In this document: positions 1 to 49,334 of the stretch, piece by piece
How positions within the stretch are numbered: the first letter of the stretch is position 1
How the letters are laid out: every line of letters starts with the position of its first letter
From: Lentilactobacillus diolivorans DSM 14421
GTDB taxonomy: Bacteria; Bacillota; Bacilli; Lactobacillales; Lactobacillaceae
Assembly (NCBI RefSeq): GCF_001434255.1
Contig: NZ_AZEY01000014.1
Span: forward strand, 1 to 49,334
DNA length: 49,334 nt
Direction: 5' to 3'
The notes under the pieces: model-generated
What the model saw: the letters and a program-made list of their open reading frames with translations, nothing else
Databases searched by the model: none
Told to the model about the DNA's origin: nothing
Translations under genes and position numbers: made by a program

Positions 1-32
1 AGTTAGAAGCTGATTTTTATCGGCTTCTAACT
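1..32. terminator. Inverted repeat, possible terminator
   Basis: Perfect 10-base arms AGTTAGAAGC and GCTTCTAACT enclose a 12-base centre that can pair further. No T-run follows directly on the plus strand. It lies 94 bases beyond the antitoxin stop codon (minus strand), so it could end that transcript or a gene to the left of the window. Confidence 0.45.
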
Positions 33-125
33 GGATCTAATCTTAGATTGTTTTTTTATCAAGATTAATTTTGAATATCGTCACAATGACATGACGAAAA
101 GGTGTAGTAATGAGATCGACAATGC

Positions 126-401
126 TTAAACAAATTCGATCTTTAATTTTTTATGGGCGGCTTGAGCAATTTGATTTAACAATTGCGTTGAAACATTCAT
201 ATTGCCATGCTCAATTCGTGAAATTGTCGACTGTGGTTTGCCTATATATTTTGCAAATTCACGTTGAGTCATGTGCAAACTTTCTCTTAAATTACTAACA
301 GCAACGGCGGCATCAAGATTAAAGCCAACTTGATCAAGACCAGATGCAAATTCTTTATCATGGTTCCGGCGATTATTCATATATTCATCGATTTTACTCA
401 T
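126..401 (-). CDS. XRE-family antitoxin (HigA-like)
   Basis: A 91-aa protein with a helix-turn-helix of the XRE/HTH_3 type at about residues 34-90 (SNLRESLHMTQREFAKYIGK, then STISRIEHG). It probably binds the toxin encoded just upstream and represses their shared promoter. The start is the third ATG of the open frame, at 401. AAGGAGAA lies 8 bases before it, whereas the ATG at 407 is too close to that site. The start overlaps the toxin stop by 8 bases (ATGAGTAA), which suggests translational coupling. The toxin-first order is typical of higBA-type modules. The family call is firm; the pairing with a HigB/RelE toxin is inferred from order and overlap. Confidence 0.85.
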   Translation of the reverse strand: MSKIDEYMNNRRNHDKEFASGLDQVGFNLDAAVAVSNLRESLHMTQREFAKYIGKPQSTISRIEHGNMNVSTQLLNQIAQAAHKKLKIEFV

Positions 402-750
402 GACCATTTCTCCTTTCATGAAAATATGTATTCCTCAGTCTGATTCCTCGATTAATTTCTTTTATTGGTGTTTTTTGTGTTTTCTTAGTGAAACCATGGG
501 TGATCATATATTGGCTTTGATCTATTTGGAAGTAAATCACCCTTTGAATATTTGATCCTTGCCTTGATCGAATTTCGTATAAATTATTTTCTAGTTTTTT
601 AACCCATTCTTGTCGTTCGGATGTTTGTAGTCCATATTGTTCGATTTTCCGGATTAGCTGGACTAATTTTTGAGCATCCTTTGCTGGCAACGAATCTAAA
701 AATGTTGCAAATTTTTCCCAGTCATAATATGTAAAAGTCAGCTTTTTCAT
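394..750 (-). CDS. RelE/HigB-type toxin (phage Gp49-like)
   Basis: A 118-aa protein resembling the Gp49-like/HigB branch of the RelE/ParE toxin superfamily. Typical features are LVQLIRKIEQYG, then VKKLENNLYEIRS, a strand with RVIYFQID and the near-terminal HGFTKKTQKTPIKEI. Members of this family cut mRNA at the ribosome; activity here is inferred. I chose the ATG at 750 because the protein then begins MKKLTFTYYDWEKF, matching the family's usual length. The longer reading frame to 789 adds a leader with no family resemblance. The ribosome site is weak (GAAAG). It forms a two-gene operon with the downstream antitoxin. Confidence 0.83.
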   Translation of the reverse strand: MKKLTFTYYDWEKFATFLDSLPAKDAQKLVQLIRKIEQYGLQTSERQEWVKKLENNLYEIRSRQGSNIQRVIYFQIDQSQYMITHGFTKKTQKTPIKEINRGIRLRNTYFHERRNGHE

Positions 751-915
751 ACTTTCATGATAGCAAGTTCGCAATAATAAAGCAATCACTTTTATTTAGA
801 ATCAAATCTCATTATCGTTTAAATAATATTATTAACCTAATATCACATTTTCCCCTCAATATTCGGTATGATAGAGATAACGCATTGTTAAATAACGATT
901 CACAGGAGAGTTCGT

Positions 916-1824
916 ATGATTAAACCTGAAAAAGAAATCCGGGGAACCAAGTGGATTGAAACGGTTCGCTTAACCCCTGAAGAACGTCAGCAGTTAATGA
1001 AAGAGTACGGCATTGATGAGGATATTATTGAGTATGTCGTTGATAAAGATGAAAGTACCAATTTTGTTCACGATATTAACGAAGACGATCAATTGTTTAT
1101 TTTTTTGGCGCCGTATGTTTTGGACCGCAAATTACTGCGGTATATTACCAGACCGTTTGGGATTCTGTTACACAAAGGGGTTCTGTTCACCTTTAATGAG
1201 AGTCGGATCAAACAGGTCGACGATGCGTTTCAGACGGCTGCTGAAAATCCGGAAGTTCAAACGGTTGACGCTTTTATTTTGGAAACGTTGTTTGCCGTGG
1301 TTGACAGCTATATGCCAATTTCTCGGGCGGTTACCCGCAAACGAAATCATTTGGATAAAATGCTCAATCGAAAGACCAAGAATGCAGATTTAGTGGCATT
1401 ATCTTATTTACAACAGACACTGACCTTCCTGACCAGCGCGGTTCAGTTGAATTTGAGCTTGCTTCAACGACTGCCGAATACCTACTTTGGTAAAAATGCC
1501 AATCAGGAAAAGCGTGATTTGTTTGAAGATGTCACGATTGAAGCCGAACAGGTTCAGCGGATGATTGAAATTGAAACCCAAGTTGTGGATCGCATTGATC
1601 ATACATTCAACAGTATCGCCAATAATAATTTGAATGATACCATGAAGTTTTTGACGATTTGGTCGCTGACAATGGCCGTACCGACAATTATTACCGGTTT
1701 TTACGGGATGAATGTGAAGTTACCGTTAGCGACTTTACATGACGCTTGGATTATCGCCATTATCATTTCGGCTGTTTTGATTGTTTGGCTGTTGATCATG
1801 CTACGGCTGCATCATAAAATGTAA
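916..1824 (+). CDS. corA: CorA-family magnesium transport protein
   Basis: A 302-aa CorA-like divalent cation channel. Two C-terminal membrane helices (about residues 245-263 and 278-297) bracket the family signature YGMN, with Gly264-Met265-Asn266 at the periplasm-facing mouth of the pore. The long N-terminal part is the cytosolic funnel domain, which senses Mg2+ in known members. The start has CAGGAGAG seven bases upstream. It stands alone, followed by a strong terminator. Mg2+ is the usual substrate; cobalt or nickel transport cannot be excluded from sequence. Confidence 0.93.
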   Translation: MIKPEKEIRGTKWIETVRLTPEERQQLMKEYGIDEDIIEYVVDKDESTNFVHDINEDDQLFIFLAPYVLDRKLLRYITRPFGILLHKGVLFTFNESRIKQVDDAFQTAAENPEVQTVDAFILETLFAVVDSYMPISRAVTRKRNHLDKMLNRKTKNADLVALSYLQQTLTFLTSAVQLNLSLLQRLPNTYFGKNANQEKRDLFEDVTIEAEQVQRMIEIETQVVDRIDHTFNSIANNNLNDTMKFLTIWSLTMAVPTIITGFYGMNVKLPLATLHDAWIIAIIISAVLIVWLLIMLRLHHKM

Positions 1825-1848
1825 GCTATAAGGATTAGCGGGTCAAAA

Positions 1849-1888
1849 AAAGGATCAGTCACGGTCGATTGCCGATAACTGATCCTTT
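1849..1888. terminator. Bidirectional terminator
   Basis: Arms AAAGGATCAGT and ACTGATCCTTT are a perfect 11-base match. T-rich tails on both strands suggest it ends both corA (plus) and the converging secreted-protein gene (minus). Confidence 0.85.
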
Positions 1889-1992
1889 ATTTATTAAGGG
1901 TGGGGTGAAAGGCGGTTACGCTGAAGGTTGCTTTTCTGACCATGTTTTCTTGAGAATAATCCTGGATTGTTTTATTGAGGAAAATTTAGTGG

Positions 1993-2559
1993 CTACATTG
2001 CCTTCACAAATAGTTTGCTGGCGGTGACATAACCACCGGATGCAAGTCGATACGTAATGTTGCCGTTGTTAAACTTCTTGATTTTGCTGACCTTAAGTGA
2101 CTGATGAAATTGAAAATGCTTCATCTTATTTTTAAGGGTTGGTGATTGGTAACTATTTATCCCAATGGTATCGGTGACGATGATCCGTTTTGATTTGGGT
2201 AGGGATGCATAAAATTGACGCGTCACATAGTCAGGGTCAGAAGTGATGAAAGTGCCATCGTCAAGCTGATATTGCAGAGCGCCCGTACTGGATTTTTGGG
2301 TGCCGGTAACCACTAATTGTTTGGATGGATGATTAATGCCGGTCAAGTTGCTTTTGGTAAAATCGGCAGTTTTAAAAGAATGGACTTCCTTTTTAACAAC
2401 AATTTTAAATGGCGATACCTTGGTTGTGGTTGAGCCGTAAGTCGTGTTTTCCGAACTGTGATTGGATGCTGCATTGACGGCCTGTGTTTGAGAAAGCAAG
2501 CCGCCGCCAATGACGAATAGGACTGCTGCCATTATGGTCTGACGTTTAATTGATAACAT
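1993..2559 (-). CDS. Small secreted protein with DUF5776-like domain
   Basis: A 188-aa precursor. Residues 1-31 form a signal peptide (short basic start, hydrophobic core, cleavage probably after VNAA). The mature part carries a YQLDDGTFITSDPDYV segment followed by a domain of the pattern YASLPKSKRIIVTDTIGIN and ending YRLASGGYVTASKLFVKAM. This resembles DUF5776, a domain found in lactobacillus surface and secreted proteins, where it probably holds the protein to the wall. The same domain ends the GH59-like enzyme at 35271 and a broken gene at 41820. No enzyme domain is present, so its own role is unknown. ATG start; convergent with corA. Confidence 0.75.
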   Translation of the reverse strand: MLSIKRQTIMAAVLFVIGGGLLSQTQAVNAASNHSSENTTYGSTTTKVSPFKIVVKKEVHSFKTADFTKSNLTGINHPSKQLVVTGTQKSSTGALQYQLDDGTFITSDPDYVTRQFYASLPKSKRIIVTDTIGINSYQSPTLKNKMKHFQFHQSLKVSKIKKFNNGNITYRLASGGYVTASKLFVKAM

Positions 2560-2852
2560 AAAAAGTCTCCTCGTAAGCTGGATTTGTCACCCTTACCATG
2601 TCTTTGATGACACTCTTAACATAACAAGGAGATGTAAATTTTTAGACTTAAAATTCGTAAAAGGCGTGTAAATTTTAGTGAGTATTGGGATGTTCAAATG
2701 ACTCGGCTGAAATGGCGACTAATGGTTGATTTTTAGTTAACTTTTTGAATTTGGTCACTTTTCTCGGTTGCTGCGTTATACTGTTACTTACAACTAAATT
2801 GATCGACAATAGATCAATAGTTAAGAAATTGATGAATGTGAGGAAAAATAAA

Positions 2853-3200
2853 TTGCAGAAAAAAGTTCAACCCGTCATTATAAGTGCGGTTTTTAATCTA
2901 ATTGCGACAGTTGCCATTTTGCTTGGATACATGCTGATGACCGCCGGTGCCAATAATCTGGTGATTTTTATGGGCGTCGCTATTATCCTATTGATCGTTG
3001 ATGTTGCGTTATTTATCAAACAGCGGCGTCATCTGGATTGGGATAGTTGGGCGTTCTTTTTCGTCATTTACATTGGCACATTAATTACCAACTTTTATCC
3101 CAATGCTACTTTTGCCGTTAACGTTATGGTCGATGTTTTATGCATCGGCTACATGATTTGGCTTTGGCGGAAGTACCGAAGTGGTAAAATTAAGTCATAA
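2853..3200 (+). CDS. Small membrane protein, tandem paralogue 1
   Basis: A 115-aa protein with about four membrane helices and a conserved RRHLDWDSW motif before the third. I place the start at TTG 2853, eight bases after GTGAGGA. Starting here gives exactly the length of its neighbour and aligns the two N-termini. An upstream TTG at 2745 would add 36 residues without a ribosome site. It shares HLDWD, FFVIYIGTLIT and a final IWLWRK block with the next gene, so the pair arose by tandem duplication. Family and function are not recognised. Confidence 0.7.
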   Translation: MQKKVQPVIISAVFNLIATVAILLGYMLMTAGANNLVIFMGVAIILLIVDVALFIKQRRHLDWDSWAFFFVIYIGTLITNFYPNATFAVNVMVDVLCIGYMIWLWRKYRSGKIKS

Positions 3201-3225
3201 TGATTGGTTAACTGGGGGTGACAGA

Positions 3226-3573
3226 TTGAAGAAGGCACAACAAAACTTATTACAAGCGATAATCAACACGTTGGCTTCAGTCGCAAACTTAATTGGTTTC
3301 TTCATTATTATGAATAGCAAAAATCCGATGCCAATCTTCATTACTGTGGCAGTGATTCTGGTTATTTTGGATATTGACCTCTTTGTTTACCAGCACCGCC
3401 ATTTAGATTGGGATATTTGGGTGACATTCTTTGTGATTTATGTTGGCACGTTGATTACTGATAAATTTCCGGCCTGGAACTTATATGTCAACACGGCTGT
3501 GGGCATTTTGTGTTTTGTTTATATTTTCTGGGTTTGGCGAAAAGTCAGCCAACGAACAAAATCTAAAAAGTAA
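3226..3573 (+). CDS. Small membrane protein, tandem paralogue 2
   Basis: A 115-aa protein with about four membrane helices, the paralogue of the preceding gene (shared HRHLDWDIW, FFVIYVGTLIT and IFWVWRK). The chosen start is TTG at 3226 behind GGGGGTGACAG. The open frame extends to a GTG at 3181 inside the first gene, but that start has no ribosome site and breaks the alignment. The spacing of 25 bases implies one transcript, closed by the terminator at 3608. Function unknown; a paired or heteromeric membrane complex is possible but speculative. Confidence 0.7.
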   Translation: MKKAQQNLLQAIINTLASVANLIGFFIIMNSKNPMPIFITVAVILVILDIDLFVYQHRHLDWDIWVTFFVIYVGTLITDKFPAWNLYVNTAVGILCFVYIFWVWRKVSQRTKSKK

Positions 3574-3607
3574 TTCTGATTAGTTTGCTTATTTTAAATA
3601 CAAAAAG

Positions 3608-3652
3608 AGAACCGGTATCAACCACACTAAGAGGGTGATTGATACCGGTTCT
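3608..3652. terminator. Bidirectional terminator
   Basis: Arms AGAACCGGTATCAA and TTGATACCGGTTCT match perfectly over 14 bases, flanked by A and T runs. It separates the membrane-protein pair (plus) from the converging adhesin gene (minus). Confidence 0.9.
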
Positions 3653-3713
3653 TTTGTAACTCATGATTCCCTAATGAGTTTAAAATAAATGAATCCGATT
3701 CTTCTTAAGGCAA

Positions 3714-6700
3714 TCAAGATTTAGGTCGAACAGCTTTAGCCATGCCTAAGATGCTAAGCAACACGGCACCAACAATCGTCATGACGATACTTTGGTTACG
3801 ATTATCGTTGGTTTGTGGCAATTTTGCCAAGCCATTGGTAGGTTGAGTTGTTGTCGAACCAGCACGATGATTAGACCCATTTGTTGTGGGTGTTGTCGAG
3901 GTGTGATTGGTCCTTGATTGATGGACCGGAATCTTCGGGGTAACTTTTGCTGGTACCTTGGGATTAATCGTTGAACCAAAGTTGAAGTTTGAGCCCTTTG
4001 AACCCTTATGATGGGTTGGTTGGGTTGGTTGATTTGGCTGATTAAATGGTAGGGAAGGAATGACGGGTGTCTTCGGTGTTTCTGGTGTTAATGGGACATC
4101 CGGTGTCGTTGGCGTATCAGGTGTTGTCGGCGTGGACGGCGTCGTTGGCGTTCCAGGTGTCACCGGTGTACTTGGTGTTTTTGGTACGAACCTGTTGATT
4201 AATGTTACGCTGCCATTCTTTACTGATTGTTGGCCAGCCGTGGTAGTTGTGTAACCATCGGGAACCGCATTTTCAGCGACCGTGTAAGTGATCATTTTCC
4301 CTGATTGGTCAGTCGCTGGTAAATCAGTAAAGTTGGCTGAATAGCCATTGGCTTGATCCAACGTAACCGTTTTACCCGTTGATTTACCGTTGGCATACAA
4401 TGTCGCCGTAATTGTTGGGGTGGCTGTGCCGGTTGGAACGTCTTGCCAGATCTTATGAACCGCGATCGTCGTTGTCTTAGGAATAACCGGCTTATAGTTG
4501 TTAATCAACGTGACCTTGCCATTTTTAATAGGTTGTTGACCAGTGGTGCTGGAAGTATAGCCAGTGGGAACAGTTGTCTCGGCAACCGTGTAGGTGATGG
4601 TGTGGCCAGCTTTGTCGGCAATCGGTAAATTAGAAAATTGATTGGAATAACCATTCTTCTGATCCAACGTAATTGTCTTACCGGTTGACTTGCCATTGGC
4701 ATACAGCGTTGCCGTAATTGTTGGCGTTTTTGTCCCCGTTGGAACATTTTTCCAAATCTTATCAACTTTGACAGTCGTTGTCTTTGGAACAACCGGTTTG
4801 AATTCGTTGGTCAGGGTAACAGTGCCATTTTTATCAGGGGTTTGTTGCCCCGGTGTCTTTGACGTGTATCCTTGAACCGGCGTTTCGGCAACCGTGTAGG
4901 TAATCTTGTTACCATTAGCATCGGTCTTGGCTAATTTGGAAAATTGGCCTGAATAACTGTTATTCTGAGTTAGTTTAACGATTTTGCCGGTTGACTTACC
5001 ATTCGCAAATAACGTTGCAGTCACATCAGGTGTCTTGGTTCCTTTAGGAGCACCTTGCCAAACCTTTTTAACTGCGATATTGGTTGTTTGAGGAATATAA
5101 GTGTTGGTCAACGTTGCCTTGCCATTTATGACTGACTGTGGTTCGGTTGATGTGGTGGTATAGCCCTTTGGAACAGATGATTCGGCAACTGTATACGTAA
5201 TTGGTTTGCCATTGGCATCATTTTGATCAAGATTACTAAACTCGGCTTGATAACTGTTTTTGGTCGTTAAACTCACAGTCTTATCCGTCTTTTTACCGTT
5301 TTCATATAAGACAGCTGTTACATCAGGTGTTTGTGTCCCTGATGGGATCCCCTTCCAAATCTTATTGACGGTGACTGTCGTCGTTTTTGGTACATACGTG
5401 TTGGTAATGGTGACGGGTCCATTCGTAACCGTCAGTGGATTTTGAGTTGTTGCGTCAGAGGTATAGCCTGATGGAACAGAATCTTCAGCAACGGTGTAAG
5501 TAATCGGGTTTCCGCTTGAATCATATTCGGGTAAATTGGGAAATGAACCTTTATACTGATTGGTTTGATCCAAGGTAATTGTCTCAACTTTGGCAGGGGC
5601 ACTGTTTCCAGACTTCTTAAACAAAGTTGCATTAATCGGTGGTGTGTTTGTGCCGGTCGGAACATCTTTCCACTTTTTGACTACTGGGATGGTTAAAGAG
5701 GTTCCACCGGCATGCCCATTACCGCCAAGGGGGATAGTCGCCGTTGTGTGAGTAGTATCAGCAGTGAATTTTCCACCGCTGCCCTAATCATTACCACTGA
5801 TTGAAGCAGTGTTTGTGAGCGTTATTCCCGATCCATTCTGCAGATAGGGTGAATTCTTATTAATTTGGGATAAGTATTCAATATTTACCGGATCCTTTAA
5901 TGGTGTTGGAGAAAGCCATTTTATTGTAAAGGAGGTTGGATCTGTTTTATTAGGCTGATAATCAATTGCGTAATTGGTTCCTTCTTTATAGGTAGTTGCA
6001 GGCTTGCTATTGCTCGTAACGTATAGCGTACTCGGGAGCATTGTTTCTTGATTCAGATTGTCCAGTGTGTCATTAATTGAAACATCGGTTAACGATTTAC
6101 TATCTGGATTAACTTGTAAATCCCATACGACATATTGATAGCGGCCGTTTTTATCTAATCCATAGGGTTTGTTATCCAGCCACGTACCATCTTGCCCCCA
6201 GCCGCGTTTGCCAATGTAGGAAGTTCCGCCGGTTCCACCACCGCCGGGATCATGACTTCCGATAATTGTAAAAGAGAGGTTTCCGGCCATCTTATTTGGA
6301 TTTTTTGAAAAGTAATCGGAGAATGTGATGGTTCCAAAATTATCCCCGGCATTAGCTTGAAAGGTACCGACAATATCTTTACCATCAAGGCTCATAATAT
6401 TAAAACTTTGTTGAGAAGAAAACTTTGTTCCTGCTGGCAAAGCGACTTTTGCGGTATCACCCTTTTGAACGTTGGTACCGTCTTTGATTGTAAAATTGTA
6501 TGTCAGCTGATAATTGTCATACGGACTCCAATTCTTGGAATCACTTATTTTAGCAGGAGCGTTAGTAGCTGTATCAATTGCAGTGGGGCTGGTTCCCGAA
6601 ATACCACTAATACTGCTGGTAATATCAGCCGCCTTGGCAATCTGTGGGTGGAAACTTAAGCTGGTACAAAAGGAAATAAATAGTAGCAAAATGCTCAACC

Positions 6701-6746
6701 ATTTCCAAAATCTTCCAGTATTTATTTTATTGAACTCAGTTATCAC
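3714..6746 (-). pseudogene. LPxTG CnaB-repeat adhesin split by an in-frame TAG
   Basis: Frames 6746-5784 and 5783-3714 are the same reading frame, separated only by a TAG at 5786-5784 (context N-D-stop-G-S). Undoing it (for example CAG, Gln) gives a 1010-aa protein. In order: GTG start, signal peptide (about 1-40), two Ig-like adhesin/collagen-binding-type domains to about residue 320, five CnaB domains of about 95 residues (each with a Lys in VxKxW and a Glu in YTVAE, the isopeptide-forming positions), a Thr-Pro-rich wall-spanning region, and LPQTN plus a membrane helix and basic tail for sortase anchoring. As read, only an unanchored 320-aa secreted fragment would be made. The distal part has no ribosome site. 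A single sequencing error, or readthrough, would restore a functional adhesin. Confidence 0.85.
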
Positions 6747-6870
6747 AATAAGGATTACCTTCTTTTAGTATTGTAAAAAAATTAAATGTCTATCTCTTTT
6801 ATAACGCTTGTGAAGCCTGATTACAATAGGTATTCGGGCATTATTTTATGTAACCGCTAAAGTAAACAGA

Positions 6871-6980
6871 GTGAGCCAAAGGGCGGTTAACTTCCAGAGT
6901 GCAATTGGATTATCCTAATATTCTGGGCTTGAATATTGGGATAATTCGATTGCACGGCAGGAAGTTGCCTTTTGGCTCAC
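6871..6980. repeat. 110-bp imperfect palindrome, unknown element
   Basis: Begins GTGAGCCAAAGGGC and ends with its near-complement TTTTGGCTCAC. An inner pair (GTGCAATTGGATTATCC at 6899 against GGATAATTCGATTGCAC at 6939-6955) differs at only a few positions, so the stretch can fold into one hairpin. There is no open reading frame. It sits downstream of the permease (minus) and upstream of the adhesin gene. It could be a MITE-like or REP-like intergenic repeat or a structured RNA. The rest of 6747-7091 is AT-rich, with a weak GGACAAA hairpin near 7020-7055. Confidence 0.7.
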
Positions 6981-7091
6981 GTTTCCGCTCGGTAATAATC
7001 ATGATGACAAAAACAGGCCTGGACAAAATCACTTTGTCTCAGTCCCTTTGTAATAATTGATTCGATTTTCCATGAAAAATAACGGGTCGGA

Positions 7092-8486
7092 TTAGTCCTC
7101 TTCCGCAATTTCGACGCGTTTGTGACGATAGGATAACAAAGCGTTAAAGCCTAATCCCCAAGCCAAGGCACCAATGGCTGGCCAAATTGAGGTTTGATTA
7201 AAGAAGAGACTGACGAAAATTGCAATGAAGAAAGCAATGGTTAGCGGATTTGACCAGCGATATTGCGGCATTTTAAAACCATTGAGCTTGAAATCAGCTG
7301 ACTGGCGGTACCTATAATGGGCCACCATGGTCAAAATGCAAACTAAAATATAAATATCACTTGAAACGGACGCGATGAAAGCAAACGCGGTGCTTAATGA
7401 ATTAAATGAGCTGATGATCGGTGCCAAAATCATCATTCCGGCTGAGAAGAGAACACTGACAATTGGAATCCCATTTTTAGAAACTTTCGTGAAGAAACCC
7501 ATTGATTTTGCAGATGATTCTTCAGCTAACTGATACAGGTGGCGTCCCGTTGAAAAGATGGCACTATTCAAAGTTGAACAAGCGGCGGCAATCACGACCA
7601 GGTTAATGATTTGTGAAGCGGCAGGGAGTCCAGCTAATTTAAAGATTTGGACGAATGGACTTTCGTTTGGATTCAACGTGTTCCATGGGGTGATGGCCAT
7701 GATGATGAGCAAGGAACCGATATAGAATAACAGAATTCGGCCAATGATCTGGTTAACGGCTCGCGGTAGTACTTTGAGTGGTTGCTTAGTTTCGGCAGTT
7801 GTAATGCCAACAAATTCCATTCCTTGAAAAGCAAAGAAGACCATTGGAAAAGCGTTGATAAATTGATGTAAGCCATTGGGAAACATACTGAAATGATTAA
7901 AAATGTTTCCCCAAGAAGCGGTTGTCCCAGATGGATTTCGATGACTCGTTGAAACTAGATAAATGCCTAATCCAATGAGGGCAATGATAGCCAGAATTTT
8001 AATTCCCGACAAAAAGGTTTCTGATTTGCCGAACGAACTGACCATTGCTAAATTGACAATCGTTAATACTAATAGGAAGAAGACTTGAATCAGCCAAGCC
8101 GGCACCCCGGGAAACCAGTATTTGACGTAGGTTGAAATGGCTGTTAATTCTGCCATTCCAGCTAAAATGAGTTCCAACCAGTAACTCCATGCGGCGAAAT
8201 AGCCCAATCTTGGATTGACGTATTTGCCAATGAACGAGACGAAGGTATGTTGTTCAGGATCGGCGTACATCATTTCACCAATTGCCCGCATCATCAGGAA
8301 GAAAAAGAGTCCGATAATTAAATAAACAAATAAAATTGAAGGACCGGTGCGATGAATCGTACTGCCGGCACCCAAAAATAGTCCCGTTCCAATTGAACCA
8401 CCAAAGGCAATCATTTGCACAGCGGTATTGGATAACCCCCGAATTGTCCCATCTTTATTGATTTCAACTTCTTTGGATTTTGCCAT
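7092..8486 (-). CDS. Amino acid permease (APC superfamily, AAT-type)
   Basis: A 464-aa, 12-helix transporter. The first helix carries the substrate-binding motif GGSIGTGLFLGAGS at about residues 29-42. It is followed by GPSILFVYLIIG and the conserved EMMYADPEQHTFVSF loop. AAT-type members import an amino acid with a proton. The leader contains a T-box riboswitch, so expression should rise when one charged tRNA runs short and the substrate should be that tRNA's amino acid. I could not fix which one. ATG start with GAGGT ten bases upstream. Confidence 0.9.
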   Translation of the reverse strand: MAKSKEVEINKDGTIRGLSNTAVQMIAFGGSIGTGLFLGAGSTIHRTGPSILFVYLIIGLFFFLMMRAIGEMMYADPEQHTFVSFIGKYVNPRLGYFAAWSYWLELILAGMAELTAISTYVKYWFPGVPAWLIQVFFLLVLTIVNLAMVSSFGKSETFLSGIKILAIIALIGLGIYLVSTSHRNPSGTTASWGNIFNHFSMFPNGLHQFINAFPMVFFAFQGMEFVGITTAETKQPLKVLPRAVNQIIGRILLFYIGSLLIIMAITPWNTLNPNESPFVQIFKLAGLPAASQIINLVVIAAACSTLNSAIFSTGRHLYQLAEESSAKSMGFFTKVSKNGIPIVSVLFSAGMMILAPIISSFNSLSTAFAFIASVSSDIYILVCILTMVAHYRYRQSADFKLNGFKMPQYRWSNPLTIAFFIAIFVSLFFNQTSIWPAIGALAWGLGFNALLSYRHKRVEIAEED

Positions 8487-8541
8487 AAATCAACCAACCT
8501 CTATTTCCTAAAAATTAATTATTGCTTAGCCATCGAGACAC

Positions 8542-8812
8542 AAAAAAACGTCCCCACAGAAAATCTGCAGGGACGTTTTGACGCGGTACCACCCAAATTT
8601 GTGATTGTTTTGCAGCAATCACCTCATCAACTCTTTTGCCAATGGCTAGTCAAGTTTGAGACGGTAACGGGTCTTAACGTAGGCATCGCTTTCACGTGCC
8701 TAATGCTCTGAGCTCATCTTCGCAGGTATTATTGTTACCGTCTTTCACCGATGAACGGTTCTCTTTAAAGCAATCATGCTTGCTACTCTTCTCATCAACG
8801 CAACTGATTTAA
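8542..8812 (-). promoter_or_regulatory. T-box riboswitch upstream of the amino acid permease
   Basis: Read on the minus strand, the conserved T-box GGGTGGTACCGCG lies at 8594-8582. A terminator follows, with arms AAACGTCCCTGCAGA (8578-8564) and TCTGTGGGGACGTTT (8560-8546), then a run of seven T. Stem I lies at about 8806-8700, with GAAGAGTA on its 5' side and a GCGAAGATG stretch on its 3' side. The UGGU in the T-box fits a tRNA with A at position 73. The specifier probably lies in ACCTGC just before GAAG, but I could not choose between triplets. Confidence 0.9.
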
Positions 8813-8957
8813 TTGTTACTAGTGATTTTATCATGATATTTTAATTTTTCAAGAGGAAAGAAAGGAAAAATCGTCAGTAATTGTTTGAATTAATAGACCG
8901 TTCGGAAAATAAACTAAATTAAAATGGTTTCGGATTTTGAGGTGGCTAATAAAAAAA

Positions 8958-8994
8958 GATCGTTATCACATTGGCATTACCTGTGATAGCGATC
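8958..8994 (-). terminator. Terminator of the 69-aa membrane protein gene
   Basis: On the minus strand, GATCGCTATCACA pairs with TGTGATAACGATC and is followed by seven T. It lies 16 bases beyond the stop codon of the small membrane protein gene. Confidence 0.85.
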
Positions 8995-9009
8995 CGCTTT
9001 AACTCAGAG

Positions 9010-9219
9010 CTACTGCTTCTTTTCTTCACGTCGACGCATTTTGCGATCCAAATTAATGCTTAAATAAATCGCAATTAATAGGACAGCTGCAATTGTAATG
9101 GTGGTTAAATTGTTTGCCAGGGTATGGTCGGCCACCTTCCACGCTAAAACGATTAGGGCAACTTGAAAGACCCAAGATAAAATGGATTGACCAGCGATTG
9201 GCTTTGCTAAATACTTCAT
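9010..9219 (-). CDS. Small two-helix membrane protein
   Basis: A 69-aa protein with two predicted membrane helices (about residues 13-29 and 36-55) and a strongly basic cytosolic tail (DRKMRRREEKKQ). The start is well supported by AAAGGAGAAG eight bases upstream, and its own terminator follows. It lies downstream of the AraC-type regulator on the same strand with a gap of about 110 bases, so co-transcription is possible. Family not recognised. Confidence 0.75.
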   Translation of the reverse strand: MKYLAKPIAGQSILSWVFQVALIVLAWKVADHTLANNLTTITIAAVLLIAIYLSINLDRKMRRREEKKQ

Positions 9220-9327
9220 AATAATTCTTCTCCTTTAATGTTGGAAAAATAATTGCAAATAAGAATATAAAATAAAATTAATCAGAGACATGATAAAGGT
9301 GGTTATTCCGATATTCAAATCATGACA

Positions 9328-10278
9328 TTATTCCGGAATGTCACCATTTTCTGGAACATAATCGATCAAATCAGCAATTCGTTTCGGAATTGGAATCTTG
9401 GCGTCGACGTTTGGACTGTCTTCGGGGAGAGTATCGTAAGATTTCCGATACTCGCTTGGTGTTACGCCGGTTGATTTCTTGAAGTGGCGCATGAAGACGC
9501 GGGGATCGTTGAAATAGGCGTTAGTGGCGATTTGATTAATTGGCATGTCAGTTCGAACCAGTAGCAGTGTCGCAACTTCAATCTTTAGGTGGTTGAGATA
9601 TTGATGGAGCGTCATCCCGGTTTGCCCTTTAAATAACCGGGTTAAATAATCTGGATTCAGGTCCACCCTGGCTGAAATCTCTCTAACCGTTAAGTTATTG
9701 GACATATTGGCACGAATCCATTCTTTGAGAAAGCGGATCCGGGCATTTTCTTCTGAGTAACCATTTTGACTGACATAGTGTTTGAACAATTTGATCAGGA
9801 GCGCGGATGTCAAATAATCACGTTCTTGAAGTGGTGATGAATCCGGATAGATTGCGAGAATCTGGTTAATCAAGACGATCGTTTGATCTGGATCGGCTAA
9901 CTTAAAGGTAACCGGTAAGACAATGCGATTGTTGGCGGGCTCATCAATTCTCATCTCGTCGATAATGTGTTGCTCATCTTCTTCAAACATATTGTCCCGA
10001 GCTTGGGAAAAGAAACGAATCCAGTAATAACTGACGGATCTTGGGGATGACTGGTAGCCACCAAAGTCTTTAAACGGTGGAATCAGTAGCAAATCACCAG
10101 AATTCAAGACGTAGTGAGTTTGATCAATTTGCAGATAGATCGGGCCTTCAATACAGAAGATCAACTCATAATCGCCATGATTGTTGCCTTTTGAAAGTTG
10201 CCAACCGCCAGTGGAAGTAAATTCACCACCTTGATAATAAAGAAGCGTTTTTTCAAGAGTAAATGGAAAAAATAGCAT
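9328..10278 (-). CDS. AraC-family transcriptional regulator
   Basis: A 316-aa regulator. An N-terminal cupin-like sensor (about 25-150; ICIEGPIYLQIDQTHYVLNSGDL-type strands) is followed by the AraC/XylS DNA-binding domain at about 185-285. Its two helix-turn-helix units include LTVREISARVDLNPDYLTRL and the second-unit signature FNDPRVFMRHFKKSTGVTPSEYR. Such proteins usually respond to a sugar or related small molecule. The start at ATG 10278 has GAGGTG six bases upstream; a GTG at 10287 overlaps that site and is less likely. An unusual acidic tail of about 35 residues follows the HTH. No target is evident; a cre-like site lies upstream. Confidence 0.9.
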   Translation of the reverse strand: MLFFPFTLEKTLLYYQGGEFTSTGGWQLSKGNNHGDYELIFCIEGPIYLQIDQTHYVLNSGDLLLIPPFKDFGGYQSSPRSVSYYWIRFFSQARDNMFEEDEQHIIDEMRIDEPANNRIVLPVTFKLADPDQTIVLINQILAIYPDSSPLQERDYLTSALLIKLFKHYVSQNGYSEENARIRFLKEWIRANMSNNLTVREISARVDLNPDYLTRLFKGQTGMTLHQYLNHLKIEVATLLLVRTDMPINQIATNAYFNDPRVFMRHFKKSTGVTPSEYRKSYDTLPEDSPNVDAKIPIPKRIADLIDYVPENGDIPE

Positions 10279-10666
10279 TTTACTCACCTCACATCTCTAT
10301 TATTCCTTATTTTGTGGTAAAGAAAACGGTTTAGCGGCAACTTGTCGGAAACGGTTACAAAATATGTGAAAGTGGGTCATTAAAATAACGCTATGGCCAA
10401 TTTTGATAATTTGCTTTTTTAGAAACAGGTCCTACTTAGATGCAACGTTGATTTAGCGTTCATAAATTAATTTGACTGCGGGTTATTGAAATGCTAAATT
10501 ATTTGTTGCAACAAGTTATTAACTATTGGGAAATGAAGGCTTTAATGAATTAAGAAAAGTTAGTTAAAAATTGAGTTCATACCGATATTTAAATTGTGTT
10601 TTCAAAATCAATTTAAGTTGAAAACTGTTATTTGAACCTTAAACTAAAATTGCGAGGAGGCCAACA
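10279..10666. other. AT-rich intergenic region
   Basis: Divergent promoter space between the AraC regulator (minus) and the membrane-anchored protein (plus). Apart from the cre-like site and the GAGGAGG ribosome site at 10654-10660, I see no open frame or strong hairpin. Confidence 0.6.
10346..10360 (-). promoter_or_regulatory. cre-like site upstream of the AraC regulator
   Basis: TTGTAACCGTTTCCG on the minus strand agrees with the catabolite-response consensus WTGNAANCGNWNNCW except at the last base. It lies about 70 bases before the AraC start, suggesting CcpA control. Confidence 0.5.
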
Positions 10667-11290
10667 TTGCTAAAAATATTTGTTGCCATTACGATTATTG
10701 GCTTAATTATGCTGTTTTTGGGAATTTTTTCCTATATTACGGCAACTTACAAAAATGAAACCCGGGGGATGTTTGTCTTTTTGATTGGGTTAAGCGTTGT
10801 GATGGTTATTGGCGGCGGCTCGATGATTCCCCATGCTTATGCGCAACAGACTGTCTCTCAGAAGCCGGCATCCGCCCAACAGCAAGCATCAATGTCGTCA
10901 ATTAATCAAGATCAGAATGGCCCTTTTGACGGCGGAACTCATCAGCGAGCGGCGTCTAAGCAACTTTTTGCTGAAAAGGTGATTAAGAAGCAGTTAAGTA
11001 AGGACTATCGAAAATTGGGAACGGTTATGCTTAATCAAACGCATAAAACGTTCGTCCTAACAATTTCAAACAAAGATTTTAATCAAGCGATGACCTATTT
11101 GAAGACGCACCCTAAGCAGGCACAGCAGTTAAAATGGCCAAAAACGGTTAGCGGGTTTGAAAAAACGAGTTTAATGATTGAAAACGGTCTTAACAAGCAC
11201 TATCAATTAAAAATAATTGCTAAAACACCTCACCGGCAGCCGATTTTAACTGTAGCGAATGGTCAGAAGGTTCGAAGTTTTGTTAAGTAA
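10667..11290 (+). CDS. Membrane-anchored extracellular protein, unknown
   Basis: A 207-aa protein starting at TTG 10667, six bases after a very strong GAGGAGG. Two hydrophobic segments (about residues 3-24 and 33-54) anchor it. The remaining 150 or so residues begin with a Gln/Ser/Ala-rich linker and then form a compact basic domain (DYRKLGTVMLNQTHKTFVLT, later LMIENGLNKHYQLKIIAKTP). I do not recognise the family. With both N-terminal helices spanning, the C-terminal domain lies on the same side as the N-terminus; alternatively the second helix is a cleaved signal (cut near AYA-Q) and the domain is outside. It is transcribed alone and ends at a strong terminator. Confidence 0.65.
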   Translation: MLKIFVAITIIGLIMLFLGIFSYITATYKNETRGMFVFLIGLSVVMVIGGGSMIPHAYAQQTVSQKPASAQQQASMSSINQDQNGPFDGGTHQRAASKQLFAEKVIKKQLSKDYRKLGTVMLNQTHKTFVLTISNKDFNQAMTYLKTHPKQAQQLKWPKTVSGFEKTSLMIENGLNKHYQLKIIAKTPHRQPILTVANGQKVRSFVK

Positions 11291-11327
11291 TCCTTCTAGA
11301 AATAAATTGTAAACATTGATTTAGACT

Positions 11328-11378
11328 AAAACATCCATCAAGTCAACCCGATCATTCGGATTGATTTGATGGATGTTT
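11328..11378. terminator. Bidirectional terminator
   Basis: Arms AAACATCCATCAA and TTGATGGATGTTT, extended inward by TCAA/TTGA. It separates the convergent genes ending at 11290 (plus) and 11433 (minus). Confidence 0.85.
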
Positions 11379-11432
11379 ATTTAAGATACGAAACTTTTGA
11401 CTATCATATTTTTTCAAATTATTGGTGCAAAT

Positions 11433-12437
11433 TCAGCTCAAATACAAGCTCCGATTCTGCATTACTGGTTGCTTTATCCGCGTAATTAACATCGGCACAA
11501 TCACGGCGATGATCACTTGAGTAGCCACGTTGGTGATTCCTGCCATCGATGCGATATCTAACAGCGCGTTATGCAAGTACATGATGATCATCGTATGTTG
11601 GCCAATGGTTGCTAAGATGAAGCTGCCGGAAAGCCGGGATGTTAAATATGACAAGCCAAATACCCCAAATGAAAAGACAAGTGGAATCATGGCTAATAAC
11701 AGGATTTTTGGCAATGAGGCGTCGATCATATGTGACTTCATCGAGAATTTAAAGTTGAAGTTGCCGTTGATATAGCCGGCAATTAAGATTCCCATTCCAG
11801 TTACCAGTAGCGTAATTGGTCGTGGCTTTTCAATCCAACTGTAGTCAGTGTGCAAGAATAGGTAGCCAATGTAGGTGAAGAATGCAGCAATTAACACGAT
11901 GTCTAAATTCCACGGCATCATTTTAAAATTGTAAAAGGTCAGCCAGTCAAATTTGTCGTAGCAGGTACTTAGAAACAGGCCACCAGAAACAATGGCAAAT
12001 TGCAGCCAACGTGATTTAACCGTTGAAATTAATAATGTGATTGCTACAATTGAAATCAAGTAGACGTTGATGAACCAGAAAGTACTTGTGTAGAGATTTA
12101 AGGCGCGACCACCAACCATTAAACGTGATAAATGATTGACCAGGTACTGCCAATCTTCATTGTATAAAATACTATACAAGGTGATTAGGCCAATGCCGGC
12201 TATAAAATAGACTAGTAAATCTCGGTGAATTCGTTTATTAAAGAACCTTTTCCATTCAGTTAGTTTAGCGGCATCAATCGGTTTTAAGAAGAACCCGCCA
12301 ATGATGAAGAATAATGGCATGTGCCACCAGTAAATAATGTGAGTTGTTGTGCCACTTGCCAGTGCATGGCCGATCACGACCGCGATGATGCCGTATGCTT
12401 TTGCAATGTCAATCCATTCAATTCTCTTTTTACTCAT
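11433..12437 (-). CDS. Acyltransferase 3-family membrane protein
   Basis: A 334-aa, about ten-helix membrane enzyme of the Acyl_transf_3 family. The opening RIEWIDIAKAYGIIAVVIGH contains the family's catalytic-type His, and YWWHMPLFFIIGGFF follows. Such enzymes add O-acetyl groups to cell-surface sugars; the target here is not shown by sequence. I start at ATG 12437 (MSKKRIEWID), where the family similarity begins. The open frame reaches 12509, but those 24 extra residues are not family-like. The ribosome site is weak (GGGTGAT about 12 bases upstream). It is a single gene between convergent and divergent neighbours. Confidence 0.85.
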   Translation of the reverse strand: MSKKRIEWIDIAKAYGIIAVVIGHALASGTTTHIIYWWHMPLFFIIGGFFLKPIDAAKLTEWKRFFNKRIHRDLLVYFIAGIGLITLYSILYNEDWQYLVNHLSRLMVGGRALNLYTSTFWFINVYLISIVAITLLISTVKSRWLQFAIVSGGLFLSTCYDKFDWLTFYNFKMMPWNLDIVLIAAFFTYIGYLFLHTDYSWIEKPRPITLLVTGMGILIAGYINGNFNFKFSMKSHMIDASLPKILLLAMIPLVFSFGVFGLSYLTSRLSGSFILATIGQHTMIIMYLHNALLDIASMAGITNVATQVIIAVIVPMLITRIKQPVMQNRSLYLS

Positions 12438-12844
12438 AATAATTCTGCGATCACCCGAACCTTTCCGAAAGTTTATTGAGCCGCTAAAGCGATAGCGGTT
12501 CATTTTCAATATTATTTATACCAGCCTAACCTTAAATGAGCCTTTAAGGCAAAATTCAAATCTATCAATTTTGAGAAGAAATGAAAGCTTCGACTCATAT
12601 TGTAATCGGCAGGGCTCATTTGTTAATAAGGAGAAAACCGGTTTATCATTTACGTAACTTTTACCAATTTTTTGCCAAACCAAAAGAAAACATTGGTAGC
12701 ATAATGGTGTTACATTGGAAGTTGTGAGTGACCAAAATTATTTTAACTTCAAGATCATTAATTGAGAGGTGTGGGTTTGGCGTCAAGACGTTAAGCAAGC
12801 ATTGTTGATCATTTGCGATATCTAATAATACGAGGAGTGATTTT
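12438..12844. other. Intergenic region before the phosphatase gene
   Basis: AT-rich divergent spacer. It holds the ribosome site GAGGAGTG at 12833-12840 and presumably promoters for both neighbours. I see no further open frame and no strong hairpin. Confidence 0.55.
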
Positions 12845-13693
12845 ATGAAAAATAATCATATTTCAGCAGCCTCATCCACATTCCCAGAGTCGACTGTTGA
12901 AGAAACAACGGTGACATCTGAAAAATTAACGGTGACACCCTTGAAACGGATTCAGGATCATGAAATTCATCTTGAGGGTGGTTTCAATGTCCGTGACCTT
13001 GGCGGCTTCGAAACCCAAGCTGGTCGAATCATCAAACCGCATACATTAATTCGATCAGCTCGTTTAAATCATTTAACGACGACTGATATTGAGACTTTAG
13101 TTCGTGATTATCACGTTGCGGTTGACTTTGATTTGCGACGGGCAGATGAAGTTGAATCGGCCAAGGATCCCAAAATGCCTGGGGTAACGTACATTGATCA
13201 ACCGTTGGGGACAATGAGCAACTTTCATTTTCCAATTACGCCGGAACATATTCGTGAACACTATCGGACTTATGTATCGGTGCCCCAAGCGCGATATGCT
13301 TATCATCAATTCTTTATGGCCGTGTTAAATAAACCGGTTGGTAAAGCGTTGCTGTATCATTGTGCTTCAGGCAAAGATCGAACTGGTGTTGGAACAGCTT
13401 TATTAATGCACGTTCTAGGGGTTGATGGTGATACGATTATTCAAGATTACGTTGCTTCAAATGATTTCTTGCGTGATCGAAACGATGCTCGAATTGCCCG
13501 CATGAAAAAGAATGGGATTAGTCGGGATAAGATTATGCAGGTTAAATATGATAGTGGCGTAGATGCAACGTACCTTGAAGCTGCGTTTGATGAAATCCAC
13601 AGAGAGTTCGGCAATTTAGATACCTTTATTGAGAAGGGGCTGCGCGTGACCCCTGATCAGCAAGCAGAGATTCGGAAGCGCTACTTAATATAA
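12845..13693 (+). CDS. Tyrosine/serine protein phosphatase
   Basis: A 282-aa phosphatase of the Y_phosphatase3 type. The P-loop HCASGKDRTGVG places the nucleophile at Cys173 and the phosphate-binding Arg at 179 (CX5R). An upstream NVRDLGGFETQAGR block (about residues 48-61) is typical of this family, as is RSARL. Related bacterial enzymes act on phosphotyrosine, phosphoserine or phosphoinositides. About 40 N-terminal residues rich in Ser/Thr precede the domain and show no signal peptide. Start ATG with GAGGAGTGATTTT upstream. It is monocistronic, closed by a strong terminator. Confidence 0.9.
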   Translation: MKNNHISAASSTFPESTVEETTVTSEKLTVTPLKRIQDHEIHLEGGFNVRDLGGFETQAGRIIKPHTLIRSARLNHLTTTDIETLVRDYHVAVDFDLRRADEVESAKDPKMPGVTYIDQPLGTMSNFHFPITPEHIREHYRTYVSVPQARYAYHQFFMAVLNKPVGKALLYHCASGKDRTGVGTALLMHVLGVDGDTIIQDYVASNDFLRDRNDARIARMKKNGISRDKIMQVKYDSGVDATYLEAAFDEIHREFGNLDTFIEKGLRVTPDQQAEIRKRYLI

Positions 13694-13759
13694 TAGTTCT
13701 TTTGCAATTCAAGCTTCTAATTCGTTTTGAATTGCTTTAATTTATAAAATGACCGTCGT

Positions 13760-13814
13760 GAGTCCTTTTTACCTGAGCTTTAAGCAAGTAAAAAGGACTC
13801 ATGGCGTTTTTTTG
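13760..13814 (+). terminator. Terminator of the phosphatase gene
   Basis: Arms GAGTCCTTTTTAC and GTAAAAAGGACTC are a perfect 13-base match, followed within six bases by seven T. Confidence 0.92.
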
Positions 13815-14339
13815 ACTAATCACAGAAAATTTAATTTCTAATGAATTAGCATAATTAAAGAATAGGTAAAGATTGGGATGTCTTGAGGGAGTTGTAAGCG
13901 TTAAATTTTCAATCATTTAGTTAACTCTGTTATTATAATATTAGGAAATAAGTACTGACCAATGTTATGTAGTGACGCCCATGAAATGAGATGATCGATG
14001 TGAGAATCTTGTCTAAATGTTGTTTCATTACGAAATGATGTACTTTTTCTTTAAAATAGTGCTATTATCGATACGTCAGTTGTAATGACCATAGGCATTT
14101 ATTTAGAACTAAATGGTAACCAGTAGTTGAGAGTGTCTACATCATTATCGCTCATCTTAACTTTGCGTGGTTGGCTGCCACTACAAAGTTATCAATGAAA
14201 ACACGACTAAATCTTTAAAGCAATTGTTAGAATAGATCAGAACCAATTAACCACTTAATAGCTGGTGGGGAAATCAGCAATCAGTGGCGGTATCTGTTCA
14301 GATTGTTGCGTCAGTTTCTTTTATTGGGAGGAAATTAAA
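13815..14339. other. Long AT-rich leader/promoter region of the second adhesin
   Basis: About 525 bases without a gene. TATAAT-like boxes occur near 13933, and an inverted repeat lies at 14159-14190. The ribosome site GGGAGGAAA is at 14327-14335. The length suggests a long untranslated leader or a multi-site regulatory region for the adhesin. I see no conserved riboswitch. Confidence 0.5.
14159..14190. repeat. Inverted repeat upstream of the adhesin
   Basis: AACTTTG and CAAAGTT at the ends and GTGG/CCAC inside form a stem of two blocks around a six-base loop. No T-run follows, so it is more likely an operator or RNA structure than a terminator. Confidence 0.5.
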
Positions 14340-17300
14340 ATGTTCAAGGGGAATAATCAAGATATCAAACTGCATTATAAAATGTATAAGGATGGTAAGC
14401 ATTGGGTCTTTGCCAGTCTGGCTGCTGCAAGTTTTGGTTTGATGTTAGCCGGCAGTCCGCAAATGACACAAGCAGATTCTGTCCAAACGACCACTGCCGC
14501 CCAAACACGCACTGCCCAGCCAACTACCCAAACCGATAACACACAAGACAGCCCATCAACAACGTCTCAAACGGATCAAGCAGCGACTGCACCGGTGGAT
14601 CAGCAGGCAACGACAACGAGTTCGACTGTGAAACCAGCTGAACAGGCCGCAGCCACGCAAACACCAGCCCAGAATGATAAACCGCAAAATACAGTCCAAT
14701 CATCAGCGCAATCAGTTGCAACGCCAGCATCCACTGGCTCAGAAACGGATTCCAAAGCAGCGGCCACTGAGACTTCAACAGTCGCTAAGACCGTTACCTC
14801 AACGAGTTCGACGTCACAAGCACCCGCACAAACGGCACCAACGTCGACTGCTGAAGATACAAGGGCATCTGGTGTTCGATCAACCGCGCAAGCTGAATCG
14901 GTTAAAGCTACGGATCAATCGGTAACAACCGAGACAACCCCAGCTACTAATAATACCTCAGATGCCAAGAGCGTTGCAGGGGTAAACACAAAGCAAGCCG
15001 CAGCTTCTAAAACGGCGACAACCAAAACTGATGACACTGTTACTAATCAACCCGCTACCAAGACTGATGCCAACGCGGATCCTCAAAAAACGGCAGATAG
15101 TGATTATCAAACGGCTAAGGATAAAACAGACCACGCCAATGATCTCGCCGCTAAGGCCAATCAAAGTGCCGCGGCCCTACAAGCTTTATTAAAGGATCCG
15201 AAGCCTAATGATAGTACTTGGCTGACCAAAGTTAATGCGGCTTTAAATGATCTCGCGAAGTCTTCGAGTGATTTTACTGGCACAAAGGTCACCACGGATG
15301 ATGTTGTAGCGGCTTATGAAGCAGCCCTCAAGAACATGCCTAATCAACCTCAGCCCGGTGCCATCCAGAGCGTTAAAGTTGGCGATAAGGACCCTAGCCA
15401 ACTATAATAAACTAGTGGCCGCTTATGCTGATCAGGTAAATACTATATTGACCCAAATCAAAAATGGCCAGGCCAACTATGCGACCGCTGAGGCGTTAAA
15501 TGCCGCACAATAACAATTAAAAACTGCGGCTGAGCAACTAAACACGGCAATCAAACAAGCCGTTGATAGTGCCAATGCCGGTGATATTGATGCCGCTCAG
15601 AAGGCGATCACCGGATCAGACGCCACCGGCCAGACGCTCAATAATTATAAAACCGCGTATGATGATGCTTTAACGGCTTACAATAGTGATGTGACGGTTT
15701 ATAATGCCACAACCACTGATACAGATCAAAAGATTACGCCATTGGGAACCAATTCGGATACGGCTAACCCAGCGGATCCAATGATGAATCCCTCACAAAA
15801 GGATTTTGCCAACTTTAAAGATGAGATTGTCAAGGCAGCGGCCCAAAACAATGCTTATAAGCAATATGAAGCTGCTACTACAGCTTACAACAATATTAAG
15901 GCTGCATTAACTGATTTAGCGGCTAAGGTTGCCGATTGGCAGGCCGCAGCGGACGAGTATAATCAGATGGTTAACAATGTCAATAATGGGTCTGCCAAGG
16001 CTACGGAAGCCGATTTGACCAACGGCCAGACTGTCGTTACCAACGCGCAGACAGCTTTGGCAGATGAAGTCAATCAGTTTAAGGCTGTCAATGATGCTTA
16101 TAAGACGTCACTGGCAAATTATCAAACAGTTTTGAATGATTATGCCACTAAAACGGGTACGGCCGTTCAAAAAGCAGCACCTGGTTATGATCTTAGCGAT
16201 TCTAATAGTGCTTGGAACCAATTTCAAGCTGGGATCACCAAATTGCAAAATGATTTTGCTTCAACCGGAACGACTAGTCCGACAACCCCAGCTCAAAATG
16301 CCGCTATTATGCAGAAAAATATTGATCAGTATCAGGCCATTCAAAAAATTGGCGCTGCAGCCCAAGAACTCCAGGCTAAAATTGCGCAGATTAATCAAGC
16401 TGCCAGTGATCAACAAAAAGCCGTTGAGACTTGGAATGACTTGATTTCCCAAGCTAAAAACGATGGCCGTTGGGCTTTCTTCTATCCGCAGCTCCACACG
16501 GCTGGTGATGATTTAATCCAAAAGGACTATCAGTATATTGACGCGGTCAATGGAACAACGACATCGTTTAAGACAACGACAGTAACTGCTGACTATGGCA
16601 AGAAATACGCTGATACTCAAGCTGGCACAACTAAGGCCAACTATTCCGATACCGATTATGCAGACTCGAATGTGGCTAAAGATGGTTCAAAAGCTAGTTA
16701 TGCTTACTTGGTTAATGCTTACCTCGATATGGTTAACGCATACAACGCCACGGTTACCGATGCTAAAGATAAAATCAATACGGGTGATCCTGCTGATGCT
16801 GATATCGTAACCAGTGCCGCGGACAGTCTAAAAAAGAGCTTGGAGGGTACTGACGGCTTTTCGGCACAGTATCAAAATTTGATCAGGACTTTGGCTGGGA
16901 TAGCTGCTGATCCGAGCCAAAATGCACAGGCTTTGGCATCTTTGAATAATCCGAAGAAATTAAGCACTGATGGGTCGTCTCCCGCTCAATTTACCTATAC
17001 TGACGGGCCACAAACTTTGCTTGCACGTGTCATTTTTGGATCAGGTACTTGGCAGTCTGTGTTGGAATCGACTAACTTGGATGGTAAATTTTCAAAACCA
17101 CTAAGCTTTACCCCTCGTCAATATGCAATAGTCGAAAATGAACAGGTCCATCGGTTATATGCAACAGCGATCCAACAGATCTTTAGTAGTGACGGATGGC
17201 AGAATTCCGATTATGACGCTGCAAGCTTTAAACTGCAACCAACTTATACGACCAATGGTCAAACGTATTATTTAGCTGGATACGGCATTTATCAAGCTAA

Positions 17301-18354
17301 TAACATACTGGGTCGCCTGAAAAGTACAAATCAAATCTATACTTTCACCAATGCTGATGCCGAACAGGAAATGATTAAGAATGGGGTGGATCTTTCTGGA
17401 GATCCATCACAAAACACTTATATTTACTTTTATTATCTGGCAGCCACAGACTACAGCAAGTTAGTTTCAATATCAACGCCGATCAAAGCAACTGGTGTCA
17501 AGCAATTTACGACTTCGGCTATGAGATTAGCCCCAGTTTCCGCCTATGGCACCGACACCACATTGGCGGCTCCCACAACAACAAAGGGTGATAATGTAAC
17601 CGGGCTAACTTATTTGAGTGGCAAGGCAGCCACACCGGATCTTCAAGTACCCGATGTTGCGGTTCAAGCACCAACCATTACTTTGAACCAGCCAACAGAA
17701 CCAACTCCAAGTACACCGGATACACCGGGCAATCCAGGTACACCGGGCAATCCAGGTACACCGGGAACTCCAAGTACACCAGGAACTCCAAGTACACCAG
17801 GAATCCCAAATACGCCAGGAACTCCAAATACACCAGGGACTCCAAGTACGCCAGGAACTCCAAGTACACCGGGGACTCCAAATACGCCAGAGACTCCAAG
17901 TACACCACGAACTCCAGGCACACCAAGAACTCCAAATAAACCGGGAACCCCAAGCACACCGGGTAATCCAAACACCACTGGTAATACAAATACACCAGGT
18001 GGATCACGGACAACTGGTAAATTGAGTGCAACGAGAACAGTTTCACCGAACGCATTAGCAACTTCAGGGACAACAAGTCAATCACAAGCTAATAAGCTTG
18101 GTGTTAGCGAAATGAATAATGCGGACCGAGATAGTCAAATATCAGGTTTGAATGGTTACAATGGTCAGTTGGATCAAACAGCTAATGAACAGCAGACACT
18201 AAATTCTCAAGCTTCTGATACCAACAAGGCGGCTATGTTACCACAGACCGGGGATAAATCCAGCACTAGTTTAACCGTATTTGGAGTTGTTCTGGCAGCA
18301 ATCGCCATGGCGTTTGGTTGGATGGTAAGAGATCGTAGACGACATGAAGATTAA
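14340..18354 (+). pseudogene. LPxTG surface protein with frameshift and in-frame stop
   Basis: Starts ATG 14340 behind GGGAGGAAA. The signal peptide is KxYKxGKxW type (KMYKDGKHW, residues 14-22), cut near QADS. A Thr/Ser/Gln/Ala-rich low-complexity region follows, then helical segments. The frame breaks in a CCC at about 15392-15394: removing one C turns DPSQL-stop into DLANYNKLVAAY and joins the downstream frame. A second lesion is TAA at 15511-15513 (context A-Q-stop-Q-L-K; CAA to TAA would explain it). The downstream frame then runs on for over 900 residues through coiled-coil-like Ala/Asn/Gln-rich segments, a unique region, a PGTP repeat stalk and LPQTG plus anchor helix at the end. Intact length would be about 1337 aa. 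A large wall-anchored adhesin is inferred; the binding partner is unknown. Confidence 0.85.
17695..17995 (+). repeat. Tandem Pro-Gly-Thr-Pro stalk repeats
   Basis: About 30 near-copies of a nine-base unit encoding P-[GSN]-[TN] (such as ACTCCAAGTACACCAGGA for two units). They form the wall-spanning stalk just before the sortase region. Copy number is likely to vary between strains through slippage. Confidence 0.85.
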
Positions 18355-18542
18355 GCTGTTGTTTGATATATCGAAGCTGAATGGTCATTTCAAATGAGTG
18401 GTTTGATTTCTTTGTCTGAGAATTTGAGTGACCAATCTTTGCTCATTATTGTGAGGGCGACGGTTTTTATTGAGCTTTAATCACCCAAGTATTTTAAAAC
18501 AAAAAGTATCAAGCATTAATTAAAGGAATAACGACTACACTG

Positions 18543-18596
18543 AAAAGCTATGACGCAAAACTTGTTCATTTACAAGGTTTGTGTGGTAGCTTTTTT
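18543..18596 (+). terminator. Terminator downstream of the adhesin
   Basis: AAAAGCTA and TAGCTTTTTT form the base of a long interrupted stem (inner CGCAAA/TTTGTG and ACTTGT/ACAAGG). It lies about 190 bases after the adhesin stop. The interval 18355-18542 holds no gene that I can see. Confidence 0.75.
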
Positions 18597-18715
18597 ATAA
18601 TATGGAATTAATCATTGTGGCCAAGAAATCCATAAAAAAAATAGTGACTACAAACAATCTGCTTACCAGATCTTTTGCACTCACTGTTTTTCTAGTGAAT
18701 TAAATTGATTAATTC

Positions 18716-18826
18716 TTAAAAGAAGGCACTTGAAGTGATGACTAAAACAACGACAACGATAATTAATAAACCACAGAAGTATCGGTCAAAAGTTGGTTGA
18801 AGGTCTTGGTGCTTACTTCTTTTCAT
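18716..18826 (-). CDS. 36-aa single-helix membrane peptide
   Basis: A short gene starting at ATG 18826 with AAGGAAGGAAATCC directly upstream. The peptide has a polar, basic N-terminus (MKRSKHQDLQPTFDRY) followed by one membrane helix of Leu/Ile/Val (about residues 19-36) ending at the stop. It lies 49 bases after the 87-aa gene on the same strand, so the two may form an operon. Function unknown. It resembles small membrane peptides generally rather than a named family. Confidence 0.6.
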   Translation of the reverse strand: MKRSKHQDLQPTFDRYFCGLLIIVVVVLVITSSAFF

Positions 18827-18875
18827 GGATTTCCTTCCTTTCTTGCGTAAAAAGCTTGAAGGCGAAGGACAAAAA

Positions 18876-19139
18876 CTAACTGTAAATTTTTAAGTCCTGT
18901 TCGATTTCCACCGATAGTGATTGCACTTGTTTCAACTGATTCACAAGCCGCTCGTCACTCATCTTCCTAACGACCCGTTTAACCGGTTGTTCGCGGCTCT
19001 GAATTAATTGTGAAACAAGTTGTGGGCTGCCAACTGATTGGTGCATCCGCCCAAAGTCGGCTTGCAGTGTTTCTTCGAGTAAATAATTGGTTAATAACGA
19101 TTCAAAATGCTTCCGTAGTTTTCGATTTAGTTTATCCAT
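18876..19139 (-). CDS. Small cytosolic helical protein, unknown
   Basis: An 87-aa, charged, probably all-helical protein without signal or membrane segment. Its start ATG has GGGAGG nine bases upstream, which supports real translation. It lies downstream of the ABC exporter genes but beyond their terminator, so it is its own unit, possibly with the 36-aa peptide. I do not recognise the family. Confidence 0.65.
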   Translation of the reverse strand: MDKLNRKLRKHFESLLTNYLLEETLQADFGRMHQSVGSPQLVSQLIQSREQPVKRVVRKMSDERLVNQLKQVQSLSVEIEQDLKIYS

Positions 19140-19228
19140 TTCTTCGGCCTCCCGAACTTATTATTGCATACAATTTGACAAAATGTGCGTTACTTTTGAA
19201 ATTAATGGGATGTTTTTTCAAAAAAACC

Positions 19229-19272
19229 AATAAGCCCAACATTCCGCAATCATTCGGAGTGCTGGGCTTATT
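19229..19272 (-). terminator. Terminator of the ABC exporter operon
   Basis: AATAAGCCCA and TGGGCTTATT form the outer stem; TCCG/CGGA pairs inside. On the minus strand it is followed by GGTTTTTTT. It lies 45 bases after the permease stop. Confidence 0.85.
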
Positions 19273-19316
19273 ATGATCTTTTTAAATGATGAATAGTGAA
19301 GGCTTCTTGATTTGGG

Positions 19317-22076
19317 TTAATCGACTGACTTCAAAGCCCCTAACATATCCACTCGATTGATCTTACGCGCCATGATCGCCATAACGATAATTGAGAAGAT
19401 CAGGGTCATGACTCCAGATGTTGTAAAATTGGTCCATAATAGCGTCAAATCAGCCATTGCGGTTTCCGGTGGCAGCGTCTGCATGATGTAATTGTGCAGC
19501 CAGGCACCACCGACGAAACCGGCCAAGACACCAAGGAGACTAAGAATAAATGTTTCTCGATAAATGTACATGACGACTTCCATTGGATAAAAACCAAGAA
19601 CCTTAATCGTTGATAACTCACGAATCCGTTCAGAAACGTTGATGTTGGTCAAGGTGAACAGAACCATGAACGCCAACATTGAAGCAGCACCAATAATAAT
19701 CATCACCAAGTGGTTTAGACCGGCTAAAATATTATTAATGGTTGTTTTTGCGTCATCCGATTGAACAGCGGTAATTGAGGCATTCTGCCGGGTTAGTTTT
19801 CGGGAGACCTGATCAATATTTTTTGCCGAGCGGTCATTTAACATGAGCATTTTCGCATTGTAGTCAGCACTTTGATTGAAGGCTTTGCGGTAGTATTGCT
19901 GATTCATATATAACGTGTGGCCAGCATACATTTCAGTGATCCCCGCAATCCTAACTTGATGCTTTTCACCGTTAGCTGTTTTGACGGTTAGATAATCACC
20001 GACTTTTAGATTAGCCAAGGTTGCCATTTTCTGGGTAATGATTGCACCGTTGTTGGAAAGTTTTAATTTCTTCTTGGTGTTTAAATTTCTCAGAGTAACA
20101 AACTTGTCAAAGCCTTGAGCTGATTTCGGGACAATCATTGAAACACTTTGATTGTTGGTCATCCCCTTTGGCCTGGCAGAGACCGTTTCGTAATAAATAT
20201 CAGTTTCGTGCTTAATGCCTGAAAGATTGTCAGCAGCTTTTCGATAATCTTGTTGGCTTTCTTTTGAAGCGTGAGAATTGTAAACCCCGATGACATCATA
20301 GTGAATGATATCCTTATATTGGGTCTGCACAATCCCGTTTAAGGAGTCCCGAATCCCAAAACCGGTGATTAATAACGCTGTACATCCGAGGACCCCGAGG
20401 ATAGTCATTAACATGCGGCCTTTATAACGAGCAAGGTTTCGAATTGTAACCTTATAGTTGAAGGACAGATGTTTCCAGATGAATGGTAATCGTTCAAGGA
20501 GAACTTTTGAGCCGGACTTTGGCGGCTTAGGAAGCATCAGTGTTGCCGGCTTGTCCTTGAGCATTCTGATGGCAACCCCAACTGTTGGGACAATCGTGCA
20601 AATGAGTGAGATGATGACAGAAAGGCAAATCCAAAATGCTGATGGTGGTGTTTGAAAATTAGGAATGACAAAGTTGGCCGCGTAAGCACCAAAAATCTTC
20701 TTTGGTAAGAAGCTGGTTCCCAGCCATGCACCAAGGGCCGATCCTAAAAGGCCTGATAAGGTGCCGTAGATTAAAAACAACTTCATCGTATCAAACTTGC
20801 TATAACCTAAAGCCCGTTGCGTACCAATTTCCTGTCGTTTTTCTTCGGCCATTCGTGACATAGTCGTTAAACTGACCAGAATGGCGACTGCGAAGAAAAT
20901 AATTGGGAAAGTGTTGGATAAAATATCAATTCGTTTGGCGTCTTCACCAAACTGATTGTAGCCGGAGTTGTAGTCATTTCGGCTTTGAATCTGGTAGGTA
21001 ATGTCGGGCAGATCAGCTAATGATTTTTTCTGATTAACTATCCGGTCTTTCGCTTGATTAATTTTCGTCTGATTAGCCACAATTTGCTGACGGTTAGCGT
21101 TAAGTTGTTTGGCCTGAGCCGTCAGTTGAGCTTGTTGGGAGGATAGTTGCGTGCTTGAAGCTTGACCACTATTCCGAAGCTGATTAAGTTGGGCTGTTGC
21201 TGATTTTAACCGACTTGTTGCCGTCGCGAGCTGCCGCTTACTTTGGTTAAGCTTTGTTTGTTGAGCAGTTAGCTTTGTTTCGGCGTCGTTGAGTTTATCA
21301 GCAGCATTAGTTTTTAGTTTTGATTGACGTTGTTTGGCGCGATCGTTTAACCGGTTCTCAACATTATCTACATTCGATTGAACTTGTTTCTCATATTGAT
21401 TGGTATAGCTTTTACCATGAACATTATTATAACTGATACGAGCGATCGTTGGCCGGCTGCTGGTAAACGCACTCTTGTTAACAATCCCGAACGTTGACAA
21501 TTGTCCAGTTCCCGCTGAAGTAGCACCAAGGTTTTCCTTCATCAAATAATCGCTGGAAGTGACAAAGCCAACAATCTTGTAAGAAGCATATTTCAATCCA
21601 GAAATATCGGCGTTACCCTTGTTGTTGACGAGTCGGAGGGTTTGACCAACTTTGTATTTAGATTTTTCATGGTTGCTAAGCGCAATTTCATTGTTGGATT
21701 TTGGTAGCCTGCCAGAGACCACTTTGTTAATTGATAATTGATTAGTTTTTGACCCAACTCGGATGCTTTTATCTGATCCTTTAATGACCGCGTCCTTGGC
21801 CGTTCCAAATTCAATTTTCTTAATATGTGGTAGGGTTCGCATATAAGACTGATCGGCTTTGGTGATACCGGTATTGCTGTTAATCATGGCATCAGCCATT
21901 TTATGGGAAGCGTAATAATTGTTACCGGTCATCCGCATATCCGGGCCGGTTACTTTTAAGCCAATCAGTACGAAAACCCCGAGTCCCAGCAATGTGGCAA
22001 TTGAGATGAATCGCGCGAATGAGAAACGAAACTCGCGGAGGATATTTCGCCATAAAATTGATTTCATTGTGTGCAT
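19317..22076 (-). CDS. FtsX-like ABC transporter permease with coiled coil
   Basis: A 919-aa permease with two FtsX-type halves: one membrane helix near the N-terminus, three around residues 390-500, another at about 550-575 and three at the end. Between helix 1 and the first bundle lies a large extracellular domain containing a coiled coil rich in Gln/Asn/Lys (about 235-350). Permeases of this layout work with a MacB/LolD-type ATPase to move lipids, peptides or drugs. The substrate is not evident. The start lies four bases after the ATPase stop; an ATG three codons further in (22067) is about as likely. It is an operon with the ATPase, facing a TetR regulator. Confidence 0.9.
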   Translation of the reverse strand: MHTMKSILWRNILREFRFSFARFISIATLLGLGVFVLIGLKVTGPDMRMTGNNYYASHKMADAMINSNTGITKADQSYMRTLPHIKKIEFGTAKDAVIKGSDKSIRVGSKTNQLSINKVVSGRLPKSNNEIALSNHEKSKYKVGQTLRLVNNKGNADISGLKYASYKIVGFVTSSDYLMKENLGATSAGTGQLSTFGIVNKSAFTSSRPTIARISYNNVHGKSYTNQYEKQVQSNVDNVENRLNDRAKQRQSKLKTNAADKLNDAETKLTAQQTKLNQSKRQLATATSRLKSATAQLNQLRNSGQASSTQLSSQQAQLTAQAKQLNANRQQIVANQTKINQAKDRIVNQKKSLADLPDITYQIQSRNDYNSGYNQFGEDAKRIDILSNTFPIIFFAVAILVSLTTMSRMAEEKRQEIGTQRALGYSKFDTMKLFLIYGTLSGLLGSALGAWLGTSFLPKKIFGAYAANFVIPNFQTPPSAFWICLSVIISLICTIVPTVGVAIRMLKDKPATLMLPKPPKSGSKVLLERLPFIWKHLSFNYKVTIRNLARYKGRMLMTILGVLGCTALLITGFGIRDSLNGIVQTQYKDIIHYDVIGVYNSHASKESQQDYRKAADNLSGIKHETDIYYETVSARPKGMTNNQSVSMIVPKSAQGFDKFVTLRNLNTKKKLKLSNNGAIITQKMATLANLKVGDYLTVKTANGEKHQVRIAGITEMYAGHTLYMNQQYYRKAFNQSADYNAKMLMLNDRSAKNIDQVSRKLTRQNASITAVQSDDAKTTINNILAGLNHLVMIIIGAASMLAFMVLFTLTNINVSERIRELSTIKVLGFYPMEVVMYIYRETFILSLLGVLAGFVGGAWLHNYIMQTLPPETAMADLTLLWTNFTTSGVMTLIFSIIVMAIMARKINRVDMLGALKSVD

Positions 22077-22080
22077 TCAC

Positions 22081-22782
22081 CTACCATTCGATTTGTTCAA
22101 TTGGGGTCGGGTTTGGGTTGAGAACGTCCTGTTTAATCTTACCGTCACCAATTTCGATGACATGATCGGCCATCGGTTTAATCATGCCATTATGTGTGAC
22201 GATGATGACGTTTTTCTTTGTCCGATGACTGAAGCGCTGTAACAAAGTCAGGATACTTTTCCCGGTTTTATAGTCCAAGGCACCAGTGGGCTCATCACAT
22301 AATAGTAAATCTGGGTTCTTGGCGATTGCCCGAGCGATTGCCACCCGTTGTTGTTCGCCACCGGATAGCTGCGCGGGAAAGTTATTCATGCGTTGTTTCA
22401 ACCCCACATCTGCCATAACCTCTTTAACGTCGAGTGAGTCCGGCGAAATTTGTGAAGCTAATTCAACGTTTTCCAAAGCAGTTAGGTTGGGAATGAGATT
22501 ATAGAATTGGAAGACAAACCCAATTGATAACCGTCGGAAAGTCGTCATTTGGCGACTGGAGTAGTTCGAAATATCTTTACTATTAATGATGACCTGGCCC
22601 TTTGTTGGCGAGTCCATGCCGCCAAGGATATTAAGTAAAGTCGATTTTCCTGCCCCGGAAGCGCCGACAATGACGGTTAATTCACCCTTGTTAATTTCAA
22701 AGTTAACATCATCATTTGCCCGGACTTCTTGTTCACCTGAACCGTAAATTTTTGATTCATGAATCACGTCAATGTATGCCAT
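22081..22782 (-). CDS. ABC transporter ATP-binding protein (MacB/LolD type)
   Basis: A 233-aa ATPase subunit. It shows Walker [10 protein letters not shown], signature [14 protein letters not shown], Walker [13 protein letters not shown] and the H-loop VTHN. The MacB/LolD branch pairs with FtsX-like permeases, here the next gene. I start at ATG 22782 (MAYIDVIHE) because GAGAGGGA sits eight bases upstream; the open frame reaches 22818 without a ribosome site. A divergent TetR gene 300 bases away probably represses this operon. Confidence 0.92.
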
Positions 22783-23028
22783 GATGTGTCCCTCTCTCTT
22801 ATTGATTGTATTCAACACTCTGTTGCTTATAATGTAATATAACCTTTACTGGAAATAAGAACAACCATCAAAAATCTTAAAAGTGTTGATTTGAACAGGA
22901 ACGGGTATTCGGACTCAAGTCTCTACGCGTGCGTTAATAGTTATTAAAAAGTTAAGCTTAAAAAAACACATCACGAAACTCGTCATTAAATGAATTAACT
23001 TGGATTTTAAGATTAAAACAACTACCTG

Positions 23029-23057
23029 TTGATTTAACGCTTAAACTCGGGTATGAT
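23029..23057 (+). promoter_or_regulatory. Promoter of the TetR-type gene
   Basis: TTGATT and TATGAT are separated by exactly 17 bases. The ribosome site AAAGGAG follows at about 23069-23075. Confidence 0.65.
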
Positions 23058-23084
23058 GACTGTAACATAAAGGAGATGTGTCCA

Positions 23085-23696
23085 ATGGCGACTCATCAAA
23101 AAATTGCCAATACTGAACGTAAAATCAAACAAGCATTTATTTTTCTTACAGAATCAAAAGGAATTGATCGCATGACAGTTAGCGATATAACTAAGTATGC
23201 GAACATTAATCGAAGTACCTTCTATTCTCATTATCAAGATAAGTTTATGATGGTTGACCATTTTGAAAATGAAATTTTGGCACATATCAAGAACTTAATG
23301 AAGGATAATTTAGCGGATACAATGAAATATCAAGATGTATCATCGGGTAAGCCACATACGTATCCGGTTGTTGATAAAATTATTCAGTACATTGCGTCTG
23401 AATTTGATATGATCCGAGTGTTACTGGGTTCCAATGGTGATAACCGACTTGAAGAAAAGGTCAAAGGGCTGCTAACCAAAATTATTGATGCTGATCTTTT
23501 TCGGCTTAAGGGTGAGATGGGGATGACCAAACAAATTCCCAATAACTTTTCCCATGAAATCATTGTTTCAGGATTAATGAGCGTGATTAAAGTCTGGTTA
23601 GCAGAAGGTAATCCAGACAGTCCGGAAGAAATTTCAGATATTATTATGAAAACTCGATATATGTGTCCGTTTCAATTGTTGGGGATTGACGAGTAG
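23085..23696 (+). CDS. TetR-family transcriptional regulator
   Basis: A 203-aa regulator. The N-terminal helix-turn-helix (about residues 25-50: MTVSDITKYANINRSTFYSH) is followed by YQDKFMMVDHFENE, typical of the TetR family, and a helical ligand-binding part. I place the start at ATG 23085, nine bases after AAGGAG; the ATG at 23076 overlaps that site. It is transcribed away from the ABC exporter, so it likely controls that operon and itself. The ligand is unknown. Confidence 0.88.
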   Translation: MATHQKIANTERKIKQAFIFLTESKGIDRMTVSDITKYANINRSTFYSHYQDKFMMVDHFENEILAHIKNLMKDNLADTMKYQDVSSGKPHTYPVVDKIIQYIASEFDMIRVLLGSNGDNRLEEKVKGLLTKIIDADLFRLKGEMGMTKQIPNNFSHEIIVSGLMSVIKVWLAEGNPDSPEEISDIIMKTRYMCPFQLLGIDE

Positions 23697-23824
23697 GGCT
23701 AATTGTTATGTTATCTTTCCTTCGATTTTTTCACTTTTAGAAAAGGTCCATTCCATATTAAGCGGTAATCTGACAGGCCTGGCAATTAAAATATGGTCAA
23801 ATTCGTCTGAGTTAGTGGGCCTTT

Positions 23825-26104
23825 TTAATTGTGATTAACCTTTTTACGGGCGTATTTATTTATCCAGACATGAATCATGTCCAAGATGAGCGATATCGAT
23901 AGGGTAATTAATAACATGTTGATAATCGATAGAATAGAAATTTGGGGGATGCCTAATCCTAATACTGCGAGAGCTGAAACAATTATTAGATTAAATATAA
24001 TTGAGAAGCAAACCGCGAAACTGGGTAAACTTAACCAAAATGGCTGAGTTGTTCGAGTCATCAAAATGGTTAGCATAGCACTGGCAATTAAAAACACAAA
24101 TAGGAGTGTACTTGCTTTGCTAATCGTTGTATTTTTTATCAAAATGGTCAATATAAAAAGTGCGCTGGCTGTCCAACCAATAGTGAGGATACTTGCTTGA
24201 CCAATCATCTTTTTAAAATTCCAATTTTCAGGATGATAGGTAATCGTTGTGTTATCAGTTCCCAGTACTAGGGTTACCAAATCATTTAAGATGGCAATTA
24301 AAACTAATTCATTTAGTGAAAGGGGCATGAAACGAAAGAAAATATATCCGAGCGTTAGCAATAAAGTTAGTTCGGCGGTTCTCACCAGTTTGGTAATTGT
24401 CCAAGTCATCATTCTTTGATAGACCCGATGACCGCTATCGACAATGTCAACAACTGATAATAGCCGGTCTTTCATCAAGATTATTTTTGCGGCTTTCTTT
24501 GCAATATCGGTTGCTGTATTAACTGCAATTCCCAGATTGGCTTGTTTTAAAGCGGGCGCGTCGTTAATACCATCGCCAATCATACCGACTGTGTACCCCA
24601 GTCTTTGAAACTTTTTGACAACATCTAATTTATTTTCGGGTAACACTTCCGAGATGGCTGCGATATTATTCTTTAATTTAATCGCGTTAATCGCTTCTTT
24701 TGTAATAATCTTTCCGGTAAGACCAATTTGGTGTGAAGTTTGTTCGGCAGATTTGTGATTATCTCCTGTTAGGATGATTACTTTTATGCCACGACGGTTA
24801 AACTTTTGCACCGCAGTGACACTGTCAGGACGAATTTGATCTTTTAAGATGTAAAATCCAAGTAATTGCCGATCCAAGCTCAGAGCGACAGTATGACCAT
24901 GGACTTTTGACTCATCAATTATCTGGCTGGTTTCTTGTGAAATAATCTTTAATGAGCCGAGTTTAACTTGTCTTTCCTGGTGATTGATATTAACCATTGC
25001 TGTTGAATAGCCCACATTCGGATTAAATGGTTGAAAAGCTTCCACCGATAAATGACAGGCAGGTGAGAGGGCGGTTAAGAGCGCGTCGTCAAGTTGGCTT
25101 GGTTGCGTAGTATCAACGGCAGTTAAGGCCAACTGGTCAATTTTTTCTTTTGAGTATGAACTAAAGTTGTGAAACCCTTCCACTACTGTTTGGTTATTCG
25201 TAAGAGTACCTGTTTTATCCATTAATAATAAGTTGACGTTGGCCGCTTCCTGAATGCCGGTTAAATCTCGGACTAAGATTGATTTTTTACTTAAGACGTT
25301 TGCTTCAATGGCGTTTGCAACTGAAAAGCTTGACGGCATTGCAATTGGAATTGTCGCAATAATTAACATTGCGAAAAACGGCAATAATGAAATGAGGTTT
25401 TCTTTCCGAATTAAAGCAAAAAGTAGCAAAATCATAATTAAGATGACGTCTAAAATGGCTAAACTTTTGATAACTCGGCCTAACAAGATCTGAAGCTGAC
25501 CGGGTGCTTTTGACTGGATAGTTAATTGAGAGGTTCTTCCGGCCCGGCTTCTAATACCTGTTCTGATAACCAATGCTAAACAATTACCGCTGATAATTTC
25601 AGTGCCTGAAAATGCTTCGGATCCTTTCGTTCTGGTAATCGGCATTGATTCACCAGTAATACTGCTTTCGTTGACATAAATTGATTTATCTAAGATTGTC
25701 ACATCAGCCGGAATAATATTTCCAGACTTTAAATTAATGACGTCCCCAGCCACCAATTCACGCGATGGTCGTTTAAGCCATTGGCCGTTTCGTTTAACGG
25801 TTACTAAGGGTTTTAAAGCTGTTGACAAGGAATTTAATACTTTGCTGGCACGATATTCTTGGATTGTGCCATTGATGGCAGCGAATAATAACATTAAAAC
25901 AATGAAAGAAGCCTGAATGTCTTTTCCTAAAAACAATTCCATTAAAAGTGCCAGCTCTAAAATCCATGCGGAAGGTTCCCATAATCGGCTAAGAACTGAT
26001 TGGAAGAAATTGAAGCTGGCGATAGGAATTTCGTTATAACCGTCTGATTTAATTCGATGTTCAACCGCCTGACTTGACAGCCCTTCTAAAGATGTTTGAG
26101 TCAT
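23825..26104 (-). CDS. P-type cation-transporting ATPase (H+-ATPase-like)
   Basis: A 759-aa P-type ATPase. It has the actuator-domain TGES motif, the fourth-helix motif IPIAMPSS, the phosphorylated Asp296 in DKTGTLT and the hinge GDGINDAP. The short N-terminus has no metal-binding CxxC. The length and IPIAMP helix fit the plasma-membrane proton-ATPase (type IIIA-like) group annotated in lactobacilli, although Mg2+ or another cation remains possible. The start has AGGAGG seven bases upstream. The leader holds a factor-independent terminator just before the ribosome site, so expression is probably set by attenuation. Confidence 0.88.
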   Translation of the reverse strand: MTQTSLEGLSSQAVEHRIKSDGYNEIPIASFNFFQSVLSRLWEPSAWILELALLMELFLGKDIQASFIVLMLLFAAINGTIQEYRASKVLNSLSTALKPLVTVKRNGQWLKRPSRELVAGDVINLKSGNIIPADVTILDKSIYVNESSITGESMPITRTKGSEAFSGTEIISGNCLALVIRTGIRSRAGRTSQLTIQSKAPGQLQILLGRVIKSLAILDVILIMILLLFALIRKENLISLLPFFAMLIIATIPIAMPSSFSVANAIEANVLSKKSILVRDLTGIQEAANVNLLLMDKTGTLTNNQTVVEGFHNFSSYSKEKIDQLALTAVDTTQPSQLDDALLTALSPACHLSVEAFQPFNPNVGYSTAMVNINHQERQVKLGSLKIISQETSQIIDESKVHGHTVALSLDRQLLGFYILKDQIRPDSVTAVQKFNRRGIKVIILTGDNHKSAEQTSHQIGLTGKIITKEAINAIKLKNNIAAISEVLPENKLDVVKKFQRLGYTVGMIGDGINDAPALKQANLGIAVNTATDIAKKAAKIILMKDRLLSVVDIVDSGHRVYQRMMTWTITKLVRTAELTLLLTLGYIFFRFMPLSLNELVLIAILNDLVTLVLGTDNTTITYHPENWNFKKMIGQASILTIGWTASALFILTILIKNTTISKASTLLFVFLIASAMLTILMTRTTQPFWLSLPSFAVCFSIIFNLIIVSALAVLGLGIPQISILSIINMLLITLSISLILDMIHVWINKYARKKVNHN

Positions 26105-26125
26105 TGCTTTACCTCCTCTTGAATT

Positions 26126-26169
26126 AAAAAAGACGCCTACTGCAAGCCACAGGGCCTACAGTAGACGTC
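26126..26169 (-). promoter_or_regulatory. Terminator hairpin in the P-type ATPase leader (attenuator)
   Basis: On the minus strand GACGTCTACTG (26169-26159) pairs with CAGTAGGCGTC (26142-26132), followed by six T. It lies between the likely promoter and the AGGAGG ribosome site, about 20 bases before the start codon. A terminator in that position implies conditional antitermination. I do not recognise the sensing element. Confidence 0.75.
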
Positions 26170-26191
26170 ATCAAATTAAAATTAATTGTTT

Positions 26192-26224
26192 CGCGAACGT
26201 CATCGCGTTTATAAATATATTTAT
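26192..26224. promoter_or_regulatory. Hairpin and AT palindrome upstream of the attenuator
   Basis: CGCGA and TCGCG (26192-26207) form a short hairpin whose loop contains the same GATGACGT element (minus strand) that opens the attenuator stem. ATAAATATATTTAT (26211-26224) is a perfect 14-base palindrome and could be an operator or a promoter -10 region. Between here and 26475 there is no open frame. Confidence 0.45.
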
Positions 26225-26475
26225 TTTTAACTTACCATATTTAGTCGCTTAAGTTAAGTCATAGCTACTTTAAAAGGGGAGTTCAAGCTATCAAGTTGCT
26301 GGTGGTTATATACTGGTAATTCGAATTATTTGAGAGTCATCAAATAATTGGTGTCATCTCATTAGTGCTATTAGTTGGTAATTGTTTTTGAATTTACTAT
26401 TTCAGAGACTTGTGATGTTACTGGTGGTAGTCTAATTGACTTTGATAATTAGACTGTTGTATATCAATAGGACAA

Positions 26476-26514
26476 ATCCCATAAAACCAGTATTAATTGC
26501 TGATTTTATGGGAT
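26476..26514. terminator. Hairpin, possible terminator of the 170-aa membrane protein gene
   Basis: ATCCCATAAAA pairs perfectly with TTTTATGGGAT. The centre (CCAGT, then ATTGCTGA) nearly repeats the core of the terminator at 48647. The T-run is poor, so termination is uncertain. Confidence 0.55.
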
Positions 26515-26591
26515 CCGTTTGGCTTAAGCGTGCAGCTTGATCTATTATTCCGGCATCATGATATAGCCTATTTGTTCGTCGATAAATAACA

Positions 26592-27104
26592 TCATCTCTT
26601 CGGTAGTACCCTCAAATGCCACCACATATTAACAGATTGGCCAATCAAGAGCCCTTTAACAATTGCCGAGGTAATGGCATAGGTTAGTGTGTATGACCAA
26701 GTCTCATAACTTTGTGGATTTACCCAACCATGGAAATTAATAAGCAGCATCACGATGACATTCATAATCATTAAACTAATCGCGTATTTGCCGCCAATCA
26801 TTTTTATTTGATTATCCTCCGAGAAAAAAGCTTGGAATTTGTAGGCCAAGTGGGCACCTAAGAAACTAGCCAACAAAATAATCACTAGAAAGATTGCCAG
26901 AGTGGCTGCTAAATGTTGAAAGCGGACAATTTTCTCAATGCCGAAAACAATAAATAAAATGGGTGTTAAATACAATTTTGCCCAACTGACTGGGGAGCTG
27001 CTGAGGTATCTCTTTGAAACAAAAATTGTAACAAACGTGAGCCATAGAACAACAGCAAGGGCAATGTACCAGCCATGCATGATTGCCAAAAGATCATTTT
27101 TCAT
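26592..27104 (-). CDS. Five-helix membrane protein, unknown
   Basis: A 170-aa integral membrane protein with about five predicted helices and short loops. A conserved-looking HGWYIALAVVLWLT start and SVNMWWHLRVLPKR end give no named family that I recognise. The start ATG follows GGGGAGGATGATTCAATC, a strong but slightly distant ribosome site. It lies 66 bases downstream of the MFS pump on the same strand, so the two may be co-transcribed and under the same TetR regulator. Confidence 0.7.
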   Translation of the reverse strand: MKNDLLAIMHGWYIALAVVLWLTFVTIFVSKRYLSSSPVSWAKLYLTPILFIVFGIEKIVRFQHLAATLAIFLVIILLASFLGAHLAYKFQAFFSEDNQIKMIGGKYAISLMIMNVIVMLLINFHGWVNPQSYETWSYTLTYAITSAIVKGLLIGQSVNMWWHLRVLPKR

Positions 27105-27170
27105 GATTGAATCATCCTCCCCTCAGACGAGACTCTTGACTACTTCAGTAGCTCGGTAACCGTTTTTTGG

Positions 27171-28643
27171 TTATTTTTTTAATTTCATTTTGTTTGAAAG
27201 CAGCAGGGTTGGCAGAATGATCAACAAAGCTGCCAAAGAAATCATTAAAAATCCCTGTTGAAATGAGTCGAGCCGAATATTAACCAAGTGTTGATGGATA
27301 AAAGTGGCTAATTGGCCTGATGCCGGTTTGATGTCACCCGTTTTTAATTGGTGTTGGAAAGTCTTAACGTGTGAAGCTGAAAAGGCGGTTACGACAGTTG
27401 TAACTAGCGCTGAGCCAAAGGCGCTTCCGATATTTTGGAGAATTCGGGAACCAATTGTGGCGCTTGAAATTTGTTCGATTTTCATTCCGGTATAAGAGTC
27501 GGCCATCAATGGTGTTAAAATACCACCGGCACCAATTCCACGAACCAGCAGCACAACGGCGATAATCCAATAAGGGGTGCTTTGGGTGATCCAGTAGAAG
27601 GGGATGGTACCAAGAAAAGCAATAAAGACACTGACAAGAACGACATATTTTGCGCCGATTGAATCAGTCAATCGACCGGTTAATGGTCGTGAAATCAACA
27701 TCCCCAATCCTTGGGGGATCAATGCCAGTGAGGCCATCAAGACACTCATATGACGCACGTTTTGGAAAAAGAGTGGCAGCAATAACATAGCACCGTTAAG
27801 AACGGTTCCAGCAATAAACAAGCCAATGATTGAACCGTTAAAGGACCCGTGTTTAAACAAATTAAGCGGGATGACGGCTTTTTCGCCACGAATTGCACCC
27901 CAAATAATGTAGACAATTAACAGTGAAACGCCCGTTGCCAAAAAGCTGAGTGTTGACGAGTTGCTAAAACTGGCCTTATGAGCTGCCTTAACCATGCCAT
28001 AAATAATACTGCTGCTGGATCCGATCAGGAGCAATGTCCCAATCAGGTCTAATTTGGCGGATTTATTTTGAGCAGGGTAGTTAGGCATTTTCCAAATAAT
28101 TAAGCCAAGCGATGTCAAGGTAACTGGCACGTTAATCCAAAAAATCCACTGCCAAGATAAAAACTTGATGATAATCCCACCGATAACAGGTCCAATCAGA
28201 GGACCCAAGATCATGGGTAAGCCGACCGTTGCCATCATTTGTCCCATAACGGCGGCTCCAGCAGTTTGAACCAGAAGCGTGGTTAGCAGTGGCATAATTA
28301 AGCCACCGGCAAATCCTTGAATCAGGCGCGCCCCAATTAAAAATTGAATGTTTGGTGAAACGGCGGCTAAGATAGATCCGATACCGAATAAAACTTCACT
28401 AAACATAAAGACATGTTTACCATCAAATTTATTTAACAACCAACTTGAAAATGGAACGGCAATTCCAGTTGCCAAGACATAGCAGGTAATCGTCCATTGA
28501 ACCGTTGTGACGGAACTATTAAAACTGTTAACCAACTTGTTAATGGCAATGTTGATCATTGTTGAATCAAGTAATGGGGCCATTGCACCAAAGACGACTA
28601 CCCAGGCAATCACAATTGTCGATTTAGGGATTTCTTTATTCAT
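27171..28643 (-). CDS. MFS multidrug efflux pump (DHA2/EmrB-QacA type)
   Basis: A 490-aa, 14-helix proton-driven exporter of the DHA2 family. Motif D1 appears as LDSTMINIAINKL in helix 1 and the antiporter motif C as GLPMILGPLIGPVIGG in helix 5. DHA2 pumps export drugs, dyes or bile-type compounds; the substrate is not evident. A TetR-family gene is divergent, and two similar inverted repeats lie between them. Start ATG with AGGAGGAA upstream. Confidence 0.9.
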   Translation of the reverse strand: MNKEIPKSTIVIAWVVVFGAMAPLLDSTMINIAINKLVNSFNSSVTTVQWTITCYVLATGIAVPFSSWLLNKFDGKHVFMFSEVLFGIGSILAAVSPNIQFLIGARLIQGFAGGLIMPLLTTLLVQTAGAAVMGQMMATVGLPMILGPLIGPVIGGIIIKFLSWQWIFWINVPVTLTSLGLIIWKMPNYPAQNKSAKLDLIGTLLLIGSSSSIIYGMVKAAHKASFSNSSTLSFLATGVSLLIVYIIWGAIRGEKAVIPLNLFKHGSFNGSIIGLFIAGTVLNGAMLLLPLFFQNVRHMSVLMASLALIPQGLGMLISRPLTGRLTDSIGAKYVVLVSVFIAFLGTIPFYWITQSTPYWIIAVVLLVRGIGAGGILTPLMADSYTGMKIEQISSATIGSRILQNIGSAFGSALVTTVVTAFSASHVKTFQHQLKTGDIKPASGQLATFIHQHLVNIRLDSFQQGFLMISLAALLIILPTLLLSNKMKLKK

Positions 28644-28661
28644 TAAATTTTCCTCCTAAAT

Positions 28662-28680
28662 AAGAAACTATTAGTATCTT
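28662..28680. promoter_or_regulatory. Putative TetR operator 1
   Basis: On the minus strand AAGATACT-AAT-AGTTTCTT is an inverted repeat with one mismatch, 19 bases before the pump start. It shares AAGATAC with operator 2. Confidence 0.65.
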
Positions 28681-28723
28681 AATTCGATAATTGATATAAT
28701 ACTCTCCGAAGACAAAAAACGCA

Positions 28724-28746
28724 ATAAGGTACTTTAGGTATCTTAT
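28724..28746. promoter_or_regulatory. Putative TetR operator 2
   Basis: ATAAGGTAC-TTTAG-GTATCTTAT is a 9-base inverted repeat with one mismatch, ending just before the ribosome site of the TetR gene. A TATAAT box lies at 28695-28700 between the two operators. Confidence 0.7.
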
Positions 28747-28761
28747 AAAAGGAGACTAAAT

Positions 28762-29379
28762 ATGATGGTTCAAAAACGTCGCCGTGGCGCCGACCTCGAA
28801 CAAGCGATTTATCAAGCAACTTTACAGATCCTGAAAAGTAAGGGATTTTTAAATTTAAATTTCGCCGATGTGGCAGATTTGGCAAAAACCAGTAAATCAG
28901 TTATTTATCGCCGATGGCAGACACCATTTTCTCTGGCGATTGCCGCGATTCAAGATAAGATAAAAACAGAAAATCATGGTCGAACGGATGAATTAACTTT
29001 GACCGGTCATTCGTTACGCGAGGATTTATTGCAACTACTGCATCGGTTTATTATTAGTATGCAAGCATTTAGGGACTTCCGAATTGCCGAACTGTTAGGG
29101 GAAGCAACTCAAAAGCAAAATACGACGATTCAACAATTGATTAGTGAGGGAAATGCGATCGATCTTAATGCCCTTGATCATGTCCTCGAACGAGCAAAAA
29201 AAAGAGGTGAGATCATAAAAACAGATCTGCCTGAAGAAATTAAATTGCTGCCATTTGATTGGCTAAGATTTCACCTTTTTACTAACCAGCCTTTAACTGA
29301 GCACAAGTTGGAATTGTTGATTGATGATGTTTTATTACCATCTTATCATTATGAAAGTAGGATTAACCCGACCCAATAA
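28762..29379 (+). CDS. TetR-family transcriptional regulator
   Basis: A 205-aa regulator. The helix-turn-helix is at about residues 31-52 (FADVADLAKTSKSVIYRRWQ), followed by a helical domain with RFIISMQAF. It starts at the first of two adjacent ATGs behind AAAAGGAGAC. It is divergent from the DHA2 pump and likely represses the pump and itself through the two matched inverted repeats. The inducer is probably a pump substrate. Confidence 0.88.
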   Translation: MMVQKRRRGADLEQAIYQATLQILKSKGFLNLNFADVADLAKTSKSVIYRRWQTPFSLAIAAIQDKIKTENHGRTDELTLTGHSLREDLLQLLHRFIISMQAFRDFRIAELLGEATQKQNTTIQQLISEGNAIDLNALDHVLERAKKRGEIIKTDLPEEIKLLPFDWLRFHLFTNQPLTEHKLELLIDDVLLPSYHYESRINPTQ

Positions 29380-29455
29380 AATGAACTTGTGAGTGAAAAT
29401 TTAAAGAAGGGTAGAATCCGGTCATTGGTTAACTTAGAATTAATAAATTTGCTAT

Positions 29456-29470
29456 TGTCAACGTTTTCAT
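29456..29470 (-). promoter_or_regulatory. cre site upstream of the 118-aa gene
   Basis: ATGAAAACGTTGACA on the minus strand fits the catabolite-response consensus at every defined base. It lies 145 bases before the next gene, suggesting control by CcpA. Confidence 0.6.
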
Positions 29471-29615
29471 AAAGTTTTTCACTTGTTTTCTGAAAAAATC
29501 TGATTACTATGAGAGTTGAATTCAGCAAAGCAATGATAGAATTGATATCATTACTAATTGCAGAATTGGCATACCGTGTTTCGAGATTTTAGTTTTTTGA
29601 AAAGGGAGTATTAAT

Positions 29616-29972
29616 ATGACAACGATAACAATGAATTGGAAAAATGCAATTAAAACATCTGATGATTTCGAGGATTATTTAACCCACTATTTTGAACAAC
29701 ACCAAGAACTAACCGGTAGCTATACAGACAAAACCTACTTTGAATATTGGAATGTCCGACTTAATAGCCATGACGGGTTGATTATCTCGATGACGTTAGG
29801 CAATACCCCAACGACTGCTTTAGCGTTAGCACCGATGCCGTTTAAAGATACCGAGAAACTCACCATTGAGCAATTTCGTCAATTAGTCCTTCATAAGAAG
29901 TTTTCAAATATAAACATTTCATTATCTGATATTTTCAGAAAGGTTGCTGAGCAGTCTGTGGTCACTAAATAA
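29616..29972 (+). CDS. Conserved-looking cytosolic protein, unknown
   Basis: A 118-aa soluble protein with no signal peptide or membrane helix. It mixes predicted helices (DDFEDYLTHYFEQHQELTG) and strands (YFEYWNVRLNSHDGLIISMT). The start ATG follows AAAGGGAG. It is single, with a cre site upstream and its own terminator, so it is a real, probably catabolite-regulated gene. I cannot name a family. Confidence 0.7.
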   Translation: MTTITMNWKNAIKTSDDFEDYLTHYFEQHQELTGSYTDKTYFEYWNVRLNSHDGLIISMTLGNTPTTALALAPMPFKDTEKLTIEQFRQLVLHKKFSNINISLSDIFRKVAEQSVVTK

Positions 29973-29988
29973 TAAAAGGTGGATCATG

Positions 29989-30030
29989 AAAGCAGGGAGA
30001 GACTTCACTTATAAAATTTCTCCCTGCTTT
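29989..30030 (+). terminator. Terminator of the 118-aa gene
   Basis: AAAGCAGGGAGA and TCTCCCTGCTTT form a perfect 12-base stem followed by a T-run. Confidence 0.9.
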
Positions 30031-30094
30031 TGTACTATAATTTCGCACTCTAACGATGCTACTTACCAACAAATTTTCGAATGCTAAATTATGA

Positions 30095-30152
30095 AAAAGC
30101 ATTGCTGAACATAGGATAGATGTTGATACTGTCCATGCCCAGCAATGCTTTT
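30095..30152. terminator. Terminator of the LacI-type gene (bidirectional)
   Basis: AAAAGCATTGCTG pairs with CAGCAATGCTTTT. On the minus strand a run of five T follows. It lies about 65 bases after the LacI-type regulator stop. Confidence 0.8.
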
Positions 30153-30218
30153 ATTGTGTGTTTATATATACAAAAAGTGTTCGGCCCTTCTGTTTGCTGG
30201 TTGATGAAATTGATACGA

Positions 30219-31226
30219 TTATTTGATTTTAGGAAAACTATCACGATAAATAATATCTCCGGGAACTGTAATGATATTAGTTCCAACAAGTGAATGATTG
30301 ATCTGATCTCGTAGCAATCGGACAGCAGCGTTTGCAAGCTCATTTGTTGGGATTTCAATTGAAGTAATTGTAGGAGATTTTATTTTGGTGACCATTAAAT
30401 TATCAAAACTAACGACGCTGACATCATTGGGAACATCAATCTGATTATCACTTAAGGTATCAATCAATCCCCTAGCAATTAAATCATTTAAAGCGATAAT
30501 CCCATTTGGAAAAGAATAGTTGGTTTCCTTTTTTCGGTTTAGCAAGTATTGAGCGGCCTTTTTACCATCTTCAATCGTGAGGCCAACGTTAATAATATCA
30601 GGAACCAATGTATGTTTTTTTGACCACTCATAGTAGGTTGATAATCGCAGATCAATCAGATTATTCCACGTCTTTCCGGATTGGTTAATTCGTTCAATCG
30701 ATCCACCAACAAACGAAATGCGATTTCGATGGTCAATGATGAAGTCATCGAGTATTTTATTTGTAATTTGATCAAAGTTACTTTTAACTTGGTTTGTTTT
30801 AGGAACACTGGTATTGTCATCAACTAAAACAAAGGCATTAGAAATTCGTTTCATTCTTTTAATGGCGGCCGTTGTGAATGGCCCGATAACCAAGACCCCA
30901 TGTAATTTATCTAGTTGGGCTAAAGCAACGTTATCTGGTAACCAAATTGTTTTCGCAACCTTTAGATTATTCTGACGACAATAAATTAGAATATTTTGAA
31001 GTAAATCTGAAAAATAAGGGTCTTGAGAAACCCTTTTTTGGCTCAGAGCTAATAAAATCACGATTTCATAACGGGATGTTTTTCTTTGATATCCTGTTTT
31101 TTTGATAATCGATTCAATTCGTTGACGCGTTGTGGTTGAAATCCGAAGTGAGGGGTCTTGATTAATAACTCGCGAAACCACGCCTGGAGAGACGTCAGCT
31201 AATTTTGCAATTTCTCTAATCGTCAT
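30219..31226 (-). CDS. LacI-family transcriptional regulator
   Basis: A 335-aa regulator. The N-terminal helix-turn-helix with hinge helix (MTIREIAKLADVSPGVVSRV, then NQDPSLRISTTTRQRIE) is followed by a sugar-binding domain of the periplasmic-binding-protein type, ending with FDNLMVTKIKSPTITSIEIP. I start at ATG 31226, where the HTH begins; AAAGGA lies about 11 bases upstream. It is divergent from the GH43/transporter operon. Two near-identical palindromes with core AGCGCT lie in the shared promoter region and are probably its operators. The inducer is likely a xyloside, xylose or a related sugar. Confidence 0.9.
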   Translation of the reverse strand: MTIREIAKLADVSPGVVSRVINQDPSLRISTTTRQRIESIIKKTGYQRKTSRYEIVILLALSQKRVSQDPYFSDLLQNILIYCRQNNLKVAKTIWLPDNVALAQLDKLHGVLVIGPFTTAAIKRMKRISNAFVLVDDNTSVPKTNQVKSNFDQITNKILDDFIIDHRNRISFVGGSIERINQSGKTWNNLIDLRLSTYYEWSKKHTLVPDIINVGLTIEDGKKAAQYLLNRKKETNYSFPNGIIALNDLIARGLIDTLSDNQIDVPNDVSVVSFDNLMVTKIKSPTITSIEIPTNELANAAVRLLRDQINHSLVGTNIITVPGDIIYRDSFPKIK

Positions 31227-31314
31227 GTTTAAAGGATCCTTTCGCTGTTTACCAATGTTTACCAACCCAAAAGACCGTGCTTAATGATCTTTTTATGGGG
31301 GTCAGAAGCCCTTT

Positions 31315-31328
31315 AGATAGCGCTTTCA
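31315..31328. promoter_or_regulatory. Putative LacI operator (also cre-like)
   Basis: AGATAGCGCTTTCA; its complement TGAAAGCGCTATCT also fits most of the cre consensus. It pairs with the perfect palindrome at 31422, about 107 bases away, a spacing that would allow looping. Confidence 0.65.
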
Positions 31329-31421
31329 CCTTTCGGCGTGGTTCTATCATAAACATTTATTTACTGTTCGTCTAGTTTATCTTATTGTTTAGCTTTTTAA
31401 AATAATTTATATTCTAAGTAA

Positions 31422-31435
31422 TGATAGCGCTATCA
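31422..31435. promoter_or_regulatory. LacI-type operator palindrome
   Basis: TGATAGCGCTATCA is a perfect 14-base palindrome with the central CG typical of LacI-family operators, 23 bases before the GH43 start. Confidence 0.75.
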
Positions 31436-31458
31436 GATTGACGAAGAGAGGAAATGTT

Positions 31459-33114
31459 ATGACAGACTATTCAACAATTAAAAATCCAATTTTGCCTGGT
31501 TTTACCCCAGATCCAGCAGTTTTAGGGGTTGGCGATGATTATTATTTAGCAACTTCAACCTTTAACTGGTATCCGGGAGTTCAAATTTTTCACTCAAAGG
31601 ATTTAGCTCATTGGGAGCTGCAAACCTACGTTTTTAATGATCCAGACTTTTTACATTTAGCAGGAACTGATACACCTGCCGGAGTGTGGGCACCGGATTT
31701 AACATATGATAAACGAACCGGTAAATATTGGATTGTGATGTGTCAAATGCACAACATGAATGGTAATTTGTTTGATCAGGATAACTATGCCGTTTATGCA
31801 GACTCAATTAACGGCCCTTGGTCAAAGCCAATTTATTTAAATTCGATTGGTTTTGATTGTTCGCTATTTCATGACGATGATGGTAAGCACTGGGCGGTGA
31901 CCTTGGAATGGGATACTCGAAAGGGGTATCAACATCCAGGAGCAATCGTTTTAGAACAATTTGATCCAGACCAGGGCAAGTTGGTTGGCCCAACGAAACG
32001 GATTAGTCGCGGCGGCACTGATCGCGGATGTTTGGAAGCCCCTCATATTTATAAACATGATGGTTATTACTATTTAATGACTGCAGAAGGTGGTACTGGA
32101 TACGGTCACGGGGTAGTTGTTCAACGGTCAAAAACAATCGATGGTCCCTATGAATCAGATCCACAGAATCCGATTATTACTTCCACACCGTATCGTTACT
32201 TTAGAAGAGGGGACCCGGATTCATTGAGATTGGATCTTTATAATCCAAAAGCACCGCTTCAGAAATGTGGTCACGGTTCCTTGGTTCACACTGCTACCGA
32301 TGAGTGGTACGTCGTTCACTTATCTGCACGACCTTTACCCGGAACGACTAATTGTACCCTTGGACGTGAAACCTCAATCCAAAAAGTTGAGTGGACCGAG
32401 GAAGGCTGGTTAAGAATGAAAGCCGGCGGCACATTAGCACAGCCGACAACTGAAGGAATGAAAGGGATTCAAGTATCTGATAAATCTCAAGCAGCAGGTG
32501 TGAATGCCGATTTTTCTACTGGAAAAATTGATCTTCATTTAATGAGTCCTTACGGGCCACGAACAGAAGAATGGTGTTCATTAAAAGAGCGCTCAGGTTG
32601 GTTGAGAATTCATGGACGACAATCATTCTTCAGCCAATTTCAAGTGTCACTGTTAGCTTCCCGAATCGATTCATTCAAGTCAATCGTTTCGACCAAGGTT
32701 GAATTTAACCCGATTCACTATTCACAATCAGCCGGGCTAACACTTTATTACGATAATAGCAATTGGCTTTTTGCCCGTCTCTATCATTCAGAGACATTAA
32801 ATAGTACCGCATTGGCAATCATGAAAGGTGAAAAGGGTAATAAGGATGAATACATTCTTGATCGAGTTGCCTTACCGGGAGGAAAAGCTGAACTAAAAGC
32901 TGAAATTGATTATGGCCAAGTTCAGTTCTTCTACCGAACAAATGAAAATACTGAATGGCGCAAATTAGGTGATTTAATTGACATTTCATTTATGTCCGAT
33001 GAACAAACTGGTGGCTTTACTGGATTAATGGGTGGTATCGGTACTTGGGATGCCTATCGCCGACAGTCATTTGCGGACTTTAAATACTTCAAAATTACAC
33101 CAAAAAATGAATAA
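31459..33114 (+). CDS. GH43 beta-xylosidase (XynB-like), intracellular
   Basis: A 551-aa glycoside hydrolase with no signal peptide. The GH43 five-blade propeller carries the catalytic trio Asp18 (GFTPDPAV), Asp133 (GFDCSLFHDDDG) and Glu193 (CLEAPH). The long C-terminal beta-sandwich (from about 330) is the beta_xylosid_C2-type domain of XynB-like enzymes. Such enzymes cut xylo-oligosaccharides in the cytosol to xylose. Some relatives are arabinofuranosidases, so activity is inferred. I start at ATG 31459 behind GAGAGGAAA; the open frame reaches 31438. It is the first gene of an operon with the transporter 34 bases downstream, controlled by the divergent LacI protein. Confidence 0.9.
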   Translation: MTDYSTIKNPILPGFTPDPAVLGVGDDYYLATSTFNWYPGVQIFHSKDLAHWELQTYVFNDPDFLHLAGTDTPAGVWAPDLTYDKRTGKYWIVMCQMHNMNGNLFDQDNYAVYADSINGPWSKPIYLNSIGFDCSLFHDDDGKHWAVTLEWDTRKGYQHPGAIVLEQFDPDQGKLVGPTKRISRGGTDRGCLEAPHIYKHDGYYYLMTAEGGTGYGHGVVVQRSKTIDGPYESDPQNPIITSTPYRYFRRGDPDSLRLDLYNPKAPLQKCGHGSLVHTATDEWYVVHLSARPLPGTTNCTLGRETSIQKVEWTEEGWLRMKAGGTLAQPTTEGMKGIQVSDKSQAAGVNADFSTGKIDLHLMSPYGPRTEEWCSLKERSGWLRIHGRQSFFSQFQVSLLASRIDSFKSIVSTKVEFNPIHYSQSAGLTLYYDNSNWLFARLYHSETLNSTALAIMKGEKGNKDEYILDRVALPGGKAELKAEIDYGQVQFFYRTNENTEWRKLGDLIDISFMSDEQTGGFTGLMGGIGTWDAYRRQSFADFKYFKITPKNE

Positions 33115-33148
33115 AGACATCAAAAGATGCCGAGAGGAATGAATTAGT

Positions 33149-34402
33149 ATGGCAGAAAATAGTTCAACACTTGGGGTAACAAATGATCAACAACCCAAGC
33201 GTCCAATTAGACTAGGATTTTCATTGTTAATTGGTCCTGCATGTTGGTTGGGACCCTATGTTGGTGTTTCAGCAACTTTGTTACCAGCTAAGATTGGTCA
33301 ACTTGCTCCGGCGGACAAAGTTCCGTTAGTCGCAGCCGCATCGGCCATTGCCATGACGGTTGCCACGATCGCCAATATCATTGCCGGAGCCTTATCAGAC
33401 GTTACTCGTTCTAAGCATGGTAAGAGAACGCCGTGGATTGTCATTAACTCAATTTTATCTGCACTATGTTTAGTTGGTTTATCAATGGCAACCAGTGTCA
33501 CAATGCTTTTGGTTATTTGGGGAATTTACCAAGCAGTTCTGAATGCGGTTGTGGCGCCAATGATTGCACAGATTTCCGATAGAGTTGCGCCAAAATGGCG
33601 AGGGACGATTTCATCATTTTATGGCATTGGACAGGCTTTTGGTAACTATGGTTCGGGAATTATTGCTTCACAATTTATTGATACAACGGCAGTGGGAATT
33701 CAAGTTTTGGCGACCTTTGCTTTAGTTGGTGGGTTACTTTCAGCCTTCTTAGCTAAGGAACCTTCTAATTTGGATGAACCAAAAGTTAAATTTGATGCGT
33801 CAACGCTTAAACAGAACTTTATGTTTCCAACAAAGGGCGCTCGCGATTATTACTTGGCTCTGGCAGGTAAAATGTTGATGGTTACTGGTCAATACGTAAT
33901 TGTTGGGTACCAACTTTATATTTTTACAGATTATATGAATCTAAGTAAAGGCGCTACGGCAGCTTCAATTGCAACAATGTCTTCCATTCTTATGGTTACA
34001 GGTATTTTATTTACTGCTTTAGCTGGTCCTATTTCTGACAAGATTCATCGCTTAAAAGCACCTGTTGCACTTACAACTATTTTGCTGGGTGTTGGTGCGT
34101 TCTTCCCATTCTTTTCTCCTAAACCATGGACGATGTTCGCATATGCCTTGGTTGCTGGAATCGGAATGGGTGCCTATAATGCCGTTGATCAAGCCCTTAA
34201 CGTTGCTGTTTTGCCAAATCCGAATTCTGCAGCCAAAGATTTAGGGATTATCAATATGGCAAATACCTTAGGACAAGTCTTCGGACCAATGATTGCGGCG
34301 GTTGCTATTTCGACAATGGGTTATAAAGCAATGTTTCCAGTTGAAACAATTATTTGTGTCGTTGGTGGTTTACTTATCATGTTGATTAAACGAGTTAAAT
34401 AA
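33149..34402 (+). CDS. MFS sugar transporter
   Basis: A 417-aa, 12-helix major-facilitator protein. A loop with SDVTRSKHGKRTPWIVIN, typical of GPH/SLC45-like sugar:cation symporters, follows helix 2. It starts ATG behind AGAGGAATGAATTAGT, 34 bases after the GH43 gene. The context suggests it imports the xylo-oligosaccharide or glycoside that GH43 cleaves. It has a paralogue whose first 52 codons lie at the window's right end (49178), sharing the LxGPxCWxGP-type opening. The strong terminator at 34505 closes the operon. Confidence 0.88.
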   Translation: MAENSSTLGVTNDQQPKRPIRLGFSLLIGPACWLGPYVGVSATLLPAKIGQLAPADKVPLVAAASAIAMTVATIANIIAGALSDVTRSKHGKRTPWIVINSILSALCLVGLSMATSVTMLLVIWGIYQAVLNAVVAPMIAQISDRVAPKWRGTISSFYGIGQAFGNYGSGIIASQFIDTTAVGIQVLATFALVGGLLSAFLAKEPSNLDEPKVKFDASTLKQNFMFPTKGARDYYLALAGKMLMVTGQYVIVGYQLYIFTDYMNLSKGATAASIATMSSILMVTGILFTALAGPISDKIHRLKAPVALTTILLGVGAFFPFFSPKPWTMFAYALVAGIGMGAYNAVDQALNVAVLPNPNSAAKDLGIINMANTLGQVFGPMIAAVAISTMGYKAMFPVETIICVVGGLLIMLIKRVK

Positions 34403-34504
34403 ATCGATTTGGAAGAATAAAAAAATATTGGCTTCACTTGTTTCGGCAAATGAAATTGATACCTGGTTATCGTCAGGAACACAATAAGTTAGAATTAATG
34501 GAAA

Positions 34505-34548
34505 ATGAGGCAGGAAATTCTCACAAGCGGGAGTTTCTGCCTCGTTTT
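34505..34548 (+). terminator. Terminator of the GH43/transporter operon
   Basis: ATGAGGCAG and CTGCCTCGTTTTT form the outer stem, with GAAATTCTC/GGGAGTTTC inside, and a T-run follows. The rest of 34403-34707 shows no gene. Confidence 0.85.
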
Positions 34549-34669
34549 TGCCTCTTTGTTTCTGTCAATCACTTGGTGGACACCTAATTAAAGTGTGTAT
34601 AAATCAACAAAATACGATGAAGACGCTTATTTACTTTGAAAAGTTATCGATAGATGTCAAATGATTAAT

Positions 34670-34696
34670 GATAAATTATCCAGTGGATAATTTATC
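34670..34696. repeat. Perfect 12-base inverted repeat
   Basis: GATAAATTATCC-AGT-GGATAATTTATC. It ends 12 bases before the stop of the converging 131-aa frame. No T-run follows on either strand, so it may be an operator, a weak terminator or a cruciform site. Confidence 0.6.
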
Positions 34697-34707
34697 ACGA
34701 TTAGTTG

Positions 34708-35103
34708 TTACTGCATCAGCTTCTTAGCCAAGTGTTCAACGAATGGTTGTTCAATATGATTGCGGTCAACGCCATAGCCCACTAAAACATCCCTAATCAG
34801 CTGTTCATTATAAAAAGTCACAAATTGATGAAAGTGGTTATTCAGACAATCAATCTCGTGTTGCATCATTAAGTCGTTCTCTGATTTTGACAATGCGTAC
34901 TTAAGCTGCTTTAAGTATTTATTTTCAAATTTCCGAACTTTAATTGCTTCCTGATTACGTTGGCTAAAGAAGTGCCATGAGACATTGATTTTAACCGGGG
35001 CGCCACATCCTTTGAAATGTAAAACGATTTCGTCCTTCTTTGGGGTTGACTCAAATTTTGCCAAAAAAATTATACTGGTTTTCGGAATTATCGTTAATAG
35101 CAA
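34708..35103 (-). CDS. Hypothetical protein, possibly truncated
   Basis: A 131-aa frame starting at TTG 35103 with no convincing ribosome site. An in-frame stop lies five codons upstream and there is no internal ATG near the start. The protein begins like a beta-rich domain (SIIFLAKFESTPKKDEIVLH) and then is helical and charged. It could be a remnant of a longer gene or a real gene with a poor start. No family recognised. Confidence 0.4.
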   Translation of the reverse strand: MLLTIIPKTSIIFLAKFESTPKKDEIVLHFKGCGAPVKINVSWHFFSQRNQEAIKVRKFENKYLKQLKYALSKSENDLMMQHEIDCLNNHFHQFVTFYNEQLIRDVLVGYGVDRNHIEQPFVEHLAKKLMQ

Positions 35104-35180
35104 TGTTTTGGACCACTAATGCAAGCGTAATCTCAGGTCATTTTGGTTTCGTTTTCTCATAAGATGAAAACATCCTGGGA

Positions 35181-35209
35181 TTGATATATTAATATCCACA
35201 TGATAGAAT
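35181..35209 (+). promoter_or_regulatory. Promoter of the GH59-like gene with AT-rich operator
   Basis: TTGATA and TAGAAT are 17 bases apart. The -35 box is part of TTGATATATTAATAT (35181-35195), a motif repeated at three other promoters of the island. It could be the binding site of the GntR regulator at 42972. Confidence 0.7.
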
Positions 35210-35215
35210 ATTGCC

Positions 35216-35229
35216 TGTAAGTGCTTACA
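35216..35229. promoter_or_regulatory. cre-like palindrome at the GH59-like gene promoter
   Basis: TGTAAGTGCTTACA is a perfect palindrome except for its T/G centre and lies where transcription should begin. It resembles the cre sites at 40100 and 47334 (TGTAAGCGGAATCA) but lacks the central CG on one strand. Confidence 0.5.
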
Positions 35230-35270
35230 AAGCAGTGCTGTTACTAACTATATTGAAAGAAGGATCAAAA

Positions 35271-38200
35271 GTGAGAAAATCCAAGTTATGGGTTTCAGCC
35301 GTATTGAGTACTGCAACATTAATAGGAATAACCGCGTTTGGTGTTACTCAAGCTCAAGCGGATACAGCAAGAAATGTGACTATCGATGGAAGTACGGTGG
35401 ATACCAATCAAGCTAATACTTATAAGGGATTTGGAATGGTTTCAGCAAACGGGACTTCTCGTTTGCTTCTTGATTACAAGGCTGAAAATCCAGCGAAGTA
35501 TTGGGAAATTATGAATCGGTTATTTAACCCTAATACGGGAATTTTGGACATGATTAAGGTAGAAATGGGTGCCGATGCAAATACATCAACTGCTTCAACT
35601 CCTGCCACAATGCGATCTGTGGATGAGCCTGCAAATACACTTCGTGGTTGGGATTGGCACATCGTAGCTGATGCTAAGAAGATCAATCCAAATTTAAAAG
35701 TTGATATGTTACGCTGGTCCGAGCCAAAATGGGTGAGTGATGCCGAAAAGCAGGGTGTAGAGGCGGGGTATGCAGCTCGCTATAAGTGGTATAAAGAAAC
35801 AATTGACTCCGCTTACAAAACATATGGTATTAAGATGGACTATGTCAGTGCTGATAAGAATGAAACAAGAAATGTTGAACCAGAGTGGATTAAGTATTTA
35901 TCTGGTCATTTAAAAAAGGAAACTAGTCCATATCCAATGAATGGAATTAAGATTGTTGCCTCGGATCAAATCGGTGGTACAGATTTGCCTGGTAAAATGT
36001 TAAAAGACAAGGCATTAATGGATGCAATTGATGTTGTTTCAATGCATTATCAAGTTCATGGTGATGCGGACATTCGTGAGGTTAACAAGCAGGGTAAACA
36101 GATTTGGTACTCAGAGGCATTGGCTCCGACAACATTTGCTGAATATCGGCTTAACAGCAATACTCCTAAAAATGGGTTAGGAGGCACACATGGTGCCATT
36201 GATGTTGCGAATTCATTTATCAATATGTATCAGTCGACTACCAGTTTAAATAATCAGTCTGAAAATTCATCCGGCTACATGACGCGTTATGAATTTCAAC
36301 CGGCGGTTAGTTCATTCTATGATGGTAGCCAATATTCAACCAAGGAATTGATTGATGCCCAAACACCTTGGTCGGGAAATTATTATGTTGATGCTGGGGT
36401 TCCAGTTACGCAACAATTTACTAACTTTATCAAACCAGGATGGGAATATATTAAAAGTGCCTCAGAAGGTGACGGTCAAGGCGCAAATGGACTGACGAAT
36501 ACAACTGATAATCATTTAACATTAACTGATTCAAGCAAAAAAGACTATTCGGTTGTTATTACTAACGATAGTGATTCGCCAAGAGGTTATAACTTCACAT
36601 TAAAAAATATGAAAGATCCAAGTGCCATTTTGCACGCTTGGAAGACAACTGGTCCTAAATCAGGTGAGAAATATGATGCAAATTGGCTAAAGAATGTTGG
36701 CAACGTCACACCAGCTAAAGCTAATAATGGTACTTATACATTTAACTACACAGTTGACCCCAATAGTGTTGTTACTTTGTCGACCACAACAGGACAAAGT
36801 AACTATCAACCCAACGACAATCAAAAGCAGTGGAAAGATGATCAGCTATCTTTGCCGTATGCAGATAATTTCGATTACACTGACTCAAAATATCAAAATT
36901 ATCGAGATACGTCAGTAATTGATTCTGCAAACCAAGGGTATTTAAGCAGTCGAGATGGTACGCCTCGTTACTTTGATGACATGGGTGGCGCTTTCCAGGT
37001 GGTCAAGTCAGACGATTCGGGCCATAATAATGTCCTGCAAGGAATGATTACCGCTGCAACTTTTGTTGGGGGATGGAATCCAGAGCCCGGTAATGATACT
37101 GTAATGGGAGATAATCGATGGGCCAACTATCAAGTTAGTTCTGATTTTAAGCTTGACACCAAAACGCCTGTTACAAATTCAGACCCAGATTTTGCTAGTT
37201 TACTGGCTCGAAATTTAAAGTCTGGAGGCAATAATGATTCTGGTTATGCATTGAAGGTTGATAAAAGTGGTCAGATTAGTCTTAATAAAGACGGAAAATC
37301 TTTGAAAACGATAACAATTCCTAGCTTCAAGGCTGATCAATGGCATAATTTTGCTCTTAAAGTTGTTGGGAATACCATTACTGGCTATTTAGATAATAAG
37401 GAGATTGTGACCTATACAGATAATGATTCACCGTATAGTACGGGAAAAATTGGCTTAAGCAGTGGTTATTATCACACTCAGTTCGATAATCTGAAGATTG
37501 ACCCTATTGATGGTCAGGCTCAAAATGTCCAACGAATCGATGACCTTGATTCAGCAATTAATTACAGTGGTGATTGGACACATGCTGTTCCGGGAAGTGG
37601 TGATAGTAATGGTGCTGAAGGGAACGTCTATAACCGTTCAGCCTCCTCTTCAAATAGTGGTGCATTTACTTTTACAATGAATGGTAATGAATTCAATTTA
37701 ATTGGCAAAAACAATTCAGCGCATCTTCAAATCACCGTTGATGGTCAAGTAATTAAAGATGATGCCATTGCCAATAATTCAATTGATCGTGGCACGGCCT
37801 ATAGTCTTGCCAATTTGAGTAATGGTAAACATACGGTGAGGGTTGCAGTGAAAAGTGGAAACTTTTTACTCGATGCGATTGACGAGGCTCAATCACCAGC
37901 TTCGTCAACAACAGCTGGTGGGACAAGTACACCAAATCCACCAACAACAGAAATTAGTTCGTCTTCTAATAGTTCAGAATCATCTGTAACCAGTTCAAGT
38001 ACGTCGAATTTTAGCTCAAGTGCTACTTCTTCATCCTCTAGTTCAACAAATGGGTCAACATTGGTGACTAAACCAGGTCAATTAAAAGTTGGCGAAGCTG
38101 TTTACGCAGTTAAAAAAGTCTATCTATATAAAGATGCTAACTTCAAGACTAATAACCGGATTACTGTTTATTCAAAGCAACGACGGGTTAACCGACCTAT

Positions 38201-38558
38201 GTTCGTTGTTCAAGGATTTGCCCGTTCGTCAAATGGAACACTCCGCTATCAAGTCAAAGATGTAAATCATTATCGTAAAACCAATGGTAAAAGAGGTTAC
38301 ATCACTGCTAATAGGAAGTATATTGTTCCTGCTTATTACGCAACGATGCCAAAATCTAAAGTAAATACGATTATTGCTAAGAAGGGTGTTAATGCATACA
38401 GGACAGTCAGTCTTAAAGGTAAAGCCAAACATTATAAACAAGGTACCAAATTAAAGGTTGAAGCGATTAAGAAATATCATCTGACTTCGCGGTATCGATT
38501 GGTTAATGGCTATTACATCACTGGTAATAAAAAGTTAGTTATGCAAAAAAACTATTAA
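35271..38558 (+). CDS. Secreted GH59-like glycosidase with lectin-like and DUF5776-like domains
   Basis: A 1095-aa secreted protein. GTG 35271 follows AAGAAGGATCAAAA; the open frame reaches 35211 but without a ribosome site. Signal peptide is about 1-32 (cut near AQA-D). The catalytic part (about 35-410) resembles the galactocerebrosidase family GH59: YKGFGMVSANGTSRLLLDY, KVEMGAD, acid/base Glu198 (KNETRN), nucleophile Glu282 (IWYSEALAP), DAQTPWSGNYYV and KPGWEYIKS. These match human GALC in order and spacing. A beta-sandwich and a GALC-type lectin domain (about 525-745) follow, then a further beta-sandwich (about 750-880), a Ser-rich linker and a C-terminal DUF5776-like region ending LVNGYYITGNKK. 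Known GH59 enzymes remove beta-galactose. In this locus the substrate is probably a plant glycan rather than a lipid. It is held to the wall, not LPxTG-anchored. Confidence 0.85.
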   Translation: MRKSKLWVSAVLSTATLIGITAFGVTQAQADTARNVTIDGSTVDTNQANTYKGFGMVSANGTSRLLLDYKAENPAKYWEIMNRLFNPNTGILDMIKVEMGADANTSTASTPATMRSVDEPANTLRGWDWHIVADAKKINPNLKVDMLRWSEPKWVSDAEKQGVEAGYAARYKWYKETIDSAYKTYGIKMDYVSADKNETRNVEPEWIKYLSGHLKKETSPYPMNGIKIVASDQIGGTDLPGKMLKDKALMDAIDVVSMHYQVHGDADIREVNKQGKQIWYSEALAPTTFAEYRLNSNTPKNGLGGTHGAIDVANSFINMYQSTTSLNNQSENSSGYMTRYEFQPAVSSFYDGSQYSTKELIDAQTPWSGNYYVDAGVPVTQQFTNFIKPGWEYIKSASEGDGQGANGLTNTTDNHLTLTDSSKKDYSVVITNDSDSPRGYNFTLKNMKDPSAILHAWKTTGPKSGEKYDANWLKNVGNVTPAKANNGTYTFNYTVDPNSVVTLSTTTGQSNYQPNDNQKQWKDDQLSLPYADNFDYTDSKYQNYRDTSVIDSANQGYLSSRDGTPRYFDDMGGAFQVVKSDDSGHNNVLQGMITAATFVGGWNPEPGNDTVMGDNRWANYQVSSDFKLDTKTPVTNSDPDFASLLARNLKSGGNNDSGYALKVDKSGQISLNKDGKSLKTITIPSFKADQWHNFALKVVGNTITGYLDNKEIVTYTDNDSPYSTGKIGLSSGYYHTQFDNLKIDPIDGQAQNVQRIDDLDSAINYSGDWTHAVPGSGDSNGAEGNVYNRSASSSNSGAFTFTMNGNEFNLIGKNNSAHLQITVDGQVIKDDAIANNSIDRGTAYSLANLSNGKHTVRVAVKSGNFLLDAIDEAQSPASSTTAGGTSTPNPPTTEISSSSNSSESSVTSSSTSNFSSSATSSSSSSTNGSTLVTKPGQLKVGEAVYAVKKVYLYKDANFKTNNRITVYSKQRRVNRPMFVVQGFARSSNGTLRYQVKDVNHYRKTNGKRGYITANRKYIVPAYYATMPKSKVNTIIAKKGVNAYRTVSLKGKAKHYKQGTKLKVEAIKKYHLTSRYRLVNGYYITGNKKLVMQKNY

Positions 38559-38750
38559 TGACAAATGTGATTTTTAATTGACATTGGATGTACTAAAATG
38601 TTTTCACTAATATTGGTTTGAATATTGTATAGGTAATAAATAAAGTGGGTTAATTAATACTTTCATTTCATTTTTCTTGAAGATGTTAAACTGTTTTTAA
38701 TATTTAGATTTCGTAATTTTAAATGCACGCACTAAATAACTGGACATATT

Positions 38751-38795
38751 AAAACCGGCTCTCGATTACGTTAACGTCTATCGAGAGCCGGTTTT
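38751..38795. terminator. Strong bidirectional terminator
   Basis: AAAACCGGCTCTCGAT and ATCGAGAGCCGGTTTT match perfectly over 16 bases. It ends the GH59-like transcript and also faces the 3' end of the IS66 remnant (minus), four bases beyond its stop. Confidence 0.9.
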
Positions 38796-38799
38796 AATT

Positions 38800-39785
38800 T
38801 TAGTCGACGCAGATTTGTTGAATTTTTCTCCATGGTAAATGAGCCACCAGTCGGCCCTGGCGAGGAAAATCGCCAAGTTGGAGTACTCTTGTGAATAAAT
38901 AGGTTAAATATTTGTTGAATTTTAAAGCGTTGACTTTGGCCCCAGTCGGGTTGACACTTTACGACCAATTACTAAAGTTTGAATGCTTCGTTCCGCCACA
39001 TTATTACGGATCGCCGCTTGAGAATCGGTTAAGCAGACTTTTAACGCCACCCGCTGATTAACCAAATAAGTAATCGCTTTACCCAGTTTGGATTTTTCAA
39101 TCGCCGGGTTGTGAATTGCCAATGCGAAGAACTGGTCGACAATTGGTTTTCTTTTGACGGATAACTAACTGAACAAATTAGACGCTCATGCTGCTTGTTG
39201 TGACAATTCCACTTGCATCTCCACAAATTTTTATTTGGCGTCTGCTCAGCAGCCCGCGTGAATTATTTTGGGTGGCAGTGCATCATATCAGCATACAACC
39301 ATTCTACGACGGTTCTACTCCGTGATGGTGCGTAGAAAAATGACAATTGGCTGTGATAACAGCTAATCAATTTGCCGCTGCTAAACTGTGTGGGATCAAA
39401 GATACCCTGTTGTTAACTTATCACCATCGTAATTGATATCGGCTGAACATTGCAGATGCTTACCAATTTCTCGATAACGTTGAACTATGTATAACTTGAC
39501 TGGTTGGAAATGCAGCTTTTTTCCAATCATTTTTTTGAAAACCATGTACTGGTGGCCATACGCGTCACAATGACGATCTGCTAATGTGATAAATTCCTCC
39601 TTTAATAGTAATTTTCATTTGCAAATGACATACTATGACCGTTTCGACTTGTTTCCCATTTGACTCCGGTTGGTTGAAAACACCATTATTATCATCGTCA
39701 AATAACTAGGTTTGACCATTTCCTGGCGACCGCTCGCTAGATTTACCAGAATGTATTTTGTTTTTATGATTAACTTCTGCAGTAA
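38800..39785 (-). mobile_element. Degenerate IS66-family transposase
   Basis: Pieces of an IS66 transposase appear in order in all three minus frames. From about 39760 to 39650 there is GKSSERSPGNGQT-stop-LFDDD and QVETV; then GKKLHFQPVKLYIVQRYRE; then PHSLAAAN; around 39060 KSKLGKAITYLVNQR and NNVAERSIQTLVIGRK; finally KYLTYLFTRVLQLGDFP and LPWRK, ending at a stop at 38802-38800. At least four frameshifts or stops break it. No clear terminal repeats or target duplication remain, so the limits are approximate. It is an old insertion between the GH59-like gene and the sugar porter. Confidence 0.85.
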
Positions 39786-40099
39786 GTGAAAAAATGTCTA
39801 CTATATTTTAAATATGGTTAGTCAATGAAGTTCAATAAAAGCTTTTATGATCTTTCCCTTTATGGATTGATATGACATTATTCGGCATTGGTGTTCAACC
39901 TAATGATCATAGAGTCTTAATTTCTATAAGAACTGATGTGAGATGAACCAATTTAAATGTGAAGCCCGAGGATACTTATGATCTAGTCCGCGGTTGTGAA
40001 AAAAATACTTAGAAGAAAATGCTTACAGAACATTGAAAAATCGGATAGATTGCTTTAATTGTAATCATGATCCAAAAAAGGATTGCGGAGAAATGGCAC

Positions 40100-40114
40100 T
40101 TGTAAGCGGAATCA
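40100..40114 (+). promoter_or_regulatory. cre site upstream of the sugar porter
   Basis: TTGTAAGCGGAATCA fits the catabolite-response consensus completely. With its next two bases it is identical over 17 bases to the site between kdgK and uxuA. Confidence 0.75.
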
Positions 40115-40212
40115 TAAATTGGTGATTGATTAAAAGATAAACTGAATCAAGTTGAGCTAGTTTTAACATCATTGAAATATGTGAATTAAAGTGTTATTCT
40201 TCTATTGTGTCT

Positions 40213-40240
40213 TTAGAATATTAGTACATTAATATATCAG
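40213..40240. promoter_or_regulatory. Paired AT-rich operator motifs
   Basis: TTAGAATATTAGTA is identical to 49007-49020. The following ATTAATATATCAG is the complement of the TTGATATATTAAT motif seen at 35181, 43779 and 47361. Likely binding site of one regulator. Confidence 0.6.
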
Positions 40241-40396
40241 TGTGCAAAAAAATGACCGACCCAAACGATAGGTTGAGACTTTTTTCAGAAAATAGTTTTT
40301 TCCTAAAACTATCTCGATTTGTATTCAATATGTCACAAAAGAGGATAGGTTTGAACAGTCGGTTTTTGCATATTTAATCCTAGGAGGGGTTATCTT

Positions 40397-41800
40397 TTGA
40401 AAAAGAATGTTGTAGTCAAATCTTCCAATAGCCATGATTTTCCACGGTATCTAACAATTACCGTTTTTATTGCAGCTCTTGGTGGACTGTTATTCGGGTA
40501 TGATCAAGGTGTTATGTCCGGTGCTGTTACGTTTATTGGTCATACGTTTGCTATGTCAAGCGGATTATTAGGGTTCATTTCTGGTTGTATTCCTTTGGGG
40601 GCAATGGTTGGTTGTTTAATTGCCGGATACTTGGCTGATCGAATTGGCAGGAAAATCATGATGTTCGTTTCCGCAATATTGTTTGCGCTTTCGGGGGTTG
40701 GCTGTGCATTTGCCGGTAACGTTGCAATTTTAATTATTTCTCGTTTAATTGGTGGTTTAGGAATTGGAATGGTGTCTACACTGGTTCCTTTATACATTGC
40801 TGAAATTTCTCCAAAACAAGTTCGTGGAAAAATGGTTGGCAGTTATCAACTAGCAGTTGCATCAGGAATATTTGTTGTTTATGTGATTAATGCGTTAATT
40901 GCTAACACACATACGATTGCTTGGAATCAAGATATTGGTTGGCGGATGATGTTCCTAGCGGGCATTGTTCCTGGCATCCTTTTCTTTGTCCTATTATTTT
41001 TCATTCCGGAAAGTCCACGATTCTTAGTTAGCAAAAATCAAGATGAACAAGCAAAAAGGATTATGGGAAAAGTGAGTTATAATTCTGAACAAACAATCTC
41101 GACTGAAGTTAACGAAATCAAAAAGACAATTCATTCAGAGACTTCAAACGGTACATTTCTTAAAGAGTTATTCAAAAAGGGGACACGAATGGCATTATTC
41201 ATTGCTGTCATGTGTTCCGTGTTTCAACAATTAACGGGGGTCAGTGCGGTAGCTTATTATGCACCAGTTATTTTTAAAAATGCTGGTGCAGGAACCAACG
41301 CGGCCATGATTGAAACGGTGGCCATCGGATTGGTTAAGGTATTATTTGTTCTATTCTTTATGGGAATGATTGATAGACTCGGACGAAAGCGACTGCTCAA
41401 ATGGGGTGGATATGGAATGGCAGCTTGTATGCTATTGCTGGCGTTCTGTTTCGACCAAACTTCCATGTCAAAAATCTTTGATGTATTTATCATCGCTTTA
41501 ATCATCATCCATACGAGTATTTTTGAAATGTCCTGGGGCGGTGGTGCCTGGGTCTTGATTTCTGAAATGTTTCCAAATAAAATTCGTGGTCGAGCTTCAT
41601 CAATTGCGTCATTCGCATTATGGGCCGCAACTTACGCAGTTACTCAATTATTTCCAGTGATGCTCGATAAGTTAGGAAGTGTTTGGACATTTGTTATTTT
41701 TGGCATTTTCTGTATTGCGATGGGGATGTTTATTCAGCTGTTCTTCAGTGAGACCGCTGGGAAGTCATTGGAACAAATTCAAGAAGATTCAAAGAAATAA
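40397..41800 (+). CDS. Sugar-porter family MFS symporter
   Basis: A 467-aa, 12-helix sugar:proton symporter. It starts at TTG 40397 behind GGAGGGG. Sugar-porter signatures are GYDQGVMSG in helix 1, DRIGRK after helix 2, PESPRFLVSK after helix 6, QQLTGVSAVAYY in helix 7 and ETAGKSLEQIQ at the end. Relatives carry xylose, arabinose, galactose or glucose. In this locus a pentose, galactose or glucuronide is plausible. It carries a cre site and the island's AT-rich motifs upstream. Confidence 0.9.
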   Translation: MKKNVVVKSSNSHDFPRYLTITVFIAALGGLLFGYDQGVMSGAVTFIGHTFAMSSGLLGFISGCIPLGAMVGCLIAGYLADRIGRKIMMFVSAILFALSGVGCAFAGNVAILIISRLIGGLGIGMVSTLVPLYIAEISPKQVRGKMVGSYQLAVASGIFVVYVINALIANTHTIAWNQDIGWRMMFLAGIVPGILFFVLLFFIPESPRFLVSKNQDEQAKRIMGKVSYNSEQTISTEVNEIKKTIHSETSNGTFLKELFKKGTRMALFIAVMCSVFQQLTGVSAVAYYAPVIFKNAGAGTNAAMIETVAIGLVKVLFVLFFMGMIDRLGRKRLLKWGGYGMAACMLLLAFCFDQTSMSKIFDVFIIALIIIHTSIFEMSWGGGAWVLISEMFPNKIRGRASSIASFALWAATYAVTQLFPVMLDKLGSVWTFVIFGIFCIAMGMFIQLFFSETAGKSLEQIQEDSKK

Positions 41801-41819
41801 TGATTTTTGCTGTGTACCT

Positions 41820-42558
41820 TTTTCAATTAACATAGATGTGATCGAGACTGGTTTGGACGGAGGGACAGCAATAACTGGAAGAAGAGCGTTAATCCATCCA
41901 CTAAGGTTGTAATGGTAATAAGTTCACTGGATAAGGTCGTTATGTTAGATTAACAGCGACTAAGGTTATTGGCGGTCAAGATGGGCTAGTGGAATTTCAA
42001 GTTTATGTTAATGATATTTCTAATAGTGGTTTCACAACTTCAAGCAGTTCGGTAGATTCATCGACGACTAATTTAGCCCAAACGGTTCAATCTACTAGTC
42101 CCTCCACAGCTGGTTTCTCAAGTTCTTTAACAGAAACCGGCTTATCTGGGGCTTCAGATGCTTTAGAACCTTCGACTACTCTTGATCGAGGGGCAGTTAG
42201 GATTGGGACCTATATTTACGCGGATAAATCTGTTAATATTCAAAATGTTACGGGATGTCAAATTCAATGCTGGGAAATTAAGGTATAACTTTCGTGATTT
42301 TGACGGTTGGCTATATCACTACAAAAAATAACTATGTTAAACTATTTTATTATTCAAGTCTGCCAGTTTCCAAAACTATTAAGGTTATTGCCAAATATGG
42401 AATTCATTCATATCGACAAGCCTTGTTGACAAATGAAACTGGTTATTATCGCGTAGCAGATTGTATTTCAGAATAGACCAAAGAATAGGACTCGTTACCG
42501 ATTAACAAACGGCGCTTATATTTGCGCAAACAAGAAATTTGTTAAACCACCTTTTTGA
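41820..42558 (+). pseudogene. Decayed C-terminal part of a secreted glycoside-hydrolase-like protein
   Basis: Translation of changing frames gives the end of an F5/8 type C (CBM32-like) fold (NGNKFTG-stop-GRYVRLTATKV, LVEFQVYVNDIS, about 41920-42022). A Ser/Thr linker (42023-42180) follows, then a DUF5776-like region: RIGTYIYADKSVNI, KLFYYSSLPVSKTIKVIAK (42320-42400), and RTRYRLTNGAYICANKKFV up to the stop at 42556-42558. At least three frameshifts and several stops are present, and the catalytic part is absent. The layout matches the tail of the GH59-like protein. It is probably what remains of a second secreted enzyme after the deletion or rearrangement that brought in the sugar porter. Confidence 0.75.
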
Positions 42559-42971
42559 TGAATGAGATTTAATGAGTGATAGTTTTCCAAGTAATTCGGG
42601 ATTGCAAAATTTTATATTGGATGAAAAAGGTAAATGATCAAAGAATACGAAGGTGTATTTGTGATTGGTTGATGTTGATATTTTGAGATGCCTGATAGTT
42701 AATCTTGTGAACGTTACGTCGGATGATTGTTAAATGACAATTAATTATATTCGATTGTTTCTGAAGTATAAAACAAAAGCTAAGAATCTCGCTTGGTTAG
42801 CGTAATTCTTAGCTTTTGCTTTTTTATCTTCTTTAGGGTTGTAAGTATTATGGTATAGACTAATTAGTTTGTCGTTTAGATATTATTTATTGGTAAAAGT
42901 GTTCTGATGATATAATTAATTGCAATTAACATCTTATTAATACGGATGTACAAAATGACCTTATGTGATTT
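42559..42971. other. Intergenic region
   Basis: AT-rich with no open frame. It contains only the terminator at 42775-42817, which can serve the GntR-type gene (minus). Confidence 0.6.
42775..42817. terminator. Terminator (bidirectional)
   Basis: AAAAGCTAAGAAT pairs with ATTCTTAGCTTTT, with CGCT/AGCG inside. T-runs on both sides. Likely ends the GntR-type transcript. Confidence 0.8.
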
Positions 42972-43637
42972 TTAACGATTTTCTTCAAAGTAATCTGGAA
43001 ACTTTTTCAGTAGGTTGTTTTTTTCGGCCAGCATCAAGTTGAGATGGTTAAAAGCACGACGACCTGCTAAGGATTTGTCATGTTTCTTGATGGCTTCAAC
43101 AATGCCCTCATGTTGTTGCAAGATTTTGTCAACGGGCATTTCGGTTTGCTGAATTCGCAAGAAACGATAACGGTCAAGTTGAAGCGTGAGAGCCTTTAAC
43201 CAGTTCCAAACTTCATCTTTATCAGTCGCTGTATAAAACATTTTATGAAAGTCATTGTCTAGGTAAAAAAAGTCTTCACTATTTTTTTGTTTGGTAGCTA
43301 GTTCTTGCTTGCTGATTAGATTCTTGGCGTCCAAAATATTCGATTCACTCATGTTGATGGCTGCTTCCTTGACAACGTCACGTTCAACGCTTTGACGAAC
43401 AAAACGCGCATTTAACGCACTTTTTAAACTAATTTTGGTCACGTATGTCCCACTTTGTGGAACCGTTGCCATTAAGCCATCGTTTTTCAATCGTAAAATG
43501 GCTTCCCGTACAGGAGTTCGGCTGATCTTTAGACGTTCAATTAGGTCTCTATCCTGAATGCGTTCTCCAGGTTTGAACTTGAGTTTGAGAATGTCATTTA
43601 AAATAGTTTGATAAGCAACTTCGTTTAGGCTTTCCAT
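42972..43637 (-). CDS. GntR-family regulator, FadR/FCD type
   Basis: A 221-aa regulator. The winged helix-turn-helix at about 5-65 shows KFKPGERIQDRDLIERLKIS and RTPVREAILRLKNDGL. The C-terminal FCD domain (about 80-205) has the Asp/His positions for a metal and ligand (DNDFHKMFY, HEGIVEAI). Regulators of this branch control uronate genes (UxuR/ExuR-like). Start ATG follows GAGGGA. It is divergent from the GH115 alpha-glucuronidase gene with operator-like motifs between, so it probably senses glucuronate, fructuronate or mannonate and governs the island. Confidence 0.9.
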   Translation of the reverse strand: MESLNEVAYQTILNDILKLKFKPGERIQDRDLIERLKISRTPVREAILRLKNDGLMATVPQSGTYVTKISLKSALNARFVRQSVERDVVKEAAINMSESNILDAKNLISKQELATKQKNSEDFFYLDNDFHKMFYTATDKDEVWNWLKALTLQLDRYRFLRIQQTEMPVDKILQQHEGIVEAIKKHDKSLAGRRAFNHLNLMLAEKNNLLKKFPDYFEENR

Positions 43638-43695
43638 GGTTATCCCTCATTAATAATTAGATTTAATCAATTATGCTTGTAATTGATAATTGTAA

Positions 43696-43709
43696 CACTA
43701 GTATTCTAA
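43696..43709. promoter_or_regulatory. AT-rich operator-like motif
   Basis: CACTAGTATTCTAA; its complement TTAGAATACTAGTG differs in one base from the motif TTAGAATATTAGT at 40213 and 49007. It lies about 60 bases before the GntR gene, where self-regulation would act. Confidence 0.55.
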
Positions 43710-43744
43710 CATTCACAGACCAAGTTGTAATATTCAACCAAATA

Positions 43745-43760
43745 TTGACAGCGGTTTCAA
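43745..43760 (-). promoter_or_regulatory. cre site between GntR and GH115 genes
   Basis: TTGAAACCGCTGTCAA on the minus strand fits the catabolite-response consensus at every defined base. Confidence 0.7.
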
Positions 43761-43778
43761 TGAGTGATAGATTTGCAA

Positions 43779-43790
43779 TTGATATATTAA
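43779..43790 (+). promoter_or_regulatory. AT-rich operator-like motif upstream of GH115
   Basis: TTGATATATTAA matches the start of the GH59-like gene motif at 35181. Confidence 0.5.
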
Positions 43791-43919
43791 GATTCTAGAT
43801 TAGTCAACCAAGATTGAATTTATTAATTTCGATAATAAATTTAGTTGCCGTGGATGGGGTTGGCAAAGTAGAAAATGTATTTTTAGTTCGTTCAAAACAA
43901 ATGAAAGGACGCTATGTAG

Positions 43920-45947
43920 TTGAGAACTAAATTTTTTATTTCAAAAGATACCAATGTTCAAACGAATTTCACTAACGACGTTCTTCGGAATGCAGCAGAA
44001 ATTTTGCAGAGAGATATCCGAAAAACAGTCACCAATCATAAATCTCACAATACCATTATATTGAAGGTGGATCTGGCTGCCAACTTGAAAGGTGACGCTT
44101 TTCAAGTTGTTTTTCCAGCAATTGATCGAATACTTGTTATTGCCAAAACTGAATTAGGAGTAATGTATGGTGCTTTGGCAATTTCTAAGGATGTCTTGGG
44201 AATTGATGATTTCTGGTTTTGGTTGGATAAGATGCCGAAATCGGTGCCATACGTGGAATTTCCAAAAGTTGAATCATTGAAAATGCCTGATTATCATGTT
44301 AAATACCGTGGCTGGTTTGTAAACGACGAACTATTAATTAATCACTGGGAGTATCGAGAATCAAATCAGTACGTTTGGATGCTAATCTTTGAAACATTGT
44401 TGCGCTGTGGTGGCAATATCGTCATTCCTGGAACGGATACCAATAGTCATTTGCATTGGCCATTAGCTTCTTCAATGGGTCTCATGATCGCCCATCACCA
44501 TGCGGAACCACTGGGTGCTGACATGTTTTCCCGAGTTTATCCAGATCTTGAAGCATCTTATTTGAAGCATCCTGATTTGTTTAAGAAAATTTGGCAGGAT
44601 AGTATCGATCGCCAGAAAGGAAGTAAAATTCTCTGGAATATCGGTTTTCGAGGACAAGGAGACCGACCATTTTGGGCTGATGATGATCATAATTACACAG
44701 AAGAAGATAAAGCTAAAGTCATCAATTCAGTGATTCAAACCCAGTATGAAATGGTTAAAAAAGCTGACCCTGATGCAATGTGCTCAATGAATATTTATGG
44801 TGAATCAACCGGCTTATATAATGAAGGGTTACTTAAAATACCAAAGGATGTTATCCAGATTTGGGCTGACAACGGCTATGGCAAGATGGTTTCACGTCGG
44901 CAGGGAAATGATGATCCACGAAGTGCCGTCCTTTCTTCAAAAAACGATCAAATTGCTCAAGGAATTTACTATCATGTGGCATTCCATGATTTACAAGCAT
45001 CCAATTTCTTAACCTTGTTACAGATTGATCCACACTATGTTGCCGATCAATTAATGCAGGTTCGACAGGCTGGAATGGATGATCTGGTGATTGCCAATAC
45101 CGGAAGCATTAAGCCACATATTTTCTATTTACGTCTGATTGCACAAACTTGGCGCAGTAATTATAAGCTGGGATCCAATTCAGATATCTTAAATGAATAT
45201 GTTGGGATCTATTACGAGTCACATCTAAGCGAAATTGCTGCACTTTACACCCGATATTTCCAGACAACCTTCAATTATCGGCATTTTGAAGATCAAAAAG
45301 CTGGTGACGAATTCTACGTTTATACACTGAGAAAGGCGATTGCAACCTGGCTGGCTAAACGTGATCAAATGCCGGAAATGGAGTGGCTAACCGGGACTAA
45401 TCAATTTGCCGCTCAGCTTAGACAAATTGACGACTTAATTAAGCCACATGTTCAACCATTTATTAAGCTGGCAACTGACACTACCGTTTTGATGAAACGA
45501 TTGCCGGCAGACGATGCAGGTCGTTTATACAACGACTTGTGGCTAAGTATTGCCATTCACACGTACTCAATTAAAGCGCTTAAACTACTGATTGACGCGT
45601 TTAAATCATACGATGGCCATGATTTTGTTGGTGCATTTTTGAAAGTTGATCAAGCCAAAAAGAATATGCAAACGATGACGAGTCGATGGTTGAATAACCC
45701 ATTAGCCAAGTGGCGTCATTTCTTTGATAATGATTGCTATACCAATATCACATTAGCCGCCCAAACCTTAGCGACTTTGGAAAATGTCATTCGGATTACT
45801 TGCGATGGGCCGGATGAGGATCAATGGGAACGGAAATATTTGATGCGTAAGAGCGATGCAAAAGTCATGTTATTGTCGAACACGCACAAAGCATACAGTG
45901 ATGATGAAATTGCATCTCGTCTAGAGGGTAATGACGAGTCACTATAA
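43920..45947 (+). CDS. GH115 alpha-glucuronidase, intracellular
   Basis: A 675-aa protein starting at TTG 43920, ten bases after AAAGGA; no ATG is available. No signal peptide. GH115-like features are an N-terminal alpha/beta domain (to about 130; TELGVMYGALAIS), then VKYRGWFVNDELL, the GLMIAHHHAEPLG block with His192-194 and Glu196, and GFRGQGDRPFWADD. GH115 enzymes release (4-O-methyl-)glucuronic acid from xylan or from arabinogalactan. Being cytosolic, this one should act on imported oligosaccharides. It lies next to GntR, KdgK and UxuA, which take the released uronate onward. It is shorter than many GH115 enzymes, which often exceed 800 residues. Confidence 0.88.
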   Translation: MRTKFFISKDTNVQTNFTNDVLRNAAEILQRDIRKTVTNHKSHNTIILKVDLAANLKGDAFQVVFPAIDRILVIAKTELGVMYGALAISKDVLGIDDFWFWLDKMPKSVPYVEFPKVESLKMPDYHVKYRGWFVNDELLINHWEYRESNQYVWMLIFETLLRCGGNIVIPGTDTNSHLHWPLASSMGLMIAHHHAEPLGADMFSRVYPDLEASYLKHPDLFKKIWQDSIDRQKGSKILWNIGFRGQGDRPFWADDDHNYTEEDKAKVINSVIQTQYEMVKKADPDAMCSMNIYGESTGLYNEGLLKIPKDVIQIWADNGYGKMVSRRQGNDDPRSAVLSSKNDQIAQGIYYHVAFHDLQASNFLTLLQIDPHYVADQLMQVRQAGMDDLVIANTGSIKPHIFYLRLIAQTWRSNYKLGSNSDILNEYVGIYYESHLSEIAALYTRYFQTTFNYRHFEDQKAGDEFYVYTLRKAIATWLAKRDQMPEMEWLTGTNQFAAQLRQIDDLIKPHVQPFIKLATDTTVLMKRLPADDAGRLYNDLWLSIAIHTYSIKALKLLIDAFKSYDGHDFVGAFLKVDQAKKNMQTMTSRWLNNPLAKWRHFFDNDCYTNITLAAQTLATLENVIRITCDGPDEDQWERKYLMRKSDAKVMLLSNTHKAYSDDEIASRLEGNDESL

Positions 45948-46003
45948 ATATCGAAGATCCGTTGATTTTCCTTGTTAATGATCATAAATAAAAAGTGAAG
46001 AGA

Positions 46004-46037
46004 CTGGGATATCGTCAAAATGGATCCCAGCTTTTTT
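46004..46037 (+). terminator. Terminator of the GH115 gene
   Basis: CTGGGAT and ATCCCAG form the stem, followed by six T. It lies about 55 bases after the stop. Confidence 0.8.
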
Positions 46038-46070
46038 GCTTCGGGTACAACCAGTGAGTATCTGATATAA

Positions 46071-46124
46071 AAAACAGTTCTGTTGAAATCTCTTTTATAG
46101 AGGGGGATTCAACAGAGCTGTTTT
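46071..46124 (-). terminator. Terminator of the KDG kinase gene
   Basis: TTCAACAGAACTGTTTT (minus strand, 46087-46071) pairs with AAAACAGCTCTGTTGAA; a six-base T-run follows on the minus strand. Confidence 0.82.
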
Positions 46125-46179
46125 AAGTTAACAATAAGTTAGTGGTCTAAGACTATTGACGGAAGATTTTGGAATTTGC

Positions 46180-47199
46180 TTATCGATTCATTGCTGATCC
46201 ACCCGTTGCGGCAAGTTGGGTGATCTCATTATCAAAGGCGAGGTTAAAATCACCGGAGATTGTTAGTTTGGTGACACTGGCTGCAATACCGTAATTCACC
46301 GTTTTTTGCAGGTCGAATTGATTCATAATACCGTGCATGATTCCCGCGGCAAAGGCATCCCCACCGCCAACACCTTCGTAAACTTGAACGGAGTGGACCG
46401 GGCTTTCATAAAACGTCTGATCATTAAGTAACATTGCCGTCCACTGACTTGATTCAACAGAATAGATGTTTCGAAGAACAGATCCGATTGTCTCTAGGTT
46501 AGGGTATGTGGCAGCCAATTTAAGCATCGCTTGCTTAAATTGCTGTTTTTGGGCGATACCGTCAGCCATGTTGCCATCGAACGCTTTAATACCAAACGAG
46601 GATTCAAAATCTTCATCATGAGCAAAAACAATTGAGACGTAAGGCATGATCATGCTTGAAAACTTTTGAGCATCTTTGGTTGACCAAAGTTTTCCGCGAA
46701 AGTTGGCATCATAGACAACTTTGATGCCGTGCTTTTTACAGTAAATAGCCGCATCTAAAACGGTATCTTGAAGTTGAGGTGATAAGGCTGGCGTAATGCC
46801 AGAAACGTAGAAATAATCAGTGGTTTTTAATAGCCTTTTCCAATCATATTCATTATCATTAGAGGTTGCAAACGAACTATGGGCACGATCATAAACAACG
46901 TTGGTTCCTCTAACACTAGTCCCTTTTTCAAAGTAGTAAGTGCCGATTCGTTCACCGCCGCGAAGAATTTTTGTGGTGTCGACACCATATCCACGAAGTC
47001 GAAAAAGAGCTGACTCCCCGAGGATGTTTTGAGGCAGCTTGGTGATGTAGCAACTCTGATCGCCCAGTAGTGCTAGCGAAACGGCAACGTTAGCCTCGGC
47101 ACCGCCGAATGATGCTTCAAATGAAGTGGCTTGAACGATCCGAGTACAACTATTAGGTTTGAACCGCAGCATTAATTCTCCCAATGATGTTAATTTCAT
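46180..47199 (-). CDS. kdgK: 2-keto-3-deoxygluconate kinase (PfkB family)
   Basis: A 339-aa sugar kinase of the PfkB/ribokinase family. Family signs are GELMLRFKP at the start, FGGAEANVAVSLALLG (about 32-47) and the catalytic-base motif GVGGGDAFAAG near the C-terminus. KdgK phosphorylates 2-keto-3-deoxygluconate, the product of mannonate dehydratase, to KDPG. The divergent partner UxuA supports that substrate. Start ATG behind TAGGAG. Fructokinase activity is a less likely alternative. Confidence 0.88.
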   Translation of the reverse strand: MKLTSLGELMLRFKPNSCTRIVQATSFEASFGGAEANVAVSLALLGDQSCYITKLPQNILGESALFRLRGYGVDTTKILRGGERIGTYYFEKGTSVRGTNVVYDRAHSSFATSNDNEYDWKRLLKTTDYFYVSGITPALSPQLQDTVLDAAIYCKKHGIKVVYDANFRGKLWSTKDAQKFSSMIMPYVSIVFAHDEDFESSFGIKAFDGNMADGIAQKQQFKQAMLKLAATYPNLETIGSVLRNIYSVESSQWTAMLLNDQTFYESPVHSVQVYEGVGGGDAFAAGIMHGIMNQFDLQKTVNYGIAASVTKLTISGDFNLAFDNEITQLAATGGSAMNR

Positions 47200-47333
47200 G
47201 TTAATCGTCTCCTAAATATTGTTTATTATTTTGCTTAATTTGGTTACTATTAGAAAAGGTGTTTCAGCGATGTTAAACGCCCTGTGAGTCCGATCGAAGG
47301 GTACATTTCATAGAATTTAGTTGCAATAGGATA

Positions 47334-47348
47334 TGATTCCGCTTACAA
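47334..47348 (-). promoter_or_regulatory. cre site between kdgK and uxuA
   Basis: TTGTAAGCGGAATCA on the minus strand fits the catabolite-response consensus fully and is identical, with two flanking bases, to that at 40100. Confidence 0.75.
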
Positions 47349-47354
47349 TGTGTA

Positions 47355-47373
47355 TTGTATATTAATATATCAA
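47355..47373. promoter_or_regulatory. AT-rich palindromic operator between kdgK and uxuA
   Basis: TTGTATATTAATATATCAA is a near-perfect palindrome centred on ATATTAATAT and contains the complement of TTGATATATTAAT. Candidate GntR-regulator site serving both genes. Confidence 0.65.
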
Positions 47374-47505
47374 TTTGTCAAATTAATGATGGCTAACCGT
47401 TGACGGTATCTTTTGGTTATGGTAAGTTGTGAATGGCTTTTATTAAAATATATTAAAATACCAGTTAAGTTTTACTTTATTTAATCAATCCACAAGGAGG
47501 AAACA

Positions 47506-48579
47506 ATGAGAAATCTAAAAATGGGATTTCGCTGGTTTGGCGCTGATGACGACCCAATTTCATTAGCAGAAATTCGACAAATTCCGCAAACTAAGCAAGT
47601 TGTCGGGGCATTATTTGACGTACCAGTGGGGGAAGTTTGGCCCCAAGATAAAATCGATGCATTAAAAAAGCAGGTGACTGATGCCGGCCTTAAGCTTGAA
47701 GTCATCGAATCAGTTAACATTCATGATGATATTAAGATCGGCTTGCCGAGCCGGGATAAGTACATCGCTAATTACATTCAAACCATCAAGAATCTTTCAA
47801 AAGTGGGAATTAAGGTAATTTGCTACAACTTCATGCCAGTCTTTGATTGGTTAAGAACTGATCTACATCACCAATTAGCCGATGGTTCTAATGCAATGAT
47901 GTATGAAGAGAGCAAGCTGCCCAAGGATCCAGAAGCCTTAATGGCTGAAATGAATTCGGGATCAAGGGGGTTCAGTTTACCTGGTTGGGAGCCTGAACGT
48001 CTGGCTGCTTTAAAACAGTTATTTGCTGCATATAAAGATGTCACGGCAGATAAGCTACGGGAAAACTTTAAGTATTTCTTGGATGCTATTATGCCAACTT
48101 GTGAGAAATATAATGTTCGAATGGCGATTCATCCGGATGATCCACCAAAGCCATTATTTGGTCTTCCAAGAATCTTTAAGAATCGGGAAGATATGCTGAA
48201 AATCGAACAACTACATGAATCACGATACAATGGGTTTACAGTTTGTACCGGAAGTCTTGGCGAGAATCCTGAAAACGATTTACCTGCAATCATTCGGGAA
48301 TTTGTCCCCAAGGATCGGGTGCCGTTTATGCATGTTCGAAATATTAAGTATGTTGGTAAGGATGCTTTTCATGAATCAGCTCATCCATCATCAGAAGGGT
48401 CACTTGATATGTATGAGATCATGAAGGCACTTCATGATACTGATTATGATGGTTATATCCGTCCCGATCATGGTCGGAACATTTTTGGTGAAGATGGTCG
48501 TCCAGGCTATGGATTATACGACCGAGCGCTTGGGATTACTTATTTAGAAGGCTTGTGGGAGGCCCTAGAGAAGTCTTAG
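47506..48579 (+). CDS. uxuA: Mannonate dehydratase
   Basis: A 357-aa TIM-barrel enzyme that dehydrates D-mannonate to 2-keto-3-deoxygluconate in glucuronate catabolism. It opens with MGFRWFGADDDPISLAEIRQ and shows the metal-binding-type blocks NFMPVFDWLRTDL, RMAIHPDDPPKP, HVRNI and DGYIRPDHGR. The length is normal for UxuA. Start ATG with AAGGAGGAAAC. It is divergent from kdgK with a shared operator and cre region. Genes for uronate isomerase and fructuronate reductase are not in the window and may follow. Confidence 0.95.
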   Translation: MRNLKMGFRWFGADDDPISLAEIRQIPQTKQVVGALFDVPVGEVWPQDKIDALKKQVTDAGLKLEVIESVNIHDDIKIGLPSRDKYIANYIQTIKNLSKVGIKVICYNFMPVFDWLRTDLHHQLADGSNAMMYEESKLPKDPEALMAEMNSGSRGFSLPGWEPERLAALKQLFAAYKDVTADKLRENFKYFLDAIMPTCEKYNVRMAIHPDDPPKPLFGLPRIFKNREDMLKIEQLHESRYNGFTVCTGSLGENPENDLPAIIREFVPKDRVPFMHVRNIKYVGKDAFHESAHPSSEGSLDMYEIMKALHDTDYDGYIRPDHGRNIFGEDGRPGYGLYDRALGITYLEGLWEALEKS

Positions 48580-48646
48580 AATATAAGAAAAAATGGAGCT
48601 CGAACAAGCGTTAAAACGTTAGCTTGTAGCGTTCTGATTGGACAAT

Positions 48647-48694
48647 AAAAGTCTCGTAAAACCAGTGTTATTGCTGATTTTACGAGACTTTTTT
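48647..48694 (+). terminator. Terminator of uxuA
   Basis: AAAAGTCTCGTAAAA pairs perfectly with TTTTACGAGACTTTT, followed by further T. Its core, AAAACCAGTGTTATTGCTGA, is almost the same as the hairpin at 26476. Confidence 0.9.
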
Positions 48695-48961
48695 GAGCCT
48701 TACTATTCTTTCGACTAACTGTCCAGAGGTACTTTTATTTTGAGGTGTTGCTAAGACAATAATATGCCCAAAAGTCAGGTCACTGGGTGCGATTAAATAA
48801 GGGATTTTCACCAATTATTATTTATTGGCGGAACTGTTAGATGCGGATAAACAGATGAATACTTGAGATTAATAAATAAGTTCACAATTAAGTTTGATGA
48901 TTTATTTAATTGATATCGTTGGATTTTAATGATTTTGAGTCATTTTTTATGAAAAATCAAG

Positions 48962-48977
48962 TTGACAGCGCTTTCTA
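48962..48977. promoter_or_regulatory. LacI-operator-like or cre-like site
   Basis: TTGACAGCGCTTTCTA shares the AGCGCT core and most flanks with the LacI operators at 31315 and 31422. It misses one base of the cre consensus. Confidence 0.55.
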
Positions 48978-49006
48978 TAAGTGTTAAATTCTATTTGTCT
49001 AGTATA

Positions 49007-49020
49007 TTAGAATATTAGTA
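49007..49020. promoter_or_regulatory. AT-rich operator-like motif
   Basis: TTAGAATATTAGTA, identical to 40213-40226, about 160 bases before the transporter start. Confidence 0.55.
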
Positions 49021-49177
49021 TTTTTGATTGTGTGAACTTTCACCTGATTAATTGATAAAACTTAAAATGGCTGAAAGTGTCAACACGTTTTGAAGGGATG
49101 TGGCAGATGATACAACAGTATTTTGTATCAGTTCGTGTATTAAAAATTAAGAAATTGTAAATTTAGGAGTGAAAAAA

Positions 49178-49334
49178 ATGGCAAAAAATAATGATCCGAA
49201 AGAAAAACCAGTTTCATCTGTCGTTGGTGAAATTACCAATGCCCGCGTAAAGGATTCACAACAGCCTAAATTACCTTTGATGGTTTCGTCGGCTATGTTT
49301 TTAGCACCACTTTGCTGGTATGGGCCAATTGGTT
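49178..49334 (+). CDS. Sugar MFS transporter, 5' end only (cut by window)
   Basis: The first 52 codons of a transporter. ATG 49178 follows TTAGGAGTGAAAAAA. A hydrophilic N-terminus of about 30 residues is followed by the first helix (LPLMVSSAMFLAPLCWYGPIG). This resembles the opening of the transporter at 33149 (IGPACWLGPYVG), so it is a likely paralogue. Its upstream sites place it in the uronate regulon; a glucuronate or aldouronate importer is the natural guess. The rest is outside the window. Confidence 0.7.
   Translation, partial: MAKNNDPKEKPVSSVVGEITNARVKDSQQPKLPLMVSSAMFLAPLCWYGPIG

What the first reader, a model, noticed from the sequence alone, without database searches (positions are those of the whole stretch)
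30219..49334. A glucuronic-acid glycan utilisation island combining GH43, GH59-like and GH115 enzymes with uxuA/kdgK
Within 19 kb lie a LacI regulator, a cytosolic GH43 beta-xylosidase with transporter, a secreted GH59-like enzyme, a sugar porter, a GntR/FCD regulator, a cytosolic GH115 alpha-glucuronidase, KDG kinase, UxuA and another transporter. GH115 acts on glucuronic-acid-capped xylan or arabinogalactan, GH59 removes beta-galactose and GH43 removes xylose. The mix would fit a GlcA-capped plant arabinogalactan or glucuronoxylan fragment. GH59 and GH115 are not usual lactobacillus sugar genes. The specific substrate is inference.
Basis: partly seen in the sequence, partly recalled or inferred. 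Interest (0 to 1): 0.85.

Follow-up and report, generated by a model that had tools for sequence, protein, structure and literature searches.

The report
Glucuronate-glycan regulon in a Lentilactobacillus
This stretch of a lactic acid bacterium's genome holds sugar-cutting enzymes, transporters and breakdown genes that appear to be switched on together by glucuronic acid, probably to eat glucuronic-acid-capped plant side chains; the kinds of gene are known, but I found no study of the combination.

Summary
All listed genes are present. They form two control units. LacI-GH43-MFS has its own LacI-type palindrome. GH59, sugar porter, FCD/GH115 and KDGK/UxuA share a near-palindrome, ATTRATATATYAAT; its 13-base core occurs exactly three times in the 3.26-Mb genome, all here, before GH59, GH115 and UxuA/KDGK. 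In 44 other loci 12 of 12 hits lie at uronate or transporter gene starts (8 of 12 without two labels added late). I read it as a hexuronate operator that places GH59 and GH115 in one regulon with the uxu genes. Substrate is open: cytosolic GH59 relatives sit with GH2 beta-glucuronidase and DUF2264, the closest GH115 relatives with DUF2264 and LacLM, and no GH10/GH11 was found, which favours a GlcA-bearing galactan side chain (arabinogalactan or pectic). Against it, most characterised GH115s act on xylan, possible members of this GH115 clade were in a set mostly active on xylan, and some secreted GH59s sit with xylan enzymes. GH59 and GH115 are minority, not unique, lactobacillus genes. New variant of a known kind.

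The parts
30219..31265 (-). LacI-family repressor of the neighbouring GH43 unit (separate from the uronate regulon)
   Evidence: Pfam LacI + Peripla_BP_3
31422..31435 (.). perfect palindrome TGATAGCGCTATCA, probable LacI operator in the LacI/GH43 intergenic region
   Evidence: palindrome scan; operator role inferred
31438..33114 (+). GH43 beta-xylosidase with GH43_C2, no signal peptide seen by eye
   Evidence: 1yrz, E 3e-129
33149..34402 (+). MFS transporter, paralogue of the 'MFS20' transporter of GH59/uronate clusters
   Evidence: 45% to the L. parakefiri gene
35180..35193 (.). operator ATTGATATATTAAT (exact), overlapping the -35 of a promoter-like site 35181-35209 (TTGATA-17-TAGAAT)
35216..35229 (.). 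TGTAAGTGCTTACA, cre-like site (CcpA consensus recalled)
   Evidence: palindrome scan
35271..38558 (+). secreted, probably wall-bound GH59-like glycosidase, 1095 aa: signal peptide (by eye), GH59 barrel, lectin-like GH59_C, Ser/Thr-rich linker, DUF5776; catalytic Glu pair E218/E302 (numbered from the longer ORF at 35211) conserved
40228..40241 (.). operator, 1 mismatch (ATTAATATATCAGT), downstream of promoter-like site 40172-40200
40397..41800 (+). sugar porter (XylE-like MFS)
42972..43637 (-). GntR/FCD regulator, candidate reader of the shared operator
   Evidence: role inferred from its divergent position and from sites beside FCD genes in some relatives
43745..43773 (+). GH115 promoter-like site TTGACA-17-TAGATT with a cre-like sequence over the -35
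   Evidence: sequence
43778..43791 (.). operator, exact 13-base core (14-base form has 1 mismatch), just downstream of the GH115 -10
43920..45947 (+). GH115 of the F-[HY]-D-L-Q clade, 675 aa, no signal peptide by eye, shorter than the solved GH115s
46180..47199 (-). KDG kinase (PfkB)
   Evidence: (kinase half of a KDPG aldolase/sugar kinase fusion model, 362 bits, below that model's cut-off of 700)
47361..47374 (.). operator, exact, in the KDGK/UxuA intergenic region, between -35 and -10 of a promoter-like site on the KDGK strand (47381-47354)
47506..48579 (+). UxuA mannonate dehydratase
   Evidence: 386.5 bits, uxuA cut-off 199.55
48962..48990 (+). promoter-like site TTGACA-17-TAAATT with a cre-like sequence; a degenerate operator-like TAGTATATTAGAATATTAG follows
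   Evidence: the degenerate site is below the match threshold
49181..49334 (+). first 51 codons of an MFS transporter of the GH59-cluster type ('MFS20'), cut by the contig end

Best explanation
The stretch from GH59 to the contig end (35.2-49.3 kb) is a hexuronate regulon that has taken in two glycosidases. Likely working: (1, inferred) the secreted GH59-like enzyme, held at the cell wall by DUF5776, cuts beta-galactosyl or similar residues from a glucuronic-acid-bearing plant side chain (arabinogalactan or pectic galactan type). (2, inferred) The MFS at 49181 and the sugar porter take up released GlcA-oligosaccharides or sugars. (3, inferred from family) GH115 in the cytosol removes alpha-linked (4-O-methyl-)GlcA. 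(4, established pathway) GlcA goes through UxaC and UxuB (not in the window; both on contig C77, uxuB with a 1-mismatch operator), then UxuA and KDG kinase, to KDPG. (5, site shown, regulator inferred) The GntR/FCD protein sits on ATTRATATATYAAT at the GH59, sugar porter, GH115 and KDGK/UxuA promoters and lets go when a uronate metabolite is present; cre-like sites suggest CcpA repression on top. The LacI-GH43-MFS genes are a separate beta-xyloside unit next door.
For: Shared site: core ATTGATATATTAA exact 3 times in the whole genome, all in this window before GH59, GH115 and UxuA/KDGK; one of the 22 one-mismatch sites is before the sugar porter; 25 sites in all against 10 for the reversed-pattern control. 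Beyond the window: 12 of 12 hits of ATTRATATATYAAT (<=1 mismatch) in 44 other loci (806 kb, 3 of the hits on this genome's C77) lie at uronate/transporter gene starts, which make up 5.0% of that sequence; 60 shuffled palindromes gave a mean of 0.37 there (most 4) and 1.87 elsewhere. uxuB on C77 has it between a promoter-like stretch and its start. Catalytic residues: GH115 N135, D136, E137, R244, D248, E295, D317, H352 in 79 of 79 (roles of D136, R244, D248 by their wtsAgu115A counterparts, PMC9063842); GALC E182/E258 = GH59 E218/E302. Galactan context: GH2 in 19 and DUF2264 in 11 of 21 GH59 stretches (20 of 22 other genomes were fetched); the own GH2 is over the beta-glucuronidase cut-off (693 vs 544 bits; closest solved structures are beta-glucuronidases); DUF2264's closest solved relatives are glucuronate dehydratases; GH78, GH127 and arabinofuranosidase-like genes in 4 of 21 each. 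GH115's closest relatives (L. sunkii, L. parakefiri, 66-67%) sit with DUF2264, LacLM, UxuA and FCD. Metal-site Asp407 is absent in 79 of 79, as in arabinogalactan-active BtGH115A, which is also the best profile match (107.5 against 92.2 bits and below). No GH10 or GH11 match in the genome.
Confidence: 0.57

Rival explanations
1. Glucuronoxylan/aldouronate island: GH115 removes MeGlcA from xylo-oligosaccharides, GH43 the xylose, and GH59 trims galactose from complex glucuronoarabinoxylan; the uronate regulon is the same.
For: A GH43 beta-xylosidase is adjacent. Eight of nine characterised GH115s act on xylan, and 20 of 22 new candidates, perhaps including two of this clade, released MeGlcA from beechwood xylan. 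A GH59 is in the xyl-doc cluster of R. cellulolyticum, and one is numbered next to the GH11 xylanase gene in Paenibacillus JDR-2 (Pjdr2_4664/4665). Several lactobacillus GH115 loci carry SASA or SGNH esterases (8 loci with the SASA cluster), as an acetylated xylan would need.
Against: GH43 has a separate LacI-type site. No GH10 or GH11 match in the genome. The xylan-contact Tyr408 and metal-site Asp407 of wtsAgu115A are replaced in 79 of 79. Among 87 neighbour proteins of GH115 in other Firmicutes, PL11, GH42 and GH88 each occur 3 times, and no xylan-specific family is among the 25 of 88 families shown.
Confidence: 0.3
2. Chance neighbours: unrelated sugar genes on one contig; GH59 and GH115 serve different glycans and only UxuA/KDGK are linked to glucuronate.
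For: Separate transcription units, transposase-like debris (by eye) and a broken DUF5776 gene between them; no match over 37% to the secreted GH59 in the other 23 genus genomes searched.
Against: The shared promoter site, with its exact core found nowhere else in the genome, and recurring GH59-uronate and GH115-uronate neighbourhoods in relatives.
Confidence: 0.12

Closest known systems
GH115 alpha-glucuronidases (BtGH115A, wtsAgu115A, BoAgu115A)
   Different: 675 aa, only PF15979 of the GH115 domains found in 20 of 20; Asp407 replaced and Tyr408 -> Phe, followed by [HY]DLQ, in 79 of 79
GH59 galactocerebrosidase (3zr5)
   Same: barrel match E 1.5e-28; both catalytic Glu, W135 and N181
   Different: bacterial, secreted, DUF5776; T93 -> S, R380 and W291 align to T and Q
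Hexuronate regulons of lactic acid bacteria (UxuR and ExuR are named in a table of PMC3616900; one passage seen)
   Same: uronate genes under a shared site with a candidate FCD regulator
   Different: reaches a secreted GH59 and a GH115; I saw no published site to compare with
Aldouronate utilisation cluster of Paenibacillus JDR-2 (GH67, GH10, GH43, ABC transporter; PMC4765114, passages)
   Same: uptake and intracellular removal of GlcA
   Different: GH115 not GH67, MFS not ABC, no GH10

Membership tests
GH115 | sequence match to the family domain | tested here: met
   PF15979, 196 bits against cut-off 27
GH115 | catalytic-site residues (Asp303, Arg299, Asp177 of wtsAgu115A) | tested here: met
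   D248, R244, D136 in 79 of 79; mapping by the alignments
GH115, wtsAgu115A-like xylan site | Tyr408 contact to the +1 xylose and metal-site Asp407 | tested here: not met
   F355 in 79 of 79; S/T/A/G at 354, never D. BtGH115A has Ser and Tyr there, so this does not by itself make the enzyme arabinogalactan-type
GH115 | alpha-glucuronidase activity | not testable with these tools
   needs purified protein
GH59 | domain match and two catalytic Glu | tested here: met
   PF02057 E 6e-80; E218/E302
GH59 | beta-galactosidase-type activity | not testable with these tools
   R380 and W291 counterparts uncertain
Hexuronate (UxuR-type) regulon | one shared site at uronate genes | tested here: met
   absent beside several FCD genes of relatives
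Hexuronate (UxuR-type) regulon | FCD protein binds that site and answers to a uronate | not testable with these tools
   inferred from gene order and family
GH43 beta-xylosidase | close match to solved GH43 beta-xylosidases over the full length | tested here: met
   1yrz E 3e-129, residues 13-553 of 558

The most novel reading that the evidence does not exclude
The Firmicutes GH115 clade with F-[HY]-D-L-Q in place of the wtsAgu115A D-Y pair is a separate subfamily that acts on alpha-GlcA (or 4-O-methyl-GlcA) of non-xylan side chains (arabinogalactan, rhamnogalacturonan), and lactobacilli run it in a glucuronate-triggered regulon with a wall-bound GH59: a lactobacillus route for plant arabinogalactan or pectic side chains.
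Probability: 0.3. Interest if true: 0.65.

Novelty: new variant of a known kind. Interest (0 to 1): 0.45.

Why it matters
If right, some lactobacilli are equipped to use glucuronic-acid-capped plant side chains, a food source mostly credited to Bacteroides and bifidobacteria (recalled), and one operator sequence names the set. It also marks a large GH115 clade (374 encoded relatives found, the best 80 kept) whose substrate can be tested directly, where the single arabinogalactan claim for GH115 is questioned (PMC9063842).

Tried and rejected
GH115 + GPH operon as in relatives: rejected for this genome, no GPH orthologue. Structure comparison to choose between xylan- and arabinogalactan-type GH115: no help, all GH115 entries tie. 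Neighbour-family tally in other Firmicutes: 87 proteins chosen by hand, mostly the longer ones, from 151 candidates of L104-L158 (112 of them 299 aa or more; count); only weakly informative, no family exceeds 3 and only 25 of 88 families are shown. Literature: GH115 + Lactobacillus (30 papers, 20 listed), GH59 + Lactobacillus (19 papers, 15 listed), arabinogalactan + Lactobacill + gum arabic (19 listed), GH59 + arabinogalactan (13 listed) and Lentilactobacillus + arabinogalactan + glucuronic (2 listed): by title and abstract start none describes such a cluster; only openly licensed papers are covered. Fold of the 120-aa neighbour family: no PDB match with E <= 0.001, middling model (pLDDT 77), so no claim. 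One search used 79 of 81 sequences; two (L143, L153) fall outside its 550-800 aa length filter.
Full report
Observation. The window is contig C51 of a 3.26-Mb, 109-contig genome. The last transporter is cut by the contig end: the last 56 bases of C51 and C45 are identical, and so are the first 56 of C22 and of reversed C77, and pieces of this MFS gene lie at all four ends. The simplest reading is a two-copy gene that broke the assembly.

Two control units. The LacI/GH43 intergenic region has the palindrome TGATAGCGCTATCA. GH59, sugar porter, FCD/GH115 and KDGK/UxuA carry ATTRATATATYAAT instead. In the window TTGATATATTAA has three exact places and one with 1 mismatch, all in front of these genes; 31 of the 35 matches in that scan have 2 mismatches. 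Genome-wide the 13-base core is exact only at these three places; with one mismatch allowed there are 25 sites, against 10 for the reversed pattern, so most of the one-mismatch sites may be background. Promoter-like sequences lie with GH59 (-35 covered), GH115 (site just after -10), KDGK (site between -35 and -10) and the sugar porter (site downstream); such matches as a whole are not enriched (70 against 63.9 expected).

The site in relatives. In 44 loci other than the window (806 kb; four are other contigs of this genome), all 12 hits lie at starts of uronate or transporter genes, a space of 5.0% of the sequence; 60 shuffled palindromes averaged 0.37 hits there (highest 4) and 1.87 elsewhere. 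Without two labels added after seeing hits, 8 of 12 count. The loci are related, so hits are not all independent. An exact site precedes the transporter-uxuB-uxuA-uxaC run of Schleiferilactobacillus shenzhenensis (L068). In this genome uxuB on C77 has a one-mismatch site before its start. Five FCD neighbourhoods and one sugar porter of relatives had no site at two mismatches.

GH115. 675 aa, no signal peptide by eye. 21 of 301 sampled Lactobacillaceae genomes match. In 23 of 27 stretches (window, 25 lactobacilli, one Enterococcus) a GPH transporter is present; here it is not, and the genome has no orthologue. Catalytic residues are invariant; the wtsAgu115A pair Asp407/Tyr408 is replaced by a small residue and Phe in 79 of 79 (residue roles from passages and section 3.2 of PMC9063842). 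BtGH115A, the arabinogalactan-active member, shares the small residue but keeps Tyr. The clade profile fits BtGH115A best (107.5 bits; 92.2 for wtsAgu115A), but the fold comparison ties all GH115s. The model is confident (pLDDT 91.6). Pfam finds PF15979 in 20 of 20 and no second GH115 domain. Against a non-xylan role: 20 of 22 new GH115s in PMC13059095 released MeGlcA from beechwood xylan, and a P. terrae and a Konateibacter-like candidate may be of this clade (passages and sections 3.1.1 and 3.2 seen).

GH59. No match over 37% to the secreted form in the other 23 genus genomes searched. Relatives are at 33-38%. Of 21 GH59 stretches fetched (own C22 and 20 of 22 other genomes), 20 GH59 ORFs start without a signal-peptide-like stretch by eye and one is broken; a further, 1525-aa GH59 with FIVAR repeats lies in L190. 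GH2 is present in 19, DUF2264 in 11 and a LacI in 17 of 21 (counted). The own GH2 is over the NCBIfam beta-glucuronidase cut-off. DUF2264's closest solved relatives are glucuronate dehydratases. GH78, a GH127-type and an arabinofuranosidase-like gene occur in 4 of 21 each (the last two score below the NCBIfam cut-offs). Rha, Ara, GlcA and Gal are the sugars of type II arabinogalactan side chains (recalled). Against this, GH59s in Ruminiclostridium and Paenibacillus are listed with or beside xylan genes (passages only).

Xylan test. The genome gives no GH10 and no GH11 match and three GH30; the one on C77 is closest to solved GH30 entries named glucosylceramidase, with weak matches to GH30 xylanases, so a xylanase role for some GH30 is not excluded.

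Judgement. A hexuronate regulon that includes GH59 and GH115 is well supported by the shared site. The substrate is less sure: a GlcA-bearing galactan side chain (0.57) over xylan (0.3). The families are known; the combination was not found in my literature searches: new variant of a known kind.

Noticed in passing
29616-29972 (+); alignment A3 members in L079-L103: A 118-aa protein of an unnamed family of about 120 aa (no Pfam match, no PADLOC match): 8 copies in this genome, 14 of 301 Lactobacillaceae genomes, 11 of 15 of the genus. Several copies sit beside GPH or MFS20 transporters in GH115/GH59 clusters. The AlphaFold model gives no PDB match with E <= 0.001.
   Followed up: partly
L066:4982-7054 and related genes (6 lactobacillus loci): AraC-type regulator of about 690 aa whose N-terminal half matches GH43, mostly beside GPH-GH115: a sugar sensor perhaps made from a glycosidase.
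   Followed up: no
G000:C6:79491-80130: Fragment of a second GH115 (70-78% identical pieces, residues 421-633 only) near a contig end.
   Followed up: partly
42309-42543: Remains of a DUF5776 protein between sugar porter and FCD; transposase-like debris by eye at about 38940-39700.
   Followed up: partly
26155-26216 (-): Fluoride riboswitch match (34.1 bits, cut-off 34) in front of a P-type ATPase gene 23825-26104, an unusual pairing as far as I recall.
   Followed up: no
8566-8807 (-): T-box leader upstream of a 464-aa ORF 7092-8486.
   Followed up: no
14265-18354: KxYKxGKxW-signal protein next to an 887-aa LPXTG-anchored protein.
   Followed up: no
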